A DNA stretch of 64,000 nucleotides from NCBI RefSeq assembly GCF_020531905.1, contig NZ_JAJAWG010000002.1:372001-436000 (forward strand). Direction: 5' to 3'. Shown here piece after piece: positions 1-64,000 of the stretch. Position 1 is the stretch's first letter, and each line of letters starts with the position of its first letter. The stretch comes from Deefgea salmonis. Lineage in GTDB: Bacteria > Pseudomonadota > Gammaproteobacteria > Burkholderiales > Chitinibacteraceae. Under the pieces are notes generated by a model. It was given only the letters and a program-made list of their open reading frames with translations. It was not told the DNA's origin and did not search any database. The translations under genes and the position numbers were made by a program.

Positions 1-87
1 CTTGGCCGCGATTTCGGGAACCGGCGGCACAAATGCGTGGGCAAGGCTAGGTAGAGCGATTAAGGCGGCAATCAGGCTGGTTTTCAT
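1..87 (-). CDS. Secreted protein, N-terminal fragment
   Basis: Leftward reading frame that runs off the left edge of the window. From the ATG at 87 it begins MKTSLIAALIALPSLAHA, a clear Sec signal peptide with an AHA cleavage site, and the mature protein starts FVPPVPEIAAK. A second in-frame ATG at 96 would add three residues (MNS). Neither start has a strong ribosome binding site. Too little of the mature protein is present to assign a family; it is exported to the periplasm or beyond. Confidence 0.6.
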   Translation of the reverse strand, partial: MKTSLIAALIALPSLAHAFVPPVPEIAAK

Positions 88-308
88 CGAATTCATGGCT
101 ATTTAAAAGTGGGTCGGAGCACAAAGGACAGATTATACGGCGTTTAGTGCCGCGAAAACGGGGATTGAATGTCTTTTGCTGCGTTGAAAATTTACATTCA
201 CAATAAGCTTGAATGCATTGAGACAAAATACCTAAATTCTTGGGCATTAGGTCACGGGGGATTACGTTTGGCTTTGCGAAAATGCACTTCCTACCTAGGG
301 AGTTGCCG

Positions 309-614
309 ATGCGCTATTTTTTTGTGTTGTCTTTTTTTGTACTGCAGCCCGCGATGGCGATGATTTGGCCTTGGCCGATGAATGGCAAGGTGATCAATTA
401 TAGTATTTTGCCCGTTGCTGTTTGGGACGGTGAGCATGGTATCTATACGTTAGCGGCCGGTACCTTTAGCGGCAAGCAAGCGGATATTGATCATATTTTT
501 GATTTTGGCAGCTTTCGCTGGTGCAAGATTGGCCCCAATACGGTGATTGTGAATCGTAAAGGTGAAGTGGAGTCTTGTCCCAAATGGGTGAGTGGTCCGG
601 GTGCTGCGAGTTAA
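309..614 (+). CDS. Small secreted protein of unknown function
   Basis: A 101-residue protein. The ATG at 309 is preferred because AGGGAG lies seven bases upstream and because the protein then opens with a good signal peptide (MRYFFVLSFFVLQPAMA). The mature part of about 84 residues is rich in Trp and Gly and has two cysteines (in FRWCKIG and VESCPKW) that could form a periplasmic disulphide. It has no domain I recognise. It stands alone and converges on the metalloprotease gene, from which a strong hairpin separates it. Function unknown. Confidence 0.6.
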   Translation: MRYFFVLSFFVLQPAMAMIWPWPMNGKVINYSILPVAVWDGEHGIYTLAAGTFSGKQADIDHIFDFGSFRWCKIGPNTVIVNRKGEVESCPKWVSGPGAAS

Positions 615-627
615 TTTCACATCAGAA

Positions 628-673
628 TAAAAAACCGCGCACGGCCACCTTGGATCAAGGTCGCTGTGCGCGG
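628..673 (-). terminator. Terminator of the metalloprotease gene
   Basis: Long hairpin with arms CCGCGCAC and GTGCGCGG plus an inner ACCTTG/CAAGGT stem. Read leftward it is followed by a run of six U, so it ends the transcript of the leftward gene at 684-3494. It lies between two convergent genes. Confidence 0.8.
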
Positions 674-683
674 TGATTGCGAT

Positions 684-3494
684 TTAAAACGGATAAGTAG
701 GTGCTTGAGCTGAGAGATCGAGCCAAACACCAGTACTGACTTGGTTATATTTAGTGGTTGCGAGTGCGTAAAAAGTTTCCGGTAAGACATCAAGTCCTAA
801 GGCCGCGACTGAACTGATTGCGGTTGGGGTGAGTGTGATGCCATACATCGCGAAAATGTTTTTTAAGTCTTTGCCGATGATTTTTGAGCTTAAAACATAG
901 AGTAAATCAGGGTTGTTAATGGTCTTGTTGTCGGCATAGCTGCCCATTGCGTATTTGCCTTTATTATTGGCATCCCACGCGCGGCTCACCAAGCGATCGC
1001 CCTTGGTCAGTAGCGTGAAATAATCCAGACTGGCTTCCATGCTGGGTTTGGCTTCGTTGGCGCGATATTTGCTAAATAAAAACGCCAATTGAAAGTGTAC
1101 GGCGCGCATTGGGTCTTGAGCTGCCATGGTCCAGAGTCGTTTTTGCATATCGAGGATTTTGGCGTCGCCACTTAAGCCGGTTGCTCGATTGGCCGTGATG
1201 TATTGATACAGTAATGGGTGGTTGGTGGTGTGCCCCGTATCCACGCCGAGCGTTTTAAATTGCCGCATCATCTGCGCGCTGGCGAGGATGTTGTTATTGC
1301 ATTCAACGACACAACCTTGGCCATTAAAATCAATACTCATCACGCGCTGCACCGTGTTGTGACCGAGCTCATGCGCGTGTCCCCAGCCGGTGCCACTGAT
1401 ACCGGCAAAGCCATCGGATGGATTGCCCGAGCAAAGAAATCCACATTGTGCAATCCAGCCAACAAAGTGCTGCACACCTGGTGCGCGATGATATTGCGCA
1501 TCACTGCATTGCCAGCCAAATTGAGTGCACAACTCTGATACTTTGCTGCTCATTGGCATATTGCTATAGCCATTGGCGATGTGATTGCTATCGAATAAGC
1601 TGCCTTTGATTTGATCCAAGATATAGACCTTAGGGTCGATATTGCCCATCGCTTGATTGGCGTAATAAATGGTTTGTTGGATTTCACCGCCGACAAATTT
1701 CGCCGTTTGCCAGCCAAAGTCTTTGCGTTTGAGCGCGGCAACGGCCTCGTCAATTTCAGCATCGCTTTGCGGCTTGGTAAAGTCAAAATGCGCATATTTG
1801 GCTGTGCCGCGAATTTTTAGTGTGACCGTCTGTCCTGCCACTGCGTTGCCGTAGTTGAGATAGAGCGGACCACCAAAGGGCGAAACAAACACCGTGGCTT
1901 TGCTGGTATTGAGTGGCATGGCGAACGATTGCGGACGACGCGGGCGTTTATAGCCTTCGGCCACGTTGTCGGTGAGTGGGTTGCCATAGGCACGCACGTG
2001 GTTGGTTTGAATGCTGAGATTGGCGCTGCCGTTGTCGACAATTTCGATCCAGACGGGTTTGCCTGGGATGCTGGCACGGCCAATGGCGGTCGTGCCGCCG
2101 GTTTGCGCAATGGTGACGTCGATCAGTTCATCGTTTTGGCTTACTGGAATGCTTTGCGCGGCAACCGGCATAAAGTCACCTTGGCCAGCGCTGGCAAAAG
2201 TGGTGTAGCTGCGGTTGTAAGCGAGCCAAGAATCTGAGGCAAAAGTGCGTAAAAACTCACCGGGATTGGTGGTGCGATTGATTTTGCCGTATTGAATGGT
2301 TGGACGATAAAGATCGGCCCAAAGAATGAGTAAACGATGCAAATCGGTTGGCGCTTCAGCAAATAGATCGATGCCACTACTTTGTAATGTGGCTATTTCA
2401 TTGTGAATTTGGCTGATGGCGGAGGTTGCGCGAGTATCTGCCGCTAAGTCAATGCTGAGATTGTCCGTGCCCATTTGTTCGAGTGCTTTGGCTAAGGCGC
2501 CCATTTGATCGCCGCGCTGCAATGCGTCAGCGATGGTGCGGTTGCTGTTCACTGATACACCGGCCGCGCCGGCAAAGTAATTGCCAGGATAGCCACCGAG
2601 GTCCATCCCCATCGCTTTGGCCACTTTGCGACCACCGCCAGAGTCAATCCAATTAGGGTGCATATAGATAATGGCTTTGCCGCTGGCTTGGTATTGGCGT
2701 ACCAGCTGAGTTAAGTTGGCATCATCTCTAACACCGGCACCAAATACCAAAACATCCGCATTTTGCCAGCAGGTATTGTTGCTGAGCGTTAAATCACAGC
2801 TAATGGTTTCGGGTTTTTTACCCAATAAAGTGATGAATTTGCTCACTGTTGACGCGTCATAGCCCGCAGTGGCAAATCTAAGCGTGTCAGGCAGTGGACC
2901 TGCGGCTTTGCCGGTCACAACCCAATTGAATGCGCGGGTAAACAGTGGCAAGTGCTGGGTTTCTTTGGATTTATCGGCCATCCATTTGAGCATATCTACG
3001 CCATAAGCCAGGCCACGCCCTTTGCCGTATTGCGAGATGGCGGCCATGCCACTGCCGTCGTCAGCGACAATCAATGGTGAAGCCATGGTGGAGATTGAGC
3101 GATTGATTTCAATGCTATTGGTGGTGTGATTGAGCGTTAAATTTAATGTGTTATCAGCATAAATATCGGCTAGCGCCGTGTTTTGCTGCTGTTGATATTG
3201 ACCTGCTGTTTGCTGCGATAACCGCAGCAAGGTGGCTTTATCACTGCTACTCAAGCCTTGAACGCTTGCGGTTTTAAGCGCGACTTCGATTGGGTCGGGG
3301 ATCGGTTCAATTGTCGGGGCAGGCGTTGCTGCTGCGCTTGGCTGTGGCGTTGGGGTGACGCCAGGCGCTGTGCTTGGCCCGATTCCTGTTCCACTGCCGC
3401 CGCCGAAAGGGGGCTTGCCGTTGTCACCGCCACCACCACCACAGGCGGTTAAGATCAATAAGAGGAGAAGGCTGCCGAAGTGTTTAGTTTTCAT
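684..3494 (-). CDS. ImpA-like (M88/M60-type) zinc metalloprotease lipoprotein
   Basis: A 936-residue exported lipoprotein. The N-terminus is a lipoprotein signal ending LTAC, with lipidated Cys18 followed by five glycines, then a Gly/Pro/Thr-rich linker to about residue 75. The zinc site is HELGHN: His708, Glu709 and His712, with Glu731 in VVECNN a fitting third ligand for the HExxH-x(8-28)-E pattern. Pseudomonas ImpA and related enzymes cut O-glycosylated mucin-type proteins; that substrate is inferred here from family resemblance only. The gene is monocistronic, diverges from the AraC-type gene at 3651 and ends at a strong terminator. A surface-anchored or periplasmic protease acting on host or environmental glycoproteins is the best reading. 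Confidence 0.8.
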   Translation of the reverse strand: MKTKHFGSLLLLLILTACGGGGGDNGKPPFGGGSGTGIGPSTAPGVTPTPQPSAAATPAPTIEPIPDPIEVALKTASVQGLSSSDKATLLRLSQQTAGQYQQQQNTALADIYADNTLNLTLNHTTNSIEINRSISTMASPLIVADDGSGMAAISQYGKGRGLAYGVDMLKWMADKSKETQHLPLFTRAFNWVVTGKAAGPLPDTLRFATAGYDASTVSKFITLLGKKPETISCDLTLSNNTCWQNADVLVFGAGVRDDANLTQLVRQYQASGKAIIYMHPNWIDSGGGRKVAKAMGMDLGGYPGNYFAGAAGVSVNSNRTIADALQRGDQMGALAKALEQMGTDNLSIDLAADTRATSAISQIHNEIATLQSSGIDLFAEAPTDLHRLLILWADLYRPTIQYGKINRTTNPGEFLRTFASDSWLAYNRSYTTFASAGQGDFMPVAAQSIPVSQNDELIDVTIAQTGGTTAIGRASIPGKPVWIEIVDNGSANLSIQTNHVRAYGNPLTDNVAEGYKRPRRPQSFAMPLNTSKATVFVSPFGGPLYLNYGNAVAGQTVTLKIRGTAKYAHFDFTKPQSDAEIDEAVAALKRKDFGWQTAKFVGGEIQQTIYYANQAMGNIDPKVYILDQIKGSLFDSNHIANGYSNMPMSSKVSELCTQFGWQCSDAQYHRAPGVQHFVGWIAQCGFLCSGNPSDGFAGISGTGWGHAHELGHNTVQRVMSIDFNGQGCVVECNNNILASAQMMRQFKTLGVDTGHTTNHPLLYQYITANRATGLSGDAKILDMQKRLWTMAAQDPMRAVHFQLAFLFSKYRANEAKPSMEASLDYFTLLTKGDRLVSRAWDANNKGKYAMGSYADNKTINNPDLLYVLSSKIIGKDLKNIFAMYGITLTPTAISSVAALGLDVLPETFYALATTKYNQVSTGVWLDLSAQAPTYPF

Positions 3495-3650
3495 GATCGC
3501 GCTTTAGGTATTGATATGAAATAAGAGCAAATACTGCTGTTGTTGGGCATTTGCCTTAGTTTTCTTTTCAGCATATTGAATGTAAGCATATTCTGATATG
3601 CTATTTTATATTTTTTTTACGGCATTTATGCTCATTACATTGGAGGCAGT

Positions 3651-5405
3651 TTGCCAGCACGCCAACAACAAACGGTGCAGCTGCGTTATTTACAAGGCTT
3701 GTATATACGCTATCGTGATCGTCCAGCTTTACTGACTGAGCTTGAATGTTTGTTTGGTTTGCGCCAAGTTGCGGTAGATAGTTTGTCGGAAATCGCCGCT
3801 GAATCGGCTTTGCAATTGAATGAGTATTTACACGCGATCGGTGATCCACATGCCATGAGTTGGGTTGCCAGTCAGCTTGATTTGGCTGCTGGTGATGGCT
3901 TTCTGTATTACTTACGCAGTGCCAATGTCTTAGAAACGGCGATAGCGGAACTCCTGCGTTTTGCACCGATGTTGTTTTCGGATGGGGAAATTCGAGTCAT
4001 CACAGAGGCCGAGCAATGGCAAATACAATTGTCACCGCAGCCCCAGACTGAGCGTTTAGGGTGCTTATTGCGTTATGAGGCCATTGTTGTTTGGCTCATT
4101 CGCGGGGTGAGTTGTATTGTAGGTGGCGATGTACGCCCGCTGTCGGTGCGTGTGATGACGGCTAAAACGGACTCGACAGAGCTCGATGCATTGTGTGCAG
4201 CGCCGGTGTGTTATCAAGCCAGCGACTTTAGTGTGGTCTGGCCTAATCATTATTTAAAAACCAAATTACCCGGATTTAGTGCCAGTTTGCATCTGACTTT
4301 GCAAAGTTTGTTCAATCAACGATTGCAGCATTTTCAGGCTCAGCACACTTTGCTGTGGCGTACGTGGCAGCATTTAGCGCGAGGGCAGCAGTTGGCTTGG
4401 GCTGATTTAGCCAATACTGCCCATGCATTGGGTTTAAGTAGCGCTTCATTTCGCCGCCAACTGAGTTTAGAGGGAACGAGCTTTCGGCAAATTAGTGTGC
4501 AAATGAAGCGTAGTCGGGCGATTCATGCTTTGCTGGATCCCAAAATCCGACTTGATGATCTTGCTCATCTATTGGGATTTGCCGAAAGAAGTACTTTTGA
4601 GCGTGCTTTTGGTCTGTGGTTTGCATGGTCTCCGAGTCAATTTCGTCGTGAATTGAATCAATCTTTTCCACGTCGACAAAATACAAAATGGCATGTTGCT
4701 GAGGTTTGGTCTTTCGCTGAATGTCACTCTGAGCGATTGGACGAGGCTTTGGATCAAGAGCGAGTTGTATGGTCGAAGTTGGCGCCTTATTGGCTAGATA
4801 ATCCAAAACATACCGCTTTACTATTGGTTGAACTCAATCTGCTAGAGATTGATTTTAATCAGGGTATGCATGCGTTTGCCAAGTTTGAATATAGCTTAGA
4901 GTCCTATACCTACCGAAATCTGTTGTGCTCTTCGCGGGGCGTGCCACCTTCTTTATACCAAGAGCAGTATCGGCGTGCGATGTGGGCGGCCAATTTTTCA
5001 CGGGCAGTGCTTGAAGATTGCGCGTTCGCCGCTTTGGATGCTGAGCATGGATTGATGGTTTGGGCGGCTTTTTTTCATCGCCTAGCAACGCCGCTGGAGG
5101 ATTTACCGTTCGCCGAGCATTGTCGGCGTAGTGCTTTATTACTGATTTTGTGGGGGATAAATGCCGATGTGCTGGTCTATTTATTGCGCTGGTCAAATAA
5201 TGCAACGCTTATTTCTGATTATTTGGAACACGCTTTAGATTATTTATCTGCTCGATTAGATCGGCGAACTCTGATTGATGAGGATTGGCGTGCTGAGTTT
5301 GGGTCGCAGGACAAGGTTTATTCTCAATGGGATTTGATTTTAAAGCGAATTCAAGCTCGGGATCAAAGTCCAAATCCAAATCCAAATCCAAGTTGTATTG
5401 AATGA
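3651..5405 (+). CDS. AraC-type transcriptional regulator with long C-terminal extension
   Basis: A 584-residue protein starting at a TTG, chosen because GGAGG lies four bases upstream. About residues 1-235 resemble the ligand-sensing half of OruR/ArgR-like AraC regulators. The paired helix-turn-helix covers about 240-335, with the second helix in RLDDLAHLLGF and the usual closing SPSQFRREL. Most AraC proteins stop there; this one continues for about 250 residues, rich in Trp, Leu and Arg, with no domain I recognise. The tail ends in a hexanucleotide repeat (CCAAAT units, 5368-5393) coding NPNPNP. It diverges from the metalloprotease and converges on the efflux operon, so either could be its target; this is inference. 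Confidence 0.75.
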   Translation: MPARQQQTVQLRYLQGLYIRYRDRPALLTELECLFGLRQVAVDSLSEIAAESALQLNEYLHAIGDPHAMSWVASQLDLAAGDGFLYYLRSANVLETAIAELLRFAPMLFSDGEIRVITEAEQWQIQLSPQPQTERLGCLLRYEAIVVWLIRGVSCIVGGDVRPLSVRVMTAKTDSTELDALCAAPVCYQASDFSVVWPNHYLKTKLPGFSASLHLTLQSLFNQRLQHFQAQHTLLWRTWQHLARGQQLAWADLANTAHALGLSSASFRRQLSLEGTSFRQISVQMKRSRAIHALLDPKIRLDDLAHLLGFAERSTFERAFGLWFAWSPSQFRRELNQSFPRRQNTKWHVAEVWSFAECHSERLDEALDQERVVWSKLAPYWLDNPKHTALLLVELNLLEIDFNQGMHAFAKFEYSLESYTYRNLLCSSRGVPPSLYQEQYRRAMWAANFSRAVLEDCAFAALDAEHGLMVWAAFFHRLATPLEDLPFAEHCRRSALLLILWGINADVLVYLLRWSNNATLISDYLEHALDYLSARLDRRTLIDEDWRAEFGSQDKVYSQWDLILKRIQARDQSPNPNPNPSCIE

Positions 5406-5490
5406 TTTTTGCTATTGTTTTCCGTGGGGTGTTGTTTGAACTTTTTATGCAAAAAGCACTCAAAATGAGTGAAAAAATTCGACTTAAAAA

Positions 5491-5556
5491 TGAGCTGCTG
5501 GAGGCTTACCGTGTAAGCAGTTTGCTGTATTACTTGGATAAAAGCACAGCAGCTCA
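5491..5556. repeat. Inverted repeat at the end of the efflux operon
   Basis: Perfect 10-bp arms TGAGCTGCTG (5491-5500) and CAGCAGCTCA (5547-5556) enclose 46 bases, which contain a smaller hairpin CTTAC-CGT-GTAAG. It sits between the convergent AraC-type gene and the outer-membrane channel gene. There is no U-run, so it is not a standard terminator. It may be a transcript-end structure for either gene. Confidence 0.45.
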
Positions 5557-5559
5557 GGT

Positions 5560-6975
5560 TTAGTTTTGAGTTGGTTTGATACTTGATTGTTGCTCTAACT
5601 GATTAATCCAATCGCCCCCTAGACTGAGATATAAATTCGCAGCACTACTTAGATATGCTACTCGTGCGGATGTGGCCGATTGTTGGGCAGAATAGGCTTG
5701 ACGTTGTGCATCGAGAACGGTTAAGTAGGGTGCCAAACCGCCATTGTATTGCAGTGATGCGAGTGTCGAATATTCCACATTGGTATTGACCAGTTGTGTC
5801 AGTGAATTTAGGGCTTTGCCATCGGCTTGATAGCTTGATAAAGCATTTTCTACATCAGCAAAAGACTGTTGTATCGTTTGTAAATAACGTTGCTCTGCGG
5901 CTTGGGTTTGTGCTTCTGCCGTTTTTACCTGCCCTTGCGTTGAGCCGCCTGAAAATACGCTGCCACTGGCTTGTGCGGCTAGATTCCAAATCGAGCTACC
6001 TGCTTTGAGTAAATTATGTAGTTGTTCGCTAACACCGCCAGCCAAACTAGTGAGCGAGATTTGTGGGAAGTATTGTGCACGAGCAACGCCAATTTGTGCA
6101 TTAGCTGCTTCAAGTTGTCTTTCTGCTTCTAAAATATCAGGTCGATTGCTTAATAAGCTAGAAGGTAAAGCGCTAGGAATAACCGGTGCTGTTAAGGCAT
6201 CCAGTGCTTTACCTCGGGTGATTGGCCCTGGATTACGGCCCATTAAAATGGAGAGTGCATTTTCGGTGCTGACAATGGCTTTTTCTATTGGTGGAACATT
6301 CGATTGTGCTTCTTGATATTGGCTTCGGACTTGCTCAAGCGTTATTCGAGCAATAACGCCGTATTTGAATTGCAATTCAAATAATTCCACGCTGCGTTGA
6401 TAGCTATTGACCGTATCTTTGGCGATGCGAAGCTGTTGATCTAGGCCGCGTAATTGCAAATACGTTTGCACTGTTGCGCCAGCCACGCTCAGCAATACAC
6501 CACGACGCGCTTGTTTGCTGGCTTCTAATTGCGCGTTAGCCGATTCACTTTGACGGCGCAATCCACCCCATAAGTCGATTTCCCAGTTCACATTACCGGC
6601 AACTTGATAGCTATTGCTGACGCGTTGACCACCAGCTAAACGCTCGCTGCTAGAGAGTCCACGGGCAGCGCCCGCTTGATAGCCAATCGAGGGGTAAAGT
6701 GCTGAGCGAGCAACAGTGAGTTGTCCTGCTGCTGCGTTGATATTGGCAAGGGCAATGGCAAGATTACGATTGCGTTGCACTGCTTCTTGCACATACTGGT
6801 CAAGTACGGGGTCATTAAATTGTCGCCACCACTCAGTATCTAGTGTGTCTTGCTTTGCGTTATTGGATGCAAATTGAAAGCTTGCGGGTATGTCGACTGC
6901 AGGGCGTTGATAATCAGGTCCAACAGCGCAGGCAGAAAGTAAAGTGATGCTCACTAAAGGAGTTAGGTATTTCAT
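5560..6975 (-). CDS. RND efflux outer-membrane channel lipoprotein (OprM/NodT family)
   Basis: A 471-residue outer-membrane factor of a tripartite drug pump. It has a lipoprotein signal ending LSAC with lipidated Cys16, followed by AVGPDYQRP, the typical opening of OprM-type channels. Two OEP repeats follow, with the usual duplicated pattern of alpha-helical tunnel segments (for example ANAQIGVARAQYFPQISLT in the second half). Its ATG overlaps the stop of the pump gene by four bases (ATGA), so the two are translationally coupled. It forms the trimeric exit duct for the pump encoded just upstream. Confidence 0.93.
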   Translation of the reverse strand: MKYLTPLVSITLLSACAVGPDYQRPAVDIPASFQFASNNAKQDTLDTEWWRQFNDPVLDQYVQEAVQRNRNLAIALANINAAAGQLTVARSALYPSIGYQAGAARGLSSSERLAGGQRVSNSYQVAGNVNWEIDLWGGLRRQSESANAQLEASKQARRGVLLSVAGATVQTYLQLRGLDQQLRIAKDTVNSYQRSVELFELQFKYGVIARITLEQVRSQYQEAQSNVPPIEKAIVSTENALSILMGRNPGPITRGKALDALTAPVIPSALPSSLLSNRPDILEAERQLEAANAQIGVARAQYFPQISLTSLAGGVSEQLHNLLKAGSSIWNLAAQASGSVFSGGSTQGQVKTAEAQTQAAEQRYLQTIQQSFADVENALSSYQADGKALNSLTQLVNTNVEYSTLASLQYNGGLAPYLTVLDAQRQAYSAQQSATSARVAYLSSAANLYLSLGGDWINQLEQQSSIKPTQN

Positions 6976-9900
6976 TGTGGCTGCTCCTCTGTTGGGCTTG
7001 CGTCAGACTTTGGCTCAGCTACTTCGGGAGCTGATTTGGTTTTGTTTTTTTCGCGCCAACTTTCAAAGTGATAATAAAACAACGGCACATAAATTAAAGC
7101 CAGTGAGGAAAGTAAAACCATCCCACCAATAATGCCAGTACCAATAGAGTGGCGCGCATTAGCGCCACTGCCTGATGCGAGTGCCAAAGGTAATGTACCT
7201 AACATAAATGCGAGTGAAGTCATAATAATGGCGCGTAAACGTAACTCACCGGCTTCAACCGCTGATTCGAGCAAGCTATGGCCTGCTTGATGCTGCTTGA
7301 TGGCAAACTCTACGATCAAAATCGCATTTTTCGCAGCCAAACCCACTAAAACCAATAAGCCAATCTGCATATAGACATCGTTATCTAGCCCACGTAACCA
7401 AGTGAAAATTAAGGCGCCTAGCAAGCCAAAAGGCACGGCACAGATGACGGCTGCGGGGAGTGACCATGATTCAAATAGAGCGGCCAGAATCAGAAAGACC
7501 ATTAAGATGCCAAGCAAGAAAATATAAATCGAATCATTACCCGAGGTCGTTTCTGAATAAGATAAGCCTGCCCACGCATAGCTGTAGCTACTTGGCAATG
7601 TTGCCGCAGCAACCTCTTTGAGGGCGGTGATTGCTTGACCTGAGCTGTAACCTGGGTTGGGTGAACCAATAATGTTGACCGCCGGAAACCCATTAAAGTG
7701 CGACATAATCGTTGGGCCATTGACAAAGCTCATATTCACAACCGCAGACAAAGGCACCATGTCACCATTTTGTGAGCGAGTATAAATTTGGTCAATGTCT
7801 TCAGGCTTTTGCCGATAGCGTGCTTCAGCTTGCATGGTGACATCCCAAACTCGACTGTATTGATTAAATTGGCTCACCCTTAAAGAGCCAAATTGGGCTT
7901 GTAGAGCAGATAAAACATCAGCAATGGGCACGCCAATGAGATTGCTTTGTTCGCGATTAATCGTTACTTTTAATTGCTGGCTATTGGCATTGAAAGTACT
8001 GGTTAGACCGCCTAATTCTGGCCGTTTACTGGCTGCAGCAACAAATTTTTGTAGTACTTGCTGCATTTGTTCTGGAGTATCAGTACCTTTGTTTTGTAGC
8101 CAAATTTCAAAGCCACCAGAAGTACCAATGCCAGGTATGGGAGGAGGTACTAATGGAATAACCGCTCCACTGGTCATACCCCTAGTTTCTTTGGCAATTT
8201 GTTGGGTAACGGCAAAAACGGATTCTGATGCCGATTTTCTTTCATCGAATGGTTTTAAACCAATAAATGCAGTTGCTGCATTTGTTTTAACTTGCCCATC
8301 GAGCATACTAAAACCATTAATCATGGTGTTGTAGTTAACTGATGGATTGTCGCGAATGACCTTATTGAGCTGTTCGCCAGCACTAATGGTTCTTTGTAGG
8401 CTTGCTGCTTCGGGCATCATTAAAGCTGCAAGCATATAGCCTTGATCTTCTTGTGGCACAAAGCTTGTTGGCACTATTCTGAACAACTGCCACAAACCAA
8501 CGACCATAACCGCCAATAGCAAAACAGAAAGCGCTGAGCGACGAATAATCGTATGTGAAATAACCCCATATGATTTCGTTAGTTGAGCAAACCAATTGTT
8601 AAACCAAGCAAAAAAACCTTTGGTTGGCGGCGAAGTTCGTTTGAGTAAGATGGCACACAGTGTTGGCGTGAGCGTAAGCGCAGTTACACCTGATATCAAA
8701 ACACCACTTGCAATCGTGGTTGCAAATTGTTTATAGAGTTGCCCTGTTGTACCTGAAACAAACAAAGCGGGAATGAAAACAGCAGAAAGAACGAGTGTCA
8801 TGCTTAAAACTGCGCCAGAGACTTCATCCATCGCAAGAATCGCGGCGTCTTTTACTGACATTTCTGGGTTTTCGTGCATTGTATGTTCTACGTGTTCGAT
8901 AACCACGATTGCATCGTCAACGACTAAACCAATAGCAAGTACTAAGCCAAATAAAGTTAATAAATTAACCGAAAATCCCATGGCAGCTAAGCCAATAAAC
9001 GCACCTAATAAAGAGACAATAATCGCGACTGTGGCAATGACTGTGGCGCGGAGATTTTGTAAAAATAAATACATTACACAAATAACAAGTAACAATGCTT
9101 CGAACAATGTAATAACAACTTCTTTAATTGAATCTCGAACAAAATCAGTGGTATCTAAGGCGATGGTATAATCTAAGCCACTAGGGAAGTCTGTTTTTGC
9201 ATTACTCAGCGTTGCTCGTATTGCATTTGAAACATCAATACTATTTGCCCCTGCTTGAAGATAAACACCAATTGCTGATGTAGGTCGGTTATTAAATACA
9301 TTTTCACCCGAATAATATTGCCGACCAAACTCTATTTTTGCGACGTCTTTCAGATGGACAATTGCATTGCCATTTTGCGACGCTTTAATAATCATATTTT
9401 CGTAAATGGTTGGGTCTGAAAACGCACCGTCAGTCACGACAGGAAACGTCATTTCGACGGTGCCTTCGTTAGGCGCTTGCCCAATTTGTCCAGCACCAAC
9501 CAGCGCATTTTGGCTGGAGATCGCTGATTTAATATCGCTAGTGGTCACGCCTAAAGAGGCCATATTGCGAGGATTTAACCAAATTCGCATCGCTTGGTTT
9601 GGTGAACCAAATAAGGTAGCCTGCCCAGCGCCGGGAACGCGTTTGATCGCATCCATGATATTAATATTGGTGTAGTTATCGAGCTGTGCGGAGGACATTT
9701 TTCCCGATTTATCGTAGACAGCAATCACCATCAAAATACTCGATGATTGTTTTTCTACAGAGACCCCATTTTGCGCAACAATTGCTGGTAATTGCGGTAA
9801 TGCGCGATCTACTCGATTTTGTACTTGAACTTGAGCAATATCCGGATCGGTTTCTAGATTGAAGTAAGCCGTAATGGTAATGGTGCCGCTCGATGAGCTG

Positions 9901-10145
9901 CTTGACTTCATATAAAGTAAATTATCAACGCCAATAATTTGCTGCTCAATGGGCGCTGCGACGGTTTGTGCGACTGTTTGTGCATCTGCGCCTGGGTAAT
10001 TTGCGGTAACTTGGATTTGCACCGGTGCAATCACCGGATATTGTTCGACTGGCAGGCTATAGAGCGCCAACGCACCCACAATTGAAATGACAATGGAAAT
10101 TACTGCGGCAAAAATTGGCCGTTCAATAAAAAATCGAGAAAACAT
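6972..10145 (-). CDS. RND multidrug efflux pump, inner-membrane subunit (AcrB/MexB type, HAE1)
   Basis: A 1057-residue proton-driven exporter, the usual length for this family. It opens MFSRFFIERPIFAAVISI and has the standard plan of twelve membrane helices and two large periplasmic loops. The proton-relay residues are present: Asp410-Asp411 in GLVVDDAIVV and Lys939 in AAKNAIL. The SFVPQEDQGY motif of the family is also there. It is the middle gene of a three-gene leftward operon: 12 bases after the adaptor gene and overlapping the channel gene by four. Substrates cannot be read from the sequence. No TetR-type repressor is adjacent. Confidence 0.95.
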   Translation of the reverse strand: MFSRFFIERPIFAAVISIVISIVGALALYSLPVEQYPVIAPVQIQVTANYPGADAQTVAQTVAAPIEQQIIGVDNLLYMKSSSSSSGTITITAYFNLETDPDIAQVQVQNRVDRALPQLPAIVAQNGVSVEKQSSSILMVIAVYDKSGKMSSAQLDNYTNINIMDAIKRVPGAGQATLFGSPNQAMRIWLNPRNMASLGVTTSDIKSAISSQNALVGAGQIGQAPNEGTVEMTFPVVTDGAFSDPTIYENMIIKASQNGNAIVHLKDVAKIEFGRQYYSGENVFNNRPTSAIGVYLQAGANSIDVSNAIRATLSNAKTDFPSGLDYTIALDTTDFVRDSIKEVVITLFEALLLVICVMYLFLQNLRATVIATVAIIVSLLGAFIGLAAMGFSVNLLTLFGLVLAIGLVVDDAIVVIEHVEHTMHENPEMSVKDAAILAMDEVSGAVLSMTLVLSAVFIPALFVSGTTGQLYKQFATTIASGVLISGVTALTLTPTLCAILLKRTSPPTKGFFAWFNNWFAQLTKSYGVISHTIIRRSALSVLLLAVMVVGLWQLFRIVPTSFVPQEDQGYMLAALMMPEAASLQRTISAGEQLNKVIRDNPSVNYNTMINGFSMLDGQVKTNAATAFIGLKPFDERKSASESVFAVTQQIAKETRGMTSGAVIPLVPPPIPGIGTSGGFEIWLQNKGTDTPEQMQQVLQKFVAAASKRPELGGLTSTFNANSQQLKVTINREQSNLIGVPIADVLSALQAQFGSLRVSQFNQYSRVWDVTMQAEARYRQKPEDIDQIYTRSQNGDMVPLSAVVNMSFVNGPTIMSHFNGFPAVNIIGSPNPGYSSGQAITALKEVAAATLPSSYSYAWAGLSYSETTSGNDSIYIFLLGILMVFLILAALFESWSLPAAVICAVPFGLLGALIFTWLRGLDNDVYMQIGLLVLVGLAAKNAILIVEFAIKQHQAGHSLLESAVEAGELRLRAIIMTSLAFMLGTLPLALASGSGANARHSIGTGIIGGMVLLSSLALIYVPLFYYHFESWREKNKTKSAPEVAEPKSDASPTEEQPQ
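8133..8181. repeat. GGTAT-N37-ATACC palindromic site inside the pump gene
   Basis: GGTAT at 8134 and ATACC at 8176 have the exact spacing of the intergenic repeat family, with GCTC at the position where intergenic copies carry GCTT. It lies within coding sequence, so it may be coincidence or a true site of the same kind. Confidence 0.35.
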
Positions 10146-10157
10146 AGTTGGCCTCGT

Positions 10158-11363
10158 TTATTTTTTTGCTGCAGAAGGGGCTTCGTTAGCCGGAGTTAAA
10201 CCAAGGGATTTATTCATTTCTGCAGCACTTAACGGAGTCACTTTGAGTGGTGCTTCTGGGCGCAAGGTAGTCACGCCATCAACGATGACTTGTTCACCCG
10301 CATTTAAACCACTATTGACAAACCAGCCCAAACCTCGCCACGGCCCGGTCGTCACTGGGCGATATTCGGCTTGTGAATTTTTACCGACAACCCAAACATA
10401 ATTTGTTCCTGCTCCTTGCTGTACTGCTCGTTGCGGTAACAAAATGGCGTTTGGACGAACAGCACCTTTTAGTACTACATTGACATACTGATTGGGTAGT
10501 AAGGCCCCATTGGGGTTGTCTACTGAGGCCCTGACCATGAAAGTACCGGTATTACTATTATAAAAAGGCGAGGCAAAAGTGAGCTTGCCCCTTTGTGCAT
10601 AAATTTGATTATTTCCAAGTAAAATTTCTGCTTCATATATGCCGTTTGCGGGGGCGCGTAGCAACCCTTTTTTTGTTGCTTCTGTTTGGCTTTGGCGCTG
10701 ATTCTCAGAAACGCTAAAATTGATCCACATTGGTGACAATGTCGCGACAGTGGTCATTTTGCTATTGCTAGCGTCGATATAAGTGCCAACCGAGGGAATA
10801 GCCATCCCGCTGATGCCATCCACTGGCGAAGTAATCACGGTGTAGCTTAAATTTAATTCGGCTTGAGTTACATTGGCTTTTGCTTGACTCACACTGGCTT
10901 TGGCTTGTTGGTGGGTGCCTATAGCATTATCTAGATCCGCTTGGGAGGCTGCGCCGCGTGGTGTTAATTCGTTGTATCGGTTTAAAGTGAGTTGTGCTGT
11001 ATTTAAGGCAGCTTGATTACTGGCTAGTTGAGCACGTGCAGCGTCTAAGGCCGCTTGAAATGGTCGTTGATCAAGTTTAAATAAAACTTGATTTTTGCTG
11101 ACTTTGCCACCTTCGGTATAACTCTTACTATCAAGGTAACCAGAGACTCGAGCATGGATGTCGACATTTTGCGAGCTTTCGACACGTGCCACAAAAGGAA
11201 AATCAACCGGTATATCTTGTGCTGCAATGGTCATTGCTGTAACTGCAGTTGCTGGAGGGGGCGAATCTTCTGTTTTTTTACAGCCAGACAAAGTAATGAG
11301 GGTTGCAATAAAGAGGCTGCTATACCATCTTGCATGAATATTACGCTGAGTCATGCAGTTCAT
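10158..11363 (-). CDS. RND efflux periplasmic adaptor (membrane fusion protein, AcrA/MexA type)
   Basis: A 401-residue lipoprotein linking the pump to the outer-membrane channel. The signal ends LSGC with lipidated Cys28. The family order is visible: a lipoyl half (VARVESSQNVDIHARVSGYL), an alpha-helical hairpin rich in Ala and Gln at about residues 110-160, the second lipoyl half (VITSPVDGISG) and a beta-barrel. The start at 11363 is supported by GGAGA a few bases upstream. First gene of the adaptor-pump-channel operon; its promoter should lie in the AT-rich 11364-11465. Confidence 0.93.
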   Translation of the reverse strand: MNCMTQRNIHARWYSSLFIATLITLSGCKKTEDSPPPATAVTAMTIAAQDIPVDFPFVARVESSQNVDIHARVSGYLDSKSYTEGGKVSKNQVLFKLDQRPFQAALDAARAQLASNQAALNTAQLTLNRYNELTPRGAASQADLDNAIGTHQQAKASVSQAKANVTQAELNLSYTVITSPVDGISGMAIPSVGTYIDASNSKMTTVATLSPMWINFSVSENQRQSQTEATKKGLLRAPANGIYEAEILLGNNQIYAQRGKLTFASPFYNSNTGTFMVRASVDNPNGALLPNQYVNVVLKGAVRPNAILLPQRAVQQGAGTNYVWVVGKNSQAEYRPVTTGPWRGLGWFVNSGLNAGEQVIVDGVTTLRPEAPLKVTPLSAAEMNKSLGLTPANEAPSAAKK

Positions 11364-11465
11364 ATTTCTCTCCGATATATATTGAGTGAAGCAGCTTTAA
11401 TTTTAATTAGACTGTTTATTGCACTCATTTTAAAATTTTTAATTTACATGGTATTAATAATTATT

Positions 11466-11502
11466 AGGCATGACCTATTTTTAAAATAGGTCATGCCTTT
11501 TT
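11466..11502 (+). terminator. Perfect 16-bp inverted repeat between glsA and the efflux operon
   Basis: Arms AGGCATGACCTATTTT (11466-11481) and AAAATAGGTCATGCCT (11483-11498) are exact complements with one base between. A T-run follows on the + strand (11498-11502), which would terminate rightward transcripts, yet both neighbours are leftward. Read leftward, the stem is followed only by UAAUAAUUAUU. It may be a weak glsA terminator or an operator for the efflux operon. Confidence 0.5.
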
Positions 11503-11513
11503 ATTGCGTTAAT

Positions 11514-12452
11514 TTAATTGACGGCGTATAGGTTTAAACCTAATTCTTTTGCAATGAAAGCAACCATTAACTGACCTCGAACACTATTGCCAATCGGATC
11601 AAGGGGAGGGGAGAACCCGGCAATGGCTAATTGCCCAGGCGCAACGGCTAAAATGCCACCACCTACGCCACTTTTTCCAGGCAATCCCACTGTATAGGCC
11701 CAATCTCCAGAACTATCATAAAGGCCTTCCATTGTCATTGCGGCTAAAATATGGGGTACATTTTCAGCTTTTAATATCCTTTGTTTATTTAAAGGGTTGA
11801 TACCGCCAGCCGCTAGTGTTGCGCCCATCACGGCCAAATCTTTACTTGAAATTAACGTCGAGCATTGTCGAGTGTAGACATCGCAGGCTGCCATTGGATC
11901 TGAATACATAGTACCCGCAGAATAAAGCAGCCAAGCAATCGCGCGGTTATGGAAATTGGTCGTTTGTTCTGAGCGATTAATTTCTTCGCTAAGTGCAATC
12001 TGTCGTCCTGCAAGTTGACTTTGCATGCCTAAAATACGTGACCAACGATCTTCGGGGTTACTTGCTTTGATCAAACTCACGGTTGCCATCGCACCCGCAT
12101 TCACGAGTGGTGAGAGTGGTTTTCCACCATGTAACTCAAGCGCCATTACGGAGTTAAACGGTAGACCCGTTGGATCCGCCCCAATTTTGTTATGTACTTC
12201 CTCAGCGCCAACGTCTTCAAGTGCGAGTGCTAATGAAAATACTTTGGAGATAGACTCTAAAGCAAATTCATAATTTGAATCGCCGCATTCAAAAACCGTA
12301 CCATCTTTGGTCACAACAGTGACACCTACAAGTGAAGACGGTACTGATGCGAGATAAGGAATGTAGCTTGCATTTTCACCTCCCGCTGCTTGTGAAAATT
12401 TATCGTAAGCTTCTTTGACTACTGCGGCTATTTTTGCGTGATCCAAGCTCAT
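11514..12452 (-). CDS. glsA: Glutaminase A
   Basis: A 312-residue serine-dependent glutaminase that hydrolyses glutamine to glutamate and ammonia in the cytoplasm. The catalytic Ser-x-x-Lys is Ser67/Lys70 in ESISKVF, near the position in E. coli YbaS, and the family motifs NPLVNAGA-like (PLVNAGAMA) and PGKSGVGGGI are present. Its start overlaps the end of gadC by four bases (ATGA), so it is translated with the antiporter. In E. coli, YbaS and GadC together give glutamine-dependent acid resistance through the released ammonia; the same role is likely here, and the product glutamate could also feed GadB. Confidence 0.93.
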   Translation of the reverse strand: MSLDHAKIAAVVKEAYDKFSQAAGGENASYIPYLASVPSSLVGVTVVTKDGTVFECGDSNYEFALESISKVFSLALALEDVGAEEVHNKIGADPTGLPFNSVMALELHGGKPLSPLVNAGAMATVSLIKASNPEDRWSRILGMQSQLAGRQIALSEEINRSEQTTNFHNRAIAWLLYSAGTMYSDPMAACDVYTRQCSTLISSKDLAVMGATLAAGGINPLNKQRILKAENVPHILAAMTMEGLYDSSGDWAYTVGLPGKSGVGGGILAVAPGQLAIAGFSPPLDPIGNSVRGQLMVAFIAKELGLNLYAVN

Positions 12453-13993
12453 TGTGCCACCCCTTTATTTTCGTCTACGACCACAACTTTGGTTTGAACT
12501 TCGCTTGGATTACGGCCTTCTAATTCCCAACCAAATGCTTCAAAATCACTGGCGCCTTCGGTTGTTTTCCAGTGTGGTTTACGGTTGGCGTAAATTAACA
12601 GTGGAATTGCGACAAAAATGACATTGCCTGCGATGAGAATACCAATATAGGTACTTGGGCTACCGACCGAAATTTGTGATGGAGGTACGAATGACAAGAT
12701 AAATGCGATCATTGCACCAACTAAGCCTGCTCCGGCAAAAATCCACATCCCAGCACTGCCAAATGGCACCACATAAGGACGTTTGGTGATTGGTTCGGTG
12801 TGGCGCAGATGGATTGCGGCAGCGAACATTAAGAAATACATAATGAGGTAAAGGGTAACGGTTAATTGGCTTAATATTTGATAGGCCGCTTGTACCGATG
12901 GCAAAACGACAAACATGATGGCTAAGAAAGTAACGATTAAGCCTTGGCAAATCAAAAGATTTGACGCAACACCGTTTTTATTCAGTTTTTGGAAGAACGG
13001 CGGTAAATAACCAGCTCGGCCAACAACCGCAATGGCGGCAGATGGGCCTGAAACCCAAACAGTTACGCCGCCGATAACACCGGCAAATAGTGCCAACGCA
13101 ACAATAGAACCAGCCCATGGGATGCCATAAAAGTGGAAAAAGTCGTTGTAAGCAACTAGCAGACTTTGCGTTAAATTGATTTCACTCTGTGGTACGACAA
13201 GGCCAATGGCAAGTGTCCCGAGCACAAAAATAGCCACAGTCGCTAATGATGAAATTAAAATTGCTAATGGGTAATTTCGACTTGGGTTATCAATTTCTTT
13301 AACGTGAATGGCATTCATTTCCATACCCGCGTAGAAAAGGAAAATACCAGCAGCTAAAACCAAGTTATCAAATTTAGAGAAATCAGGAATGAGTTTATCC
13401 CAGCCTAAATCAATATGAACTGGCCGGCCTTCAATTAAATAAATTGCACCGAGTAAAATCAAAATGCCAGCGGGAATGATGGTACCGATCAGCCCCCCCC
13501 ATTTACTAATAGCTGAGGATGATTTTATGCCACGTAACGTGACTAATGTTGCGCCCCAATAAACAACCAAAACGGCAATGATGGTGTAAACCATATTAGC
13601 AGATAGGGCCACATCCCATTTCTGATTCGGCCCAACAAAAGCGAGTGAGACCCAGGCAAATGTTAAGACGGTTGGAAACCAGATTGTTGATTCAACCCAT
13701 AGTAAAAATATGGCGACAAATCCCCAGCGCGGGCCAAACGCTTCGCCTACCCAGCGGAAAACCCCACCTTTTTGTGGCCATGCAGTTGCCAATTCAGCAG
13801 CAACAATTGAAACCGGAATTAAAAAGAAAATAGCGGCAAAGATATAGTAAAAAACAGAGGTCAATCCATATTCTGCTTCAGCTGGAAGTCCGCGAAGGCT
13901 CACAACCGCCGTGATGTTCATAATTGCTAGTGTCATTACACCAAGCGTAGCTTTGCGTAATGTGCCACTTTTAGCAGGAGCTGCGGTAGTCAT
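12449..13993 (-). CDS. gadC: Glutamate/GABA antiporter, APC family
   Basis: A 514-residue membrane transporter with about twelve helices and a hydrophilic C-terminal tail (ending in ENKGVAQ) like the pH-gating plug of E. coli GadC (511 residues). The ATG at 13993 is chosen over an in-frame TTG at 14005 because GGAG lies six bases before the ATG and inside the longer reading. It imports glutamate, and in E. coli also glutamine, in exchange for GABA. It sits between gadB/porin and glsA. A run of eight G (eight C on the + strand, 13493-13500) within the coding sequence is a possible slippage site. Confidence 0.92.
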   Translation of the reverse strand: MTTAAPAKSGTLRKATLGVMTLAIMNITAVVSLRGLPAEAEYGLTSVFYYIFAAIFFLIPVSIVAAELATAWPQKGGVFRWVGEAFGPRWGFVAIFLLWVESTIWFPTVLTFAWVSLAFVGPNQKWDVALSANMVYTIIAVLVVYWGATLVTLRGIKSSSAISKWGGLIGTIIPAGILILLGAIYLIEGRPVHIDLGWDKLIPDFSKFDNLVLAAGIFLFYAGMEMNAIHVKEIDNPSRNYPLAILISSLATVAIFVLGTLAIGLVVPQSEINLTQSLLVAYNDFFHFYGIPWAGSIVALALFAGVIGGVTVWVSGPSAAIAVVGRAGYLPPFFQKLNKNGVASNLLICQGLIVTFLAIMFVVLPSVQAAYQILSQLTVTLYLIMYFLMFAAAIHLRHTEPITKRPYVVPFGSAGMWIFAGAGLVGAMIAFILSFVPPSQISVGSPSTYIGILIAGNVIFVAIPLLIYANRKPHWKTTEGASDFEAFGWELEGRNPSEVQTKVVVVDENKGVAQ

Positions 13994-14063
13994 AGGTTTC
14001 TCCAATTATTTTTTTCTAATAAAATTTAGAAGTCAAAAAATTTATTGAAATTACATTTATTAC

Positions 14064-15335
14064 TTAAAACATTAATGTTGAACGCAATGAAAGTGTCCAA
14101 GCATTATCTCTACTAGGATTTGCACCAGGATTACGTACATATTGCACATCAGGTGTAATCAGCAACCCTTTGGCAATGGTCCAGTTCCAGTACAATTCTA
14201 TTAATTGCTCGTTACGCAAATTATTTGAATTTAATGAAGATTTTGCTACATCGCTATAACCCAAAGCCAAACCAATCTGATCGGTAGGACTACGTTGAAG
14301 AGGATTATTGAGTGCGGCACCTAATGCGTAAGAGCTTTTGATGGCTGTGGTATAGCCAGAGGCTTGGTTCGCTCTACCAAATACGGCCCATGAATCATTT
14401 AAATTTTGAACGGCATTAAATGACCAGCCATGGCTCTTGGGCGATTGCAATCGAACACTAGGCACTTGGTAGTAAGTCATCGAGTATTGAGCGCTCCCAA
14501 GGCCTTCAAATTTCGGTGTCCATTGCGCATAGGCAAACCATGAATAGCCACCATCACCAAAATGCTTGGTTGATAATGTTGACCCGCTGATGTTGTCGGC
14601 ACTTTGAAAACCAGTTGCAAATTGCAGGGTGCTACTTGGGTTGATTTGTATATAAGAACCTAAACCAGCAGTGGCATAAGTGGATGTACCATTTTGACTT
14701 AAAATATCATTATTAAAATTTTGTTGTTGGCTACTTAAATACTGATTGCCATCAAAATTATAAAAAGGATATTGCCCTACAGAGATCAAGACTTGATTGC
14801 CTGGTAGTGCTTGGGTGTAAGTCAATTGGGCAAAGGTATTTTGTCGGGTACCAAAGTCGTTATTGGGTGTCAGCAACCCTAGGTTGTTTTGGATGTCTGC
14901 ACCATTTTGATTGGTACCGTAACGAACCCAAGTGTAGGCAAATTGCAGTGAGCCTGTACCAATGCTGTCGTTTTGAAATAAATTCCAATCTAGCGATGGT
15001 GTTGCTAACCATTGTCCCGCTGGGCTACCCCCATTTGAGCGTCCCCATTGTTGTAAGTAACTCAAATCCATTGACCATGAGATACCGTTTTCTTTTGCCG
15101 TTTTGGTTTTAAATGTTGAATATTCGCCATAGAAATCACTTGCATCGCTGTATAAAGAATGCCTTGCTGTGGCGCGATCAATATTGTCTTGGATTCGACT
15201 GATTTTACTGACGCTACTGATATCTAAAGGCTCAGTGCTTGATGTATCGCTTTGAGCTGATGCAATTTGAGCGGCACTCATTAAAGCAATTCCACTGGCA
15301 ATTTTAATCACGAAATGATTACTACGTTTTCGCAT
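14064..15335 (-). CDS. OprB-family carbohydrate-selective porin
   Basis: A 423-residue outer-membrane beta-barrel protein with a signal peptide ending QIASAQS. The sequence alternates short polar/aromatic strands and ends LSLRSTLMF, a terminal phenylalanine as required for barrel insertion. The LYWNWTIAKGLLITPDVQYVR-like closing region, with ITPDVQY, is typical of OprB porins. OprB proteins usually pass sugars or small anions. Its place between gadB and gadC on the same strand suggests entry of glutamate or glutamine across the outer membrane, but that is inferred from position only. Confidence 0.8.
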   Translation of the reverse strand: MRKRSNHFVIKIASGIALMSAAQIASAQSDTSSTEPLDISSVSKISRIQDNIDRATARHSLYSDASDFYGEYSTFKTKTAKENGISWSMDLSYLQQWGRSNGGSPAGQWLATPSLDWNLFQNDSIGTGSLQFAYTWVRYGTNQNGADIQNNLGLLTPNNDFGTRQNTFAQLTYTQALPGNQVLISVGQYPFYNFDGNQYLSSQQQNFNNDILSQNGTSTYATAGLGSYIQINPSSTLQFATGFQSADNISGSTLSTKHFGDGGYSWFAYAQWTPKFEGLGSAQYSMTYYQVPSVRLQSPKSHGWSFNAVQNLNDSWAVFGRANQASGYTTAIKSSYALGAALNNPLQRSPTDQIGLALGYSDVAKSSLNSNNLRNEQLIELYWNWTIAKGLLITPDVQYVRNPGANPSRDNAWTLSLRSTLMF

Positions 15336-15393
15336 AATCTTCCCCTAATAATAAGGATGCTACGAAATCAATCGGCTAGATTTCAAAGTAATT

Positions 15394-15439
15394 ATCAGCA
15401 GTGCCAAGGTGAATAAATTTATGCTTGGCGACTGCTGAT
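15394..15439. repeat. Intergenic hairpin between gadB and the porin gene
   Basis: Arms ATCAGCAGTGCCAAG (15394-15408) and CTTGGCGACTGCTGAT (15424-15439) pair over 15 bp with one bulged base and a 15-base loop. No U-run follows in either direction, so it fits an attenuator or mRNA-stability element between gadB and the downstream porin-gadC-glsA genes better than a full terminator. Confidence 0.55.
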
Positions 15440-15464
15440 GGTTCTCTAAATCATCATATTCAGT

Positions 15465-16859
15465 TTAATGTTTAAAACCACTTGCTTCTTGTTCTGATAA
15501 CGGCACGCTAACAGGATGTTTGCCTAGATGGGCGACCGCTTCCTTATAGTCTTTAAGTAATAAGCTCGCGAGATCACGGCTAAATCCGTGACGCACTAAA
15601 ATGCGCTGCACAGGGAGATTGTCTAGATGAGCTGGTAGGGTATAGGCTGGCACTTGCCAACCACGCATACGCAGGCGATCGGCGAGATCAAATAAACTGA
15701 AACCATGATCAACACCGTCTTTAAGTTTCCAAGTCAGCGCTGGAATACCTTGCTTAGGATCGCCGTTATAAATGATTTCAAATTGACCCATTTTGCTAAT
15801 TTCATCTGACAAATACATTGCGGTGTCGTAGCAGGCTTGATGAATCTTGCGATAGCCTTCTTTGCCAAGACGCAATAACGTATAGTATTGGGCAATAATT
15901 TGTCCGCCTGGGCGAGAGAAATTCAAAGCGAATGTTGGCATTTGTCCGCCAAGGTAATTCACATTGAAAATCAAATCCTGAGGTAAATCTGCTTTGTCAC
16001 GCCAAATCACCCAACCTACACCGAGTGGCGCTAAGCCAAATTTATGGCCAGAAGCATTAATTGATTTCACGCGGGGCAAGCGGAAGTCCCAAACAAGCTC
16101 TGGATAGGTAAATGGGGCAAGAAAACCACCACTTGCGCCGTCAACGTGCATTGGGATGTTAAGTCCAGTGTCTTTTTGCAGCTGATCTAAAGCATCGCTG
16201 ATTTCTTTCACTGGCTCATATTGCCCAGTAAAGGTAATGCCCAGTGTGGGTACCACGCCGATGGTATTTTCATCACAACGCTGCAGCACTTCTGCCGAGT
16301 TCATCACAATACGGCCGTTATCCATCGGGATTTCACGAATTTCAATGTCCCAGTATCGTACAAATTTATGCCAACAAATTTGTACTGGGCCAGTAACTAA
16401 ATTGGGTTTGTCATAAGGCTTGCCGGCGGCTTTTTGTCTCGCCCGCCATTGCCATAACAGGGCGAGTCCGCCCAGCATCGCAGCTTCGCTGGAGCCTGTT
16501 GTTGAGGTGCCTAGTGTGTTGCTGGCATCAGGGGAGTTCCATAGATCCGCTAGCATATGAACGCAGCGAGCTTCTATTTCTGCCGTTTGTGGATATTCAT
16601 CTTTATCGATCATATTCTTATCGATCGTCATATCCATGATTTGATGAACTTCAGGCTCCGCCCATGTTTGGCAGAATGTGGCTAAATTTTGTCTTGAATT
16701 GCCATCGAGCATGAGCTCATCGGTAACCACTTGCAGTACATGGTGAGCTTCGTGCTCTTGATCGGGGATTTTGTATTTGGGTAAAGCGATTGATAGATCA
16801 TTAGAGGCAAAAACCTCATCCAGTAAATCGCCTCGTACTGAGTTTTTTTCATGTAGCAT
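15465..16859 (-). CDS. gadB: Glutamate decarboxylase
   Basis: A 464-residue PLP enzyme that converts glutamate and a proton to GABA and CO2; E. coli GadB has 466 residues. The cofactor lysine is Lys273 in SGHKFG, and the substrate/PLP motifs TSTTGSSEA-like ([10 protein letters not shown]) and HVDGASGG are present. The C-terminus ends in ...EASGFKH, with a final His that in E. coli GadB closes the active site at neutral pH. The start has AGAGG seven bases upstream. First gene of the leftward acid-resistance run gadB-porin-gadC-glsA. Confidence 0.96.
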
Positions 16860-17453
16860 TTTTTATCCTCTAGGTGATGATTCATAGCTTATGGCTAAGT
16901 AACCGCCAGTTAAAATGGATTTAACGCTTATTTATAGATCAGAAATTCAAGTCTGTATTCCATTCTAGCGTGTGGAATTTAATTCTTACGCAATTATTTT
17001 TAATGCTTTCATTTTATATAATTATTTTATTTTTATATGTAAGTGATATTAGCTATTTATTTATCGCATAGTTAGTGGGTGTTAGTGTTTTTTATGGTGG
17101 TATCACTCTGCAAGCCCCTATTTATAAGAGTTTTAGAGATATACCTACATAAAATAGGGTAAAAAAATTTTGTGTTTTTTTATGGAAAATAGCCTGAATA
17201 TAGTAAGAAGCACGATGTGCTTTGGGTGAGGATTTTGAGCGTGAAACTACTTTTTCTATAAGAAACAACAGCTTAATTTTTAATCTGACTGGTTGGGGCT
17301 TACATGAAAATTTGGAGTGGTATTTTTTACGCCGGCTGTTTTTTGTAAGTTATTTTTTGTAAGCTGCTGTTGGATTTTTGTATGGTTTTTTGTTTTTGTC
17401 AGGCACGATGAGGTGGGGTAAGTGCTGCGGATACGAGTACAAAACTAAAGTTT
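16860..17453. other. AT-rich intergenic region upstream of gadB
   Basis: About 590 bases with no convincing gene. It must hold the gadB promoter (leftward), although no clear -35/-10 pair stands out. It contains one copy of the palindromic repeat family (17098-17146), an 11-bp direct repeat TTTTTTGTAAG (17339-17349 and 17353-17363) and several long A/T tracts that could bend DNA or bind H-NS-like proteins. In enterobacteria gad promoters have long, complex upstream regions; a similar layout is possible here. Confidence 0.5.
17098..17146 (-). repeat. 49-bp palindromic repeat, copy 1 (upstream of gadB)
   Basis: GGTAT at 17099 and ATACC at 17141, 42 bp apart start to start. Read on the minus strand it matches the family form with GCTT at offset 31. 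It lies in the AT-rich region between gadB and the phzF-like gene. Confidence 0.7.
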
Positions 17454-17478
17454 GCGCTCAGCTAGGGTTGCTGAGCGC
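17454..17478 (-). terminator. Hairpin downstream of the phzF-like gene
   Basis: Perfect 9-bp stem GCGCTCAGC/GCTGAGCGC with a 7-base loop, 26 bases past the stop of the leftward phzF-like gene. Read leftward it is followed by AAACUUUAG, a weak U-tract, so terminator activity is likely but not certain. Confidence 0.6.
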
Positions 17479-17503
17479 ATTTTCAATGCGAAACGAAGTG
17501 CAG

Positions 17504-18328
17504 TTAAATCCAAAATTCACCTTGGCCAATTTGATGAACTTGTCCACTGACCTTGATGCTTGTATCTACATCAAGTTGTAAACGAGCGATGCGATCAATG
17601 CGGTGGCCTTGTTCCATGATGAGGCTAAAAGGCGTGGGTTTTTGCATTGCGATTAAATAACCACCTAAGTTGGCGCAGGCTGAGCCCGTGCCAAAATCTT
17701 CAGCAGATACGCCATTTTGACTCCAGAAATAACGCGCGATGACTTTTTCTTCATCGTAAGCCCAGACCAAGGCGCCCGCACGTCCTTCTAAATTGATCGC
17801 CACGTGCATGAACCGCTCTGAATTCGGTTGGCAAGCCGCGATGCTGTCAGCGCAATCTAATTGGACAATCAATTGCTCTGTGCCGCAATTTACAAATAGT
17901 GATTGCTCAACAATATGACGGCTGTCGATACCCAGCGCGCTGGCGAGTGCATTTGATTCGGGGCCGGCGCGGTAGCTGGGTGGATTGGCGGTGAGCGTGA
18001 CGTGATGACCACTCACTTGCACAGGGATTAATCCGGCTTTCATTTGTAGTGTTAGATGTGAGCGACCTTGAGCAAGAACAAAGGCAGTGCCCAGTGTGGG
18101 GTGGCCCGCAAATGGCATTTCATAACTAGGGGTAAAAATACGCACAGCGGCATCTGCTTGATCACTCGGCGTGACAAAAGTGATTTCAGACAGGTTCATC
18201 TGCTGGCCTAATGCGGCCATTTCTGCCGCACTTATATCGCTAGCATCAGGAAAAATCGCCAGTGGGTTGCCCGAAAACAAGTGTTCGGTCGTAAAAACAT
18301 TGACGAGTTGATATTGTATTTTTCTCAT
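17504..18328 (-). CDS. PhzF-family isomerase/epimerase
   Basis: A 274-residue protein of the PhzF/YddE fold, which is related to diaminopimelate epimerase. Family signatures: the opening YQLVNVFTTEHLFSGNPLAI with the conserved Asn-Pro, LSEITFVT with the catalytic glutamate, PFAGHPTLGTA, and DFGTGSACANLGGYL near the C-terminus. True PhzF isomerises DHHA for phenazines, but no other phz gene is present, so this is one of the many paralogs of unknown substrate. Monocistronic; diverges from pcnB across a spacer that holds a palindromic repeat. Confidence 0.85.
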   Translation of the reverse strand: MRKIQYQLVNVFTTEHLFSGNPLAIFPDASDISAAEMAALGQQMNLSEITFVTPSDQADAAVRIFTPSYEMPFAGHPTLGTAFVLAQGRSHLTLQMKAGLIPVQVSGHHVTLTANPPSYRAGPESNALASALGIDSRHIVEQSLFVNCGTEQLIVQLDCADSIAACQPNSERFMHVAINLEGRAGALVWAYDEEKVIARYFWSQNGVSAEDFGTGSACANLGGYLIAMQKPTPFSLIMEQGHRIDRIARLQLDVDTSIKVSGQVHQIGQGEFWI

Positions 18329-18339
18329 TATTTTCTCTT

Positions 18340-18388
18340 GGGTATATGAATGTAAGTTATTAAATTCATAGCTTAGGCGGCTATACCT
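18340..18388 (+). repeat. 49-bp palindromic repeat, copy 2 (phzF-pcnB spacer)
   Basis: GGGTATAT at 18340 and TATACC at 18382, with GCTT at offset 31. It starts 11 bases upstream of the phzF-like start codon, in the divergent spacer, so it overlaps the 5' region of that transcript. Confidence 0.75.
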
Positions 18389-18540
18389 AGCAAATTTAAT
18401 ATTTTTTTAGATTGATTCATCGGTGTGATTAGTCCACTTTTGTTCTGTAATCATCACGTAGCCCATAAATCATCCACTGAATGCAGCACTCCGCTTGTAT
18501 AATATTGCGTTTCGCCTCTGTGCAGCTTCAAAATTACTCC

Positions 18541-19884
18541 ATGATTCGTAAATTTATCGGCAAGGTGCTACGGCGCCCAGGACGGCGTGTTGTGCACGCC
18601 AAGCATTATGGTATTCGCCGTGATCAACTGCACTCAGGTGCGTTGAAAGTCTGTGATCGCCTGCAAGCGGCAGGTTTCGAGGCTTATATTGTGGGGGGGG
18701 CTGTTCGTGATTTATTACTCGGCAAGTCACCCAAAGATTTTGACGTTGCAACCAGCGCGACACCAGAGCAAGTTCGGCACATTTTTAATCGTTCGCGCAT
18801 TATTGGTCGGCGCTTTCGGATTGTGCACGTGCCATTTTATGAGCGCGGCGGAGAGGAAATCATTGAAGTTACCACCTTCCGTGGTAGTGCCGAGTCGCCC
18901 ACCGATGCCAGCGGGCGAATTATCCGTGACAATGTCTATGGCACGATTGCTGAAGATGCTGATCGCCGTGACTTTACCGTCAACGCCTTGTATTACGACC
19001 CGAATACCGAAGAAATCATCGATTTTCACCATGGCATCGAAGATTTAGAAAAGCAGCAGCTAGTGATGATTGGTGATCCGGTTAAACGCTATCACGAAGA
19101 CCCAGTCCGGATGCTGCGCGCCGCACGGCTATCTGCCAAGTTGGGTTTAGCGATTGCGCCAGATACCCGCAAGCCAATTCGTGAACATGCCGCTTTACTG
19201 GAAAATATCCCGTCAGCGCGATTGTTTGATGAAATGATGAAGTTATTGCTGTCGGGCAAAGCTTGGGATTGTATGCAAGCGTTGCGCGCGCATGGTTTAC
19301 ATCAGCCGTTGTTTCCATTATTGGACAAGCTGCTTTCTCAACCAGAAACCGCCAAGTTTTTACAAAAAGCACTTGAAAACACCGATCAGCGTTTAGCCGA
19401 TGACAAGCCGGTTTCGGCGGGTTTTTTGTTTGCGGCTTTACTGTGGCATGAAGTTGAAGCGCTGTGGCAAAAGCGTCTTGCCGCCGGTGAAACCAAAATC
19501 ACCGCCTTGATTGACGCGATGAATGATGTTGAAAGTAAAGTCAGCAAACGTTTGGCAGTGCCTAATCGCTACAGTGCAGCAATGAAAGAAATTTGGTTAT
19601 TGCAGCCGCGATTTGAGCAACGCGTTGGCCTGCGCCCATTCCGATTATTAGAGCAAGCACGGTTTCGAGCGGCGTATGACTTTTTGTTATTGCGTGCCGA
19701 CTGCGGCTTAGTGGAAAAATCATTAGCCGATTGGTGGACGCAATTTCAGGTGAGTGACGAAACAGAACGGACGGCAATGATTGACTTGGCGGGCAAAAAT
19801 GGCCAATCGGGTGATGCCCCCGCCAAGCGCCGCAAACGTAGTCGTCCGCGTAAACCTGCCGCAGCCAAGCAGTCTGGAAACTAA
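18541..19884 (+). CDS. pcnB: Poly(A) polymerase I
   Basis: A 447-residue nucleotidyltransferase that adds 3' poly(A) tails to RNAs and so promotes their decay. The start at 18541 (MIRKFIGKVLRRPG) matches the family N-terminus; an in-frame ATG at 18481 would add 20 unconserved residues. Signature GGAVRD at 52-57 and catalytic DFD at 66-68 are intact; the RNA-binding tail is rich in Arg, Lys and Pro. The codons for Gly52-Gly53 form a run of eight G, so slippage there would destroy the enzyme. Four bases separate it from folK, as in many beta- and gammaproteobacteria. Confidence 0.95.
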   Translation: MIRKFIGKVLRRPGRRVVHAKHYGIRRDQLHSGALKVCDRLQAAGFEAYIVGGAVRDLLLGKSPKDFDVATSATPEQVRHIFNRSRIIGRRFRIVHVPFYERGGEEIIEVTTFRGSAESPTDASGRIIRDNVYGTIAEDADRRDFTVNALYYDPNTEEIIDFHHGIEDLEKQQLVMIGDPVKRYHEDPVRMLRAARLSAKLGLAIAPDTRKPIREHAALLENIPSARLFDEMMKLLLSGKAWDCMQALRAHGLHQPLFPLLDKLLSQPETAKFLQKALENTDQRLADDKPVSAGFLFAALLWHEVEALWQKRLAAGETKITALIDAMNDVESKVSKRLAVPNRYSAAMKEIWLLQPRFEQRVGLRPFRLLEQARFRAAYDFLLLRADCGLVEKSLADWWTQFQVSDETERTAMIDLAGKNGQSGDAPAKRRKRSRPRKPAAAKQSGN

Positions 19885-19888
19885 AGCA

Positions 19889-20386
19889 ATGAAAATATTT
19901 GTCGCTTTAGGCGCTAATTTGGGTGATCCAATCGCCCAGCTCAATACGGCATTGGCCAGCTTAGCCGCTTGGCCAAAAATGACATTGGTGCGCAGTTCTT
20001 CTTTTTATCGCAGCGCTGCAGTGGGCTATACCCAGCAACCTGATTTTGTGAATGCGGTGTGCGAAATCGATACCGAGCTCACTGCGCTTGAGGTTTTGGC
20101 TGCGTTGCTTGCGATTGAGACCCAAAACGGCCGTGCCCGTGAATTTAAAAATTCACCGCGCACCTTGGATTTGGATTTGATTTTGTATGGCCAAGAGCAA
20201 TACGACTTAGCCAACTTACAAGTGCCACATCCACGGATGCAGCAGCGGGCTTTCGTTTTGCAACCCTTGCTTGAAATCGCACCTGATATTGAGTTACCAC
20301 ACCTTGGTCCCGCTCAGCACTATTTGGCGGCCGTGGCCGAGCAAGTGTTGACGCGCATTCCTCAGAAAGCCACGCTTGCGGCTTAA
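19889..20386 (+). CDS. folK: 2-amino-4-hydroxy-6-hydroxymethyldihydropteridine pyrophosphokinase
   Basis: A 165-residue HPPK that transfers pyrophosphate from ATP to the pterin alcohol in folate synthesis. It opens MKIFVALGANLGD and contains the family signature SPRTLDLDLILYG with the two magnesium-binding aspartates. The ATG at 19889 is chosen because the protein then begins at the conserved core; an upstream in-frame ATG lies inside pcnB. It follows pcnB by four bases and precedes panB, so it is probably co-transcribed with both. Confidence 0.95.
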   Translation: MKIFVALGANLGDPIAQLNTALASLAAWPKMTLVRSSSFYRSAAVGYTQQPDFVNAVCEIDTELTALEVLAALLAIETQNGRAREFKNSPRTLDLDLILYGQEQYDLANLQVPHPRMQQRAFVLQPLLEIAPDIELPHLGPAQHYLAAVAEQVLTRIPQKATLAA

Positions 20387-20497
20387 ATGTATCGATTTTC
20401 TGATCTATCTCCATTAGGATTGGTGCACTTTGCGGGGACGGCCCAATTTGCCGTTATCGCAGCGCCAACAGCAGCACCAAAAGTGCTGATCTTTTAA
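20387..20497 (+). CDS. Possible 36-residue peptide between folK and panB
   Basis: An ATG directly abuts the folK stop (TAAATG) and opens a 36-codon frame ending 18 bases before panB. Its first residues are MYRFSDLSPLGLVHFAG. The abutting stop/start could allow re-initiation by ribosomes finishing folK, but there is no ribosome binding site and no known family. It may be spacer sequence. Confidence 0.2.
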   Translation: MYRFSDLSPLGLVHFAGTAQFAVIAAPTAAPKVLIF

Positions 20498-20515
20498 CTG
20501 CATGGATACCGAACC

Positions 20516-21307
20516 ATGAAGACGACTCTGACTACATTACAAAAAATGAAACAAGATGGCCAAAAAATCGCCATGTTGACTTGCTACGACGCCAGCTTTG
20601 CGACGCTATTGGATGCCGCTGGGGTGGATATTTTCTTGGTGGGCGATTCGCTGGGCAATGTGATTCAAGGGCAGCGCTCGACCTTACCGGTCACAATGGA
20701 CGATATGCTGTATCACACGAGTATCGTTGCGCGAGGCACGCAGCAAGGGCTGGTCTTGGCCGATTTGCCGTTTGGTAGTTATCAGGTGTCACACGCTCAG
20801 GCGTATGAAAACGCCGCACTGTTGATGGCCGCTGGCGCTGAAATGGTCAAAATTGAAGGCGGTGCGGTCATGGTCGATACCGTGGCATTCTTGGTGCAGC
20901 GTGGTATTCCTGTTTGCGCGCATATTGGTCTGCAGCCGCAATCGGTGCATGTGTATGGCGGATATAAGGTCCAAGGCAAAACTGAATCAGAAGCCGAAGT
21001 CCTCAAGCGCGACGCATTGGCATTACAAAATGCCGGCGCCAGCATGGTGCTAATGGAAATGGTGCCTGCATCCGTGGCGAAAGCCATTACTGAATCGCTG
21101 TCGGTACCCACCATTGGCATTGGTGCTGGTGTTGATGTCGACGGCCAAGTGCTGGTGCTGTACGACATGCTCGGCGTGTATCCTGGTAAGAAAGCGCGCT
21201 TTGTCAAAAACTTTATGAGTGGCAGCCATAGTATTCAAGGCGCGGTTGAAGCGTATGTGAAAGCGGTGAAGGGTTTAACTTTCCCAGCTGAAGAGCATTC
21301 GTTTTAA
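20516..21307 (+). CDS. panB: 3-methyl-2-oxobutanoate hydroxymethyltransferase
   Basis: A 263-residue enzyme that adds a hydroxymethyl group from methylene-tetrahydrofolate to ketoisovalerate, the first committed step of pantothenate synthesis. Motifs: [22 protein letters not shown] with metal-binding Asp44, and KIEGG. Length is standard. It follows folK and precedes panC, so folate and pantothenate genes share a rightward cluster; panD is not in the window. Confidence 0.96.
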
Positions 21308-21471
21308 TTAAATATTGAACACGATGAACAGGCCGAAATAAAACATAATCTAGCGTTTTAATCGGCCAATTGCTGCGTCTTACCCGTAGTTTTCGGATTG
21401 CACTCGGGTTTTCCTTACTTTGGTGTTCTCGTCATTGTTATCTACCCCCCAAATCTTAGCCCTCACACACC

Positions 21472-22314
21472 ATGAAAATCATCCATACCATTGCAGAACT
21501 TCGCGCTTGGCGCAAAACCGTTGGCACGGTGGCTTTTGTGCCGACAATGGGTAGCTTGCACGCGGGGCATATGTCGCTCATCCATGCTGCAAAAGCTGCA
21601 GCGGAACATACCGTCGTGAGTATCTTTGTCAATCGCTTGCAGTTTGGTCAAGGCGAGGACTTTGACCGTTATCCGCGGACCTTAGAAAACGACGCGGCTT
21701 TGATTGCAGAGCAGGGCGGCGTTGATGTTATTTTTGCCCCTGATGAGCATGAACTGTATCCCAATGTAATTCAGCAATATCAGGTTACGCCACCGGCGAT
21801 TGCCGACGAATTGTGTGGCGCATTTCGTCCTGGGCATTTCCGTGGTGTTGCCACCGTGGTCACGAAATTATTTAATATTGTTCAGGCCGACATGGCTTGT
21901 TTTGGTAAAAAAGATTATCAGCAATTATTTGTAATTCAAAGCATGGTTAAAGATTTGAATATGGATATTCAAATTCTACCGGTCAATACAGGGCGTGCTG
22001 AGGATGGTTTGGCGCTATCGTCACGCAATGCGTTCTTAAATGCCGATCAGCGCGCTGAAGCGCCGCGTTTATACTATCATTTGAGCCGAATGAAAACCGC
22101 GATTGAGGCGGGCGAAAAAGACTATTCCAAATTGGCGGTGCAAACTGTCACCGATTTACGCGTTCGTGGCTGGCATGATATTGATTATGTCGATACCCGC
22201 AATGCCGAAACCTTAAAACCTGCATCAAGTACCGATCACAAATTAGTGATCTTAATTGCAGCTCGGCTTGGCAATACTCGATTGATCGATAATATTGAAG
22301 TCAATCTGGATTAA
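21472..22314 (+). CDS. panC: Pantothenate synthetase (pantoate-beta-alanine ligase)
   Basis: A 280-residue ATP-dependent ligase joining pantoate and beta-alanine. ATP-binding motif [12 protein letters not shown] with His30 and His33, then FGKKDYQQL and LALSSRN, all characteristic. A 164-base spacer separates it from panB, so it may have its own promoter. A rightward terminator follows at 22335. Confidence 0.96.
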
Positions 22315-22334
22315 ATCTTGAAGCGTATTTTTTT

Positions 22335-22370
22335 AGTCATCGATATTTGATATATCGATGACTTTTTTAT
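22335..22370 (+). terminator. Terminator of panC
   Basis: Stem AGTCATCGATAT/ATATCGATGACT (22335-22346 and 22352-22363) with a 5-base loop, followed on the + strand by TTTTTTATTTTTTT. It ends the panB-panC transcript. Confidence 0.88.
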
Positions 22371-22381
22371 TTTTTTATGAT

Positions 22382-22987
22382 TTACATTCCCATATAGCGC
22401 CCAGTTTTATGGTTCGTTGCAATGACTAAATTAAGTGCAAAAGCGCCAATGATTGAAATAATCAATTGTTGCCAACTGACAATTGCGGCACCAATCGCCA
22501 AAATGACTAAATCGACGACCAATTGAACGTGCCCAGCCCGCCAGCCTTTGGTCTTTTGTAAATATAAAGCCAATACGGTTACGCCGGCTAAGCTGGCTTT
22601 ATGTCGAATCAGCATTAATATCCCCACTCCCGCCATTAACCCGCCCATTAAACCAGCAAAAATAGGGTTGAGTTTGCCAAAGCTAATCCAATGTGGCATC
22701 CACTCGGTGATGAGTGCCAAGCTGGCGACACAGGCAAACGTTTTGAGCGTGAACTCCTTGCCAAGCACTTTGTAAGCAAATAGGTAAAAAGGCACATTCA
22801 AGACAAATAAGATTAAACCGTAGGGTATATCGCCCAAGTAAAACAGAATAAAGGCAAGCCCAGTGGTACCCCCTGTAATGAGTCCTGCATGCTTAAACAA
22901 TTGGATGGCGAGTGCGACAAAAATCACGCCGGTGAGCATGCCTTGTAAGTCGTCAATTAAGGTGTGTGATAGGTGTTTTTGTGGCAT
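22382..22987 (-). CDS. YitT-family membrane protein
   Basis: A 201-residue integral membrane protein with about five or six hydrophobic helices. The segment HAGLITGGTTGLAFILFY is the conserved N-terminal motif of the YitT/DUF161 family. Members of this shorter, single-domain type have no established activity; some are thought to be transporters. It converges on panC and diverges from the PEBP-like gene, so it is transcribed alone. Confidence 0.8.
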   Translation of the reverse strand: MPQKHLSHTLIDDLQGMLTGVIFVALAIQLFKHAGLITGGTTGLAFILFYLGDIPYGLILFVLNVPFYLFAYKVLGKEFTLKTFACVASLALITEWMPHWISFGKLNPIFAGLMGGLMAGVGILMLIRHKASLAGVTVLALYLQKTKGWRAGHVQLVVDLVILAIGAAIVSWQQLIISIIGAFALNLVIATNHKTGRYMGM

Positions 22988-23214
22988 GGCAAGTCAAAAA
23001 ATTAAAGTGGCTTGCAGCATAGCGGCTTTTTATGTGATTGGCTGTAATGAAATCACATCATGCGGTGATAAACAGTAATGTACTACTTTCATCATTTCAT
23101 TTTAGGTAATTCAATTGAATTGCAAATAGGCGTGAACTAAGATTTTGAGTTGAAAGTTTGCATTCTTTGCGCTTTCAAACGAAAATTTTTTATTGAAATA
23201 AGGAATGTTGATTT

Positions 23215-23913
23215 ATGAAAGTCGCTCAAGGTATTTCGATTATTGCTTTACAACTTTCTTTATTTGTACCTGCGATGGCCAGTACTGATAAAGTCGATAA
23301 AAAACTACAGTATTCTCCCGTGGTTCAGCTCAAGCTTTCTTCCTCAGGCATTCAAAATGGCATTATTGATGCGAAATATGGTGCTGCATCAAAAGATAAG
23401 CTGGGTGCAATGCCTTTAGAGTCGATTCCGTTGCAATGGTCTAAAGGCCCAAAATCAACTGCAGCCTATGCGATCACGATTGTTGATTATGACACGTCAC
23501 CGATTATTGGTTTTCCGTGGATACATTGGTTGACGGTTGTTCCAGCCTCCACGACCTCGTTGCCAGCCAATGCCAGTCGTTCGCATGCAAATAATATGGT
23601 GCAAGGTGTGAATAGTTATTCTGACGGCGTAATGCTCAATATGCCGTCAATGAAAGGCTTTGATGTGCCTGCTGCACAAGCTGCGGCGTATGGTGGGATG
23701 GTGCCAGTGGGCTTTGCGCACAAATACACCATCAAAGTATTTGCTTTAAATCGTCCTTTGAATTTAAAACCGGGGTATTTTTATAATGAATTACTCACGG
23801 CAATGGAGGGGAAAGTGATTGGTGAGGGGACGTTGTACGGCGTTTACGATGCTTATATTGTGCATCCACCGAAAGCAGATCAGTCAGAGAGCTATATCAA
23901 GGCGCATGAATAG
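23215..23913 (+). CDS. Secreted PEBP-like protein (YbhB/YbcL family)
   Basis: A 232-residue phosphatidylethanolamine-binding-like protein with a signal peptide ending PAMAS. The ligand-pocket signatures are VDYDTSPIIGFPWIHWLTVVP (Asp-x-Asp and His-Trp) and, towards the end, HKYTIKVFALN. It is larger than E. coli YbhB because of its signal peptide and an insertion after the first motif. Bacterial members are periplasmic or cytoplasmic and of uncertain function. Neighbouring genes give no functional clue. Confidence 0.85.
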   Translation: MKVAQGISIIALQLSLFVPAMASTDKVDKKLQYSPVVQLKLSSSGIQNGIIDAKYGAASKDKLGAMPLESIPLQWSKGPKSTAAYAITIVDYDTSPIIGFPWIHWLTVVPASTTSLPANASRSHANNMVQGVNSYSDGVMLNMPSMKGFDVPAAQAAAYGGMVPVGFAHKYTIKVFALNRPLNLKPGYFYNELLTAMEGKVIGEGTLYGVYDAYIVHPPKADQSESYIKAHE

Positions 23914-23933
23914 TCTTTGAATGACGATTTACG

Positions 23934-23951
23934 CTGGCGGCATGCCGCCAG
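23934..23951. terminator. GC-rich palindrome after the PEBP-like gene
   Basis: Perfect 18-bp palindrome with a CTGGCGG/CCGCCAG stem around CATG, 20 bases past the PEBP-like stop. No U-run follows, so it is a stable transcript-end hairpin or weak terminator. Confidence 0.5.
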
Positions 23952-24024
23952 TCATATTAGAGTTTTCCTATATTGATAATGAGCATAGTCTTAAAGTATT
24001 CAGCTTGAATGGCGGGAGATGATC

Positions 24025-24840
24025 ATGATGATCAATTCGAATGTAATGGCTTTAGGGATGCAAAGTCGAGATGCGGTATCTCAATCGGCACCTTCCAAGG
24101 CCATGCAAAGTTTGTCCAGTGGCACTCGCATCAATAGTGCCAAAGACGATGCGGCAGGCAGTGCTTTAATTGAGCAGTTTGCCGCGCAAATCGCTGGGAG
24201 TAATCAGGCGGTGAGAAATCTGAATGATGCGGTTTCTTTGGCGCAAACCGCCGAAGGCGCTTTGAGTTCGATTTCGGAGAATAGCGATCGTTTGCGGGAG
24301 TTAACGGTGGCAGCGGGCAATGGCACTTTGTCGGTGAGTGACCGACAAGCGATGCAAGCTGAGGCCGATGCTTTGTCACAAAGCAACGCGGATGTGGTTA
24401 AAAACGCGCAATTTAATGGTCAGGCCCTGCTACAAGGTGGCGCATTTAATTTTCAAGCCGGGCCCAATGCCAATGATTTACTCAGCCTGAATAATCCGTC
24501 TTTAAATGGTGCAAATGGTTTGGCCAGTGCAGCAGGATTGCTCGATTTATCGAGCGCCAGTGCGGCCAATAACAGTCTTGCTTTGGTCGATCGTGATATT
24601 GAGTTGATTGCTGGGCAGCGTGGGCAACTGGGTGCTTTTCAAAATCGAATTGATAGCGGTGTGCAAAATTTGCAAACGAGTGCTTTAAATTTATCTGCCG
24701 CCAAGAGTCGGGTTGCCGATACCGATTACGCAGCAACAACATCGCAATGGACGCAAGATAAGTTGCGCAATAACGCTAATTTGGCGATGCAAGTTCAGGC
24801 GCGGGCGAGTGCGGGGCAAGTTTTGAGTTTGTTACGCTAG
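24025..24840 (+). CDS. Short flagellin
   Basis: A 271-residue flagellin with both conserved ends: N-terminal INSNVMALGMQ...MQSLSSGTRINSAKDDAAG, and C-terminal RVADTDYAATTSQWTQDKLRNNANLAMQVQARASAGQVLSLLR-type sequence for the D0/D1 coiled coil. The middle is very short, so the surface-exposed D2/D3 domains are absent. Of three clustered ATGs (24019, 24025, 24028), 24025 has GGGAG six bases upstream. It lies 7 kb from the flg cluster and no other filament gene is adjacent. No acceptable sigma28 promoter was found. The palindromic repeat (copy 3) begins on the base after its stop. Confidence 0.9.
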   Translation: MMINSNVMALGMQSRDAVSQSAPSKAMQSLSSGTRINSAKDDAAGSALIEQFAAQIAGSNQAVRNLNDAVSLAQTAEGALSSISENSDRLRELTVAAGNGTLSVSDRQAMQAEADALSQSNADVVKNAQFNGQALLQGGAFNFQAGPNANDLLSLNNPSLNGANGLASAAGLLDLSSASAANNSLALVDRDIELIAGQRGQLGAFQNRIDSGVQNLQTSALNLSAAKSRVADTDYAATTSQWTQDKLRNNANLAMQVQARASAGQVLSLLR

Positions 24841-24889
24841 GGGTATCGATCCCTAGCCTGTATGTATTAATCGATTTGAGCCTATACCT
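24841..24889 (-). repeat. 49-bp palindromic repeat, copy 3 (directly after flagellin stop)
   Basis: GGTAT at 24842 and ATACC at 24884, exact family spacing. In the opposite orientation to most copies it shows GCTA at offset 32. It begins immediately after the flagellin TAG, so it lies in that gene's 3' UTR. Confidence 0.7.
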
Positions 24890-24977
24890 CAATTTTTATA
24901 TTGGACTTTAAGTATCGAGTATTGTTCATGCGATATTGATGGTACTCATCGATGACAAGCTAGCTGTAGCTGACGAC

Positions 24978-25007
24978 AAAAAGGGCCGATCTGAATCGGC
25001 CCTTTTT
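24978..25007 (+). terminator. Terminator after flagellin
   Basis: Stem AAAAAGGGCCGAT/ATCGGCCCTTTTT with a 4-base loop. A and T tracts on both sides make it work in both directions; the gene it serves is the flagellin upstream. Confidence 0.9.
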
Positions 25008-25091
25008 AATGGCTTAAATTATCAATGGTGTTTGTAACGAGCCAAAATGGGCGCAGGCAGGTAAAATTGCCGCTTCATTTGAGGAAACATC

Positions 25092-25643
25092 ATGTCCCAC
25101 GCCGAAATTATTCAAACGACACAGCATTGGCTCGAGCAAGCCGTCATTGGTTTGAATTTGTGCCCCTTTGCTAAATCCGTCTATGTCAAAAATCAAATTC
25201 GCTATGTGGTGAGTGATGCGAAGCATTTAGATGGCTTTTTGGATGATTTGGATCGTGAGTTGGATTTTTTGCAACAAACACCGGCCGATGAGGTGGATAC
25301 CACGTTATTGATTCATCCGAGTTTATTTCCGGATTTTGAGATTTTTAATGACGTGCAAGCACTGGCCGAAGACATCGTGCTCGAGCATGAACTCGATGGG
25401 ATCTTGCAGGTGGCGAGTTTTCACCCTGATTTTCAGTTTGCCGACACCGAGGCCAATGACATCAGTAACTACACCAATCGCGCACCGTACCCCATCTTGC
25501 ATTTGATTCGTGAAGACAGTATTGCGAAAGCGGTGGCGGCGTTTCCAAATCCGGATGTGATTTTTGAGCGCAATATCGCCACCTTGGAAAAAATTGGCCT
25601 CGCCGGTTGGTTGGCTTTGGGCCTAAAAGCCAGCGGTCAATAA
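25092..25643 (+). CDS. DUF1415 family protein
   Basis: A 183-residue cytoplasmic protein. It contains the family segments GLNLCPFAKSVY near the N-terminus and LQVASFHPDFQFADTEAND in the middle, with NYTNRAPYPILHLIRE after it. No enzyme activity is established for the family. Its stop overlaps the start of the next gene by one base (TAATG), so it is translationally coupled to the NlpD-like lipoprotein. Confidence 0.85.
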   Translation: MSHAEIIQTTQHWLEQAVIGLNLCPFAKSVYVKNQIRYVVSDAKHLDGFLDDLDRELDFLQQTPADEVDTTLLIHPSLFPDFEIFNDVQALAEDIVLEHELDGILQVASFHPDFQFADTEANDISNYTNRAPYPILHLIREDSIAKAVAAFPNPDVIFERNIATLEKIGLAGWLALGLKASGQ

Positions 25644-26320
25644 TGCGCATTTGGCTGGTTATTTTTAGTCTGTTCTTAGTCGCTTGTGGCAGTAATCCAG
25701 CTTCGGTTTCGGGTCCCACGCCAGCCGGATTTTATCGGGTTAAATCGGGCGATACTTTATATCGAATTGCAAAAAATAACGATCAAAGTGTCGCTGAGTT
25801 GCAGCGCTGGAATCGCCTATCCAAAAACGATGATATTTTTGCAGGGCAACTCTTGCGCTTGACGTCGCCTGCGGGCAGTGTAAGTACGCCGAGTAAGCCT
25901 AGACCGACTCAGGCTCGACCTCGGTTGCCCGTCGTAAAACCACCGAGTAGTGTGGGCATCGAAATGGTTTGGCCTAACCAAGGACCGTTATTGTATGCTT
26001 ATGCCCCGCCTCGCGTGAAAGGCATCGGGATCGGGGGCGCTTTAGGGGCGCCGATTGTTGCCGTTGCCGATGGCAAGGTGTTGTATTCCGGCGATGGGAT
26101 TCGTGGTTATGGCTTGTTGCTGATTATTCAGCATGCGAAAGGCTATTTAACTGCTTATGCGCACAATGAAAAGCTCTTGGTGAAAGAAGGCGCACAAGTG
26201 AAGCAAGGTCAGGCGATTGCGACGATGGGTAAAACCGGCACCGATCGGGTGAAACTGCATTTTGAAGTGCGTTATCAAGGTAAAACCATCAACCCGGTGA
26301 GTGCGCTGCCGAGTCGTTAA
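25643..26320 (+). CDS. NlpD-like lipoprotein: LysM plus degenerate LytM (M23) domain
   Basis: A 225-residue lipoprotein. The signal ends LVAC with lipidated Cys15; a LysM domain for peptidoglycan binding covers about 31-75, followed by a Pro/Arg-rich linker and a LytM domain from about 115 to 220. The zinc ligands of active M23 peptidases are incomplete: GIGIGGALGAPI stands where HxxxD is expected, although AYAHN and KLHFEVRY remain. This matches E. coli NlpD, which activates an amidase rather than cutting the wall itself. The ATG at 25643 is set by the overlap with the DUF1415 stop. Confidence 0.82.
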   Translation: MRIWLVIFSLFLVACGSNPASVSGPTPAGFYRVKSGDTLYRIAKNNDQSVAELQRWNRLSKNDDIFAGQLLRLTSPAGSVSTPSKPRPTQARPRLPVVKPPSSVGIEMVWPNQGPLLYAYAPPRVKGIGIGGALGAPIVAVADGKVLYSGDGIRGYGLLLIIQHAKGYLTAYAHNEKLLVKEGAQVKQGQAIATMGKTGTDRVKLHFEVRYQGKTINPVSALPSR

Positions 26321-26414
26321 TACACGGCTTGGGGTGGCATAATCAGTAGCAATTTTATTTAGACTAAAGTTCGCTCGGCAATTTAAGGCGGAGTGTTTCT
26401 GAGTGGGGTACGAA

Positions 26415-26903
26415 ATGCAAGTAGCAGTGATTTCGGCGGTGGGCCTAAACCGCGTAATTGGCATCAATAATCAATTACCTTGGCGCTTGCCAGAAGACTT
26501 AAAGCATTTTAAAGCGTTGACCATGGGGAGCGTGATGCTCATGGGGCGTAAAACATTTGAGTCTTTGCCCGGCTTATTACCAGGCCGAGCGCATTGGGTC
26601 ATTAGTCGTAACTCGCAATGGTCTGCTGAAGGCGCAACGGTATTTGCTGGGCTTCATGAGGCAATTGATGCGGCAAAAGCAGCGGGGCATGAACGGGTGT
26701 TTGTCATTGGTGGCGGTGAGATTTATCAGCAAAGCTTGGCGCTGGCCGATACTTTGTATTTGACCGAAGTGGCATTAAGCCCCGCAGGAGACGCATTTTT
26801 TCCTGAGTTTTCTTTGCAAGAGTGGCAAGAACAAAGTCGCGAACCGGCTCTGGCGAGCAACGGGATTGAATATGCTTTTGTGTGTTATAAAAAGCTAAAA
26901 TAA
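26415..26903 (+). CDS. folA: Dihydrofolate reductase
   Basis: A 162-residue DHFR reducing dihydrofolate to tetrahydrofolate with NADPH. Active-site motif NNQLPWRLPEDLKHF has Trp23 and Asp28; the NADPH motifs VMLMGRKTFESLP and VFVIGGGEIY are present. The ATG at 26415 is chosen over an in-frame GTG at 26403 because the protein then starts at the family position and GGGG lies upstream. Monocistronic, ending before copy 4 of the palindromic repeat and a bidirectional terminator. Confidence 0.96.
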   Translation: MQVAVISAVGLNRVIGINNQLPWRLPEDLKHFKALTMGSVMLMGRKTFESLPGLLPGRAHWVISRNSQWSAEGATVFAGLHEAIDAAKAAGHERVFVIGGGEIYQQSLALADTLYLTEVALSPAGDAFFPEFSLQEWQEQSREPALASNGIEYAFVCYKKLK

Positions 26904-26925
26904 TTCAGACCGTGTTTATTTGTTG

Positions 26926-26974
26926 GGGTATATATTGATAGGCCTTTATATTCAAAGCTTGGATCTATATACCC
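26926..26974 (+). repeat. 49-bp palindromic repeat, copy 4 (folA-ppa spacer)
   Basis: GGGTATAT at 26926 and TATACCC at 26968, GCTT at offset 31. The arms are exact complements over GGGTATA/TATACCC. It lies between two convergent genes, before their shared terminator. Confidence 0.8.
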
Positions 26975-27033
26975 ATATATTGGTTCGAGATACTATTTCA
27001 GACTAAGTCAAATCATTGCCGTTGTTGATATAA

Positions 27034-27060
27034 AAAAAGCCGATCAATGATCGGCTTTTT
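27034..27060. terminator. Bidirectional terminator between folA and ppa
   Basis: Stem AAAAAGCCGATCA/TGATCGGCTTTTT with a one-base centre; A and T tracts on opposite sides let it stop both convergent genes. Confidence 0.9.
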
Positions 27061-27076
27061 GCTTGATTGAACGTGC

Positions 27077-27607
27077 TTATTTTTGTTGCGCGCGTTCATA
27101 ACTGGTCATGATCTCAGCTTCAGCGGCGGCTTTGTCGCCCCAGTCTTGCACTTTAACCCATTTGCCTTTTTCGAGCGCTTTGTAGTTTTCGAAATAATGC
27201 TTCACTTGCGCCAGCAATAATTCAGGCAAGTCAGCCAAGGTTTTGATATGAGCGTACATGGCGCATACTTTTTCAACAGGCAAAGCAATGATTTTAGCGT
27301 CGTAGCCAGATTCATCTTCCATGCCCAAAACACCGATGGCACGGCATTTGATGACCATGCCAGGCGCGAGTGGAAATGGCGTGTGCACCAAAACATCAAC
27401 AGGATCGCCATCGAGCGATAAAGTGTGCGGCACAAAGCCATAGTTCATTGGATAAGACATTGAGGTGCCAACGAAACGGTCAACGATAATCGCGCCTGAT
27501 TCTTTGTCAAATTCGTATTTCACTGGCGGTGCATTGGCAGGAATTTCGATGATGACGTTAAAGTCTTCTGGCAGATTTTTGCCGGCAGGGATCTTGCTGA
27601 TGTCCAT
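27077..27607 (-). CDS. ppa: Inorganic pyrophosphatase (family I)
   Basis: A 176-residue soluble pyrophosphatase that drives biosynthesis by hydrolysing PPi. The signature DGDPVDVLV has the three metal-binding aspartates, and [12 protein letters not shown] precedes it as expected. Standard bacterial length. Divergent from the Pat-type gene across a 260-base spacer that must hold both promoters. Confidence 0.97.
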
Positions 27608-27867
27608 GATGGATTATCCTGAGTAGATGAAGCGAAAGAAAACCAACTGCATGCTGTCATCATTGTTCTTGCTAGGCAATGCAATGAGTTGACGATTAGT
27701 TTTCAAATTTGGATTGATATAAACGCTAGATTATATCTTTCCCTTGAAGCTCTTGATAGTTTGCTGAACGGAAAATGTAGGGAAAGTACAAATATTGCAC
27801 TGCAATAAGGGCGTGGCATACTGTTGCGCAGTATACAATTGATCATTACTCCTTGAGGTTGCTCGCG

Positions 27868-30558
27868 ATGAAACCCCACTATCTTGCCCCTTTGTTTGAT
27901 CCCAGCTCAATTGCGGTGGTGGGTGCATCGGATGCGGTTGGCTCTGTTGGGTATTCGGTGACGAGAAACATCTTGGATGGGGGTTATGCTGGCGCACTGT
28001 ATGCGGTGAATTTAAAGCATAAAACGGTGCAGGGTTTACCGGCAGTAAAAACACTCAGTAAGATTACTAATCCAGTGGACTTGGCCATTCTGACGACGCC
28101 AAGTCGTACATTACTGAAGTTAATCGAAGCGTGCGCTCAGCAAAATATTCGCCATGTGATGATTATGTCGTGCGATTTTGTTGGCCAAGATAAAGCCAGC
28201 CAAAAGCTACTGAATAAAATTTTACAGCTGGCCAAATCGCTCAATATCCGCATTTTAGGGCCATCGGTATTTGGCTATTGCCGCGTATCGAGTAAATTAT
28301 TGGCGGCCAATTTTAAAGGCAAAATTAAAAGTGGCAGCTTGGCGGTGGTCTCGCAATCGTCTTCGGTGACCACGGCGATTTTAGATTGGGCTGAATTACA
28401 CGACGTTGGTTTTTCTTCGGTGGTTTCTTTAGGTATTGCGTCCGATATCGATGTGGGCGATGTGCTCGACTATTTGGTTGCCGACCCCAAAACCAAATCC
28501 ATTTTGCTGTATATCGAAGAGTTAAAAGACGCGCGCTTGTTTATGTCGGCGCTACGCGCAGCGTCCAGATCCAAAGCGGTTTTGGCGTTAAAAGTCGGGC
28601 GTTATGAGCAAGAAATTAAAGTTGGCCGCACGCATTCCGAACGCTTAATTAATCACAATGATGTGTTTGATGTGGCGCTGAAACGCGCGGGGGTGTTGCG
28701 TTTACGCTCGATTAATCAATTGTTCACTGCGATTCGAGTGATGGATGGCTCTTATCGTACCAAAGGCCGGCGTCTGGCGATTATTACCAACGGGATTGGT
28801 GCCGGTTTAATGGCGGTCGATCGCGCTAATGATTTACATATTGCATTGCCGCAATTGGCAGAGGCCACCATTGCCCAGTTGCGGGAGCTATTGCCGCTGC
28901 AAAGCAGTGCTCACAATCCGGTGGATGTGTTGGGCGATGCCAGCGCCGAGCGCTTTAAACTCGCTACTGAGCTGGTGATTAAAGACCCAAATATCGATGG
29001 TGTGTTGGTGGTGTTTACCCCGCAAGTCGGTACGGACGATATGGCGACGGCCGAGGCGATGATTGCGCTGAAAAAGACCACCGATAAGCCTTTACTATTG
29101 GCGTGGGTGGGCGGCAAAAAAATCGATGCCAGCCGAAAATTATTAGCCAAGTCGCAAATGGCGTTTTTTAACGCGCCAGAAAGTGCCGTCGAGGTGTTTT
29201 ATTCGCTGGCCGCATGGCAATACAATCAGCAATTGCTGCTGCAAACGCCAAGTCCATTGGGCGAAATGGAAGCGCCAGATCTTGAAACGGCACAAATGAT
29301 TATTAGCACGGTCTTGGCCAGTGGCCGTGAAGTGCTCGATGAAGTGGAGTCAAAAGCGATTTTACGCGCGTTTCATATTCCCGTTACGCTCACCATTCGG
29401 GCGCAATCGGTTGACGAGGCCGTGTCGGCCGCAATGGGTTTGGGTTTACCCGTGGCGATGAAGATCGACGCCAAAGGCATCTTGCATAAAACCGATATCG
29501 ATGGCGTGGTACTTAATCTCAATAGTTTGGTACAGGTGGCCACTGAGGCCAGCAAAATGCTGTCGCGCGCGCAAGAACGATTGGGCGCAGACAATGTGCG
29601 TGGCTTAGTGATTCAACCGATGCATGGCAAAAAATCTGGCCGCGAATTAATGGTCGGCGTTGGCCGTGATCGCGCCTTTGGTCCGGTGATTACTTTTGGT
29701 TATGGTGGGGTCACTGTTGAGGTATTTAACGACATCGCAGTGTCTTTGCCGCCGCTCAATGAATACCTCGCTGAAAATCTAATTAGTCGCACCCGAGTCA
29801 AAAAAATGCTGGCGCCATTTCGCAATTTGCCCGGCGTGGATATGGCAGCGGTGAAGGCGGTTTTGCTGCGGGTTTCGGAGATGGTCTGCGAGTTTCCGCA
29901 AATTCAACAACTGGATATTAATCCGCTGATTGCCGACGAAAATGGTGTGATTGCCGTCGATGCGCGGATTGTGCTGGCACCATTGGCCGAGCATGCGCGT
30001 CGCTATAGTCATATGGCGATTCACCCTTATCCAGCGCATCTGGCGCAGATTACGCAATTAAAAAATGGCTTACCGCTGGTTTTGCGGCCAATTCGTCCTG
30101 AAGATGCTGATTTGATTGCCTTATTTGTGAGTAAATTGTCTGAAGAGAGTCGCTATAACCGCTTTATGAGCACGTTAAAATCATTGCCCCAAGCGATGCT
30201 GGCGCGTTTTACCCAGCTCGATTACACCCGAGAAATGGCGATTGTGGCGACGGTTGAAACGGGGATTGGGACTGAAATCATTGGCGTTGCCCGTTTTAAT
30301 GCCAATCCGGATCGAGATAGTTGCGAGTTTGCGGTGGTGATCAGTGATCAGTGGCAAGGAATGGGTTTGGGCGGACGCTTGATGAATGCCTTGTTTATCG
30401 CTGCGCGCGATATGGGCTTGTCGGTGATTGAAGGCGAGGTGTTAAGTAGCAATAAAACCATGCTCACCTTTATGAAACACCTGGGTTTTAGTATTGCGCG
30501 GCATGCGGAGGACGATAGCTTGAAGTGGGTGGTGAAGCGTTTGCAAGATCCAGTTTAA
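27868..30558 (+). CDS. Pat-type protein acetyltransferase: acyl-CoA synthetase (NDP-forming) fused to GNAT domain
   Basis: An 896-residue fusion. In order: a CoA-binding Rossmann domain (FDPSSIAVVGASD), the succinyl-CoA-synthetase-like region, an ATP-grasp domain (LPVAMKIDAKGILHKTDIDGV, about 530-690) and a C-terminal GNAT domain from about residue 730 with the acetyl-CoA loop DQWQGMGLGGRLM. Proteins with this order (Pat, YfiQ/PatZ) acetylate lysines of acetyl-CoA synthetase and other metabolic enzymes. The ATG at 27868 is preferred to an in-frame TTG at 27853. A short inverted repeat (ATACTG-TTGCG-CAGTAT, about 27820-27836) lies just upstream and could be an operator. Confidence 0.9.
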   Translation: MKPHYLAPLFDPSSIAVVGASDAVGSVGYSVTRNILDGGYAGALYAVNLKHKTVQGLPAVKTLSKITNPVDLAILTTPSRTLLKLIEACAQQNIRHVMIMSCDFVGQDKASQKLLNKILQLAKSLNIRILGPSVFGYCRVSSKLLAANFKGKIKSGSLAVVSQSSSVTTAILDWAELHDVGFSSVVSLGIASDIDVGDVLDYLVADPKTKSILLYIEELKDARLFMSALRAASRSKAVLALKVGRYEQEIKVGRTHSERLINHNDVFDVALKRAGVLRLRSINQLFTAIRVMDGSYRTKGRRLAIITNGIGAGLMAVDRANDLHIALPQLAEATIAQLRELLPLQSSAHNPVDVLGDASAERFKLATELVIKDPNIDGVLVVFTPQVGTDDMATAEAMIALKKTTDKPLLLAWVGGKKIDASRKLLAKSQMAFFNAPESAVEVFYSLAAWQYNQQLLLQTPSPLGEMEAPDLETAQMIISTVLASGREVLDEVESKAILRAFHIPVTLTIRAQSVDEAVSAAMGLGLPVAMKIDAKGILHKTDIDGVVLNLNSLVQVATEASKMLSRAQERLGADNVRGLVIQPMHGKKSGRELMVGVGRDRAFGPVITFGYGGVTVEVFNDIAVSLPPLNEYLAENLISRTRVKKMLAPFRNLPGVDMAAVKAVLLRVSEMVCEFPQIQQLDINPLIADENGVIAVDARIVLAPLAEHARRYSHMAIHPYPAHLAQITQLKNGLPLVLRPIRPEDADLIALFVSKLSEESRYNRFMSTLKSLPQAMLARFTQLDYTREMAIVATVETGIGTEIIGVARFNANPDRDSCEFAVVISDQWQGMGLGGRLMNALFIAARDMGLSVIEGEVLSSNKTMLTFMKHLGFSIARHAEDDSLKWVVKRLQDPV
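29720..29768. repeat. GGTAT-N37-ATACC palindromic site inside the Pat-type gene
   Basis: GGTAT at 29721 and ATACC at 29763 have the exact family spacing, within the ATP-grasp region. The internal GCTT is missing. It may be coincidental, or a true site overlapping coding sequence. Confidence 0.3.
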
Positions 30559-30642
30559 CTGCCTTTGGGCTGGTTTTTTGTTGAAATAACTTGCAAATTT
30601 AAAAGCTTGTTACTTTTTTTAGCCATTATCTTGACAAATGCG

Positions 30643-30671
30643 TTGACTTTTGATTTTAGTTGTCGTATATT
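30643..30671 (+). promoter_or_regulatory. Sigma70-type promoter for the small-gene pair
   Basis: TTGACT (30643-30648), a 17-base spacer and TATATT (30666-30671). Transcription would start near 30678, about 23 bases before the ATG at 30701, which supports that small gene. Confidence 0.75.
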
Positions 30672-30700
30672 TGCGGCACTAATTTGATTGAGCACATTGA

Positions 30701-30880
30701 ATGCGACTTCACCTCGACGTGATGATCGCCAAGTGTTTAGTAGTTCCTCCCCAGCAAGCCTCCTCAGCTTATCTGCAAAGTTTCCTCGAAACGTGGTGCT
30801 CTTCTATTGGTGCTTTACCGTCCGGCTTTTGGGCGGAAATTGGCTTAGCAACCGTCAACAAGGTTAGCCGAGCCCCATAG
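30701..30880 (+). CDS. Small protein of 59 residues, unknown
   Basis: A 59-codon frame starting MRLHLDVMIAKCLVVPP, 30 bases downstream of a near-consensus sigma70 promoter. The ribosome binding site is weak (GAG). It has a PSGFWAEIGLATVNK segment near the C-terminus and no recognised domain. It is followed by a second small frame after 14 bases, suggesting a two-gene unit between the Pat-type gene and the flagellar cluster. The promoter is the best evidence that it is expressed. Confidence 0.45.
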   Translation: MRLHLDVMIAKCLVVPPQQASSAYLQSFLETWCSSIGALPSGFWAEIGLATVNKVSRAP

Positions 30881-30894
30881 TTTGGATTCCATAA

Positions 30895-31113
30895 ATGACT
30901 AATCGTATGTTTGATTTTGATGTAGAAGCTCGCCCATCCACTCGTTCTGCTGAGATGGAAGGTTGGTTTCAAATTGTAATTTGCCACGGCAATGCGCGTA
31001 AACCCGTGACCGATTGGCAGCCTGCGCCGTTAGCCCAACGTGCTACTGTGCATTCGGTGTTACAAGGTGCCGCAGCGGTTGCGCGTCAGCAAATTCAATC
31101 GCAGTTTCATTAA
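30895..31113 (+). CDS. Small protein of 72 residues, unknown
   Basis: A 72-residue hydrophilic protein beginning MTNRMFDFDVEARPSTRSAE, with a central GWFQIVICHGNARKPVTDW and an Ala/Gln-rich helix at the end. No signal peptide, membrane segment or known domain. The ribosome binding site is weak (GGA). It probably shares the transcript of the 59-residue frame before it and ends before a clear terminator at 31248. Function unknown. Confidence 0.5.
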   Translation: MTNRMFDFDVEARPSTRSAEMEGWFQIVICHGNARKPVTDWQPAPLAQRATVHSVLQGAAAVARQQIQSQFH

Positions 31114-31247
31114 TTCTCGTTCGGCCATCGTGGCCAATATCATGATTTATTTGCCGTACCCAGCATTCTTAGATGGGCAGTCCAGCGTTGGATTTTCCCG
31201 CTGTTGCCACTGAGTTGCTGCGCTCATCAAGACGCAAATCACCTCTT

Positions 31248-31275
31248 AAAGCCAAGCATTTGCTTGGCTTTTTTT
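31248..31275 (+). terminator. Terminator before the flagellar operon
   Basis: Stem AAAGCCAAGCA/TGCTTGGCTTT with a 2-base loop and a seven-T tail. It isolates the small-gene pair from flgB. The 130 bases between the 72-residue gene and this hairpin hold no visible gene; a small RNA ending here is possible but unsupported. Confidence 0.88.
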
Positions 31276-31276
31276 G

Positions 31277-31294
31277 TTGGCACGTTTCATGCTT
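31277..31294 (+). promoter_or_regulatory. Sigma54 promoter of the flgB operon
   Basis: TTGGCAC at 31277-31283 and TGC at 31290-31292 give the diagnostic GG-N10-GC spacing (GG 31279-31280, GC 31291-31292). Transcription would start near 31304, about 20 bases before flgB. RpoN and an FlrC/FleR-type activator are therefore likely to control the early flagellar genes here. Confidence 0.8.
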
Positions 31295-31324
31295 ATGATT
31301 ATTCGAACATCATGGAGTGTGGAT

Positions 31325-31729
31325 ATGTTAGGCCGTCTGGACGATTATTTTCGCAGTCAAGAAACCGCATTGAAATTGCGCAGTTACCGCCAAGAAATTT
31401 TGGGCTCCAATATCGCCAATGCCGATACGCCCAATTACAAAGCGCGGGATATTAACTTTAAAGCCGCTTTTGACGCCGCGCGTGCGCCGTCTGCGCCGAC
31501 GCCGTTGCAAACCAGTAATTCACGCCATTTGCAGCCGAGTCAAACCGTGGATTTATTTGCGCCAGAGCGGCTGTATCGCAATGAGCAGCAACCGTCGATT
31601 GATGGCAATACCGTTGATATGAATACTGAAATGAAAGAATTTACCGATAACGCGATTCGCTATCAGGCTGCGGTGACGTTTCTGACGCGCCGGATTGAGT
31701 CGATGAAAACCGCGTTAACGGGCCAATAA
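31325..31729 (+). CDS. flgB: Flagellar basal-body rod protein FlgB
   Basis: A 134-residue proximal rod protein. The ATG at 31325 has GGAG seven bases upstream and gives the family N-terminus MLGRLDDYF; longer frames start inside the sigma54 promoter. The rod signature SNIANADTPNYKARDINF is present. First gene of flgBCDEFGHIJ; it is exported by the flagellar type III system and assembles next to the MS ring. Confidence 0.96.
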   Translation: MLGRLDDYFRSQETALKLRSYRQEILGSNIANADTPNYKARDINFKAAFDAARAPSAPTPLQTSNSRHLQPSQTVDLFAPERLYRNEQQPSIDGNTVDMNTEMKEFTDNAIRYQAAVTFLTRRIESMKTALTGQ

Positions 31730-31740
31730 GGAATACATGA

Positions 31741-32154
31741 ATGTCTCTGTTTCGTGTTTTTGACGTTGCGTCATCGGCCATGAATGCGCAGTCGGCGCGC
31801 TTGAATGTGGTGGCGAGCAATTTGGCTAACGCCAATTCAGTCACTAGCTCTGATGGGCAACCGTATCGGGCTAAACAGGTTGTATTTCAAGCTGCGCAGA
31901 GCAATACCCACAATGCAGCATCCGTTGGCGTAAAAGTTGCTGGGGTGATCGAAGATCAATCACCACCGCGTTTGGTTTACGATCCGAAGAGCCCTTTTGC
32001 CGATGCCAATGGCTATATCGCCATGCCCAACGTGAGTGTGATCGAAGAAATGACCAATATGATTTCAGCGTCACGTTCGTACCAAACCAATGTCGATGTA
32101 ATGAATACGGCAAAAACTTTGCTGATGCGCACCTTGTCGATCGGTCAAGCTTAA
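31741..32154 (+). CDS. flgC: Flagellar basal-body rod protein FlgC
   Basis: A 137-residue proximal rod protein. N-terminal rod motif [16 protein letters not shown] and the C-terminal coiled-coil pattern [20 protein letters not shown] are typical of FlgC. It follows flgB by eleven bases and is translated as part of the rod/hook operon. Confidence 0.96.
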
Positions 32155-32165
32155 GGAGAATCATC

Positions 32166-32858
32166 ATGGCTACGGCACCCGTTAATAATAATTTTGATTA
32201 CACCTCTTTAAATACCAAAAATAACAAGGTTAAAACCGCGGCTGAAGAGCAGCAAGATAGCTTTATGAAATTACTAGTGAAGCAGCTGCAGACGCAAGAC
32301 CCGATGAACCCAATGGATAACGCGCAAACCACCAGTCAAATGGCGCAGATCAATACCGTAACCGGGATTGGTAAACTCAATGAAACGATGATGCAAATGC
32401 AATCGCTGTATGCCGGAACGCAAGTGATGCAAGCGGCAAATCTGATCGGCAAAGAAGTCCTTACCCCCGGCAAAGGTTTCCATTTTGATGGCGCGGGCAA
32501 GGTGGATTTGCGAATGAATATCCCGGATGGCGCGAGTGGTGCAGTACTGAGTGTATTTAATAAAGATGGCGTTGAAGTGGCCAAAATCCCTTCCAGCAGC
32601 ACCACGCCGGGCCTAGCTCAGGTGGAGTGGGATGGCAAGAAAGCTGACGGCACGCTATTGCCTGCCGGTGATTACACGGTTGCAGCCAAGGGACAAAAAG
32701 ATGGCAAGGAAATTGCTTTAGATACGGTAACTTGGCAAGTCGCTAAATCAGTTGAATTCGGTAGTGCTGGCGTTGGGGTGTACTTGGCCAACGGCAATAA
32801 AACGGGTTTTGGTGATGTGATTCAAATTCGCGCCGCTGGCAGCAGCACTAACGCATAA
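32166..32858 (+). CDS. flgD: Hook assembly scaffold FlgD
   Basis: A 230-residue hook cap that guides polymerisation of FlgE and is not kept in the finished flagellum. The N-terminal segment EEQQDSFMKLLVKQLQTQDP followed by NPMDNAQTTSQMAQI is the FlgD signature. A FlgD Ig/Tudor-like domain follows at about 85-220, with VEWDGKKADGTLLPAGDYT. AAGGAG precedes its ATG. Confidence 0.96.
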   Translation: MATAPVNNNFDYTSLNTKNNKVKTAAEEQQDSFMKLLVKQLQTQDPMNPMDNAQTTSQMAQINTVTGIGKLNETMMQMQSLYAGTQVMQAANLIGKEVLTPGKGFHFDGAGKVDLRMNIPDGASGAVLSVFNKDGVEVAKIPSSSTTPGLAQVEWDGKKADGTLLPAGDYTVAAKGQKDGKEIALDTVTWQVAKSVEFGSAGVGVYLANGNKTGFGDVIQIRAAGSSTNA

Positions 32859-32873
32859 AAGTAGGGGAATATC

Positions 32874-34193
32874 ATGGGTTTTCAACAAGGTTTAAGTGGC
32901 TTGGGCGCATCGGCAAAAAGCTTGGATGTGATCGGCAATAACGTGGCCAATGCCAATACGGTGGGTTTTAAAGGCGCACGCGCTGAGTTTTCCGATATTT
33001 ATGCCAGTACCTTTGGCTCGTCGTCCAATATTGCCGGTATCGGTGCGAAGAACCAAACGATTGCGCAGCAATTTGGCCAAGGCAATACCACGTCGACCAA
33101 TAATCCACTGGATATTGCCATCACCGGTAATGGTTTTTTCCGGATGCAAGACCCAACCGGTACGATTAGCTATGCACGCAATGGTCAGTTTCAATTGGAT
33201 AAAAATGGCTTTATCGTCAATAACGCGCAGTTATTAACCGGTTGGCCGGTGGATGGCGGAACGGGGCAAGTATTGGCAGGCTCGACCCCGCAACCGATTC
33301 AGTTGCAGTTTTCGAATATCGGTGCGCGCCAAACGGGCGGCTCTGGTGTGACGGGTGCCGGTTTGAACTTAGGCTTAAACCTCAACGCCAACGATAAAGT
33401 AAAACCAGCTACCACGGTGTTTTCATCGACCGATCCAACTACTTACAATTATTCAACGTCAGCCACGGTGTACGACTCTTTAGGCGGCACGCACACGCAA
33501 ACGTTTTATTTCCGTAAAGATGTGCCGCCAGCTGTTCCGACCGCGCCACCAACGAGCACTTGGTCGGTGCATTACGCCTTGGATGGAAAAGACGTAAATG
33601 CCGATGGCACGTTGGGACCACAAGTGCCAGCAGTGCCAACGTTGACACCAACGACGATTACTTTTGATGCCAATGGTCGCCCTGTTGGCATGCCAGTTGC
33701 GGGCACAAATTTTAAAGTGAGCGCGGCGGGGCTCAATAACGGATCAAACGGCTTGAATTTTCAAATGTATTTTGATAAATCCACTCAGTTTGGTAGCCCG
33801 TATTCGGTGAGTACACTGACGCAAGATGGCTATACCGATGGGATTTTGACTGGGATTTCAGTTAATAAAGACGGGATGGTGCAAGGCCGCTATTCCAATG
33901 GTCAAACGCGTAATGTGGCGCAAGTTGTTTTGTCTTCGTTTACCAATGTGCAGGGTATGCAGCCTTTGGGTGATAATCGTTGGGCAGAGTCGTCGGCGTC
34001 AGGTCAACCACTGACCAATGCGCCGGGTTCAGGCAGTACCGGTTTGTTGCAATCGGCATCCGTTGAGGATTCGAATGTGGATTTAACCAGTGAATTGGTG
34101 AATCTAATTACCGCCCAACGCAATTATCAAGCCAACTCACAAACGATTAAGGCGCAAGATACCATTTTGCAAACCATCGTTAACTTGCGTTAA
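32874..34193 (+). CDS. flgE: Flagellar hook protein FlgE
   Basis: A 439-residue subunit of the curved hook. It opens MGFQQGLSGLGASAKSLDVI with the rod/hook motif GNNVANANTVGFKGARAEF. A variable middle domain (about 150-350) forms the hook surface, and the C-terminal EDSNVDLTSELVNLITAQR is the conserved helix. Slightly longer than the Salmonella protein (403 residues). It follows flgD by 15 bases. Confidence 0.96.
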   Translation: MGFQQGLSGLGASAKSLDVIGNNVANANTVGFKGARAEFSDIYASTFGSSSNIAGIGAKNQTIAQQFGQGNTTSTNNPLDIAITGNGFFRMQDPTGTISYARNGQFQLDKNGFIVNNAQLLTGWPVDGGTGQVLAGSTPQPIQLQFSNIGARQTGGSGVTGAGLNLGLNLNANDKVKPATTVFSSTDPTTYNYSTSATVYDSLGGTHTQTFYFRKDVPPAVPTAPPTSTWSVHYALDGKDVNADGTLGPQVPAVPTLTPTTITFDANGRPVGMPVAGTNFKVSAAGLNNGSNGLNFQMYFDKSTQFGSPYSVSTLTQDGYTDGILTGISVNKDGMVQGRYSNGQTRNVAQVVLSSFTNVQGMQPLGDNRWAESSASGQPLTNAPGSGSTGLLQSASVEDSNVDLTSELVNLITAQRNYQANSQTIKAQDTILQTIVNLR

Positions 34194-34202
34194 TAAAGAA
34201 AT

Positions 34203-34943
34203 ATGGATCGTTTAATTTACGTCGCCATGACCGGCGCCAAGCAAACCGAAAATCGGCAATCGACCGTGGCAAATAATTTGGCCAATGCCAATACCACCGG
34301 TTTTCGGGCGGATTTAGCGGCGTTTCGCGCGATTCCGGTGATTGGCGGTCCAGGTTTGCCAACGCGTGCATTTGCGGTTGAGCAAAGTACGGGTTCTGAT
34401 TTAAGCCAAGGTTCTTTTCAGCAAACCGGCCGTGAGCTGGATGCGGCCATTAGCGGCGACGGTTGGTTTGCAGTGCAAAGCGCATCCGGTGAGGCGTATA
34501 CCCGTAATGGCAATTTTGTGGTTGATGCCAGCGGGATGCTCAAAACCTACACCGGTTTGATCGTTGAAGGGGAGAGTGGCCCGTTAACTATTCCAGAAAA
34601 CACCCAAGCATCGATTGCAGCCGATGGAACGGTGTCGGCGATTGACTTGGCCAATCCGGCGCAAGCGGTGGAAATTGGCCGCTTAAAGTTGGTCAATCCC
34701 GCAGCGGCAGAAATGGAAAAAGGCCTGGATGGTTTATTTCGTCGCCGCAATGGTGAAGCTGGACAGCCCGATCCTAACGTGCGCTTGTCCGTGGGCGGTA
34801 TTGAGGGCAGCAATGTCAATGCGGTCGATCAATTGGTGACGATGATTGCCACGCAGCGCCATTACGATATGCAAATTAAATTATTACAAACCGCCGAGCA
34901 GAACTCACGTTCTGCCGCTTCGATTTTATCGTTGAACGGTTAA
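34203..34943 (+). CDS. flgF: Flagellar basal-body rod protein FlgF
   Basis: A 246-residue rod protein. It starts MDRLIYVAMTGAKQTENRQS, the typical FlgF N-terminus, followed by VANNLANANTTGFRADL. The C-terminal helix is SNVNAVDQLVTMIATQRHYD. Located between flgE and flgG, as in most proteobacteria. Confidence 0.95.
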   Translation: MDRLIYVAMTGAKQTENRQSTVANNLANANTTGFRADLAAFRAIPVIGGPGLPTRAFAVEQSTGSDLSQGSFQQTGRELDAAISGDGWFAVQSASGEAYTRNGNFVVDASGMLKTYTGLIVEGESGPLTIPENTQASIAADGTVSAIDLANPAQAVEIGRLKLVNPAAAEMEKGLDGLFRRRNGEAGQPDPNVRLSVGGIEGSNVNAVDQLVTMIATQRHYDMQIKLLQTAEQNSRSAASILSLNG

Positions 34944-34967
34944 GTGTTCGATAAGGAATAAAGCCTG

Positions 34968-35753
34968 ATGTTTCGCTCATTGTTAACCGCAAAAACCGGC
35001 ATGGATGCCATGCAGTTTAATGTGGATGTGATCTCGAATAACTTAGCCAATGTCAGTACCACGGGCTTTAAGCGAGAACGTCCGGTTTTTCAAGACTTGC
35101 TCTACCAAAATTTACGTCAGCCTGGGGCTGCCACTAGTCAATCCACTCAATTGCCAACGGGTTTGGATGTGGGCACTGGGGTCAGCCCGGTGGCCACTGC
35201 GCGTATTTTTATGCAGGGGAATATGCAGTTGACCGATGGGCCATTGGATATGGCGATTAATGGCGCTGGTTTTTTTCAAATTGCGATGCCAGATGGTAAA
35301 ACGGCGTATACCCGAGATGGTAGTTTTCAAGTCGATAGTCAAGGCACGGTGGTGACTTCGAATGGTTATCCTTTAGAGCCTGCGCTGCAAGTCCCCTTAG
35401 GCACGACCAAGGTGACGATCGCCAAAGATGGTACTGTGACGGCAATCATTAATAATGATGCCGCCGCGCCAGCTCAATTGGGCAATATTCAATTGGCTAC
35501 CTTCATTAACCCACCGGGTTTGCAGGCGGTTGGCGGTAATTTATATCTAGAAACGGCAGCCAGTGGTGCGCCAACAGTGGGTACGCCCGGCACCAATAGT
35601 CTTGGCGCGCTCAATCAAGGTTATGTTGAGGCATCGAATGTGAATGTGACTGAAGAGTTAATTAATATGATTCAAGCGCAGCGGGCGTATGAAATGAATT
35701 CTCGCTCTGTGCGAACATCGGACGAAATGCTGCAAAAATTAGGTACTTTGTAA
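34968..35753 (+). CDS. flgG: Flagellar distal rod protein FlgG
   Basis: A 261-residue distal rod protein. N-terminal MFRSLLTAKTGMDAMQFNVD and SNNLANVSTTGFKRERPVFQDLLYQ, including the FlgG-specific stretch that keeps the rod straight; C-terminal ASNVNVTEELINMIQAQRAYE. Length matches the family (260). AAGGA lies upstream of the ATG. Confidence 0.97.
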   Translation: MFRSLLTAKTGMDAMQFNVDVISNNLANVSTTGFKRERPVFQDLLYQNLRQPGAATSQSTQLPTGLDVGTGVSPVATARIFMQGNMQLTDGPLDMAINGAGFFQIAMPDGKTAYTRDGSFQVDSQGTVVTSNGYPLEPALQVPLGTTKVTIAKDGTVTAIINNDAAAPAQLGNIQLATFINPPGLQAVGGNLYLETAASGAPTVGTPGTNSLGALNQGYVEASNVNVTEELINMIQAQRAYEMNSRSVRTSDEMLQKLGTL

Positions 35754-35754
35754 G

Positions 35755-36447
35755 GTGTCGGCATTGTTTAGGTTGATTCCGCTGCGCAGCCTACTGGCTG
35801 GGTGGTTGTTATTGCATTTAGCGGCGTGTGTGGCACCGCAGTCGATTGTGACGCAGCCAGTCAGTGCTCGCCCGCAGCAAAATGTACTCACGCAAGCCAA
35901 TAATGGTGCGATTTTTCAATCGGGCACGGCCAAATTGCTGTTTGAAGAACCGGTGGCGCGTCGCATTGGTGATATCTTAATTATTGCCATTGAAGAAAAC
36001 CTATCCGCAGTCAATTCCGCCAATAGTGGTGCCAATCGCTCAGGGACTTTGTCATTGGGTGGCACGACGAGTTTGCCCTATATGCCGGGTGTGATTGAAA
36101 AATTACTATCAGGCCAAGCAGATGTGACGTCGGCAAATACCTTTGCAGGCAAAGGCCAAACCAATAGTAGTAATACGTTTAAAGGCACGATTGCAGTGAC
36201 GGTGGTGGATGTATTGGCCAATGGCAATTTAGTCTTGGGCGGTGAAAAGCAGATCGCCGTGAATGGACAAACCAGCCTGATTCGTTTTTCGGGTATCGTT
36301 AATCCAAACGATATTCGGGCGGGTAATACGATTTCATCGACTCGGGTGGCTGATGCGCGCATTGAACAAGTCGGCCAAGGTGCGATTGCTGACGCCAACA
36401 CCATGGGGTGGATGCAGCGTGCTTTTATGACGATTTGGCCATTCTAA
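35755..36447 (+). CDS. flgH: Flagellar L-ring lipoprotein FlgH
   Basis: A 230-residue outer-membrane lipoprotein forming the L ring around the rod. The start is a GTG one base after the flgG stop; the signal ends LAAC with lipidated Cys25. The conserved core has RRIGDILIIAIEENLSA and KGTIAVTVVDVLANGNLVL, and the FlgH ending GWMQRAFMTIWPF. Tight spacing with flgG indicates coupling. Confidence 0.96.
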   Translation: MSALFRLIPLRSLLAGWLLLHLAACVAPQSIVTQPVSARPQQNVLTQANNGAIFQSGTAKLLFEEPVARRIGDILIIAIEENLSAVNSANSGANRSGTLSLGGTTSLPYMPGVIEKLLSGQADVTSANTFAGKGQTNSSNTFKGTIAVTVVDVLANGNLVLGGEKQIAVNGQTSLIRFSGIVNPNDIRAGNTISSTRVADARIEQVGQGAIADANTMGWMQRAFMTIWPF

Positions 36448-36465
36448 GTAGGTTTAAAGGAAAAT

Positions 36466-37554
36466 ATGCGCCATTTATTGCTGGTGTTACTGTGCTGCAG
36501 CTCAATGCTGAGTATGGCTGAGCCGTTAAAGCAGCTCGCCAGCTTTGCTGGGGTGCGAAATAATCAATTGGTGGGATATGGCTTAGTGGTCGGCTTGGAT
36601 GGCACCGGCGATCAAACGACCCAAACGCCGTTTACAGTGCAATCGATCCTCAATATGCTCACCAATCTTGGCGTGCAAGTGCCTACCGGCGGTAATTTAC
36701 AACTTAAAAACGTCGCCACCGTGATGGTGACCGCAACATTGCCAGCGTTTGCGCGGCCGGGCCAGCCTTTGGATGTGGTGGTTTCGTCGATTGGTAATGC
36801 CAAAAGTTTGCGTGGCGGTACTTTATTGATGGCGCCGCTGAAAGGCGCGGACGGGCAAATTTATGCCATGGCGCAAGGCAATTTAATTGTCGCAGGCGCT
36901 GGTGCTGCAGCGGCGGGGACCAGCGTGCAAATCAATCAACTGGCAACCGGCTTGGTGCCTGCCGGCGCGACGGTTGAGCGTGCCGTGCCGACTTCTTTGG
37001 GTAATGGCGAGTTTGTTCAGCTTGAGTTGTTGCAAACTGATTTTTCGACCGCAAGTCGCGTGGTGAATGCGATTAATGGCCAAATTGGCGCGGTGGCCAC
37101 TGCGCTCGATGGCCGTGTGATTCAGGTGCGCGCACCGCAAGATCCCAATCAACGCGTGGCTTTTTTGGCGCGTTTAGAAGCCATCGATGTGACGCCAGCC
37201 AAAAGTAACCCCAAAGTGATTATTAATGCACGAACGGGGTCGATTGTCATGAATCAAGCGGTCACGGTTGAGGCGTGTGCGATTGCGCATGGTAATTTAA
37301 CGGTCACGATTTTGGCAGAAAATACCGTGGCGCAGCCCAATGCACTGGCCGGTGGCGCGACCAAGCGGATAGAAAACGCCGAAATTCAAATTGAAACTGG
37401 TAAGGGGCCCATCGTGCGAGTACCGAAGGCCACTTCGCTGAATCAAGTGGTTCGGGCGTTGAATGCCGTCGGCGCAACGCCGCAAGATTTATTGGCCATT
37501 TTGCAGGCAATGAAAGCGGCCGGTGCATTAAATGCGGTGATTGAAGTGATTTAG
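36466..37554 (+). CDS. flgI: Flagellar P-ring protein FlgI
   Basis: A 362-residue periplasmic protein with a signal peptide (cleavage after SMA). The conserved start of the mature protein is EPLKQLASFAGVRNNQLVGY with VVGLDGTGDQT after it. It polymerises into the P ring in the peptidoglycan layer. A 256-base gap holding the palindromic repeat (copy 5) separates it from flgJ, the only large gap in the cluster. Confidence 0.97.
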   Translation: MRHLLLVLLCCSSMLSMAEPLKQLASFAGVRNNQLVGYGLVVGLDGTGDQTTQTPFTVQSILNMLTNLGVQVPTGGNLQLKNVATVMVTATLPAFARPGQPLDVVVSSIGNAKSLRGGTLLMAPLKGADGQIYAMAQGNLIVAGAGAAAAGTSVQINQLATGLVPAGATVERAVPTSLGNGEFVQLELLQTDFSTASRVVNAINGQIGAVATALDGRVIQVRAPQDPNQRVAFLARLEAIDVTPAKSNPKVIINARTGSIVMNQAVTVEACAIAHGNLTVTILAENTVAQPNALAGGATKRIENAEIQIETGKGPIVRVPKATSLNQVVRALNAVGATPQDLLAILQAMKAAGALNAVIEVI

Positions 37555-37577
37555 TCGAATGCATGATAAGTTTTGAT

Positions 37578-37626
37578 GGGTATATGTATCTGGATTATGC
37601 AAATAAAGAGCTTCATGCATATACCC
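37578..37626 (+). repeat. 49-bp palindromic repeat, copy 5 (flgI-flgJ gap)
   Basis: GGGTATAT at 37578 and TATACCC at 37620, GCTT at offset 32, with an additional internal TATGCA/TGCATA pair. It lies inside the flagellar cluster, 23 bases after the flgI stop. Confidence 0.8.
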
Positions 37627-37810
37627 CATGTATTTAATTGGCTACGGCATTGTTTTAGTCCCGAATACATGACGAAAAATAAAGGCAATATGATCAAGTG
37701 ATGCTTATCGCTGAGTGTCTTTTTTCTAGCCCAAACAGTACTTAACACATCTCGGCATGCTCTTTGCTTAGGAATCATTACTTAAGCCATTGATGTACTC
37801 GGAGCCGACT

Positions 37811-38752
37811 GTGAACTCAGCCAGTAATGCCATTCAAAACACCCTTGCCATTGATCCTAAAGCGGTGAATCAGTTGCGCGTGGCCAATCGGGCCGACTCG
37901 GCGGCGGGCGCAAAAGCGGTGGCACAGCAATTTGAGGCGCTTTTGATGCAGCAAATGCTGTCATCGATGCGTTCGGCTGCGCCAACCGACAGCATGAATG
38001 ACAGCAGTAGCGTTGAGATGTTTCGTGGCATGCACGATCAACAGCTCACGCAAATGTGGGCCAATCAGGGTGGGGTGGGTTTGGCCGATGTGATTATGCG
38101 GCAGATTCAAGTGCAGCAAAATCCCGCTTTATTGCAGCAACCACTGCATCGTGGTGTGAACCCATTGATAGATCAGGGCTTGGATTACCGGAACGTTAAA
38201 ACCGTTCCGCTGGCGGCGCTCACGGCAAAAACTGCCGCTATGCCGACTGATCTTGCCGATGGCGCAAGGTCTAGCGCTGCTGACTTTATCAATAAAATCA
38301 GCGCTGCGGCGCAAAGTACCGCCAGCGCATTGGGCGTGGCGCCGCATTTATTGCTGGCGCATGCTGCGCTAGAAACCGGCTGGGGAAAAAAAACACTGAA
38401 CGACGCCGCCGGACATGATTCGTTTAATTTATTTGGTATTAAAGCGGGAAGCAGCTGGAAAGGAAAAACTGTTGATGTCTTGACGACAGAGTTTGTCGAT
38501 GGCGCGGCACAAAAACGAGTTGAAAAATTTCGAGCTTACGATTCATATCAAGAGGCATTTGCTGACTATGCCGGTGTGATGAAGCGGCGCTTTGGCGATG
38601 CTTTAGAGCAAGGTAGCGATGCGCTGGGCTTTGGTAAAGCTTTGGCCAAAGAGGGCTATGCCACTGATCCGCAATATGCACAAAAATTCGCGCGCGTGGC
38701 CGATAGCGTGGTGGCGCGCTTAGGTGCTCAAAATTCAAGATTGGGCGCTTAA
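37811..38752 (+). CDS. flgJ: Flagellar rod assembly protein and peptidoglycan hydrolase FlgJ
   Basis: A 313-residue two-domain protein. The N-terminal half (to about residue 110) is the rod-capping domain, with AKAVAQQFEALLMQQMLSSM. The C-terminal half is a glucosaminidase that opens peptidoglycan for the rod, with the catalytic glutamate in HAALETGWGKK. The start is a GTG at 37811 with GGAG six bases upstream; an ATG at 37793 and a TTG at 37790 lack a ribosome binding site. The gap before it may carry a separate promoter. Confidence 0.93.
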   Translation: MNSASNAIQNTLAIDPKAVNQLRVANRADSAAGAKAVAQQFEALLMQQMLSSMRSAAPTDSMNDSSSVEMFRGMHDQQLTQMWANQGGVGLADVIMRQIQVQQNPALLQQPLHRGVNPLIDQGLDYRNVKTVPLAALTAKTAAMPTDLADGARSSAADFINKISAAAQSTASALGVAPHLLLAHAALETGWGKKTLNDAAGHDSFNLFGIKAGSSWKGKTVDVLTTEFVDGAAQKRVEKFRAYDSYQEAFADYAGVMKRRFGDALEQGSDALGFGKALAKEGYATDPQYAQKFARVADSVVARLGAQNSRLGA

Positions 38753-38761
38753 CGCCGATAG
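38735..38761 (+). promoter_or_regulatory. Sigma28 (FliA) promoter of flgKL
   Basis: TCAAGATT (38735-38742), an 11-base spacer and GCCGATAG (38754-38761), close to the FliA consensus TAAAGTTT-N11-GCCGATAA. It overlaps the end of flgJ and lies 22 bases before flgK, fitting late expression of the hook-filament junction proteins. Confidence 0.78.
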
Positions 38762-38782
38762 CATCAGTATAGGAGTTTCATC

Positions 38783-40807
38783 ATGGCCTCATCGGTATTT
38801 GGTATTGGCGTCTCGGGCTTAAATGCCGCTAATTTAGGGTTAACCACCACTGGGCATAATATTGCCAACGTCAACACCGATGGCTATTCTCGGCAAACGA
38901 TAAAGCAAAGTGCGCCTTATCCTTTGCTAACCGGTAATGGTTTTAATGGCTTGGGGGTGCAGGTTGATTCCATTAAGCGCGTGTACGATCAGTTTTTGAC
39001 GCGTGCGGTCGATATTGCGCAAACCCAATCGAGCTATCAGCAAACCCGCTTAGCGCATTTGGCTGAAATTAATAATATTGTTGCCGATCCCACTGCGGGG
39101 GTGTCGCCGGCATTACAAGAGTTTTTTGCCTCAGTACAAAATGTGGCGACCAATCCGAGTAATCCGCCGTCGCGCCAAGCGATGCTGTCGAGCGCACAAA
39201 CGTTAATGAATCGCTTTCAGGTTTTTTCTCAGCGCTTAAATGAGCAGCGTGCTGCGTTAAATGGTGAGATTACCAATACCGTTGGAACCATTAATGCCTA
39301 CGCAGCGCAAGTGGCCGATCTAAATGGCAAGATCGTCGTCGCGCAAAGTAGTGGCCAGCCGCCCAATGATTTACTCGATCAGCGTGATTTGTTGGTGAAA
39401 GATTTAAATACCATGATTAAAACCACGTCATTGCCATTAAGCGATGGTTCGATTAATTTATTTGTGGGTAATGGCCAAGGCTTGGTGGTGGGTTCACAAA
39501 CCTATACTTTGGGCGCGGTTCCCAATCCTGCTAATCCAGAAAGTCTTTCGATTAGTTATGAACAAAATGGCAATTCAATCTTATTGCCCGATAGCTTAGT
39601 GACAGGCGGCCAGCTGGGCGCTTTATTGGATTATCGCAATCAATCGCTGGATTTAGCACAAAATAGCCTAGAGCGTACCGCCTTGGGTTTGTTAAGTACG
39701 TTTAATCAGCAGCATCAGGCTGGGCAGGATTTAAATGGCAATATGGGCAAAGCATTTTGGTCTTTTCCAACGACCAATTTAGGGCCTGGCATTGATGTGC
39801 CGCAGTTGGGTTTGATTCGACCCAACACCAATAACACCGTCCCTGCGACTGCGGTATTGTCTGGGTATATTCAAGATATCTCTAAGGTCACAACCAGCAA
39901 TTATGAGCTCAGTTTTGACGGTACGAATTACGCTTTGGGTAATTTAAGTGATGGTACGAAATACACTTTAAATGCCGCCGAAGCCACCGCCTTAACAACC
40001 CCGCCAGCGGGATTTACCAGCTCTGCAGGTTTGTCTTTGTCGCTGACTACAGCGCCAGCAGCAGGGGATCGCTTTACCATCATGCCTTTGAAAGGCTTTA
40101 TTGACCAAATGAAGGTTAATGTGAGCGATCCGCGTGAAATTGCCGCAGCAGGGCCGGTGGCAGCCGTTGAACCTAAAGCGCCGGCAGTAGTGAATACCGG
40201 AACTTTAAAGGTGTATCAGCCTGACGTGAAACCCCAGACTGCCGTGACGACTGATACCTCGATAGATCCTAATTTATTTACCCCTGTGACGTTGACATTT
40301 GTATCTGATCCGTCGGTGGTGCCATCGGGGATGGCTTATTCAGTGACGGGGGCGGTGCCTGCCGTAACGGGCAATCTTCCGTATCAAGCGGGCGCAGAGA
40401 TTAGCTATAACGGTTGGACGATGAAACTCGATGGCAAGCCGGCCAGTGGTGATAGTGTTACGGTGCAAAAAAATGCGGTCACCGCCAGCTCGGACAATCG
40501 CAATGTTTTGGCTTTGGGTAAATTGCAAACGACGCGTGTGTTGGATGGCAGTACCGCGACGTACCAAGAGTCTTATGGCCGCATGGTGGCAACGGTGGGG
40601 ACGCAAACCAGTGAGGCCACGATTATGGGTAAAGCACAAAGTAAGTTATTGATTAGCGCTGAAAACAATCGCAATTCAGTTTCTGCGGTGAATTTAGATG
40701 AAGAGGCAGCTAATTTATTACGCTATCAGCAGGCTTATCAGGCCTCAAGTAAAGTCATTCAAATCGCCCAAAAAGCCTTTGATGAAATCGTTAATTTAGG
40801 CCGATAA
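38783..40807 (+). CDS. flgK: Flagellar hook-associated protein 1, FlgK
   Basis: A 674-residue junction protein between hook and filament. The N-terminus has VSGLNAANLGLTTTGHNIAN and NTDGYSRQ; the C-terminus has NLDEEAANLLRYQQAYQASS, the hallmark helix pair. It is about 130 residues longer than the Salmonella protein, from an enlarged Ala/Pro/Val-rich middle region (about 430-600). AGGAG precedes its ATG, downstream of the sigma28 promoter. Co-transcribed with flgL. Confidence 0.95.
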   Translation: MASSVFGIGVSGLNAANLGLTTTGHNIANVNTDGYSRQTIKQSAPYPLLTGNGFNGLGVQVDSIKRVYDQFLTRAVDIAQTQSSYQQTRLAHLAEINNIVADPTAGVSPALQEFFASVQNVATNPSNPPSRQAMLSSAQTLMNRFQVFSQRLNEQRAALNGEITNTVGTINAYAAQVADLNGKIVVAQSSGQPPNDLLDQRDLLVKDLNTMIKTTSLPLSDGSINLFVGNGQGLVVGSQTYTLGAVPNPANPESLSISYEQNGNSILLPDSLVTGGQLGALLDYRNQSLDLAQNSLERTALGLLSTFNQQHQAGQDLNGNMGKAFWSFPTTNLGPGIDVPQLGLIRPNTNNTVPATAVLSGYIQDISKVTTSNYELSFDGTNYALGNLSDGTKYTLNAAEATALTTPPAGFTSSAGLSLSLTTAPAAGDRFTIMPLKGFIDQMKVNVSDPREIAAAGPVAAVEPKAPAVVNTGTLKVYQPDVKPQTAVTTDTSIDPNLFTPVTLTFVSDPSVVPSGMAYSVTGAVPAVTGNLPYQAGAEISYNGWTMKLDGKPASGDSVTVQKNAVTASSDNRNVLALGKLQTTRVLDGSTATYQESYGRMVATVGTQTSEATIMGKAQSKLLISAENNRNSVSAVNLDEEAANLLRYQQAYQASSKVIQIAQKAFDEIVNLGR

Positions 40808-40831
40808 GATCGCTTCAGAGGGGTTCATACT

Positions 40832-42175
40832 ATGCGCATCGCAACGACGACTATATTTAGCCTTGGCAGTAATGCATTGCAAATGCACCAAAATACTCAG
40901 GCTAAATTACAAGCGCAATTGTCCGCCAATCGACGCGTTTTAACGCCTGCGGATGATCCAATTGCTTCAGCACGTATTTTGGATTTGGCGCAAGCGCAGT
41001 CAATTAATGGCCAATACGCGACCAATAGCGCGACCGCGGATTCATTTATGCGCTTGAGTGAGTCGACTTTGCAGCAAGTGACTTCAACAATACAAAATGT
41101 CCAAGAGCTTGCGGTGCGTGCCGGCAATCCGGCATTAGCGGCCAGCGAAAAGAAAATGCTGGATGCCGAATTGCAAGGTCGATATCAAGAATTATTGGGC
41201 TTGGCCAATACGACGGATGGTCAGGGAAATTATCTTTTTTCGGGATTTAAGGGCGACATTAAACCCTTCACTGAAGCTGCTTTTGGTCAAGTCACTTACC
41301 AAGGGGACGATGGCAGGCGCTTGGTGCAAATTTCGGATGGTCGACAATTGCCGATTTCTGAGGCTGGTAGTGATATTTTCCAAAAAATTAAAAATGGTAA
41401 TGGCACCTTTGTCACCGCGTATAACGCGGCCAATACGGGCTCGGGGATTGTGGGCCCAGGGGAAGTGACTGACCCAAATAAATGGGCGTTGGCCCCCGCG
41501 CCGCGTGATTTTAGTATTCAGTTTCAAGTCTTACCAGACCCTGCCAATATAACAAAAAATATAACCACGTATGATTTGGTGAATACCACCACCGGTGTTT
41601 CTTTGATTGATGGCGCTACTGTACCGCGCGCTGCGGGTACGGCCTTTCCGCGAACGTATGCAGAAGGGGCCGATATTGAATTCAAACAATTAGCGACGGA
41701 CCCCGTTGCCATCCCTGTCGTGCCGGCTTGGGACTATGGCATTAAGACCCATGTTAAAGGGGCTCCAGCCGCGAGCGCGACCAGTAATGATCGCTTTAGT
41801 GTCAAAACCAGTACCAATGTGGATTTGTTTTCTACTTTAGGTGCGTTGTCGAGTGCATTAAATACCTATCAATCAGGCTCAACCGGCGCTGCAGTATTTC
41901 AAAACCAACTCAATACCGCGCTCTCTGATTTATCTAATTCATTAGGTAGTGTGGTCACCCGTCAAGCCTATCTTGGCGCAAGAATGAATGAAACTGATTC
42001 GGTAAAAGACACCACTGAAGATATGAAATTGCAATACACTACGACGCTGACCGCGCTCGAAGGGCTTGATTATGCTGCGGCCATTAGTGATTTTGCCGAA
42101 AATCAAATGGTGCTTGATGCCACGCGTAAAAGTTTTGCTCAGGTGCAAGACTTAAGTTTGTTCAAATATATTTAA
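40832..42175 (+). CDS. flgL: Flagellar hook-associated protein 3, FlgL
   Basis: A 447-residue hook-filament junction protein. The flagellin-like N-terminus contains MRIATTTIFSLGSNALQMHQ and LTPADDPIASARILDLAQ; the C-terminus has ALEGLDYAAAISDFAENQMV. Longer than the enterobacterial protein (317) owing to an inserted middle domain at about 190-330. Last gene of the flagellar cluster; a terminator follows. Confidence 0.94.
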   Translation: MRIATTTIFSLGSNALQMHQNTQAKLQAQLSANRRVLTPADDPIASARILDLAQAQSINGQYATNSATADSFMRLSESTLQQVTSTIQNVQELAVRAGNPALAASEKKMLDAELQGRYQELLGLANTTDGQGNYLFSGFKGDIKPFTEAAFGQVTYQGDDGRRLVQISDGRQLPISEAGSDIFQKIKNGNGTFVTAYNAANTGSGIVGPGEVTDPNKWALAPAPRDFSIQFQVLPDPANITKNITTYDLVNTTTGVSLIDGATVPRAAGTAFPRTYAEGADIEFKQLATDPVAIPVVPAWDYGIKTHVKGAPAASATSNDRFSVKTSTNVDLFSTLGALSSALNTYQSGSTGAAVFQNQLNTALSDLSNSLGSVVTRQAYLGARMNETDSVKDTTEDMKLQYTTTLTALEGLDYAAAISDFAENQMVLDATRKSFAQVQDLSLFKYI

Positions 42176-42199
42176 TGGTTTCTTTTTTGTGAATTGTTG

Positions 42200-42225
42200 A
42201 ACGGCTCGCAGTGCGGGCCGTTTTA
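42200..42225 (+). terminator. Terminator of the flagellar cluster
   Basis: Stem AACGGCTCGC/GCGGGCCGTT with one G-U pair and a 3-base loop, followed by TTAGTTT. It ends the flgKL transcript just before radA. Confidence 0.85.
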
Positions 42226-42236
42226 GTTTGGATCTT

Positions 42237-43592
42237 ATGAGTAAAGTAAAAACAACCTTTGTATGCCGAGTTTGTGGCGGTACGTCCCCCAAATGGCAAG
42301 GGCAGTGCCCGCAATGTGGCGACTGGAACACGCTAGAAGAAAGTGTGGTTGAAAACAAAGCGGCAACAGGGCGTTTTCAATCATTAGCTGCCGATGGCGC
42401 GATTAAAAACCTATCGGAAGTGAATGCCGAAGAGGTGCCGCGCATTCCAACACAAATGGAAGAGCTTGATCGGGTTTTGGGCGGCGGTTTGGTGCCCGGT
42501 GGCGTGGTGTTGATTGGTGGTGATCCAGGGATTGGTAAGTCAACGCTGTTATTGCAAGCTTTAGCCAAGCTTTCTGAAACTCAGGCGGTTTTGTACGTGA
42601 GTGGTGAAGAATCGGCCCAGCAAATTGCATTAAGGGCGCGTCGTTTGGGGGTGCCAACGGCCAAGGTGCGGCTTTATCCTGAAATTAGCTTAGAAAAGAT
42701 TTTATTGGCACTGACTGCCGAAGTACCTAAAGTCGTAGTGATTGATTCGATTCAAACCATGTTTACTGAAGCCTTAACCAGTGCCCCGGGTAGCGTGGCA
42801 CAAGTTAGAGAATGTTCATCGCAGTTGACGCGCTTTGCCAAGCGACATGGCACGTCAGTGCTTTTGGTTGGGCATGTGACCAAAGATGGTGCGATTGCTG
42901 GCCCACGCGTGCTTGAGCATATTGTCGATGCTGTTCTGTATTTTGAAGGCGATACGCATTCGAGCTTTCGTTTGATTCGGGCGATTAAAAATCGATTTGG
43001 CGCAGTCAATGAATTGGGCGTTTTTGCCATGACCGATAAAGGTTTGCGTGAAGTTTCCAATCCATCGGCAATGTTTTTAAGTCAGCACACGGAGCCCGTG
43101 GCTGGATCGTGTGTCATGGTGACGCAAGAAGGCACACGGCCGATGTTGGTGGAGGTGCAGGCTTTGGTGGATGATGCGCATTCGCCACAGGTAAAGCGCT
43201 TGGCAGTTGGTGTTGAGCAGAATCGATTGGCTTTATTGCTGGCGGTATTGCATCGTCACGCAGGCATTGTCGCCTTTGATCAAGATGTATTTATTAATGC
43301 GGTGGGCGGAGTACGGATTTCTGAGCCCGCAGCCGATTTAGCGATGTTGCTCGCCATTGTCTCTTCATTGAAAAATCGGCCTTTGCCTGCAAAAATGGTC
43401 GTTTTCGGTGAAGTGGGTTTAGCCGGTGAAGTGCGTCCGGTACAGCGTGGTCAAGAGCGGCTGAAAGAGGCGGCTAAATTGGGATTTACGCATGCGATTG
43501 TGCCAAAAGCTAATCGACCTCGGCAGCCTATCGATGGGATGACGGTGATTTGTGTTGAGCGCTTAGATGAAGCGGTTGCTGCTGCTTTTTAA
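42237..43592 (+). CDS. radA: DNA repair protein RadA
   Basis: A 451-residue RecA-like ATPase that processes recombination intermediates by driving branch migration. A zinc finger at the N-terminus uses Cys10, Cys13, Cys24 and Cys27. The Walker A motif GGDPGIGKST lies at about 95-104 and the RadA-specific KNRFG motif at about 250, with a Lon-like C-terminal domain. The ATG at 42237 gives the family N-terminus; an in-frame TTG at 42228 is not supported. Confidence 0.96.
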   Translation: MSKVKTTFVCRVCGGTSPKWQGQCPQCGDWNTLEESVVENKAATGRFQSLAADGAIKNLSEVNAEEVPRIPTQMEELDRVLGGGLVPGGVVLIGGDPGIGKSTLLLQALAKLSETQAVLYVSGEESAQQIALRARRLGVPTAKVRLYPEISLEKILLALTAEVPKVVVIDSIQTMFTEALTSAPGSVAQVRECSSQLTRFAKRHGTSVLLVGHVTKDGAIAGPRVLEHIVDAVLYFEGDTHSSFRLIRAIKNRFGAVNELGVFAMTDKGLREVSNPSAMFLSQHTEPVAGSCVMVTQEGTRPMLVEVQALVDDAHSPQVKRLAVGVEQNRLALLLAVLHRHAGIVAFDQDVFINAVGGVRISEPAADLAMLLAIVSSLKNRPLPAKMVVFGEVGLAGEVRPVQRGQERLKEAAKLGFTHAIVPKANRPRQPIDGMTVICVERLDEAVAAAF

Positions 43593-43621
43593 TAAAAAAT
43601 ACTTGAAATTATTAAATTTGG

Positions 43622-43648
43622 CCGCATTAGATAAAGCATCTAATGTGG
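43622..43648 (+). terminator. Hairpin after radA
   Basis: Arms CATTAGAT and ATCTAATG, extended by flanking C/G and G/C pairs, around AAAGC. A moderately U-rich stretch (GGTTGTTTGTTACTATTTT) follows. Probable terminator of radA. Confidence 0.6.
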
Positions 43649-43704
43649 TTGTTTGTTACTATTTTACTTAGCTTAAATGCTTTATATGAGATTGGAGAAT
43701 CCTA

Positions 43705-44031
43705 ATGAGTGAACATATCCTACACGTTACCGATGCAAATTTTGATGTTGAAGTACTGCAAGCGCAAGAGCCGGTGCTGGTTGATTACTGGGCTGAATGG
43801 TGTGGCCCTTGCAAAATGATTGCGCCAATTTTGGATGATATTGCGCTTGAATATGCGGGGAAGTTGAAAGTGGCTAAATTAAATATCGATGAAAATCAAG
43901 CGACGCCGCCTAAATTTGGTATTCGCGGTATTCCAACGTTGATGCTGTTTGTTGGCGGAGAAGTTAAAGCCACCAAGGTTGGCGCGTTGTCTAAATCGCA
44001 GTTGACTGCATTTATTGATAGTAATATTTGA
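43705..44031 (+). CDS. trxA: Thioredoxin 1
   Basis: A 108-residue cytoplasmic thioredoxin. The redox motif WCGPC is at 32-36 (Cys33, Cys36), and the cis-proline segment [11 protein letters not shown] is present. It reduces disulphides of ribonucleotide reductase and other proteins. GGAG is upstream of the ATG. Its placement directly before rho is common in proteobacteria. Confidence 0.97.
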
Positions 44032-44068
44032 CACTGCAGCTAAATACATATACGCTTCAAAAAAGTAG

Positions 44069-44103
44069 CAGTGATGTGTTAAATCTGATCACATCACTGT
44101 TTA
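44069..44103 (+). terminator. Hairpin between trxA and rho
   Basis: Perfect 10-bp stem CAGTGATGTG/CACATCACTG with an 11-base loop and a short T-run. It ends trxA transcription and separates it from rho. Confidence 0.75.
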
Positions 44104-44161
44104 CCCCTTCTAGAACTTCCGTAATACCTCCCCTTTTATATTATTTTAAGCGTAATTATTT

Positions 44162-45418
44162 ATGCATTTGTCTGACCTAAAACATCTGCACGTCACTGAA
44201 TTAGTCGAAATGGCGATTAGTTTTGAAATTGACGGTGCCAACCGCATGCGTAAGCAAGATTTAATTTTTGCTTTACTTAAAAATCGTGCAAAAAAAGGGG
44301 AGAGTATCTTCGGCGAAGGTACGCTCGAGGTGCTGCCGGATGGATTTGGCTTCTTGCGTAGCCCAGATACATCTTACTTGGCGGGGCCGGATGATATTTA
44401 TGTCAGCCCAAGCCAAATTCGTCGCTTTAATCTACATACGGGTGATTCGATTGAGGGCGAAATTCGAATTCCTAAAGACGGCGAACGTTACTTTGCTTTG
44501 GTTAAGGTTGATCGTGTTAATAGCGATGCGCCAGAAGCTTCTAAGCACAAAATTCTGTTTGAAAATCTGACGCCTTTATTTCCGACTGAACGTTTGAAGT
44601 TAGAGCGTGATATTAAAGCGGAAGAAAACATCACCGGTCGAGTGATTGATTTGATGGCGCCGATTGGTAAAGGGCAGCGCGCTTTATTGGTGGCCCCGCC
44701 TAAAACCGGTAAAACGGTCATGCTGCAACATATTGCACACGCAATTACCGCAAATCACCCTGAAGTGGTGATGATTGTACTACTGATCGACGAGCGTCCT
44801 GAAGAAGTCACTGAGATGTTGCGATCAGTGAAAGGCGAAGTGGTTTCGTCGACGTTTGATGAGCCAGCTACACGCCATGTGCAAGTCGCTGAGATGGTGA
44901 TTGAAAAAGCGAAGCGTTTGGTAGAGCACAAAAAAGACGTGGTTATTTTGCTCGATTCAATTACACGATTAGCGCGTGCTTATAATACCGTCGTTCCGTC
45001 GTCGGGCAAGGTGTTGACTGGCGGGGTTGATGCCAATGCATTGCAGCGACCAAAACGATTCTTTGGTGCCGCTCGAAATATTGAAGAAGGTGGCAGTTTA
45101 ACCATTATCGCGACAGCCTTGGTTGATACTGGTAGTCGTATGGACGACGTGATTTACGAAGAGTTTAAAGGTACGGGCAATAACGAAATTCAACTTGATC
45201 GCCGAATGGCAGAGAAGCGAATTTTCCCGTCGATTAATATTAATAAATCAAGCACCCGCCGTGAAGAGCTACTGATTAAGCCTGAGCAACTGCAGCGTAT
45301 TTGGGTGTTACGTAAATTACTCTATCCTATGGATGATTTGGAAGCGATGGAATTTTTGATGGATAAACTCAAGTCAACAAAAACGAATTTAGATTTTTTT
45401 GACTCGATGCGTCGTTAA
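44162..45418 (+). CDS. rho: Transcription termination factor Rho
   Basis: A 418-residue hexameric RNA helicase. The N-terminal RNA-binding domain includes DGFGFLRSP, an RNP1-like motif; the Walker A motif PPKTGKT is at about 180-186; [12 protein letters not shown] and the Q/R-loop region [17 protein letters not shown] follow. Length is standard (E. coli 419). The 130-base leader before it could carry autoregulation, as in E. coli. Confidence 0.98.
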
Positions 45419-45421
45419 TTC

Positions 45422-45450
45422 TTGCAGATTTGGGATTGTTTTGCGATAAT
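45422..45450 (+). promoter_or_regulatory. rpmE: Sigma70-type promoter of rpmE
   Basis: TTGCAG (45422-45427), a 17-base spacer and GATAAT (45445-45450). Transcription would start near 45457, leaving a 50-base leader that carries the hairpin at 45464-45484. Confidence 0.7.
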
Positions 45451-45463
45451 CCCATGCTTTGCA

Positions 45464-45484
45464 GCGTCGGCAAAACCCCGGCGC
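45464..45484 (+). promoter_or_regulatory. Hairpin in the rpmE leader
   Basis: GCGTCGG (45464-45470) pairs with CCGGCGC (45478-45484) over seven pairs including one U-G, around a CAAAACC loop, 22 bases before the start codon. Leaders of L31 genes in other proteobacteria are known to be autoregulated; this could be such an element, but the match is only by position. Confidence 0.4.
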
Positions 45485-45506
45485 CCGATAACCTAAGGAA
45501 AAAATC

Positions 45507-45716
45507 ATGAAAGCTGGTATCCACCCTAATTACGAAGAAATCAACGTGACTTGCTCTTGCGGCAATGCATTTAAGACTGAGTCTACTTTATGCAAAGACT
45601 TGCACGTTGAGGTTTGCGCTGAATGCCATCCATTCTACACTGGCAAGCAAAAAATCGTTGATACGGCTGGCCGTATTGAGAAATTCAATTCTAAATTTGC
45701 TCGTTTTACACGCTAA
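45507..45716 (+). CDS. rpmE: 50S ribosomal protein L31, zinc-binding type
   Basis: A 69-residue ribosomal protein. The zinc ligands Cys16, Cys18, Cys37 and Cys40 (in TCSCGN and [12 protein letters not shown]) mark the C+ form used when zinc is available. AAGGA precedes the ATG. It has its own promoter and a strong terminator, so it is monocistronic. Confidence 0.97.
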
Positions 45717-45731
45717 TTTAGATTTAGAAAT

Positions 45732-45763
45732 AAAAAAAGGCAGCTTTTTAGCTGCCTTTTTTT
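45732..45763. terminator. Terminator of rpmE
   Basis: Stem AAAAAAAGGCAGCT/AGCTGCCTTTTTTT with a TTTT loop. Symmetric A/T tracts make it bidirectional. Confidence 0.93.
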
Positions 45764-45808
45764 ATTGGTATATGCCAAAATTATTTCGAAAAATTGATTG
45801 AATATGAC

Positions 45809-47434
45809 ATGCTGACCTATCAAGCGAACCTAAAATCTCCCTCTGTTGCGGCACAAAACCAAGACAAGCCTTGGCTTTTGTTGTTGCTTTGCCTGTTTTG
45901 GCTTATTCCTGGTCTGGTTGGGCATGATCCATGGAAGCCGGATGAAAATACCAGTATGGCGATTGTTGCCTATTTTATGCGCAATGCCAATTGGACGATT
46001 GCGTCGATTGCCGAAGTGCCGCAATTTGGTCAGGCGCCACTTTATTACTGGGTTGCCACTTTATTGGCCAATGCTTTGTCTTGGTTTGGCGTTGCCGCTC
46101 ACGATGCGGCTCGATTGAGCACTGGCTTATGGATGGGGTTGGGCATGTGGGGAACGGGCTTAGCCGCTCGTGACTTATTTGGTCGACGTTTTGGACGTAT
46201 GGCCGTCATTATTTTGCTAGGTTGTTTAGGTTTGCCGTTGTGGGGGCATCATGTGTCACCTGCGGTTGTGGTATTGGCTGCATTTGCATGGCTGGCTTAT
46301 GCCTTGACCTTAGCGATGAAGCGCCCTTTGCGTGCCGGCGTGATCTTGGCGCTGGTGTTTTTAGTTTTGTTGACCGGTGCTAGTTGGGCCGATGCCTTAT
46401 TGGCGGTGTTGATTTCATCGCTGCTCTTGCTCTTTAAGCAATGGCGTAAAATAAGTTACGTCGTGACACTTATTACAGCCTTGATTATTGCGCTGCCTTT
46501 TGCGGCTTTGTGGGGCTATTCGCTACAAAATCTCTCGGGCGAGTTGTTTCAGACATGGTGGCGTTTCTATGCGTGGGGCGTGTTTGGTGGTGCTCGTTCT
46601 TTTGCCATCGGGCATGAGTTTGGCTTTTTGCCTGCCGTTTTAGTGTGGTTTGCTTGGCCGGCGTTGCCACTTGCTGCTTGGTCTATTTATTTGTTTCGAC
46701 ATGAGCTGCTGCAGCCGCGCTGGCAATTGCTTTTGACGATGTTGATTGCTCAAATTGGATTTATTGTCTTGTCGGGAAAGGCGAGCGAGCCATTAATTTT
46801 GCCGTTATTGGTCACGCTGGCATTGATTGCAAGTGCCGGGGTTGATGAGTTAAGGCGAGGTGCTGCTGCTGCTTTAAATTGGTTCAGCTCGCTGACGCTG
46901 GGGCTTGCAGCGTTGTTGGTGTGGATAGCATGGGTGGCATTGGTTACTGGATTTCCTGCAGGAGTGGGGGCGTATTTACAAAAATACAGTTCGGCGCCAA
47001 TATCTGCGATGGGATTGGGTTTGCTGTTTGCGATTGTGGTGACTTTGCTGTGGGGCCGAATGTTATTTCGTAAACGACCGATTGGTCGTCGGGCCTTAGT
47101 GAGTTGGACTTGTGGTTTAACGTTAGTGATTGGTTTGATGGTGGGGTTGTTTCAGACTTGGATTGATGCTGGTAAGTCGTATCGCCCAGTTGCGGATGGT
47201 TTGGTAAAGGCTATGAAGCCTTATTCGCAAGCTTGCATTGATGTTTCACAATTAGCTAAAGATCCGACTGCGGCGTTGGTTTATTTTACAGATCTTCGAT
47301 TTGATGCGAGAGCGGATAATCGTTGCGAGTTGACTTTGCAGCAAAATGGGACCAAGCCGACGGCAGGGCGTTTCATTTGGACAGGGCATCGTTTGGGTGA
47401 GCATCGAGAAGTGTTTTCGCTTTACTCGCGCTGA
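45809..47434 (+). CDS. ArnT-like membrane glycosyltransferase
   Basis: A 541-residue inner-membrane protein with about twelve hydrophobic helices. Near the N-terminus it has GLVGHDPWKPDE, the first-loop acidic motif of GT83/PMT-type enzymes such as ArnT, followed by EVPQFGQAPLYYW. Such enzymes move a sugar from a polyprenyl carrier to lipid A, protein or other acceptors in the periplasm. The acceptor cannot be told; no arn, pmr or lipid-carrier genes are nearby. The ATG at 45809 is the first in frame (a TTG at 45794 is possible). Confidence 0.75.
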   Translation: MLTYQANLKSPSVAAQNQDKPWLLLLLCLFWLIPGLVGHDPWKPDENTSMAIVAYFMRNANWTIASIAEVPQFGQAPLYYWVATLLANALSWFGVAAHDAARLSTGLWMGLGMWGTGLAARDLFGRRFGRMAVIILLGCLGLPLWGHHVSPAVVVLAAFAWLAYALTLAMKRPLRAGVILALVFLVLLTGASWADALLAVLISSLLLLFKQWRKISYVVTLITALIIALPFAALWGYSLQNLSGELFQTWWRFYAWGVFGGARSFAIGHEFGFLPAVLVWFAWPALPLAAWSIYLFRHELLQPRWQLLLTMLIAQIGFIVLSGKASEPLILPLLVTLALIASAGVDELRRGAAAALNWFSSLTLGLAALLVWIAWVALVTGFPAGVGAYLQKYSSAPISAMGLGLLFAIVVTLLWGRMLFRKRPIGRRALVSWTCGLTLVIGLMVGLFQTWIDAGKSYRPVADGLVKAMKPYSQACIDVSQLAKDPTAALVYFTDLRFDARADNRCELTLQQNGTKPTAGRFIWTGHRLGEHREVFSLYSR

Positions 47435-47458
47435 TTTGTCTTTGGGGGCTGCAGAATA

Positions 47459-47492
47459 AATAATGCCGAGTTAAATAGAACTCGGCATTATT
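47459..47492. terminator. Terminator between convergent genes
   Basis: Perfect 14-bp stem AATAATGCCGAGTT/AACTCGGCATTATT with a 6-base loop, between the glycosyltransferase and the small membrane protein gene. The AT-rich stem ends let it act both ways. Confidence 0.8.
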
Positions 47493-47518
47493 TATGAGTT
47501 TGACAAAAATAGAGCAAT

Positions 47519-47683
47519 TTAGACTTTATCTCGTTTGGCATTTTGCTCAGCAATTTCAGTATTAATGTGGCGTTGCACATAAATATAAAGATATATGGCC
47601 ATTGCAATAATAAAGCCAATCGTAAATAAGCTCAGTAGGCCAATGGTCGAGGTTAGAATATTGGCAATCGGTGTGTTGTCCAT
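47519..47683 (-). CDS. Small single-pass membrane protein (DUF3149-like)
   Basis: A 54-residue protein with one membrane helix at about 15-38 (TIGLLSLFTIGFIIAMAIYLY) preceded by a short N-terminus and followed by a charged tail ending AKRDKV. The ATG at 47683 is chosen because GGAG lies eight bases upstream; an upstream in-frame start lacks one. The pattern resembles the DUF3149 family of tiny proteobacterial membrane proteins. Function unknown. Confidence 0.65.
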   Translation of the reverse strand: MDNTPIANILTSTIGLLSLFTIGFIIAMAIYLYIYVQRHINTEIAEQNAKRDKV

Positions 47684-47814
47684 AGTGTTCTCCACGTGAT
47701 GAACACCATCTAAACGTATTGTTATGTCATTGATGTTGATCAGGGTCAAACGTAGCTTGTTTTGATATGATTTTCACGACAAGCCACGATTTATGCCACA
47801 CCGATACTGACGTT

Positions 47815-48309
47815 TTAGTCGCGGAAATTTTGATATTGCAAAGGAAAGTCACTGATCGATTGGCGCATTAAAGCAATCACGCTTTGCAGTACATCGCGAT
47901 CTTTGCCGGTAATGCGGACTTCATCACCTTGAATTGCCGCTTGCACTTTCAGTTTTGAATCCTTAATAATGCGAATAATCTTTTTGGCTAACTCTTGATC
48001 GATACCATCTTTAATGGTGAGTGTTTGTTTGACTTTATTGCCAGATACTTTTTGCACATCGCCTTGTTCTAGGCGTTTACTGCTATCGGGTTCTTTTTTT
48101 TCTAGGGCAGGGAAAACAATATCTTTAATTTGATCGAGTTGAAAATCAGAGTCACCGTGTAAAGTGATCAATTTATCTTTCTCGTTCAGTTCAACTTTGG
48201 CACTGGTGCCTTTAAAGTCGTAACGATTAATAATGGTCTTTGCCGCCACGTCAATCGCATTTTTTAGCGCGACCATATCGGTGGCAGAGGTAATGTCGAA
48301 AGAAGGCAT
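47815..48309 (-). CDS. yajQ: YajQ-family nucleotide-binding protein
   Basis: A 164-residue cytoplasmic protein with the family opening MPSFDITSATDMVALKNAID and the NRYDFKGTSAKV motif, made of two similar alpha/beta domains. YajQ proteins bind nucleotides, including cyclic di-GMP in Xanthomonas, where one acts as a transcription co-regulator. The ATG at 48309 is set by the conserved N-terminus; longer frames upstream are unconserved. On the same strand as the ppnP gene 87 bases upstream. Confidence 0.93.
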   Translation of the reverse strand: MPSFDITSATDMVALKNAIDVAAKTIINRYDFKGTSAKVELNEKDKLITLHGDSDFQLDQIKDIVFPALEKKEPDSSKRLEQGDVQKVSGNKVKQTLTIKDGIDQELAKKIIRIIKDSKLKVQAAIQGDEVRITGKDRDVLQSVIALMRQSISDFPLQYQNFRD

Positions 48310-48395
48310 AATGAGGCTCGCAGGATGATGAATAAATAAAATAGGTTTGAAGCTCAAGTGAATCAAGTATTGACTCACTTGAAGCATGCAATGAA

Positions 48396-48707
48396 TTAGG
48401 CGAAATGACAAACGTAATGCAAAGTTTCGATGGTTTCGATATCAAAACTTGAATTGGCGGGAACGCTAAATGATTGACCGGCAGAGTATGTTGTTGCAGT
48501 GCTTTCGTTGGCTTGCTTTACTGCACATACCCCAGCGACAACTTCCATGATTTCAGCCGCGCCGGTATTAAAAGTAAGGGCAGAGGGCTGAATAACACCG
48601 ATGGTTTTTTTGCTGCCATCGGCAAACAAAACAGTATGACTAACGCATTTGCCATCAAAATAGACATTGCCTTGCTTTAAAACAGAAACTTGATCAAATT
48701 GGCTCAT
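48396..48707 (-). CDS. ppnP: Pyrimidine/purine nucleoside phosphorylase (YaiE/PpnP)
   Basis: A 103-residue small cupin. [22 protein letters not shown] and [17 protein letters not shown] are the family signatures. E. coli PpnP phosphorolyses a broad range of nucleosides to the base and ribose-1-phosphate. Standard length (94-105). Located between yajQ and a DUF2788 gene on the same strand. Confidence 0.92.
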
Positions 48708-48729
48708 AGTGACTTCCTAAGTGGAAAAT

Positions 48730-48951
48730 TTATTTGAGTAATACTTTAGAGAGAATTTCTTTAGCAATAAAACCGAGCATGCCAAAACCAAGCACAAAGA
48801 ACAATACAATGGTGCCGTATTTACCGGCTTTTGATTCTTTGGCCAGATTGTAAATGATAAAACCCATATAGATGATTAAAGCACTGCATAAAATGGTCAC
48901 CGACAGCGTGGTGAATTGTTCTTCATCCATTGCTAATAAGGCATCTAGCAT
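48730..48951 (-). CDS. DUF2788 family membrane protein
   Basis: A 73-residue protein with two membrane helices (about 15-36 and 46-65) separated by a charged loop KESKAGKYG. The pattern SALIIYMGFIIYNLAKESKAGK matches DUF2788, a small family largely from beta- and gammaproteobacteria; its function is not known. It is 22 bases upstream of ppnP and likely in the same transcript. Confidence 0.8.
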   Translation of the reverse strand: MLDALLAMDEEQFTTLSVTILCSALIIYMGFIIYNLAKESKAGKYGTIVLFFVLGFGMLGFIAKEILSKVLLK

Positions 48952-48976
48952 TTGTGATCTCGATTAAAGGAATACA

Positions 48977-49002
48977 AACGGCTCAGAATATTCCGAGCCG
49001 TT
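48977..49002 (-). terminator. Terminator of argG
   Basis: Stem AACGGCTC/GAGCCGTT enclosing AGAATATTCC. Read leftward it is followed by UGUAUUCCUUU. It lies 92 bases past the argG stop. Confidence 0.7.
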
Positions 49003-49093
49003 AAGTCGATAAGTAATTTTGTTGCCTTGTTGTGCTACTTATTGCATCTACGCCTTGCTCCGTTTGAAGAAAGCTCGGCGTAGTCGACGACCA

Positions 49094-50317
49094 TTATTTT
49101 TGATTTAAGCGGCCGGCAATTCGCATCCGTAAGGCATTCAGTTTAATAAAGCCACCAGCATCCACTTGATTATAGGCACCGCCATCATCATCAAAAGTCG
49201 CGATATTCATATCAAATAGCGAATTGGTTTTTGAGTCGCGACTCACCACAATGACATTGCCTTTGTAGAGCTTAATGCGAACCCAGCCATTGACGGTTTC
49301 TTGTGTTGCATCGATCAGTGTTTGCAATACTTTACGCTCTGGCGCCCACCAGAAACCGTTGTAAATCATGCTGGCATAACGCGGCATGAGATCGTCTTTC
49401 AAGTGTGCCACTTCGCGGTCGAGCGTGATCGATTCAATCGCGCGATGTGCTTTCAGGATGATGGTGCCACCGGGTGTTTCGTAGCAGCCACGTGATTTCA
49501 TGCCAACGTAGCGGTTTTCAACCAAGTCCAAACGACCAATGCCATGCTTGCCGCCGAGTTCATTGAGTTTGGTTAGCACCGTTGCTGGCGACATGCGCAC
49601 GCCATTGAGCGCCACGATATCGCCTTTTTCAAACTCTACATCGAGGTATTCAGCTGTATCTGGGGCAGCTTCTGGGCTAACACTCCAGCGCCACATGGTT
49701 TCTTCGGCTTCCGCCGATGGATTTTCGAGGTGGCGGCCTTCAAAACTGATGTGCAGTAAGTTGGCGTCCATCGAGTAGGGGGCGCCGCCGTTCTTGTGTT
49801 TCATATCCACTGGGATATTGTTTTTCTCTGCGTAGGCCAGCAGTTTCTCACGTGACAACAAATCCCATTCACGCCAAGGTGCAATCACTTTAACGTCGGG
49901 TTTCAGGCCGTAATAACCTAATTCGAAACGAACTTGATCATTGCCTTTGCCGGTTGCGCCATGCGATACCGCGTCGGCATTGGTTTGATTGGCGATTTCA
50001 ATTTGGCGTTTGGCAATCAATGGACGAGCAATTGAAGTGCCGAGTAGGTATTCGCCTTCGTAGACGGTGTTGGCACGGAACATCGGGAAAACAAAGTCAC
50101 GAACGAATTCTTCGCGTAAGTCGTCGATAAAAATATTTTCTGGCTTAATCCCAAATTGCAGCGCTTTTTGGCGGGCAGGTTCTAGCTCTTCACCTTGGCC
50201 AAGATCGGCAGTAAAGGTGACGACTTCACATTGATAAGTGTCTTGCAGCCATTTCAAAATCACAGAAGTATCAAGGCCGCCGGAATAAGCGAGAACTACT
50301 TTATTAATATCGGACAT
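49094..50317 (-). CDS. argG: Argininosuccinate synthase
   Basis: A 407-residue ATP-dependent ligase that joins citrulline and aspartate. The PP-loop motif [14 protein letters not shown] opens the protein; [13 protein letters not shown] and the citrulline/aspartate-binding segments follow. Usual length for the long bacterial form. It is preceded on the same strand by the LysE-type gene and argF, with a 43-base gap, so an arginine transcript argF-lysE-argG is likely. Confidence 0.97.
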
Positions 50318-50360
50318 ACATATTGCCTTAGTCTTTAGTTCAAGAAAGATAATTGCTCAA

Positions 50361-50984
50361 TCAGTTCAGTGCCAAGCGCAGCCCAAAGCTGACAAACAAA
50401 GTGCCTACTAATTTATTCAAAACAGTTTTTAGCCAGATTTTAGCCGAAAGTTGGCGCGCTAAGCTGCTGCCGACCAAGATTAAAGTGGTTAAATAGCTGA
50501 TGCTGACCAATTGCACGATGAACCCGAGTGCGGCAAAAGTATGCCAAACGTGTGGGTAATTGGGATTCACAAACTGCGGAAAAAACGCCATAAAAAATAA
50601 AATCGCTTTGACATTCACTAATGAAATACCGAGCGCTGAGCGAAATGCTTTTTTGGCTGAATGTGGCGTTGTCGCCACTTCGGGGGTATTGCTCTGCGAT
50701 TTAGCCAGTAAAGCACGTACGCCAATATACGTCAGGTAGGCTGCGCCTAAATAACGCACGATATCAAAGGCAATCGGGTTAGCCTTCATTAAAGAGGCAA
50801 CCCCTAAACTGGCCGCCAGCATTAAAATTAAATCACCCACCACAATCCCAGCTGCAGCCGCAAAGCCCGCCTTACGACCACGGGTGCTGGCCATGGTGAG
50901 TGCAAACAGTGAATTGGGGCCGGGCACTAAAATAATCAGTACCGTCCCCAATACATACGCCCAAAGATCAGTGATGCCTAGCAT
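50361..50984 (-). CDS. LysE/RhtB-family amino-acid exporter
   Basis: A 207-residue inner-membrane protein with about six helices. The opening LGTVLIILVPGPNSLFALTMASTRG, with the PGPN motif, and GAAYLTYIGVRAL are typical of the family, which exports amino acids such as lysine, arginine, threonine or leucine. Its ATG abuts the argF stop (TAAATG) and argG follows. Position between two arginine-synthesis genes suggests arginine or a related amino acid as substrate; this is inference. Confidence 0.88.
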   Translation of the reverse strand: MLGITDLWAYVLGTVLIILVPGPNSLFALTMASTRGRKAGFAAAAGIVVGDLILMLAASLGVASLMKANPIAFDIVRYLGAAYLTYIGVRALLAKSQSNTPEVATTPHSAKKAFRSALGISLVNVKAILFFMAFFPQFVNPNYPHVWHTFAALGFIVQLVSISYLTTLILVGSSLARQLSAKIWLKTVLNKLVGTLFVSFGLRLALN

Positions 50985-51899
50985 TTAGTCGTCCACACGG
51001 CCCAGTAGCAAGAATTCAATCACCGCTTTTTGAGTGTGCATCCGATTTTCTGCTTCTTGCCAAACTACCGATTGCGGTCCATCAATGACTTCTGGATCGA
51101 CTTCCTCGCCGCGATGCGCTGGTAAGCAGTGCATAAACAGCGCATTGGGTTTGGCTTGCTGCATTAAGTTTTCTGAAACTTTGTAATTAATAAAATCTTT
51201 TTTACGCTGCAGGGTTTCGCGCTCATAGCCCATCGACGTGCACACGTCGGTGGTGACAATATCAGCACCAATGGCGGCTAAATAAGGATCATTAAAGGTT
51301 TCGAAGTTGGCCGTGCTATAGCTTTCACCGTCAAGTACCGTCATTTCATAGCCGCGTGGGCAGGCTAAATTGAGCTTGAAGTTAAAGATTTTTGCCGCTT
51401 GTAGCCAAGTGCGGCTGATATTATTACTGTCACCAATCCAACAAACCGTTTTGCCTTCAATCGAGCCGTGATGTTCGATATAAGTGAAGATATCGGCCAT
51501 GATTTGGCAAGGATGATATTCATTGGTTAAGCCGTTGATGACGGGCACCAATGAGTTTTCGGCAAAGCGATCAATAATGCTTTGCTCGAATGTTCTGACC
51601 ATGACGATATCCACCATTCGGCTCATGACTTTGGCGACATCTTCGATGGGTTCTCCGCGCCCGAGTTGCGTGTCTTTGGATTGCAAAAACATCGCATGAC
51701 CGCCCAGCTGATACATGCCGGCTTCAAAAGAGACTCGGGTACGAGTGGATGATTTTTCGAAAATCATTCCCAATACCTTACCTGGTAAGGGTTGGTAGAG
51801 TGCGCCTGATTTGAGACGGGCTTTTAATTTGGCCGTGCGTTCAAATAAGTATTGATATTCTTCTAAAGTAAAATCGCTAAACTTAAGGTAGTGGCGCAT
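50985..51899 (-). CDS. argF: Ornithine carbamoyltransferase
   Basis: A 304-residue enzyme forming citrulline from ornithine and carbamoyl phosphate. The carbamoyl-phosphate site STRTRVSFE, the HPCQ segment (EYHPCQIMAD) and the catalytic FMHCLPAHRG are intact. Standard length for anabolic OTC. First gene of the probable argF-lysE-argG unit; its promoter lies in the 210-base spacer shared with the divergent DUF3579 gene. Confidence 0.96.
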   Translation of the reverse strand: MRHYLKFSDFTLEEYQYLFERTAKLKARLKSGALYQPLPGKVLGMIFEKSSTRTRVSFEAGMYQLGGHAMFLQSKDTQLGRGEPIEDVAKVMSRMVDIVMVRTFEQSIIDRFAENSLVPVINGLTNEYHPCQIMADIFTYIEHHGSIEGKTVCWIGDSNNISRTWLQAAKIFNFKLNLACPRGYEMTVLDGESYSTANFETFNDPYLAAIGADIVTTDVCTSMGYERETLQRKKDFINYKVSENLMQQAKPNALFMHCLPAHRGEEVDPEVIDGPQSVVWQEAENRMHTQKAVIEFLLLGRVDD

Positions 51900-52109
51900 C
51901 AGATTTTGTCCTGGTCGATTCGCTTAAAGCGGGTGACCAAATGGCTGAAAAAACGAACATTATTCAATGTTTTACCCCATAAAGGCAAGTTATTTGCTGG
52001 ATCTGTTGGCGCTGTACTTATTCAGAAGGCGGCTACATTTTCATGCGCTGGACTCTAAGTGGAGTGTTATACTGATGTCAGTTCTCGAATTAAATAAAGC
52101 ACCCGCCCC

Positions 52110-52409
52110 ATGATCTGCAATCCCTACGAAATCATTATTCAAGGCATTACCAGCAACGGGCGTGAATTTCGCCCCAGCGATTGGGCTGAGCGTCTCTCAG
52201 GCATCCTCTCCACTTTTGGTGTTGATCAAAAACTGTCTTACGCACCGTTTGTTCGGCCTATGGTGCATAACAATGTGCGCTGTGTGGCGGTTGACAAGCA
52301 GTTAGAAAAAATTGATCCACGGGTCTTTGAATTTATTATGACTTTTGCCCGCGACAATGATTTACGGGTGGTCGATTGCCGCTCCCTGATTCAAGAGAGC
52401 GATCTCTGA
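52110..52409 (+). CDS. DUF3579 family protein
   Basis: A 99-residue soluble protein with the family features IIIQGITSNGREFRPSDWAERL and a C-terminal FARDNDLRVVDCR. DUF3579 is found mostly in betaproteobacteria and its role is unknown. In many relatives it also neighbours argF, so a link to arginine genes is possible but unproven. Followed by a short-chain dehydrogenase after about 100 bases. Confidence 0.85.
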   Translation: MICNPYEIIIQGITSNGREFRPSDWAERLSGILSTFGVDQKLSYAPFVRPMVHNNVRCVAVDKQLEKIDPRVFEFIMTFARDNDLRVVDCRSLIQESDL

Positions 52410-52512
52410 CGCAATACATTCAATCTACGTAAACCGGTTGTTGCGATGCAGCATTTGTTCTATGCTGCAAATCTAGCCCGTATGGGTATCTGACACCGTG
52501 TAGGAGTATGTT

Positions 52513-53253
52513 ATGAGATTGAAAGATAAAGTGGCGATCATCACGGGCTCTGCGAGCGGTATCGGCGAAGCCACAGCGATTAAATTTGCCGCTGAAGGTG
52601 CAAAAGTGGTCGTGTGTGATGTCAATCAAGCTGGCGTTGCTGCAGTGGTTGCCGCATTAACTGCGAACGGCGCTGATGCGATTGGTTTTGTGGTCGATGT
52701 CACCAAAACCGATACGATTGCTGCGATGGTGGCCGCCGTGAAGGACAAATATCAGCGGATTGACGTCTTGGTGAATAATGCGGGCATCGTCATGGATGCA
52801 CAGTTATTTAAGATGACTGAAGATCAGTTTGATCGGGTGATTGATATTAATTTAAAGGGTGTTTACAACTGCACGAAAGCAGTCGTTGATACCATGATTG
52901 AGCAAAACTCTGGCGTGATTCTCAACGCATCGTCAGTGGTTGGGATTTATGGCAACTTTGGCCAAACCAATTATGCGGCAACCAAGTTTGGCGTTATTGG
53001 TTTTGTAAAAACATGGGCGAAAGAGCTCGGCAAAAAAGGCATTCGTGCCAATGCCATTTGCCCTGGTTTTGTGGCAACGCCGATTTTGAATGCGATGCCA
53101 GAAAAAGTCATTCAAGCGATGGAAGAAAAAGTCCCTATGCGCCGTTTGGCGCAGCCTGCTGAAATTGCTAACGTCTACGCATTTTTAGCGTCTGATGAGG
53201 CCAGTTATATCAATGGCGCAGTGATTGAAGTGACTGGTGGCTTGACCTTGTAA
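52513..53253 (+). CDS. Short-chain dehydrogenase/reductase, FabG-like
   Basis: A 246-residue Rossmann-fold oxidoreductase. Cofactor motif [14 protein letters not shown], and the catalytic Tyr154-x3-Lys158 in YAATKFG with an upstream Ser in NASSVVG. Asp38 (VVVCDVNQ) suggests preference for NAD(H) over NADP(H). The best guess is a 3-oxoacyl reductase, perhaps in polyhydroxyalkanoate or fatty-acid metabolism; FabG proper is normally inside the fab cluster, so the substrate stays open. AGGAG precedes the ATG. Confidence 0.9.
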
Positions 53254-53271
53254 GTCTTTATGTAACTCAAT

Positions 53272-53301
53272 AAAAAACCCGCGATGTATTGCGGGTTTTT
53301 T
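53272..53301. terminator. Terminator after the SDR gene
   Basis: Stem AAAAAACCCGC/GCGGGTTTTTT with an 8-base loop; bidirectional, between convergent genes. Copy 6 of the palindromic repeat begins four bases later. Confidence 0.92.
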
Positions 53302-53304
53302 ATT

Positions 53305-53353
53305 GGGTATATGTCTGCAGGTCATGACTAATATGCGCTTTAAGCAAATACCC
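53305..53353 (+). repeat. 49-bp palindromic repeat, copy 6 (after the SDR terminator)
   Basis: GGGTATAT at 53305 and AATACCC at 53347, GCTT at offset 32. It lies past a strong terminator, so it is unlikely to be transcribed with the SDR gene, which argues for action as DNA. Confidence 0.75.
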
Positions 53354-53369
53354 TTATGCGCTTTCAATA

Positions 53370-54644
53370 TTAATTGAGTGCATTACCTTCCCAAACGATT
53401 TTCCAGCCTGCGGCATCTTGTTGCCAATACACGCGCTTTTTCATTTGATTATTCAAATTGTTACTGCGGTAGTTTTGATTAAAGGTTGCCACCATTTGGC
53501 TGGCTTGAGGGCCTGCGGCAAAAATGGATAGATCATCTAACTGAACTTTACTCCAGGTTTTTCCGCCATTGACCGCGGTTTTTTGTTCGCGCCACATGGC
53601 GAGATTTTGTCCTTCGCCACTGCGAAAATCGGTGGAATAGAAGTTCAAATATTGTGGGGTATCGAGTGCTTGCCAGCTGTTTTTCCATTGCTCGAGCAGG
53701 GTCAGCGCTGCCGTGTGCTGTTGCTGCCATTGCGTCGCACTCACCCATTGGATGGCCGGCACTGAGATCACCGGCGTATTGCCCGGTTGCAAATATTGGG
53801 CGACATCGAGCATTTCTTCGTTAGTCAGCACGACGCAACCATTGGAGGCTTGTGGCGCTCGAGCATAGGTGGCTGCTGGGCTGCCATGCAGCCAGATGCC
53901 GTGTCCGGTGCGGCTTTGACTGCGATCGAGTTCATTCGGGTAGGAAATCGGCCAAGCGCCAACGCCATATAAGTCCGCCAGTGCACCATAGGTTTTATCC
54001 AGTTGTTCGCGAGGCAGGTGGTTGGTGACGAAGTAAACGCCAAGTGGCGAGCGTTGGTCGCCTTCTACTTTTTTATCAACGCCCAATAAGCCCACGGTCA
54101 CGTAATGATCTTTGATGCGTTTGGGGCGTCCATTGTCATTGGCAAAGACATACAGTCGAGAGGTGGCGGCATCGATCAGAATGGCAAATTTTTGCTGCGG
54201 CGCAAAGGCGACAATATTGCCCGGTAAGCGATCGGCGTTCATTTTGTCGTTGCGATGGGCGATTCGCACCAAGGCTTCTTTGCGTAAATCATCCAGCACA
54301 TTGCTCGGTGCGCTGGCGACCCCACCGCCGATGGTCGATAGCGGCATCACGCGCATGGCGTAAAGGTCGGCACGTAATAATTGGGCCAGACGATAATTGG
54401 GTTGCTCAGCAATCAGCGCGTCGACCGTCGCACGGGCATCGGCCATATTGCCACTACGTATGGCATCGAGCGCAGCTAAGATGCGTTCTTCATGACTACC
54501 GGTGTGTGCCACGCCTTTCGCTTCGCTGCTTAGCTCGAACGGCGTATTGCTAGATTCAAAAAAGCGCGGTGTAGCTGCGGGCGCTAAGCAAAGTAATGCA
54601 GCCAAGCACAGTAGACGCTTGGTCCAAGGAGATAAACGTAACAT
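53370..54644 (-). CDS. L,D-transpeptidase (YkuD domain) with C-terminal NTF2-like domain
   Basis: A 424-residue exported protein with an N-terminal signal peptide. A YkuD domain spans about 145-290, with the catalytic set His253 in GIWLHGSP and Cys270 in ASNGCVVLT. Such enzymes crosslink peptidoglycan 3-3 or attach lipoproteins. The last 110 residues form an NTF2/SnoaL-like domain (from WKNSWQALDTPQYLNFYSTD) that resembles the end of the protein encoded next to it. It follows that gene by eight bases in one leftward operon. Confidence 0.85.
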   Translation of the reverse strand: MLRLSPWTKRLLCLAALLCLAPAATPRFFESSNTPFELSSEAKGVAHTGSHEERILAALDAIRSGNMADARATVDALIAEQPNYRLAQLLRADLYAMRVMPLSTIGGGVASAPSNVLDDLRKEALVRIAHRNDKMNADRLPGNIVAFAPQQKFAILIDAATSRLYVFANDNGRPKRIKDHYVTVGLLGVDKKVEGDQRSPLGVYFVTNHLPREQLDKTYGALADLYGVGAWPISYPNELDRSQSRTGHGIWLHGSPAATYARAPQASNGCVVLTNEEMLDVAQYLQPGNTPVISVPAIQWVSATQWQQQHTAALTLLEQWKNSWQALDTPQYLNFYSTDFRSGEGQNLAMWREQKTAVNGGKTWSKVQLDDLSIFAAGPQASQMVATFNQNYRSNNLNNQMKKRVYWQQDAAGWKIVWEGNALN

Positions 54645-54652
54645 ACTGTTTT

Positions 54653-55810
54653 TTAGCCGCCAATCCGTTCTTCAAGAATCAACCAGCGATTGCCATTTTT
54701 TTGCATGAGGAGTGTTTTGGTGGTGTTGCTGGATAAGCGATCTGATTGATACGATTGACGCAGTGTAACTTTGGCGTTGTTTTCGTCCAGCATACTGACT
54801 TTGACGCGACTGACTTTGACATTAATCGATTTGGGACCGGCAATTTTGCTTTGACGATCTTTTTCCCACGCCGCACGTCCGCCTGGGGCTTTGAATGCTT
54901 TGGCGTAGCTATTGACGTAAGCGCCAACGTTTTGTTTGCTCCACGCATTGGCCCAGTCTTCTACGCTGGCAATGACTTGTTGTTGCTGGTCTTTCTCTGC
55001 GTTAGGCGTACTTGTTGCCTTAGGGGTCGTCGTTGGTGTGCTCTTGGGGGTTGCAGTTGGGGTCGTCTTGGGCGCTACTGTTGGGCTGATGCTGGCCAGT
55101 GCAGTGGCTGTGGCTGTGGCTTTTGGCGTAGCGGTTTTAGTCGGCACAATGGCCGGTAGCGTTGGTTGTGGCGTAATAATGCCAATGTTGGTCGCGGCGC
55201 TCACTTGAGGCTTGTTGGCCGCAGGCAGTACTTTTGCTGCTAATGGTATTGCTGAAGTTTGTGGTAGTGCTGAAGTTTGTGCTGCGGCTATTCGCGTGGG
55301 CGGGGCTTGATTGGGATTAAATAGGGTGCCAACTAATTTGAGCTTGGTTTGTAGTTGTGGATTGCTGTTCTCGATTTGCAATGCCTTGTCATACGCTTGC
55401 GAAGCCAGACGAGCATATAAATCCCCCATGTTTTCATGGGCAATGGCATAGCTTGGATTGGTTTGAATCGCCATTTGCAATGCGGTACGGGCTTTATCAA
55501 ACTGCTTGGTATTGGCGTATAGCACGGCGAGATTATTGTAGGGCTCAGGCAGGTGCGGATAGTCTTCGGAGAGTTTATTAAACGCTTTAATGGCGTCTTC
55601 GTTACGGCCCATTTCGGTTAACGCAATGGCGCGTAAAAATCGAACTTGCGCGTCTTTTGGGGTTTTGGCGAGAAATTTATCCGCACGTTCTACCGCTTGC
55701 CCAAATTGTCGTGCACGTAAGAGTTGCTGCAGATCTTCTGCTTCACCGGCGTAGGCCATGCAAGTCATAACAGAAAAAACAGCGGCGAAAGTGATACGAG
55801 CTACAGGCAT
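54653..55810 (-). CDS. Periplasmic TPR protein with NTF2-like C-terminal domain
   Basis: A 385-residue protein with a signal peptide ending MAYA. Residues about 22-150 form three to four TPR repeats (for example LPEPYNNLAVLYANTKQFDKA), then a long Thr/Pro/Ala-rich linker (about 165-275) with repeated TPKAT-like units, then an NTF2/SnoaL-like domain starting WANAWSKQNVGAYVNSYAKAF. The ATG at 55810 has GGA upstream and starts the signal peptide; longer frames do not. It forms an operon with the L,D-transpeptidase, so a role in cell-wall assembly, perhaps as a partner scaffold, is likely. Confidence 0.8.
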   Translation of the reverse strand: MPVARITFAAVFSVMTCMAYAGEAEDLQQLLRARQFGQAVERADKFLAKTPKDAQVRFLRAIALTEMGRNEDAIKAFNKLSEDYPHLPEPYNNLAVLYANTKQFDKARTALQMAIQTNPSYAIAHENMGDLYARLASQAYDKALQIENSNPQLQTKLKLVGTLFNPNQAPPTRIAAAQTSALPQTSAIPLAAKVLPAANKPQVSAATNIGIITPQPTLPAIVPTKTATPKATATATALASISPTVAPKTTPTATPKSTPTTTPKATSTPNAEKDQQQQVIASVEDWANAWSKQNVGAYVNSYAKAFKAPGGRAAWEKDRQSKIAGPKSINVKVSRVKVSMLDENNAKVTLRQSYQSDRLSSNTTKTLLMQKNGNRWLILEERIGG

Positions 55811-56165
55811 TTTGATTCCATGCGGTGAGGGGCAACGATAAATTGGCGCAATTCTACCAAATAATGAGTGGTTTGACCTTGATGAACTGATCTGTTGCGC
55901 CGTTGTGGGTTTTATTTCGTATCGGCGCAAAATTAGATCGGTATTTGGCTTGGTTCTTGGGGGTTAAAAAATGTGGGCTGCGGCTCGAATGAGTGGTTTT
56001 TTTCATATTTTAGCGCTGGCAATGCGCTGATATTGCAGCATGCTTTATGCTTTTAGTGGCGATTGTTTGAGCTGTGTTTTGGTCAAATTGGGCGGTAGAA
56101 AGTATTTTTATATTGAGGGGTATTGCCACCTGATTATTGATAAATAAGGGCTAGATCGTAATACC
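55811..56165. other. Intergenic region between thermonuclease and TPR genes
   Basis: About 355 bases with no convincing gene. It should contain the leftward promoter of the TPR-transpeptidase operon near 55815-55900. Its far end carries copy 7 of the palindromic repeat (56118-56166). Nothing else stands out. Confidence 0.5.
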
Positions 56166-56166
56166 T
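56118..56166 (+). repeat. 49-bp palindromic repeat, copy 7 (at the thermonuclease stop)
   Basis: GGGTATTG at 56118 and AATACC at 56160, GCTA at offset 32. Its last base is the last base of the stop codon of the leftward thermonuclease gene, like copy 3 which abuts the flagellin stop. Confidence 0.7.
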
Positions 56167-56750
56167 TATTCACTACGTTTGGCTTTACGCCAATCCCATG
56201 GCGGCATTGCTTGTCGATCTTGCCATAAACCGAGTCGTGCCGATTTTGCTGCGTGCTGGGCGTTGGCGTAGTCCGCAAACTCGGCTGGCGGTTGAGCTTT
56301 TTTGGCGTAGGTCGTGTAGTGCCAAGCAAAACCTGCATTTACTTGTGCCAAATTAATATCTTGTTGATTTTTACTAATTCTGGCGACGCCACGCCCATAG
56401 CGATCAACATCATCAATTTTGGCGCTGACATTTTGTTTGAATACTAAGTCAGACAAATGCGTTTTGGCCGCTTGGCCAAAAGGCATCGCCTTTTCGGGCG
56501 CATCGATATAGGCCAAACGCAGTTTGTATTGCTGCTGATTGGCATCCAATAACGTGATGGTGTCACCATCGGCAACGGCCACCACTTGGCCTTCGATGTT
56601 GCTGCCTTTGGCGAGCTGGCCAGGTGAAACCGCACGTTCATGCCACCAAGTGACAGCAGCAATACTCAGAATAACGATGGCTGAAATGCGTGCGGGCCAT
56701 GAGCGAGCCGTCAATAAATGGATTATGGCGCGTTGATTTTTTTGTTTCAT
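56166..56750 (-). CDS. Thermonuclease (SNase)-family protein, membrane-anchored
   Basis: A 194-residue staphylococcal-nuclease-like protein. An N-terminal membrane segment (about 18-36) anchors or exports it; the SNase fold follows from about residue 50, with VVAVADGDTITLLD, the catalytic-region LRLAYIDAPE and DRYGRGVARI. The ATG at 56750 overlaps the hpnC stop (ATGA). It probably degrades extracytoplasmic DNA or RNA, or acts as a small DNA-processing protein. The pairing with hpnC has no obvious metabolic logic. Confidence 0.85.
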   Translation of the reverse strand: MKQKNQRAIIHLLTARSWPARISAIVILSIAAVTWWHERAVSPGQLAKGSNIEGQVVAVADGDTITLLDANQQQYKLRLAYIDAPEKAMPFGQAAKTHLSDLVFKQNVSAKIDDVDRYGRGVARISKNQQDINLAQVNAGFAWHYTTYAKKAQPPAEFADYANAQHAAKSARLGLWQDRQAMPPWDWRKAKRSE

Positions 56751-57601
56751 TTTGCGGTTTTTTTGGTAATTCCAGTCTTGAGCGCTTGCCATAAAATAGC
56801 CGGCCAATCGCCTCGGCTTAAGGTCGGTCTGGCATGAAATACATCGTATTGTGCGGCGTGTATTTTACTTAAAACGCGATCTGCGGCAAGGACGATGGTG
56901 CGAATTTCTAAGCCGACTCGACCCGGCAATTGTACGCCCAGCGGAGAGCCGGCGCGCAGCATGCGTCGAGTCCGGTCACATTGAAAGTGCATTAATTGTT
57001 TGAATGCCGGTGTGGCAATGCCATTGGCTAAATCTTGCTCTGTCACGGCAAAGCGAAGTAAGTCGTCTTGTGGCAAATAAACGCGATCTTTTTGCCAGTC
57101 AATGGCCACATCCTGCCAAAAATTGACCAATTGCAGTGCCGAGCAAATGCCATCGGACAATGCCAATTGGCGTGAGTCAGTTTGATCAAAAATATGCAGC
57201 AAGATACGCCCAACTGGATTGGCAGAGCGGCGGCAGTAATCGATGACTTCACCAAAGTTTTGGTAGCGATTTTTAACCACATCTTGGCGAAAAGCACAAA
57301 ACAAATCTTCAAATAGTTGTAATGGAATTTGGTAGCGCTGTGCGACTGGGGCGAGCGCTTGAAATCGCGCCGTGAGCGCCATCTCGCCGCGTTCAATTCG
57401 CTGTAGTTCTGCGCTGCATTCATCAAGCGCAGCGAGGCGCTCGCTGGCACTCGCGTGCCCTTCATCGGCGAGATCATCTGCATAACGGGCAACATGATAA
57501 ACCACTGCAACCGCTGGGCGATATTGCTTTGGCAGTAAAAAAGAACCCACAGGGAAATTTTCATAATGCTCAACAGTGTGTTGCGATGTGATGCCCTTCA
57601 T
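56747..57601 (-). CDS. hpnC: Hydroxysqualene synthase HpnC
   Basis: A 284-residue trans-prenyltransferase of the squalene/phytoene synthase superfamily. The opening VEHYENFPVGSFLLP is the HpnC signature; the aspartate-rich motifs are YADDLADE and NFWQDVAIDWQKDR. HpnC turns presqualene diphosphate into hydroxysqualene, working with HpnD and HpnE for squalene and hopanoids. Neither hpnD, hpnE nor shc is in the window, so the gene is separated from its usual cluster or has been kept for another product. Confidence 0.85.
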   Translation of the reverse strand: MKGITSQHTVEHYENFPVGSFLLPKQYRPAVAVVYHVARYADDLADEGHASASERLAALDECSAELQRIERGEMALTARFQALAPVAQRYQIPLQLFEDLFCAFRQDVVKNRYQNFGEVIDYCRRSANPVGRILLHIFDQTDSRQLALSDGICSALQLVNFWQDVAIDWQKDRVYLPQDDLLRFAVTEQDLANGIATPAFKQLMHFQCDRTRRMLRAGSPLGVQLPGRVGLEIRTIVLAADRVLSKIHAAQYDVFHARPTLSRGDWPAILWQALKTGITKKTAK

Positions 57602-57720
57602 ACGGTTTCCTTGTTGCTAGCTGACAAATTGTGGAATTGTTGAGATGGCCTGCTATAGTGGCCACACGTATCCAATGATACGCAATGTTGGTATTTTTCA
57701 AACTTGATTGGGATTAGATT

Positions 57721-58062
57721 ATGCTGAAAAAACTTTTTCTTGCGGTATTAGCCAGTTTTGCCTTGATGAGTATGGCTTTGGCTGCGGTTGACTTAAATAC
57801 GGCAAACCAAGCGCAATTGGAGGCATTAACAGGAATTGGCCCGAGTAAAGCCAAAGACATTATTGATTTCCGTACTAAAAATGGTCCTTTTAAAGCAGCA
57901 GAAGACGTAATGAAAGTGCCGGGTATTAAAGAAGGCACTTATACTAAAATCAAAGGTGAGATTTCAGTTGGTGGCAAAATGGCGGCGCCTGCTGCTGCTA
58001 AAATGGATAAAACCATGAAAGCCAGTATGCCAATGAAAGCCAGTGCGCCAGTTAAAAAATAA
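57721..58062 (+). CDS. ComEA-like helix-hairpin-helix DNA-binding protein
   Basis: A 113-residue exported protein with a signal peptide ending ALAA and one double helix-hairpin-helix domain (about 23-75: LNTANQAQLEALTGIGPSKA and VPGIKEGTYTKI). The C-terminal tail of about 35 residues is a low-complexity Lys/Met/Ala/Pro stretch with repeated KASMPMKAS units. ComEA proteins bind incoming DNA in the periplasm during natural transformation; one-domain forms like this are widespread in Neisseriales. Monocistronic. Confidence 0.85.
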   Translation: MLKKLFLAVLASFALMSMALAAVDLNTANQAQLEALTGIGPSKAKDIIDFRTKNGPFKAAEDVMKVPGIKEGTYTKIKGEISVGGKMAAPAAAKMDKTMKASMPMKASAPVKK

Positions 58063-58074
58063 ATTCACGATGAA

Positions 58075-58107
58075 TAAAAAAACCGGATCATTGATCCGGT
58101 TTTTTTA
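58075..58107. terminator. Terminator between comEA-like and parvulin genes
   Basis: Stem AAAAAACCGGATCA/TGATCCGGTTTTTT with a short centre; symmetric A/T tracts stop both convergent genes. Confidence 0.93.
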
Positions 58108-58121
58108 TTGGCTTTCAATGC

Positions 58122-58910
58122 TTAGTCAACTTTGGCTTTTTTAACCAATTCGTTGACATAGTTTTGCACTTGCTGTGCTTGCATTTGCTGCATTAATTCG
58201 CCTTTGGCTTCTTCAAAGCTTGGGCCTTTGGCTTCACGGACATCATCTAGCTTGATGATGTGATAACCAAATTGGGTTTTAACTGGCTTGTCAGTCATCT
58301 TGCCTTTTGGCAAAGCGGCTAATGCCGTGCCAAATTCTTTAACGAAATTATTTGGGTTAGCCCAGCCTAAATCGCCGCCATTGGTTGCGCTGCCTTTGTC
58401 GATTGATTTGGCTTTAGCCAATTCATCGAATTTTTTGCCTTTTTTCAAGTCAGCAACAATGGCATTGGCTTCGGCTTCAGTGGGTACCAAGATATGGCGC
58501 GCTTTGAATTCTTTGCTAGCAAAATTGACTTTAATTTTGTCGTATTCTTTGCGTAATTCAGAGTCTGTGATTGGGTTGGCTTTCACGAATGCATTAATAT
58601 CAGCGCCGATCAAAATTCGCTGTTTCATCATATCCATTTGCGTTTGAACTTCTGGGTTTTTTGCCAGATCTTTTTTCAATGCATTTTGATAGATCACTTC
58701 ATTTTTAATGAGTTCATCTTTCACTTGAGCACGCAATTCAGGCGTATCTTTTTGGCCACGCGCGGTTAATTCTTTGATGAATAGGTCCGCTTTGCTACTT
58801 GGAATGGCAACGCCATTCACTGTGGCTAAAGTGCCGGCAGGCGCGGCGAAAACGCTAGTGGTTAGAGTGGCTGCGGCAATTGCCAAAACCAAACGGTTTG
58901 CTTTAAACAT
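58122..58910 (-). CDS. Periplasmic parvulin-type peptidyl-prolyl isomerase
   Basis: A 262-residue exported foldase with a signal peptide ending VFAAP. An N-terminal SurA/PrsA-like helical region (residues 25-130) precedes one parvulin domain at about 135-235, marked by FKARHILVPTEAEANAI, GGDLGW and PVKTQFGYHIIKLDD. It helps fold exported proteins. Last gene of the leftward block yciB-yciI-bolA-PPIase, an order kept in many betaproteobacteria. Confidence 0.93.
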   Translation of the reverse strand: MFKANRLVLAIAAATLTTSVFAAPAGTLATVNGVAIPSSKADLFIKELTARGQKDTPELRAQVKDELIKNEVIYQNALKKDLAKNPEVQTQMDMMKQRILIGADINAFVKANPITDSELRKEYDKIKVNFASKEFKARHILVPTEAEANAIVADLKKGKKFDELAKAKSIDKGSATNGGDLGWANPNNFVKEFGTALAALPKGKMTDKPVKTQFGYHIIKLDDVREAKGPSFEEAKGELMQQMQAQQVQNYVNELVKKAKVD

Positions 58911-58946
58911 GTGCAGTGTTTCCTCTATGAATCGGCTAATTCTATT

Positions 58947-59213
58947 TTAAAATTCATCCGGCGTTAACGCTCGAATACTGAGTGCATGTATTTGTGTTGG
59001 AATTAAGTCAGCTAAATACTGGTACACCATACGGTGTCTCTGTAGCGATTTCTTACCCGCAAATACAGGTGAAACGATGGTCACGTCAAAATGACCGCCG
59101 CCATTGGCGGCTCCGGCATGTCCTGCATGCGCTGAACTATCGTCGAAAATATCAAGGTTTTCGGGCTCTAGCACAGCTAAACGCAGGCGGATTTCTTCGG
59201 TAATGCTTATCAT
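58947..59213 (-). CDS. bolA: BolA-family protein
   Basis: An 88-residue protein with the class II KH-like fold. Signature residues are in GHAGAANGGGHFDVTIVSPVF and KKSLQRHRMVYQYLADL, with the conserved His of RHRMVY. BolA proteins pair with monothiol glutaredoxins in iron-sulfur handling and affect stress responses. It lies between yciI and the parvulin gene with 9- and 36-base gaps. Confidence 0.93.
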   Translation of the reverse strand: MISITEEIRLRLAVLEPENLDIFDDSSAHAGHAGAANGGGHFDVTIVSPVFAGKKSLQRHRMVYQYLADLIPTQIHALSIRALTPDEF

Positions 59214-59222
59214 ACCAGACTC

Positions 59223-59525
59223 TTAGGGTAGTACATGTCGGAAGGGTTTCACTGACACGTCGGTAAAAATTCCATTTGTTACATATGGATCAGCTGACGC
59301 CCATGTTTTGGCATCTGTCAGGCACTCAAACTCAGCAACAATTAAGCTGCCACTAAAACCAGCGGGACCTGGGTCCACACTGTCAATGGCGGGGAATGGA
59401 CCGGCCAGGACTAAGCGTCCTTCCGCTTTAAGTAGTTCCATTCGTGCTAAATGTGCTGGTCGAACAGCAAGTCGATCGGCGAGTGAATCTGCTTTGTCGG
59501 TACCGATGATGGCGTATAAAGGCAT
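59223..59525 (-). CDS. YciI-family protein
   Basis: A 100-residue protein with the ferredoxin-like fold of the YciI/YCII family. It opens [26 protein letters not shown] and has the family histidine in the RPAHLARM motif and [23 protein letters not shown]. Its activity is unknown in most bacteria. It is part of the conserved block with yciB and bolA. Confidence 0.88.
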
Positions 59526-59550
59526 TTAAACAATCCTTGCGATGGTTTAA

Positions 59551-60093
59551 TTAATCTTTTTCTTCGGGCTGAATATGTTTGGACAAATAAACACTTTGTG
59601 CCACGACAAAAATCAGCGTGAGTACCAAGGTGCCAAACACTTTAAATTTGACCCAAATGGCTTCATCAAAGCTATGAAATACGAAAATATTAAGTGCGCC
59701 CATCGCGAGAAAAAACAAGGCCCAAGCGTACATTAATCGCGTCCAAATCGGGCGCGGTAAATTCATTTGCGCGCCCATAAGTTTTTCGATTAAATTATTT
59801 TGCTTCAGATGCCAAGCACCAACGAGAACCAGGGTAAATAGCCAATATAAAACAGTTGGCTTCCACATAATAAATTGTTTGTTGTGAAAGACAATGGTGA
59901 GCCCGCCCATGACGGTGATCAGGACTAAGCTAATCCAAAGCATTTTGTCGACATGACGATGGCGAATCCAGCTGTAGGCCACTTGCGCAAAAGTGGCGGC
60001 AATGGTGACACCCGTAGCGAGGAAAATATCGTTGGTGTAGCTATAAGCGCCGAAAAACAACAGGATAGGAAATAGATCAAAAAGAAATTTCAT
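59551..60093 (-). CDS. yciB: Inner-membrane septation protein A (YciB/IspZ)
   Basis: A 180-residue membrane protein with five helices, the standard length. MKFLFDLFPILLFFGAY and KPTVLYWLFTLVLVGAWH are family hallmarks. YciB links cell envelope synthesis and division in E. coli and Shigella. The ATG at 60093 matches the family start; an in-frame ATG at 60171 would add 26 unconserved residues. First gene of the yciB-yciI-bolA-PPIase block. Confidence 0.93.
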   Translation of the reverse strand: MKFLFDLFPILLFFGAYSYTNDIFLATGVTIAATFAQVAYSWIRHRHVDKMLWISLVLITVMGGLTIVFHNKQFIMWKPTVLYWLFTLVLVGAWHLKQNNLIEKLMGAQMNLPRPIWTRLMYAWALFFLAMGALNIFVFHSFDEAIWVKFKVFGTLVLTLIFVVAQSVYLSKHIQPEEKD

Positions 60094-60324
60094 GCTGTGC
60101 GCCAAAAATGGATTTGCGCGATTATGCAGGGGAGTGAGCAGGGATTCAAGGTGAAAAAAAACGCCATTCAACCGTTTTGGTGAATGGCGCTAAAAATACC
60201 ACTGGAGATACACGAAGCATCAGCTTGCGAAACTCATTATGCTTTTTTGAGTGTTGGTCTGCGTTGATGCTGATCAAAGTCTGAGCAGCTTTTAGTTACG
60301 GTATTCAAATTTTTGGGGTGAGGT

Positions 60325-60419
60325 GGCGAGCCCAACCCCCGGCACTAGCATCAAAAGCTGTGGCTGCTTCCTTCCGGACCTGACCAAGTTCACCTTCTAG
60401 CTATGCGGGGAGGCCCGCC
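60325..60419 (-). ncRNA. ffs: Small signal recognition particle RNA (4.5S)
   Basis: Read on the minus strand, the SRP apical signature GGTCAGGTCCGGAAGGAAGC occurs at about 60364-60385, followed by AGCC. The outer strands GGCGGGCC (5' end near 60419) and GGGCTCGCC (3' end near 60325) pair to close the long hairpin, giving about 95 nt. It binds Ffh and targets nascent membrane proteins. It is free-standing between yciB and the asparaginase gene; exact ends are inferred from pairing. Confidence 0.93.
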
Positions 60420-60458
60420 GTCGCGTATTTTGGCATGCAAAATAACGATAGGGCGCAA

Positions 60459-61436
60459 CTATACCATATGTGCTGCAGTTTGCCATGCCTGACGCAATGA
60501 ATCATGGTCTGTTTTTTTGGCTAGTGCTGTGTACAGCCAAGTTGTAGCGGCCTCTATGGTTAAACGACCTGCAGCTAATGCATTGATTTCTTGTAAGAAA
60601 CTACCTGCGGCGTAATGACCTTGCCGCACTTCACCTCGAATGCACTGGCTGCAATTTATAATTAGGCTGTTTGCTTGAACTGCATTTTTTAGGGCGCTTT
60701 TTAATAAAAAATGGTCGGGTATATTGCCACTACCATAGGTTTCTATAGCGATAGCAGCAAATACCTGCGTATTTATGCTGGATGCTAACCAAGTCTCACA
60801 GCCTGGGTAAAGTTTAATACTGAGAATGTTTAAGTTTGGATCGAGTGGGCAAAACTGATATTCCCCGGGCTTAATTCTTGGCCACTCCCCTTGCCAATTC
60901 GGTGCGGCAAATGCAGCGTCGGCGTCGGCATCGATTTTTTTTACGGCGTAGGCTGGAAGTAAGAGGTCGTCAAATGCCACCATCACCGCGTGGCGTTGAC
61001 TTTGTACGGCATCAAGAGCCCGTTGAAAATTCGCCGGTGCATCGCTCCCCATTTCAAGCCACGGGCGTTGCGAACCAGTGATGACCACGGGTTTGTCGAT
61101 TTGACTCAGTTGCCAGTGTAATGCTGCAGCGGTCCAGGCTAAAGTATCCGTGCCATGCAAAATAATAAATCCATCAAATTGATGGTAAGCCGCGTCAATA
61201 TCTTGGGCGATTCTTAGCCAATCTGCCGGTTGCATACTCGATGAGTCGAGCACCTCAGCGTATTCGCGTAAAGTCAGCGTAATACCTAGGTTGTTCTCTT
61301 GAGTAAGTAAGTCGGTAATCACTGGGCGTAAAATACCTGCTTTAGGTGCTAAACCTAATGGCGTCGGCGCGCAGCCTATGGTGCCGCCGGTATACAGGCA
61401 AAGAATGCGTTGAGGTGCTTTGTGTTGCGCTGGCAT
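60459..61436 (-). CDS. ansA: L-asparaginase, type I (cytoplasmic)
   Basis: A 325-residue amidohydrolase cleaving asparagine to aspartate and ammonia. The first catalytic threonine is Thr19 in YTGGTIG and the second pair is Thr96-Asp97 in ILHGTDTLAW; ETYGSGNIPD is the family segment that closes the active site. No signal peptide, so the cytoplasmic low-affinity type is likely. It diverges from smpB. A match to the palindromic repeat lies within the ETYGSGN region. Confidence 0.93.
   Translation of the reverse strand: MPAQHKAPQRILCLYTGGTIGCAPTPLGLAPKAGILRPVITDLLTQENNLGITLTLREYAEVLDSSSMQPADWLRIAQDIDAAYHQFDGFIILHGTDTLAWTAAALHWQLSQIDKPVVITGSQRPWLEMGSDAPANFQRALDAVQSQRHAVMVAFDDLLLPAYAVKKIDADADAAFAAPNWQGEWPRIKPGEYQFCPLDPNLNILSIKLYPGCETWLASSINTQVFAAIAIETYGSGNIPDHFLLKSALKNAVQANSLIINCSQCIRGEVRQGHYAAGSFLQEINALAAGRLTIEAATTWLYTALAKKTDHDSLRQAWQTAAHMV
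60718..60766. repeat. GGTAT-N37-ATACC palindromic site inside ansA
   Basis: GGGTATAT at 60718 and AATACC at 60760, exact family spacing and a full left arm. The internal GCTT is missing. The bases encode the conserved ETYGSGNIP segment, so coincidence is quite possible. Confidence 0.35.
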
Positions 61437-61474
61437 GCTAGAATCCTTTCTTTTTTCCGTACAGGAGACGCATC

Positions 61475-61930
61475 ATGGTTATCGTCGATAATCGTAAGGC
61501 GTTTCACGACTTCTTTATTGAAGAAAAGCTAGAAGCGGGCATTATGCTCGAAGGGTGGGAAGTGAAATCCATCCGAGCTGGCCGCGTGCAAATCAAAGAA
61601 GCTTATGTGATCCATAAAAATGGCGATTTTTATTTATTTGGTTGCCATATTTCACCGCTGCTCAATGCGTCATCGCACGTTGTTCCTGATGTGGTCCGTA
61701 CGCGCAAATTATTACTCAAACAACGTGAAATTGATAAGTTGGCGATGAAGGTCGATCGCTCCGGTTATACCGTGGTGCCGATCAATATGCATCTTAAAAA
61801 TGGCTTTATCAAAGTGGAGATCGGTCTTGCAAAAGGCAAGAAGCAGCACGATAAACGCCAGTCTGAAAAAGACCGTGAGTGGGTTCGTGAAAAGGCGCGA
61901 ATTGTGCGCGATGCCACCAAGCAAGGTTAA
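61475..61930 (+). CDS. smpB: SsrA-binding protein SmpB
   Basis: A 151-residue tmRNA partner for rescue of stalled ribosomes. The motifs [39 protein letters not shown] and the C-terminal basic tail ([15 protein letters not shown]) are complete. AGGAGA lies close upstream of the ATG. It diverges from ansA and is closed by a terminator. Confidence 0.97.
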
Positions 61931-61942
61931 GGTGTAAAAAAT

Positions 61943-61973
61943 AAAAAAGCCGAATTTGAAGTTCGGCTTTTTT
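61943..61973. terminator. Terminator between smpB and plsY
   Basis: Stem AAAAAAGCCGAA/TTCGGCTTTTTT with a 7-base loop; symmetric tracts stop both convergent genes. Confidence 0.93.
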
Positions 61974-61987
61974 ATTTAAGGTGTGAT

Positions 61988-62626
61988 TTAAGGTTGGCGC
62001 TTGTCGCCGATTTTGCTTTCTTTTCCCTTCATTAAGCCAATGATGTTTTGTTTGTGTCGCTGGATTAATAAAACAGCAATCACCGTGACGGCACCGAGAT
62101 AAATAGATTGATTGGGTAAGAGTAAAGCCGTGAGTAAAGGTGTTGCAGCCGCTGCAATCAATGCTGATAACGATGAGATTTTCAAGACTTTGGCCACAAA
62201 GACCCAAATTGCGAGTGTGGCCAACCCGAGCCAGAGGTTGAGTGCCAATAAAATACCCGCCGCAGTGGCAACGCCTTTACCGCCTTTAAATTTAAAGAAA
62301 ATCGGCCACATATGACCGATTGTCACCGCAATCATCACTGCGGCAATCGCCAAGGTGTAGCTGGGTGAGCCAGCCTCTCCAAGTCCGATGAGCGGCGCAA
62401 TTGATTGCGCGGCAAAAACAGCGACCCAACCTTTTAATGCATCACCGAGTAAGGTGAGTGCCGCCGCTTTTTTATTGCCGGAACGTAAAACATTGGTTGC
62501 TCCTGGGTTGTTGGAACCATAGGTGCGTGGATCCGCCAAGCCCATGGTTTTGGAAACTATCACGGCAAAAGACAGCGATCCGAGTAAATAGGCGGCGATA
62601 ATCAGCAATGACATTGGCAGCGACAT
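61988..62626 (-). CDS. plsY: Acyl-phosphate:glycerol-3-phosphate acyltransferase
   Basis: A 212-residue inner-membrane enzyme with five helices that makes lysophosphatidic acid for phospholipids. The three conserved loops are visible: GSLSFAVIVSK, RTYGSNNPGATNVLR with GDALKG after it, and HMWPIFFKFKGGKGVATAAG. Standard length. Divergent from folB across a 92-base spacer holding an AACCGG/CCGGTT inverted repeat. Confidence 0.95.
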   Translation of the reverse strand: MSLPMSLLIIAAYLLGSLSFAVIVSKTMGLADPRTYGSNNPGATNVLRSGNKKAAALTLLGDALKGWVAVFAAQSIAPLIGLGEAGSPSYTLAIAAVMIAVTIGHMWPIFFKFKGGKGVATAAGILLALNLWLGLATLAIWVFVAKVLKISSLSALIAAAATPLLTALLLPNQSIYLGAVTVIAVLLIQRHKQNIIGLMKGKESKIGDKRQP

Positions 62627-62718
62627 CTAAATTTCCACTACAATTGGGGGGTTTTGATTCTAAGCTAAACCGGCTTCATCCTCAAACCGGTTACGTACAC
62701 CGACGGTAAACAGATTAC

Positions 62719-63075
62719 ATGGATATTATTTATTTGCAGCAAGTGCGTGCCAGCACCGTATTGGGTTGGTACGACTGGGAGCGCACACAGTCACAAGTGG
62801 TCGAACTCGACTTAGAAATCGGCCTACCTTCAGCCCGAGCATGTGTTTCTGATCATTTAAATGACACGATTGATTACGATAAAGTGGTCACGCAGATTCG
62901 GCAAGATTTAACAGAAAAACACTTTCTTTTACTCGAAGCTTTAGCCGAGCATATTGCCAATATTGTACTGAATGATTTTGGCGCTCCTTGGATTAAAGTT
63001 TCGGTCACCAAATTAGGTATTTTGCAAGAAGTCGCTCGAGTTGGCGTCACGATTGAACGTGGGCAGCGCGCATAA
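62719..63075 (+). CDS. folB: Dihydroneopterin aldolase
   Basis: A 118-residue enzyme of folate synthesis that cleaves dihydroneopterin to the hydroxymethyl pterin used by FolK. The family signatures are TVLGWYDWERTQSQVVELDL near the N-terminus and TIDYDKVV plus LLEALAEHIANIVL in the middle. It often follows or diverges from plsY in proteobacteria, as here. Confidence 0.93.
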   Translation: MDIIYLQQVRASTVLGWYDWERTQSQVVELDLEIGLPSARACVSDHLNDTIDYDKVVTQIRQDLTEKHFLLLEALAEHIANIVLNDFGAPWIKVSVTKLGILQEVARVGVTIERGQRA

Positions 63076-63228
63076 AGGCAGCGCAAGCATGTGCATGGAT
63101 TACTCGTAAAGGTTCGCTTTTTAGGGCGCATGCGATGTTTTTTAGTGATCATTTCCAATGCGATTGAACTTTTTGTATTTTTCCCGTACTAACTGAGCAA
63201 AGTTAACTAATTAACCAAGGAATTTAAA

Positions 63229-64000
63229 ATGGCGCGTTTTGCGAACACTTTAATGGTCGTCATGATGAGTACTGCTTTGTTCACTGCCAATATGGCAGAA
63301 GCAAAGCGTGTTGGCGGTGGCCGCTCTGGTGGTATGCAGCGTCAAGCCGCGCCAGCGCCACAGCGCAATAATATGCAGCAGCAACAAGCGCCAAGACAGC
63401 AGCAGGCCGCACCCGCCCAGCAAAAATCAGGCGGCATGGGCATGATGGGTGGCGTATTAGGTGGTTTGGCTGCGGGCTCATTATTGGGTTATATGTTTGG
63501 CAATAGCGGCAACGCTTCGGGTTCTGCCCAAGGTGATGGCGGTATTCCGTGGGGCACATTGTTGCTGCTCGGTGCATTAACTGCCGGTGGTGTGATGTGG
63601 ATGCGTCGTCGTCAACAAGCGCAAGCGCAAGCGGTGCAACCGAATGCGATGAATTATGCCGGCATGTCTCCAATGCCAGCGGCACCTACTGCACCTGTTG
63701 AGCAAGATCGTATGTTCCGTATTGGTGAAGGTGCAGCAGCACCCACAGCAGCATGGGGGGGCGCAGCACCATTAAATACCGCACCAATCACACGCTTGCC
63801 CGATGGCACTGAAGTGGCGGCATTTTTACGCCAAGCGCGTGCAAGCTTTATGCATATGCAATCGCTGAACTCTCCGTCGCAAGCAGAAGAAATGCGCCGC
63901 TATATGACGCCTGAACTATTTGCTGATTTAAAAAATGAAATCGGCAGCAATTCAGATGTCGCTGAATTCCCTGAATTGAATTTGCAGGTGCTTGAAGCGG
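63229..64000 (+). CDS. Tim44-like domain protein, 5' part
   Basis: Runs off the right edge after about 257 residues. The ATG at 63229 has AAGGAA upstream and begins a signal-like segment (MARFANTLMVVMMSTALFTAN). A Gln/Pro/Ala-rich low-complexity region follows (about 36-66), then a Gly-rich membrane segment (GGVLGGLAAGSLLGYMFG) and a second hydrophobic helix before MRRRQQ. From about residue 185 the Tim44-like domain begins (EVAAFLRQARASFMHMQ, MRRYMTPELFADLKNE). Family members are membrane-associated proteins of unclear role. Confidence 0.8.
   Translation, partial: MARFANTLMVVMMSTALFTANMAEAKRVGGGRSGGMQRQAAPAPQRNNMQQQQAPRQQQAAPAQQKSGGMGMMGGVLGGLAAGSLLGYMFGNSGNASGSAQGDGGIPWGTLLLLGALTAGGVMWMRRRQQAQAQAVQPNAMNYAGMSPMPAAPTAPVEQDRMFRIGEGAAAPTAAWGGAAPLNTAPITRLPDGTEVAAFLRQARASFMHMQSLNSPSQAEEMRRYMTPELFADLKNEIGSNSDVAEFPELNLQVLEA

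Follow-up and report, generated by a model that had tools for sequence, protein, structure and literature searches.

The window (the whole 64,000-nucleotide stretch of Deefgea salmonis DNA analyzed here) contains nine exact copies of the 47-bp palindrome GGTAT-N37-ATACC, located in both coding and intergenic DNA, together with copies of its inner core and rare N38 variants (Table 1). Dinucleotide shuffling (100 shuffles) yields 0.01 exact copies on average and never more than one. An earlier note had listed seven copies with arms 42 bp apart, all of them intergenic. All seven are found at their places and are indeed intergenic; however, the coordinates given there included one flanking base, the 47-mers starting one position later, and two exact genic copies, at 8134 and 29721, had been missed.

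Table 1. Copies of the element in the window, their surroundings, and their conservation.
Feature	Positions	Strand	Surroundings	Start in earlier note	Conservation
Rare N38 variant, GGTAT-N38-ATACC	4863..4910	.	inside ORF 3651-5405(+)		core kept in G001
GGTAT-N37-ATACC	8134..8180	.	inside AcrB-family gene 6972-10145(-)		same place in G001 and G005; also in G002, outermost base changed
Intergenic copy	17099..17145	.		17098	present in G001 and G002; none at that place in G005
Intergenic copy	18341..18387	.	between PhzF-like gene and pcnB	18340	core in 7/7 Deefgea genomes
Intergenic copy	24842..24888	.	immediately past flagellin stop codon	24841	core in 7/7 Deefgea genomes, diverged interior
Intergenic copy	26927..26973	.	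between convergent DHFR and pyrophosphatase genes	26926	core in 7/7 Deefgea genomes
Full copy	29721..29767	.	inside CoA-ligase/GNAT gene 27853-30558(+)		full ends in 7/7 Deefgea genomes
Core copy CGTAT...ATACC	31862..31908	.	inside ORF 31741-32154(+)		core in 6/6 Deefgea genomes with fetched stretch covering the site
Intergenic copy	37579..37625	.	past flgI	37578	core in 6/6 Deefgea genomes with fetched stretch covering the site
Core copy TGTAT...ATACC (single core match, maybe chance)	40212..40258	.	inside ORF 38783-40807(+)
Core copy AGTAT...ATACC (single core match, maybe chance)	48485..48531	.
Core copy GGTAT...ATACG (single core match, maybe chance)	50685..50731	.	inside ORF 50361-50984(-)
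Intergenic copy	53306..53352	.	between convergent genes	53305	core in G001
Intergenic copy	56119..56165	.	adjoins end of SNase-family gene 56166-56807(-)	56118	core in G001
Core copy TGTAT...ATACG	58987..59033	.			core in G001
Rare N38 variant	60718..60765	.	inside ORF 60459-61436(-)

Geometry and distribution of the element

The spacing is rigid. Over 456 kb of this contig there are 51 full copies at N37, five at N38, and none at N36, with a mean of 0.25 at 28 control spacings; the excess over other spacings and over shuffled sequence is thus confirmed. The whole genome has 387 copies, compared with two for the pattern read backwards. The near-invariant core is GTAT-N37-ATAC (97 copies in the 456 kb vs. 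4.4 ± 2.7 at control spacings); the outermost G, previously counted as part of invariant arms, is only preferred. One-mismatch cores show no excess in the same Deefgea DNA (123 vs. 126.6 ± 15.6). Predicted genes longer than 300 bp harbor 48 of the 97 core copies. Full intergenic copies (n = 31) occupy 20 tandem, 7 convergent, and 4 divergent gaps, the corresponding shares of intergenic DNA being 58, 17, and 24%. In the two subsets mapped, one in full and the other over 2.99 of 3.63 Mb, the elements are spread chromosome-wide; extrapolation gives about 650–700 core sites per chromosome. A phage-like stretch is devoid of elements.

Among the genomes searched, the element is restricted to three genera: all 15 genomes of Deefgea, Chitinibacter, and Chitinilyticum carry 259–542 full copies, the 28 other genomes of the family 0–8, and those of a class-wide sample at most 12 each. 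Genomes of one further genus, g8, have 3–8 full copies (1–5 for the reversed control); 100 kb of one of them contain no core copies at N37 and no prominent rigid dyad, and interior-like matches at the highest threshold show a small excess (7 vs. 1 shuffled), none with the core. No similar rigid dyads were found in 80–120 kb from each of the outgroups G007, G008, G012, and G010; short-loop GTGGG palindromes of REP-like appearance are seen in G010 and Amantichitinum. Viral contigs yield 12 stretches exactly matching a YAG/CTR version, which is near chance by a rough estimate. A single origin across the three genera was considered and rejected, as the PcnB tree (14 of 17 sequences; L072, L080, and L081 left out for an internal stop) requires two changes.

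Conservation and pairing

The ends of the element are under selection at the DNA level, both within genes and between them, at fixed chromosomal positions. Between two Deefgea species (G000 and G001), the coding core is kept at 37 of 37 alignable sites, compared with 86 of 166 (52%) at control spacings; in the gaps between aligned genes the values are 41/42 and 20/53 (38%). In the comparison of G000 with G003 (4-fold difference 0.571), 17/20 coding cores are kept vs. 10/78 controls, and 17/18 vs. 0/19 in gaps. Orthologous copies at five intergenic loci are 100% identical at the core ends, 49% in the interior, and 44% in the flanks. The shared positions in the two species are in keeping with a protein site under selection, not with mobility or an RNA hairpin. 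Of the 18 best interior matches in 100 kb of Chitinilyticum, 6 have no intact core, at least two of them owing to a change at one end; hence, the ends are not absolute in that genus.

Two other suggestions of the earlier note were a tiny palindromic element and an RNA hairpin. Small mobile or REP/MITE-like palindromes, or hairpins acting as terminators or 3' stem-loops, could account for the copies that adjoin stop codons (several) or form near-perfect palindromes (some intergenic ones), for interior pairing outside genes above that of shuffled halves (8.08 of 18 positions vs. 7.01 ± 0.27, a modest but significant excess; 8.29 vs. 7.46 ± 0.24 in Chitinilyticum), and for pair-preserving double changes (17/65 vs. 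about 8% in offset controls). However, copies have little in common beyond their ends and sit at orthologous places; full intergenic copies occur in tandem, convergent, and divergent gaps; no T run is evident from base counts in the flanks; and pairing in coding copies does not exceed that of shuffled halves. This explanation is very improbable. A mobile palindrome (REP, Correia, MITE) is not supported, interiors being only 49% identical even between orthologs at the five loci and Deefgea showing no excess of decayed copies; RNA structure as a general function is rejected in view of the drop in pairing from 8.1/18 outside genes to 5.7/18 inside, where about half of the core copies lie. One idea, and no more, is that template switching has corrected imperfect palindromes and so produced the intergenic pairing excess.

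A self-spreading DNA uptake signal of the DUS/USS type, maintained via competence preference and transformation, would likewise be dispersed in hundreds of copies through genes and intergenic regions of a few genera, and would be compatible with the phage-like stretch that has none. The order of the element-bearing genera also includes the Neisseriaceae, which have DUS, 12 bp in length. Yet the element is a 47-bp palindrome with a rigid 42-bp spacing, unlike the short DUS, and shows near-zero turnover between Deefgea genomes. Drive would yield gains and near-copies, hence low turnover and the lack of a one-mismatch core excess in Deefgea count against an uptake signal, which we consider improbable. 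Neisseriaceae DUS are themselves described as occurring within and between genes (PMC3630211).

Other known systems resemble the element in part. HIP1 of cyanobacteria, a contiguous 8-mer, GCGATCGC, discussed in connection with methyltransferases (PMC4390886), is likewise a clade-limited palindrome repeated genome-wide. Unlike contiguous HIP1, the element consists of two boxes 42 bp apart. The FlhDC operator, of about 48 bp with two inverted boxes, is similar in overall length and plan; however, FlhDC was rejected as the binder, as a search of 11 element-bearing genomes gave no FlhC above the curated cut-off. G003 has one sub-threshold FlhC match, with stops. Sites of matS/MatP, Noc, and SlmA are short, palindromic, and number tens per genome; the element shares with them palindromy, dispersal, and a potential for chromosome structuring, but is present chromosome-wide in hundreds of copies per genome. 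A ParB/Noc-type binder was also rejected, as nine element-bearing genomes show no clade-wide extra ParB-like protein (one ParB_N match in seven of the nine, a second only in G001, below the cut-off, and in G004). The literature search, among the matches listed, gave no description of an element of this type.

Interior dyad and a candidate HU/IHF-family binder

Most likely, a histone-like protein that bends DNA docks at the elements. The rigid dyad, fixed positions, and DNA-level selection support one proposal of the earlier note, a paired operator bound by a global DNA-binding protein; the interpretation given there is, overall, partly supported. The interior has a weak symmetric consensus, with AG and G/C at positions 14–17 and TT at 19–20; the shared GCTT reported previously is part of it, although weaker than claimed. 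Each half-site comprises two sub-boxes, GTAT and TGYAGSC, about 10 bp apart. In four data sets TT at 19–20 is seen in 31–70% of half-sites, compared with a background of 3–7%. It stands exactly 9 bp from AA at 28–29, around an odd dyad, and both steps are enriched in all four sets, occurring together in 11–58% of sites; the fit to HU/IHF was noted post hoc. A 10-bp-period A+T phasing, a sign of wrapping, was looked for in the elements and not found, which speaks against an HU/IHF-type binder.

The candidate binder, x, is an extra HU/IHF-family member of 99–105 aa, with a five-residue insertion between helices 1 and 2 and the usual GRNPRTGE beta-arm. Profile search finds it in 15/15 element-bearing genomes and in 0/19 from seven other genera of the family; order-wide, 4 of 300 genomes have it, all four element-bearing. 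It is also present in eight of nine g8 genomes (seven full-length genes and one fragment), which lack the sites; there the insertion region differs and the C-terminal tail is missing, hence the g8 protein may have a changed specificity. Extra or longer HU/IHF members also occur in G015, G046, G048, G050, G052, and G054, although at the cut-offs applied these genomes yield no match with the profile of x. At the genus level the match is 3/3 element-bearing vs. 1/8 other genera, and only three families were tried (HU/IHF, FlhC, and ParB), so that the association may be coincidental.

IHF has about 300 sites per genome (PMC8421141), and its bends are placed 9 bp apart within a 35–40-bp site (PMC8421141, PMC9519438). 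The elements are similarly dispersed, several hundred in number, and long, with an AT-rich center and favored steps 9 bp apart, and every element-bearing genome searched has the extra family member. They differ in being palindromic, 47 bp long, strict at the ends, rigidly spaced, and conserved at fixed places, genes included; binding by x, moreover, is only inferred. The IHF consensus WATCARNNNNTTR, with its one-sided asymmetry, is not matched by the symmetric interior.

We consider it somewhat probable that the 47-bp element is the site of a symmetric homodimeric DNA-bending protein gripping both ends, with x as the putative binder. The homodimer would grip GTAT and, 42 bp (four helical turns) away on the same face of DNA, ATAC; the two arms of x would kink DNA at TT and AA; and, with DNA wrapped round the protein, its insertion and C-terminal tail could read the outer GTAT boxes. 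The resulting fixed bends, one at each core site, might pin loops or supercoiling domains; the system would resemble that of IHF, with a site that is palindromic, stricter, and conserved in position.

Alternatively, x may be a bystander, and the elements sites of another sequence-specific protein, a chromosome organizer or global regulator, e.g., a two-headed helix-turn-helix factor or a domesticated recombinase. All selection evidence stands without x, g8 carries x without sites, and the sub-boxes are spaced as from two adjacent major-groove contacts; on the other hand, no such protein was found among the three families tried, and an HU/IHF dimer would suit the odd dyad and the TT/AA spacing of the interior. 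This alternative is possible but rather unlikely.

Going further with x as the binder, we suggest tentatively, and with less than even confidence, that in the three genera it has turned into a strict sequence-specific homodimer sitting on about 650 palindromic 47-bp addresses, genic and intergenic, whose places in the chromosome are fixed and which serve as heritable bend or domain-boundary points; if true, bacteria would have an equivalent of insulator sites. As a rule, nucleoid proteins of bacteria bind loosely, and where they bind is hard to spot in sequence; here, the DNA itself reveals several hundred sites, individually conserved even in genes, and a candidate protein accompanies them. 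This opens to test whether bacterial chromosomes possess architectural anchor points that are fixed and written into the sequence, and what the removal of one or all of them would do, as well as the route from a general DNA-bending protein to strict specificity, for which g8, having the protein and no sites, provides a natural comparison.

Copy number and internal structure

All seven intergenic copies of GGTAT-N37-ATACC (47 bp; a full copy) listed by the earlier note are present in the window; two intragenic copies bring the total to nine, against a mean of 0.01 in dinucleotide shuffles. In 456 kb of the contig that carries the window (the window itself counted), 51 full copies occur at N37, five at N38, and none at N36, with a mean of 0.25 across 28 other spacings. 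Genome-wide (3.26 Mb) there are 387 copies, versus two of the reversed pattern. Both checks proposed earlier, the genome-wide count and the comparison with other spacings (456 kb) and shuffles (the window), were borne out, N37 standing far above the controls.

If one mismatch is allowed in the ten end bases, the outermost G is affected in 39 of 54 sites (approximately 12 sites expected over all positions). Because the excess falls mostly on this G, the core is defined as GTAT-N37-ATAC; it has 97 copies in the 456 kb vs. 4.4 ± 2.7 at 27 control spacings, and about 650–700 per Deefgea genome when extrapolated by length or by the core/full ratio. One-mismatch cores show no excess in the same 456 kb, Deefgea only (123 vs. 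126.6 ± 15.6). Core copies at N38 (nine in 456 kb) all lie within predicted genes, and seven of the eight that can be aligned are kept in another Deefgea genome, G001. In 341 kb of Chitinilyticum DNA (61% GC), 59 core copies are found at N37, while any other spacing between 25 and 55 gives 0–6. The ends can vary in this genus: of the 18 top-scoring interior matches in 100 kb, six do not have an intact core, in at least two cases because one end is changed.

The interior shows weak, symmetric base preferences: T11, A14, G/C at 15–17, TT at 19–20, and an AT-rich centre. They are clearest in Chitinilyticum, approximately GGTAT-N5-TGCAGCC-N-TTT-N5-AAA-N-GGCTGCA-N5-ATACC, as given by a 12-site consensus and by the site list judged by eye. 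TT ranks first among the interior steps in both Deefgea sets (43 and 56%) and in Chitinilyticum (70%); in Chitinibacter it is enriched (31%), with AG at 14–15 slightly stronger (36%).

Non-genic interiors are also self-complementary, with 8.08 of 18 pairs vs. 7.01 ± 0.27 in shuffled halves (reached in 0 of 2000 shuffles), as are those of Chitinilyticum (8.29 vs. 7.46 ± 0.24; 1 of 2000); coding interiors show no pairing excess (5.69 vs. 5.55). Between the window's genome (G000) and G001, 17 of 65 double changes preserve pairing at the symmetric register, compared to about 8% at offset registers, which is in part due to the shared symmetric consensus. The extra self-complementarity is a second layer without explanation, secondary to the main signal.

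Conservation and location of the sites

At five intergenic loci, each compared in 3–7 Deefgea genomes, orthologous copies are 100% identical at positions 2–5 and 43–46, with 49% identity in the interior and 44% in the flanks, the end conservation being partly built in as the copies were found via the pattern. To control for this bias, equal GTAT/ATAC pairs at other spacings were used. Between G000 and G001 (309 CDS, fourfold site difference 0.315), the core is kept at 37 of 37 alignable coding sites vs. 86 of 166 controls (Fisher p = 8e-10; 60 of 97 sites unscorable), and at 37 of 38 in the reverse direction. In gaps between aligned genes, the homologous gap contains the core in 41 of 42 cases vs. 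20 of 53 controls (p = 2e-10; 55 of 97 unscorable, a few of the scored sites having been called coding); many of these interiors are undiverged, since the 41 copies share 24 to 47 of 47 bases. For the more distant Deefgea genome G003 (139 CDS, fourfold difference 0.571), the core is kept at 17 of 20 coding sites vs. 10 of 78 controls (p = 1e-9; 77 of 97 unscorable) and in 17 of 18 gaps vs. 0 of 19 (p = 1e-9; 79 of 97 unscorable). One absence, in G005, is given in the table. As the cores outlast the spacing controls in both comparisons, purifying selection acts on the DNA itself, genes included, with little turnover. These sequence comparisons strongly support the reading that the elements are, very probably, protein-binding sites under position-specific selection.

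Intergenic DNA makes up 12% of the contig, yet about half of the core copies are found there; predicted genes longer than 300 bp hold 48 of the 97 (a purpose-written simple caller was used, and some short calls are probably spurious). Of the 31 full intergenic copies, 20 lie in tandem, 7 in convergent, and 4 in divergent gaps, classes that comprise 58, 17, and 24% of intergenic DNA, respectively; some copies adjoin stop codons, others predicted start codons. Neighbouring core copies are on average 4.7 kb apart (CV 0.86), near random spacing. Site subsets are spread throughout the G001 chromosome, with a single 277 kb gap, and across the listed 2.99 Mb of G011, another element-bearing genome. 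On the G001 chromosome, the element side with flanking TG switches its preferred strand, by eye resembling replication-strand skew.

Coordinates of individual features (L-numbers are fetched stretches of DNA)
Feature	Sequence	Position	Strand	Remark
Full copy	window	8134		intragenic
Full copy	window	29721		intragenic
Element locus	window	17099		no copy at that place in G005 (Deefgea)
Bacterial small SRP RNA	window	60322-60419	-	sole Rfam match at gathering score in window
Filamentous-phage-like stretch	G000:C19 (L024, L025)	~175-192 kb		no core site
Zot-like protein	G000:C19	~184.3 kb		recognised by eye; marks prophage-like stretch
Three near-identical elements	L054 (G004, Deefgea rivuli)	7336, 7728, 8153		oriented positions in syntenic stretch; ~400 bp apart; perhaps local duplication

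Distribution among genomes

Full copies number 259–453 in seven Deefgea, 376–542 in six Chitinibacter, and 276 and 298 in two Chitinilyticum genomes. The remaining 28 genomes of the family and 57 from other families of the order have 0–8 each, and the rest of the class-wide sample (369 genomes) at most 12. The three genera do not form a group of their own in the PcnB tree, so the element may have been lost in some lineages or gained more than once. No description of such an element was seen among the matches listed in a search of open-licence literature. Other repeats were observed in outgroup DNA: 15 short inverted pairs within 21 kb of Pseudomethylobacillus aquaticus (L080), which may form a repeat array, for instance CRISPR, and REP-like GTGGG-N6-CCCAC palindromes in Amantichitinum (L077, seven copies) and in genome G010 (L134–L137, eight).

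A candidate binding protein

The search for a binder covered three protein families. FlhC gave no match at the cut-off in 11 of 11 element-bearing genomes searched, and ParB_N a single match in 7 of 9. The HU/IHF family has an extra member (x), its match five residues longer than the profile, in 9 of 9. Four family members or a longer match also occur in G015, G046, G048, G050, G052, and G054, none of which reaches the cut-offs applied with the x profile. In all 15 element-bearing genomes, x has 99–105 residues, a five-residue insertion, which we take to lie between helices 1 and 2 as assigned after the HU/IHF structure, and the usual GRNPRTGE arm; the best-matching solved structures are IHF and HU.

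At E ≤ 1e-22, a nine-row profile, with rows from nine of the 15 element-bearing genomes, finds x in all 15 and in eight of nine genomes of another genus of the family (g8; one of the eight genes is a fragment); none of the 19 genomes from seven further genera has a match. At E ≤ 1e-30, with no more than 16 candidates scored per genome, 4 of 300 genomes of the order match, all already among the 15. In six of seven Deefgea genomes, the x gene is followed, about 50 bp on, by a core site. In G013 of g8 (L227/L256), x is only a 60-residue open frame starting near a G run: a pseudogene, a phase-variable tract, or an assembly error. A second extra HU-like gene (91 aa, start MNKAELIT) is seen in G011, G004, and G003 (L229, L230, L231, respectively) and is absent from some element-bearing genomes.

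A homodimer from a single gene would be expected to have a palindromic site. Passages in two papers describe IHF as introducing two bends 9 bp apart within a 35–40 bp site, with some 300 sites in E. coli, and report a simulation suggesting that IHF bridging can separate topological domains (PMC8421141, PMC9519438). In the element, TT at 19–20 and AA at 28–29 are exactly 9 bp apart about the central base pair, a fit spotted only after x was found. Less compatible with x are the length of 47 bp, the A+T content, which shows no 10-bp phasing, and g8, which has x, yet only 3–8 full copies vs. 1–5 for the control; in 100 kb of one g8 genome no other rigid dyad stands out. The g8 version of x has a different insertion region and lacks the tail. 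On balance, x is a plausible binder, slightly favoured by these data, and we infer that the elements may act as architectural or domain anchors.
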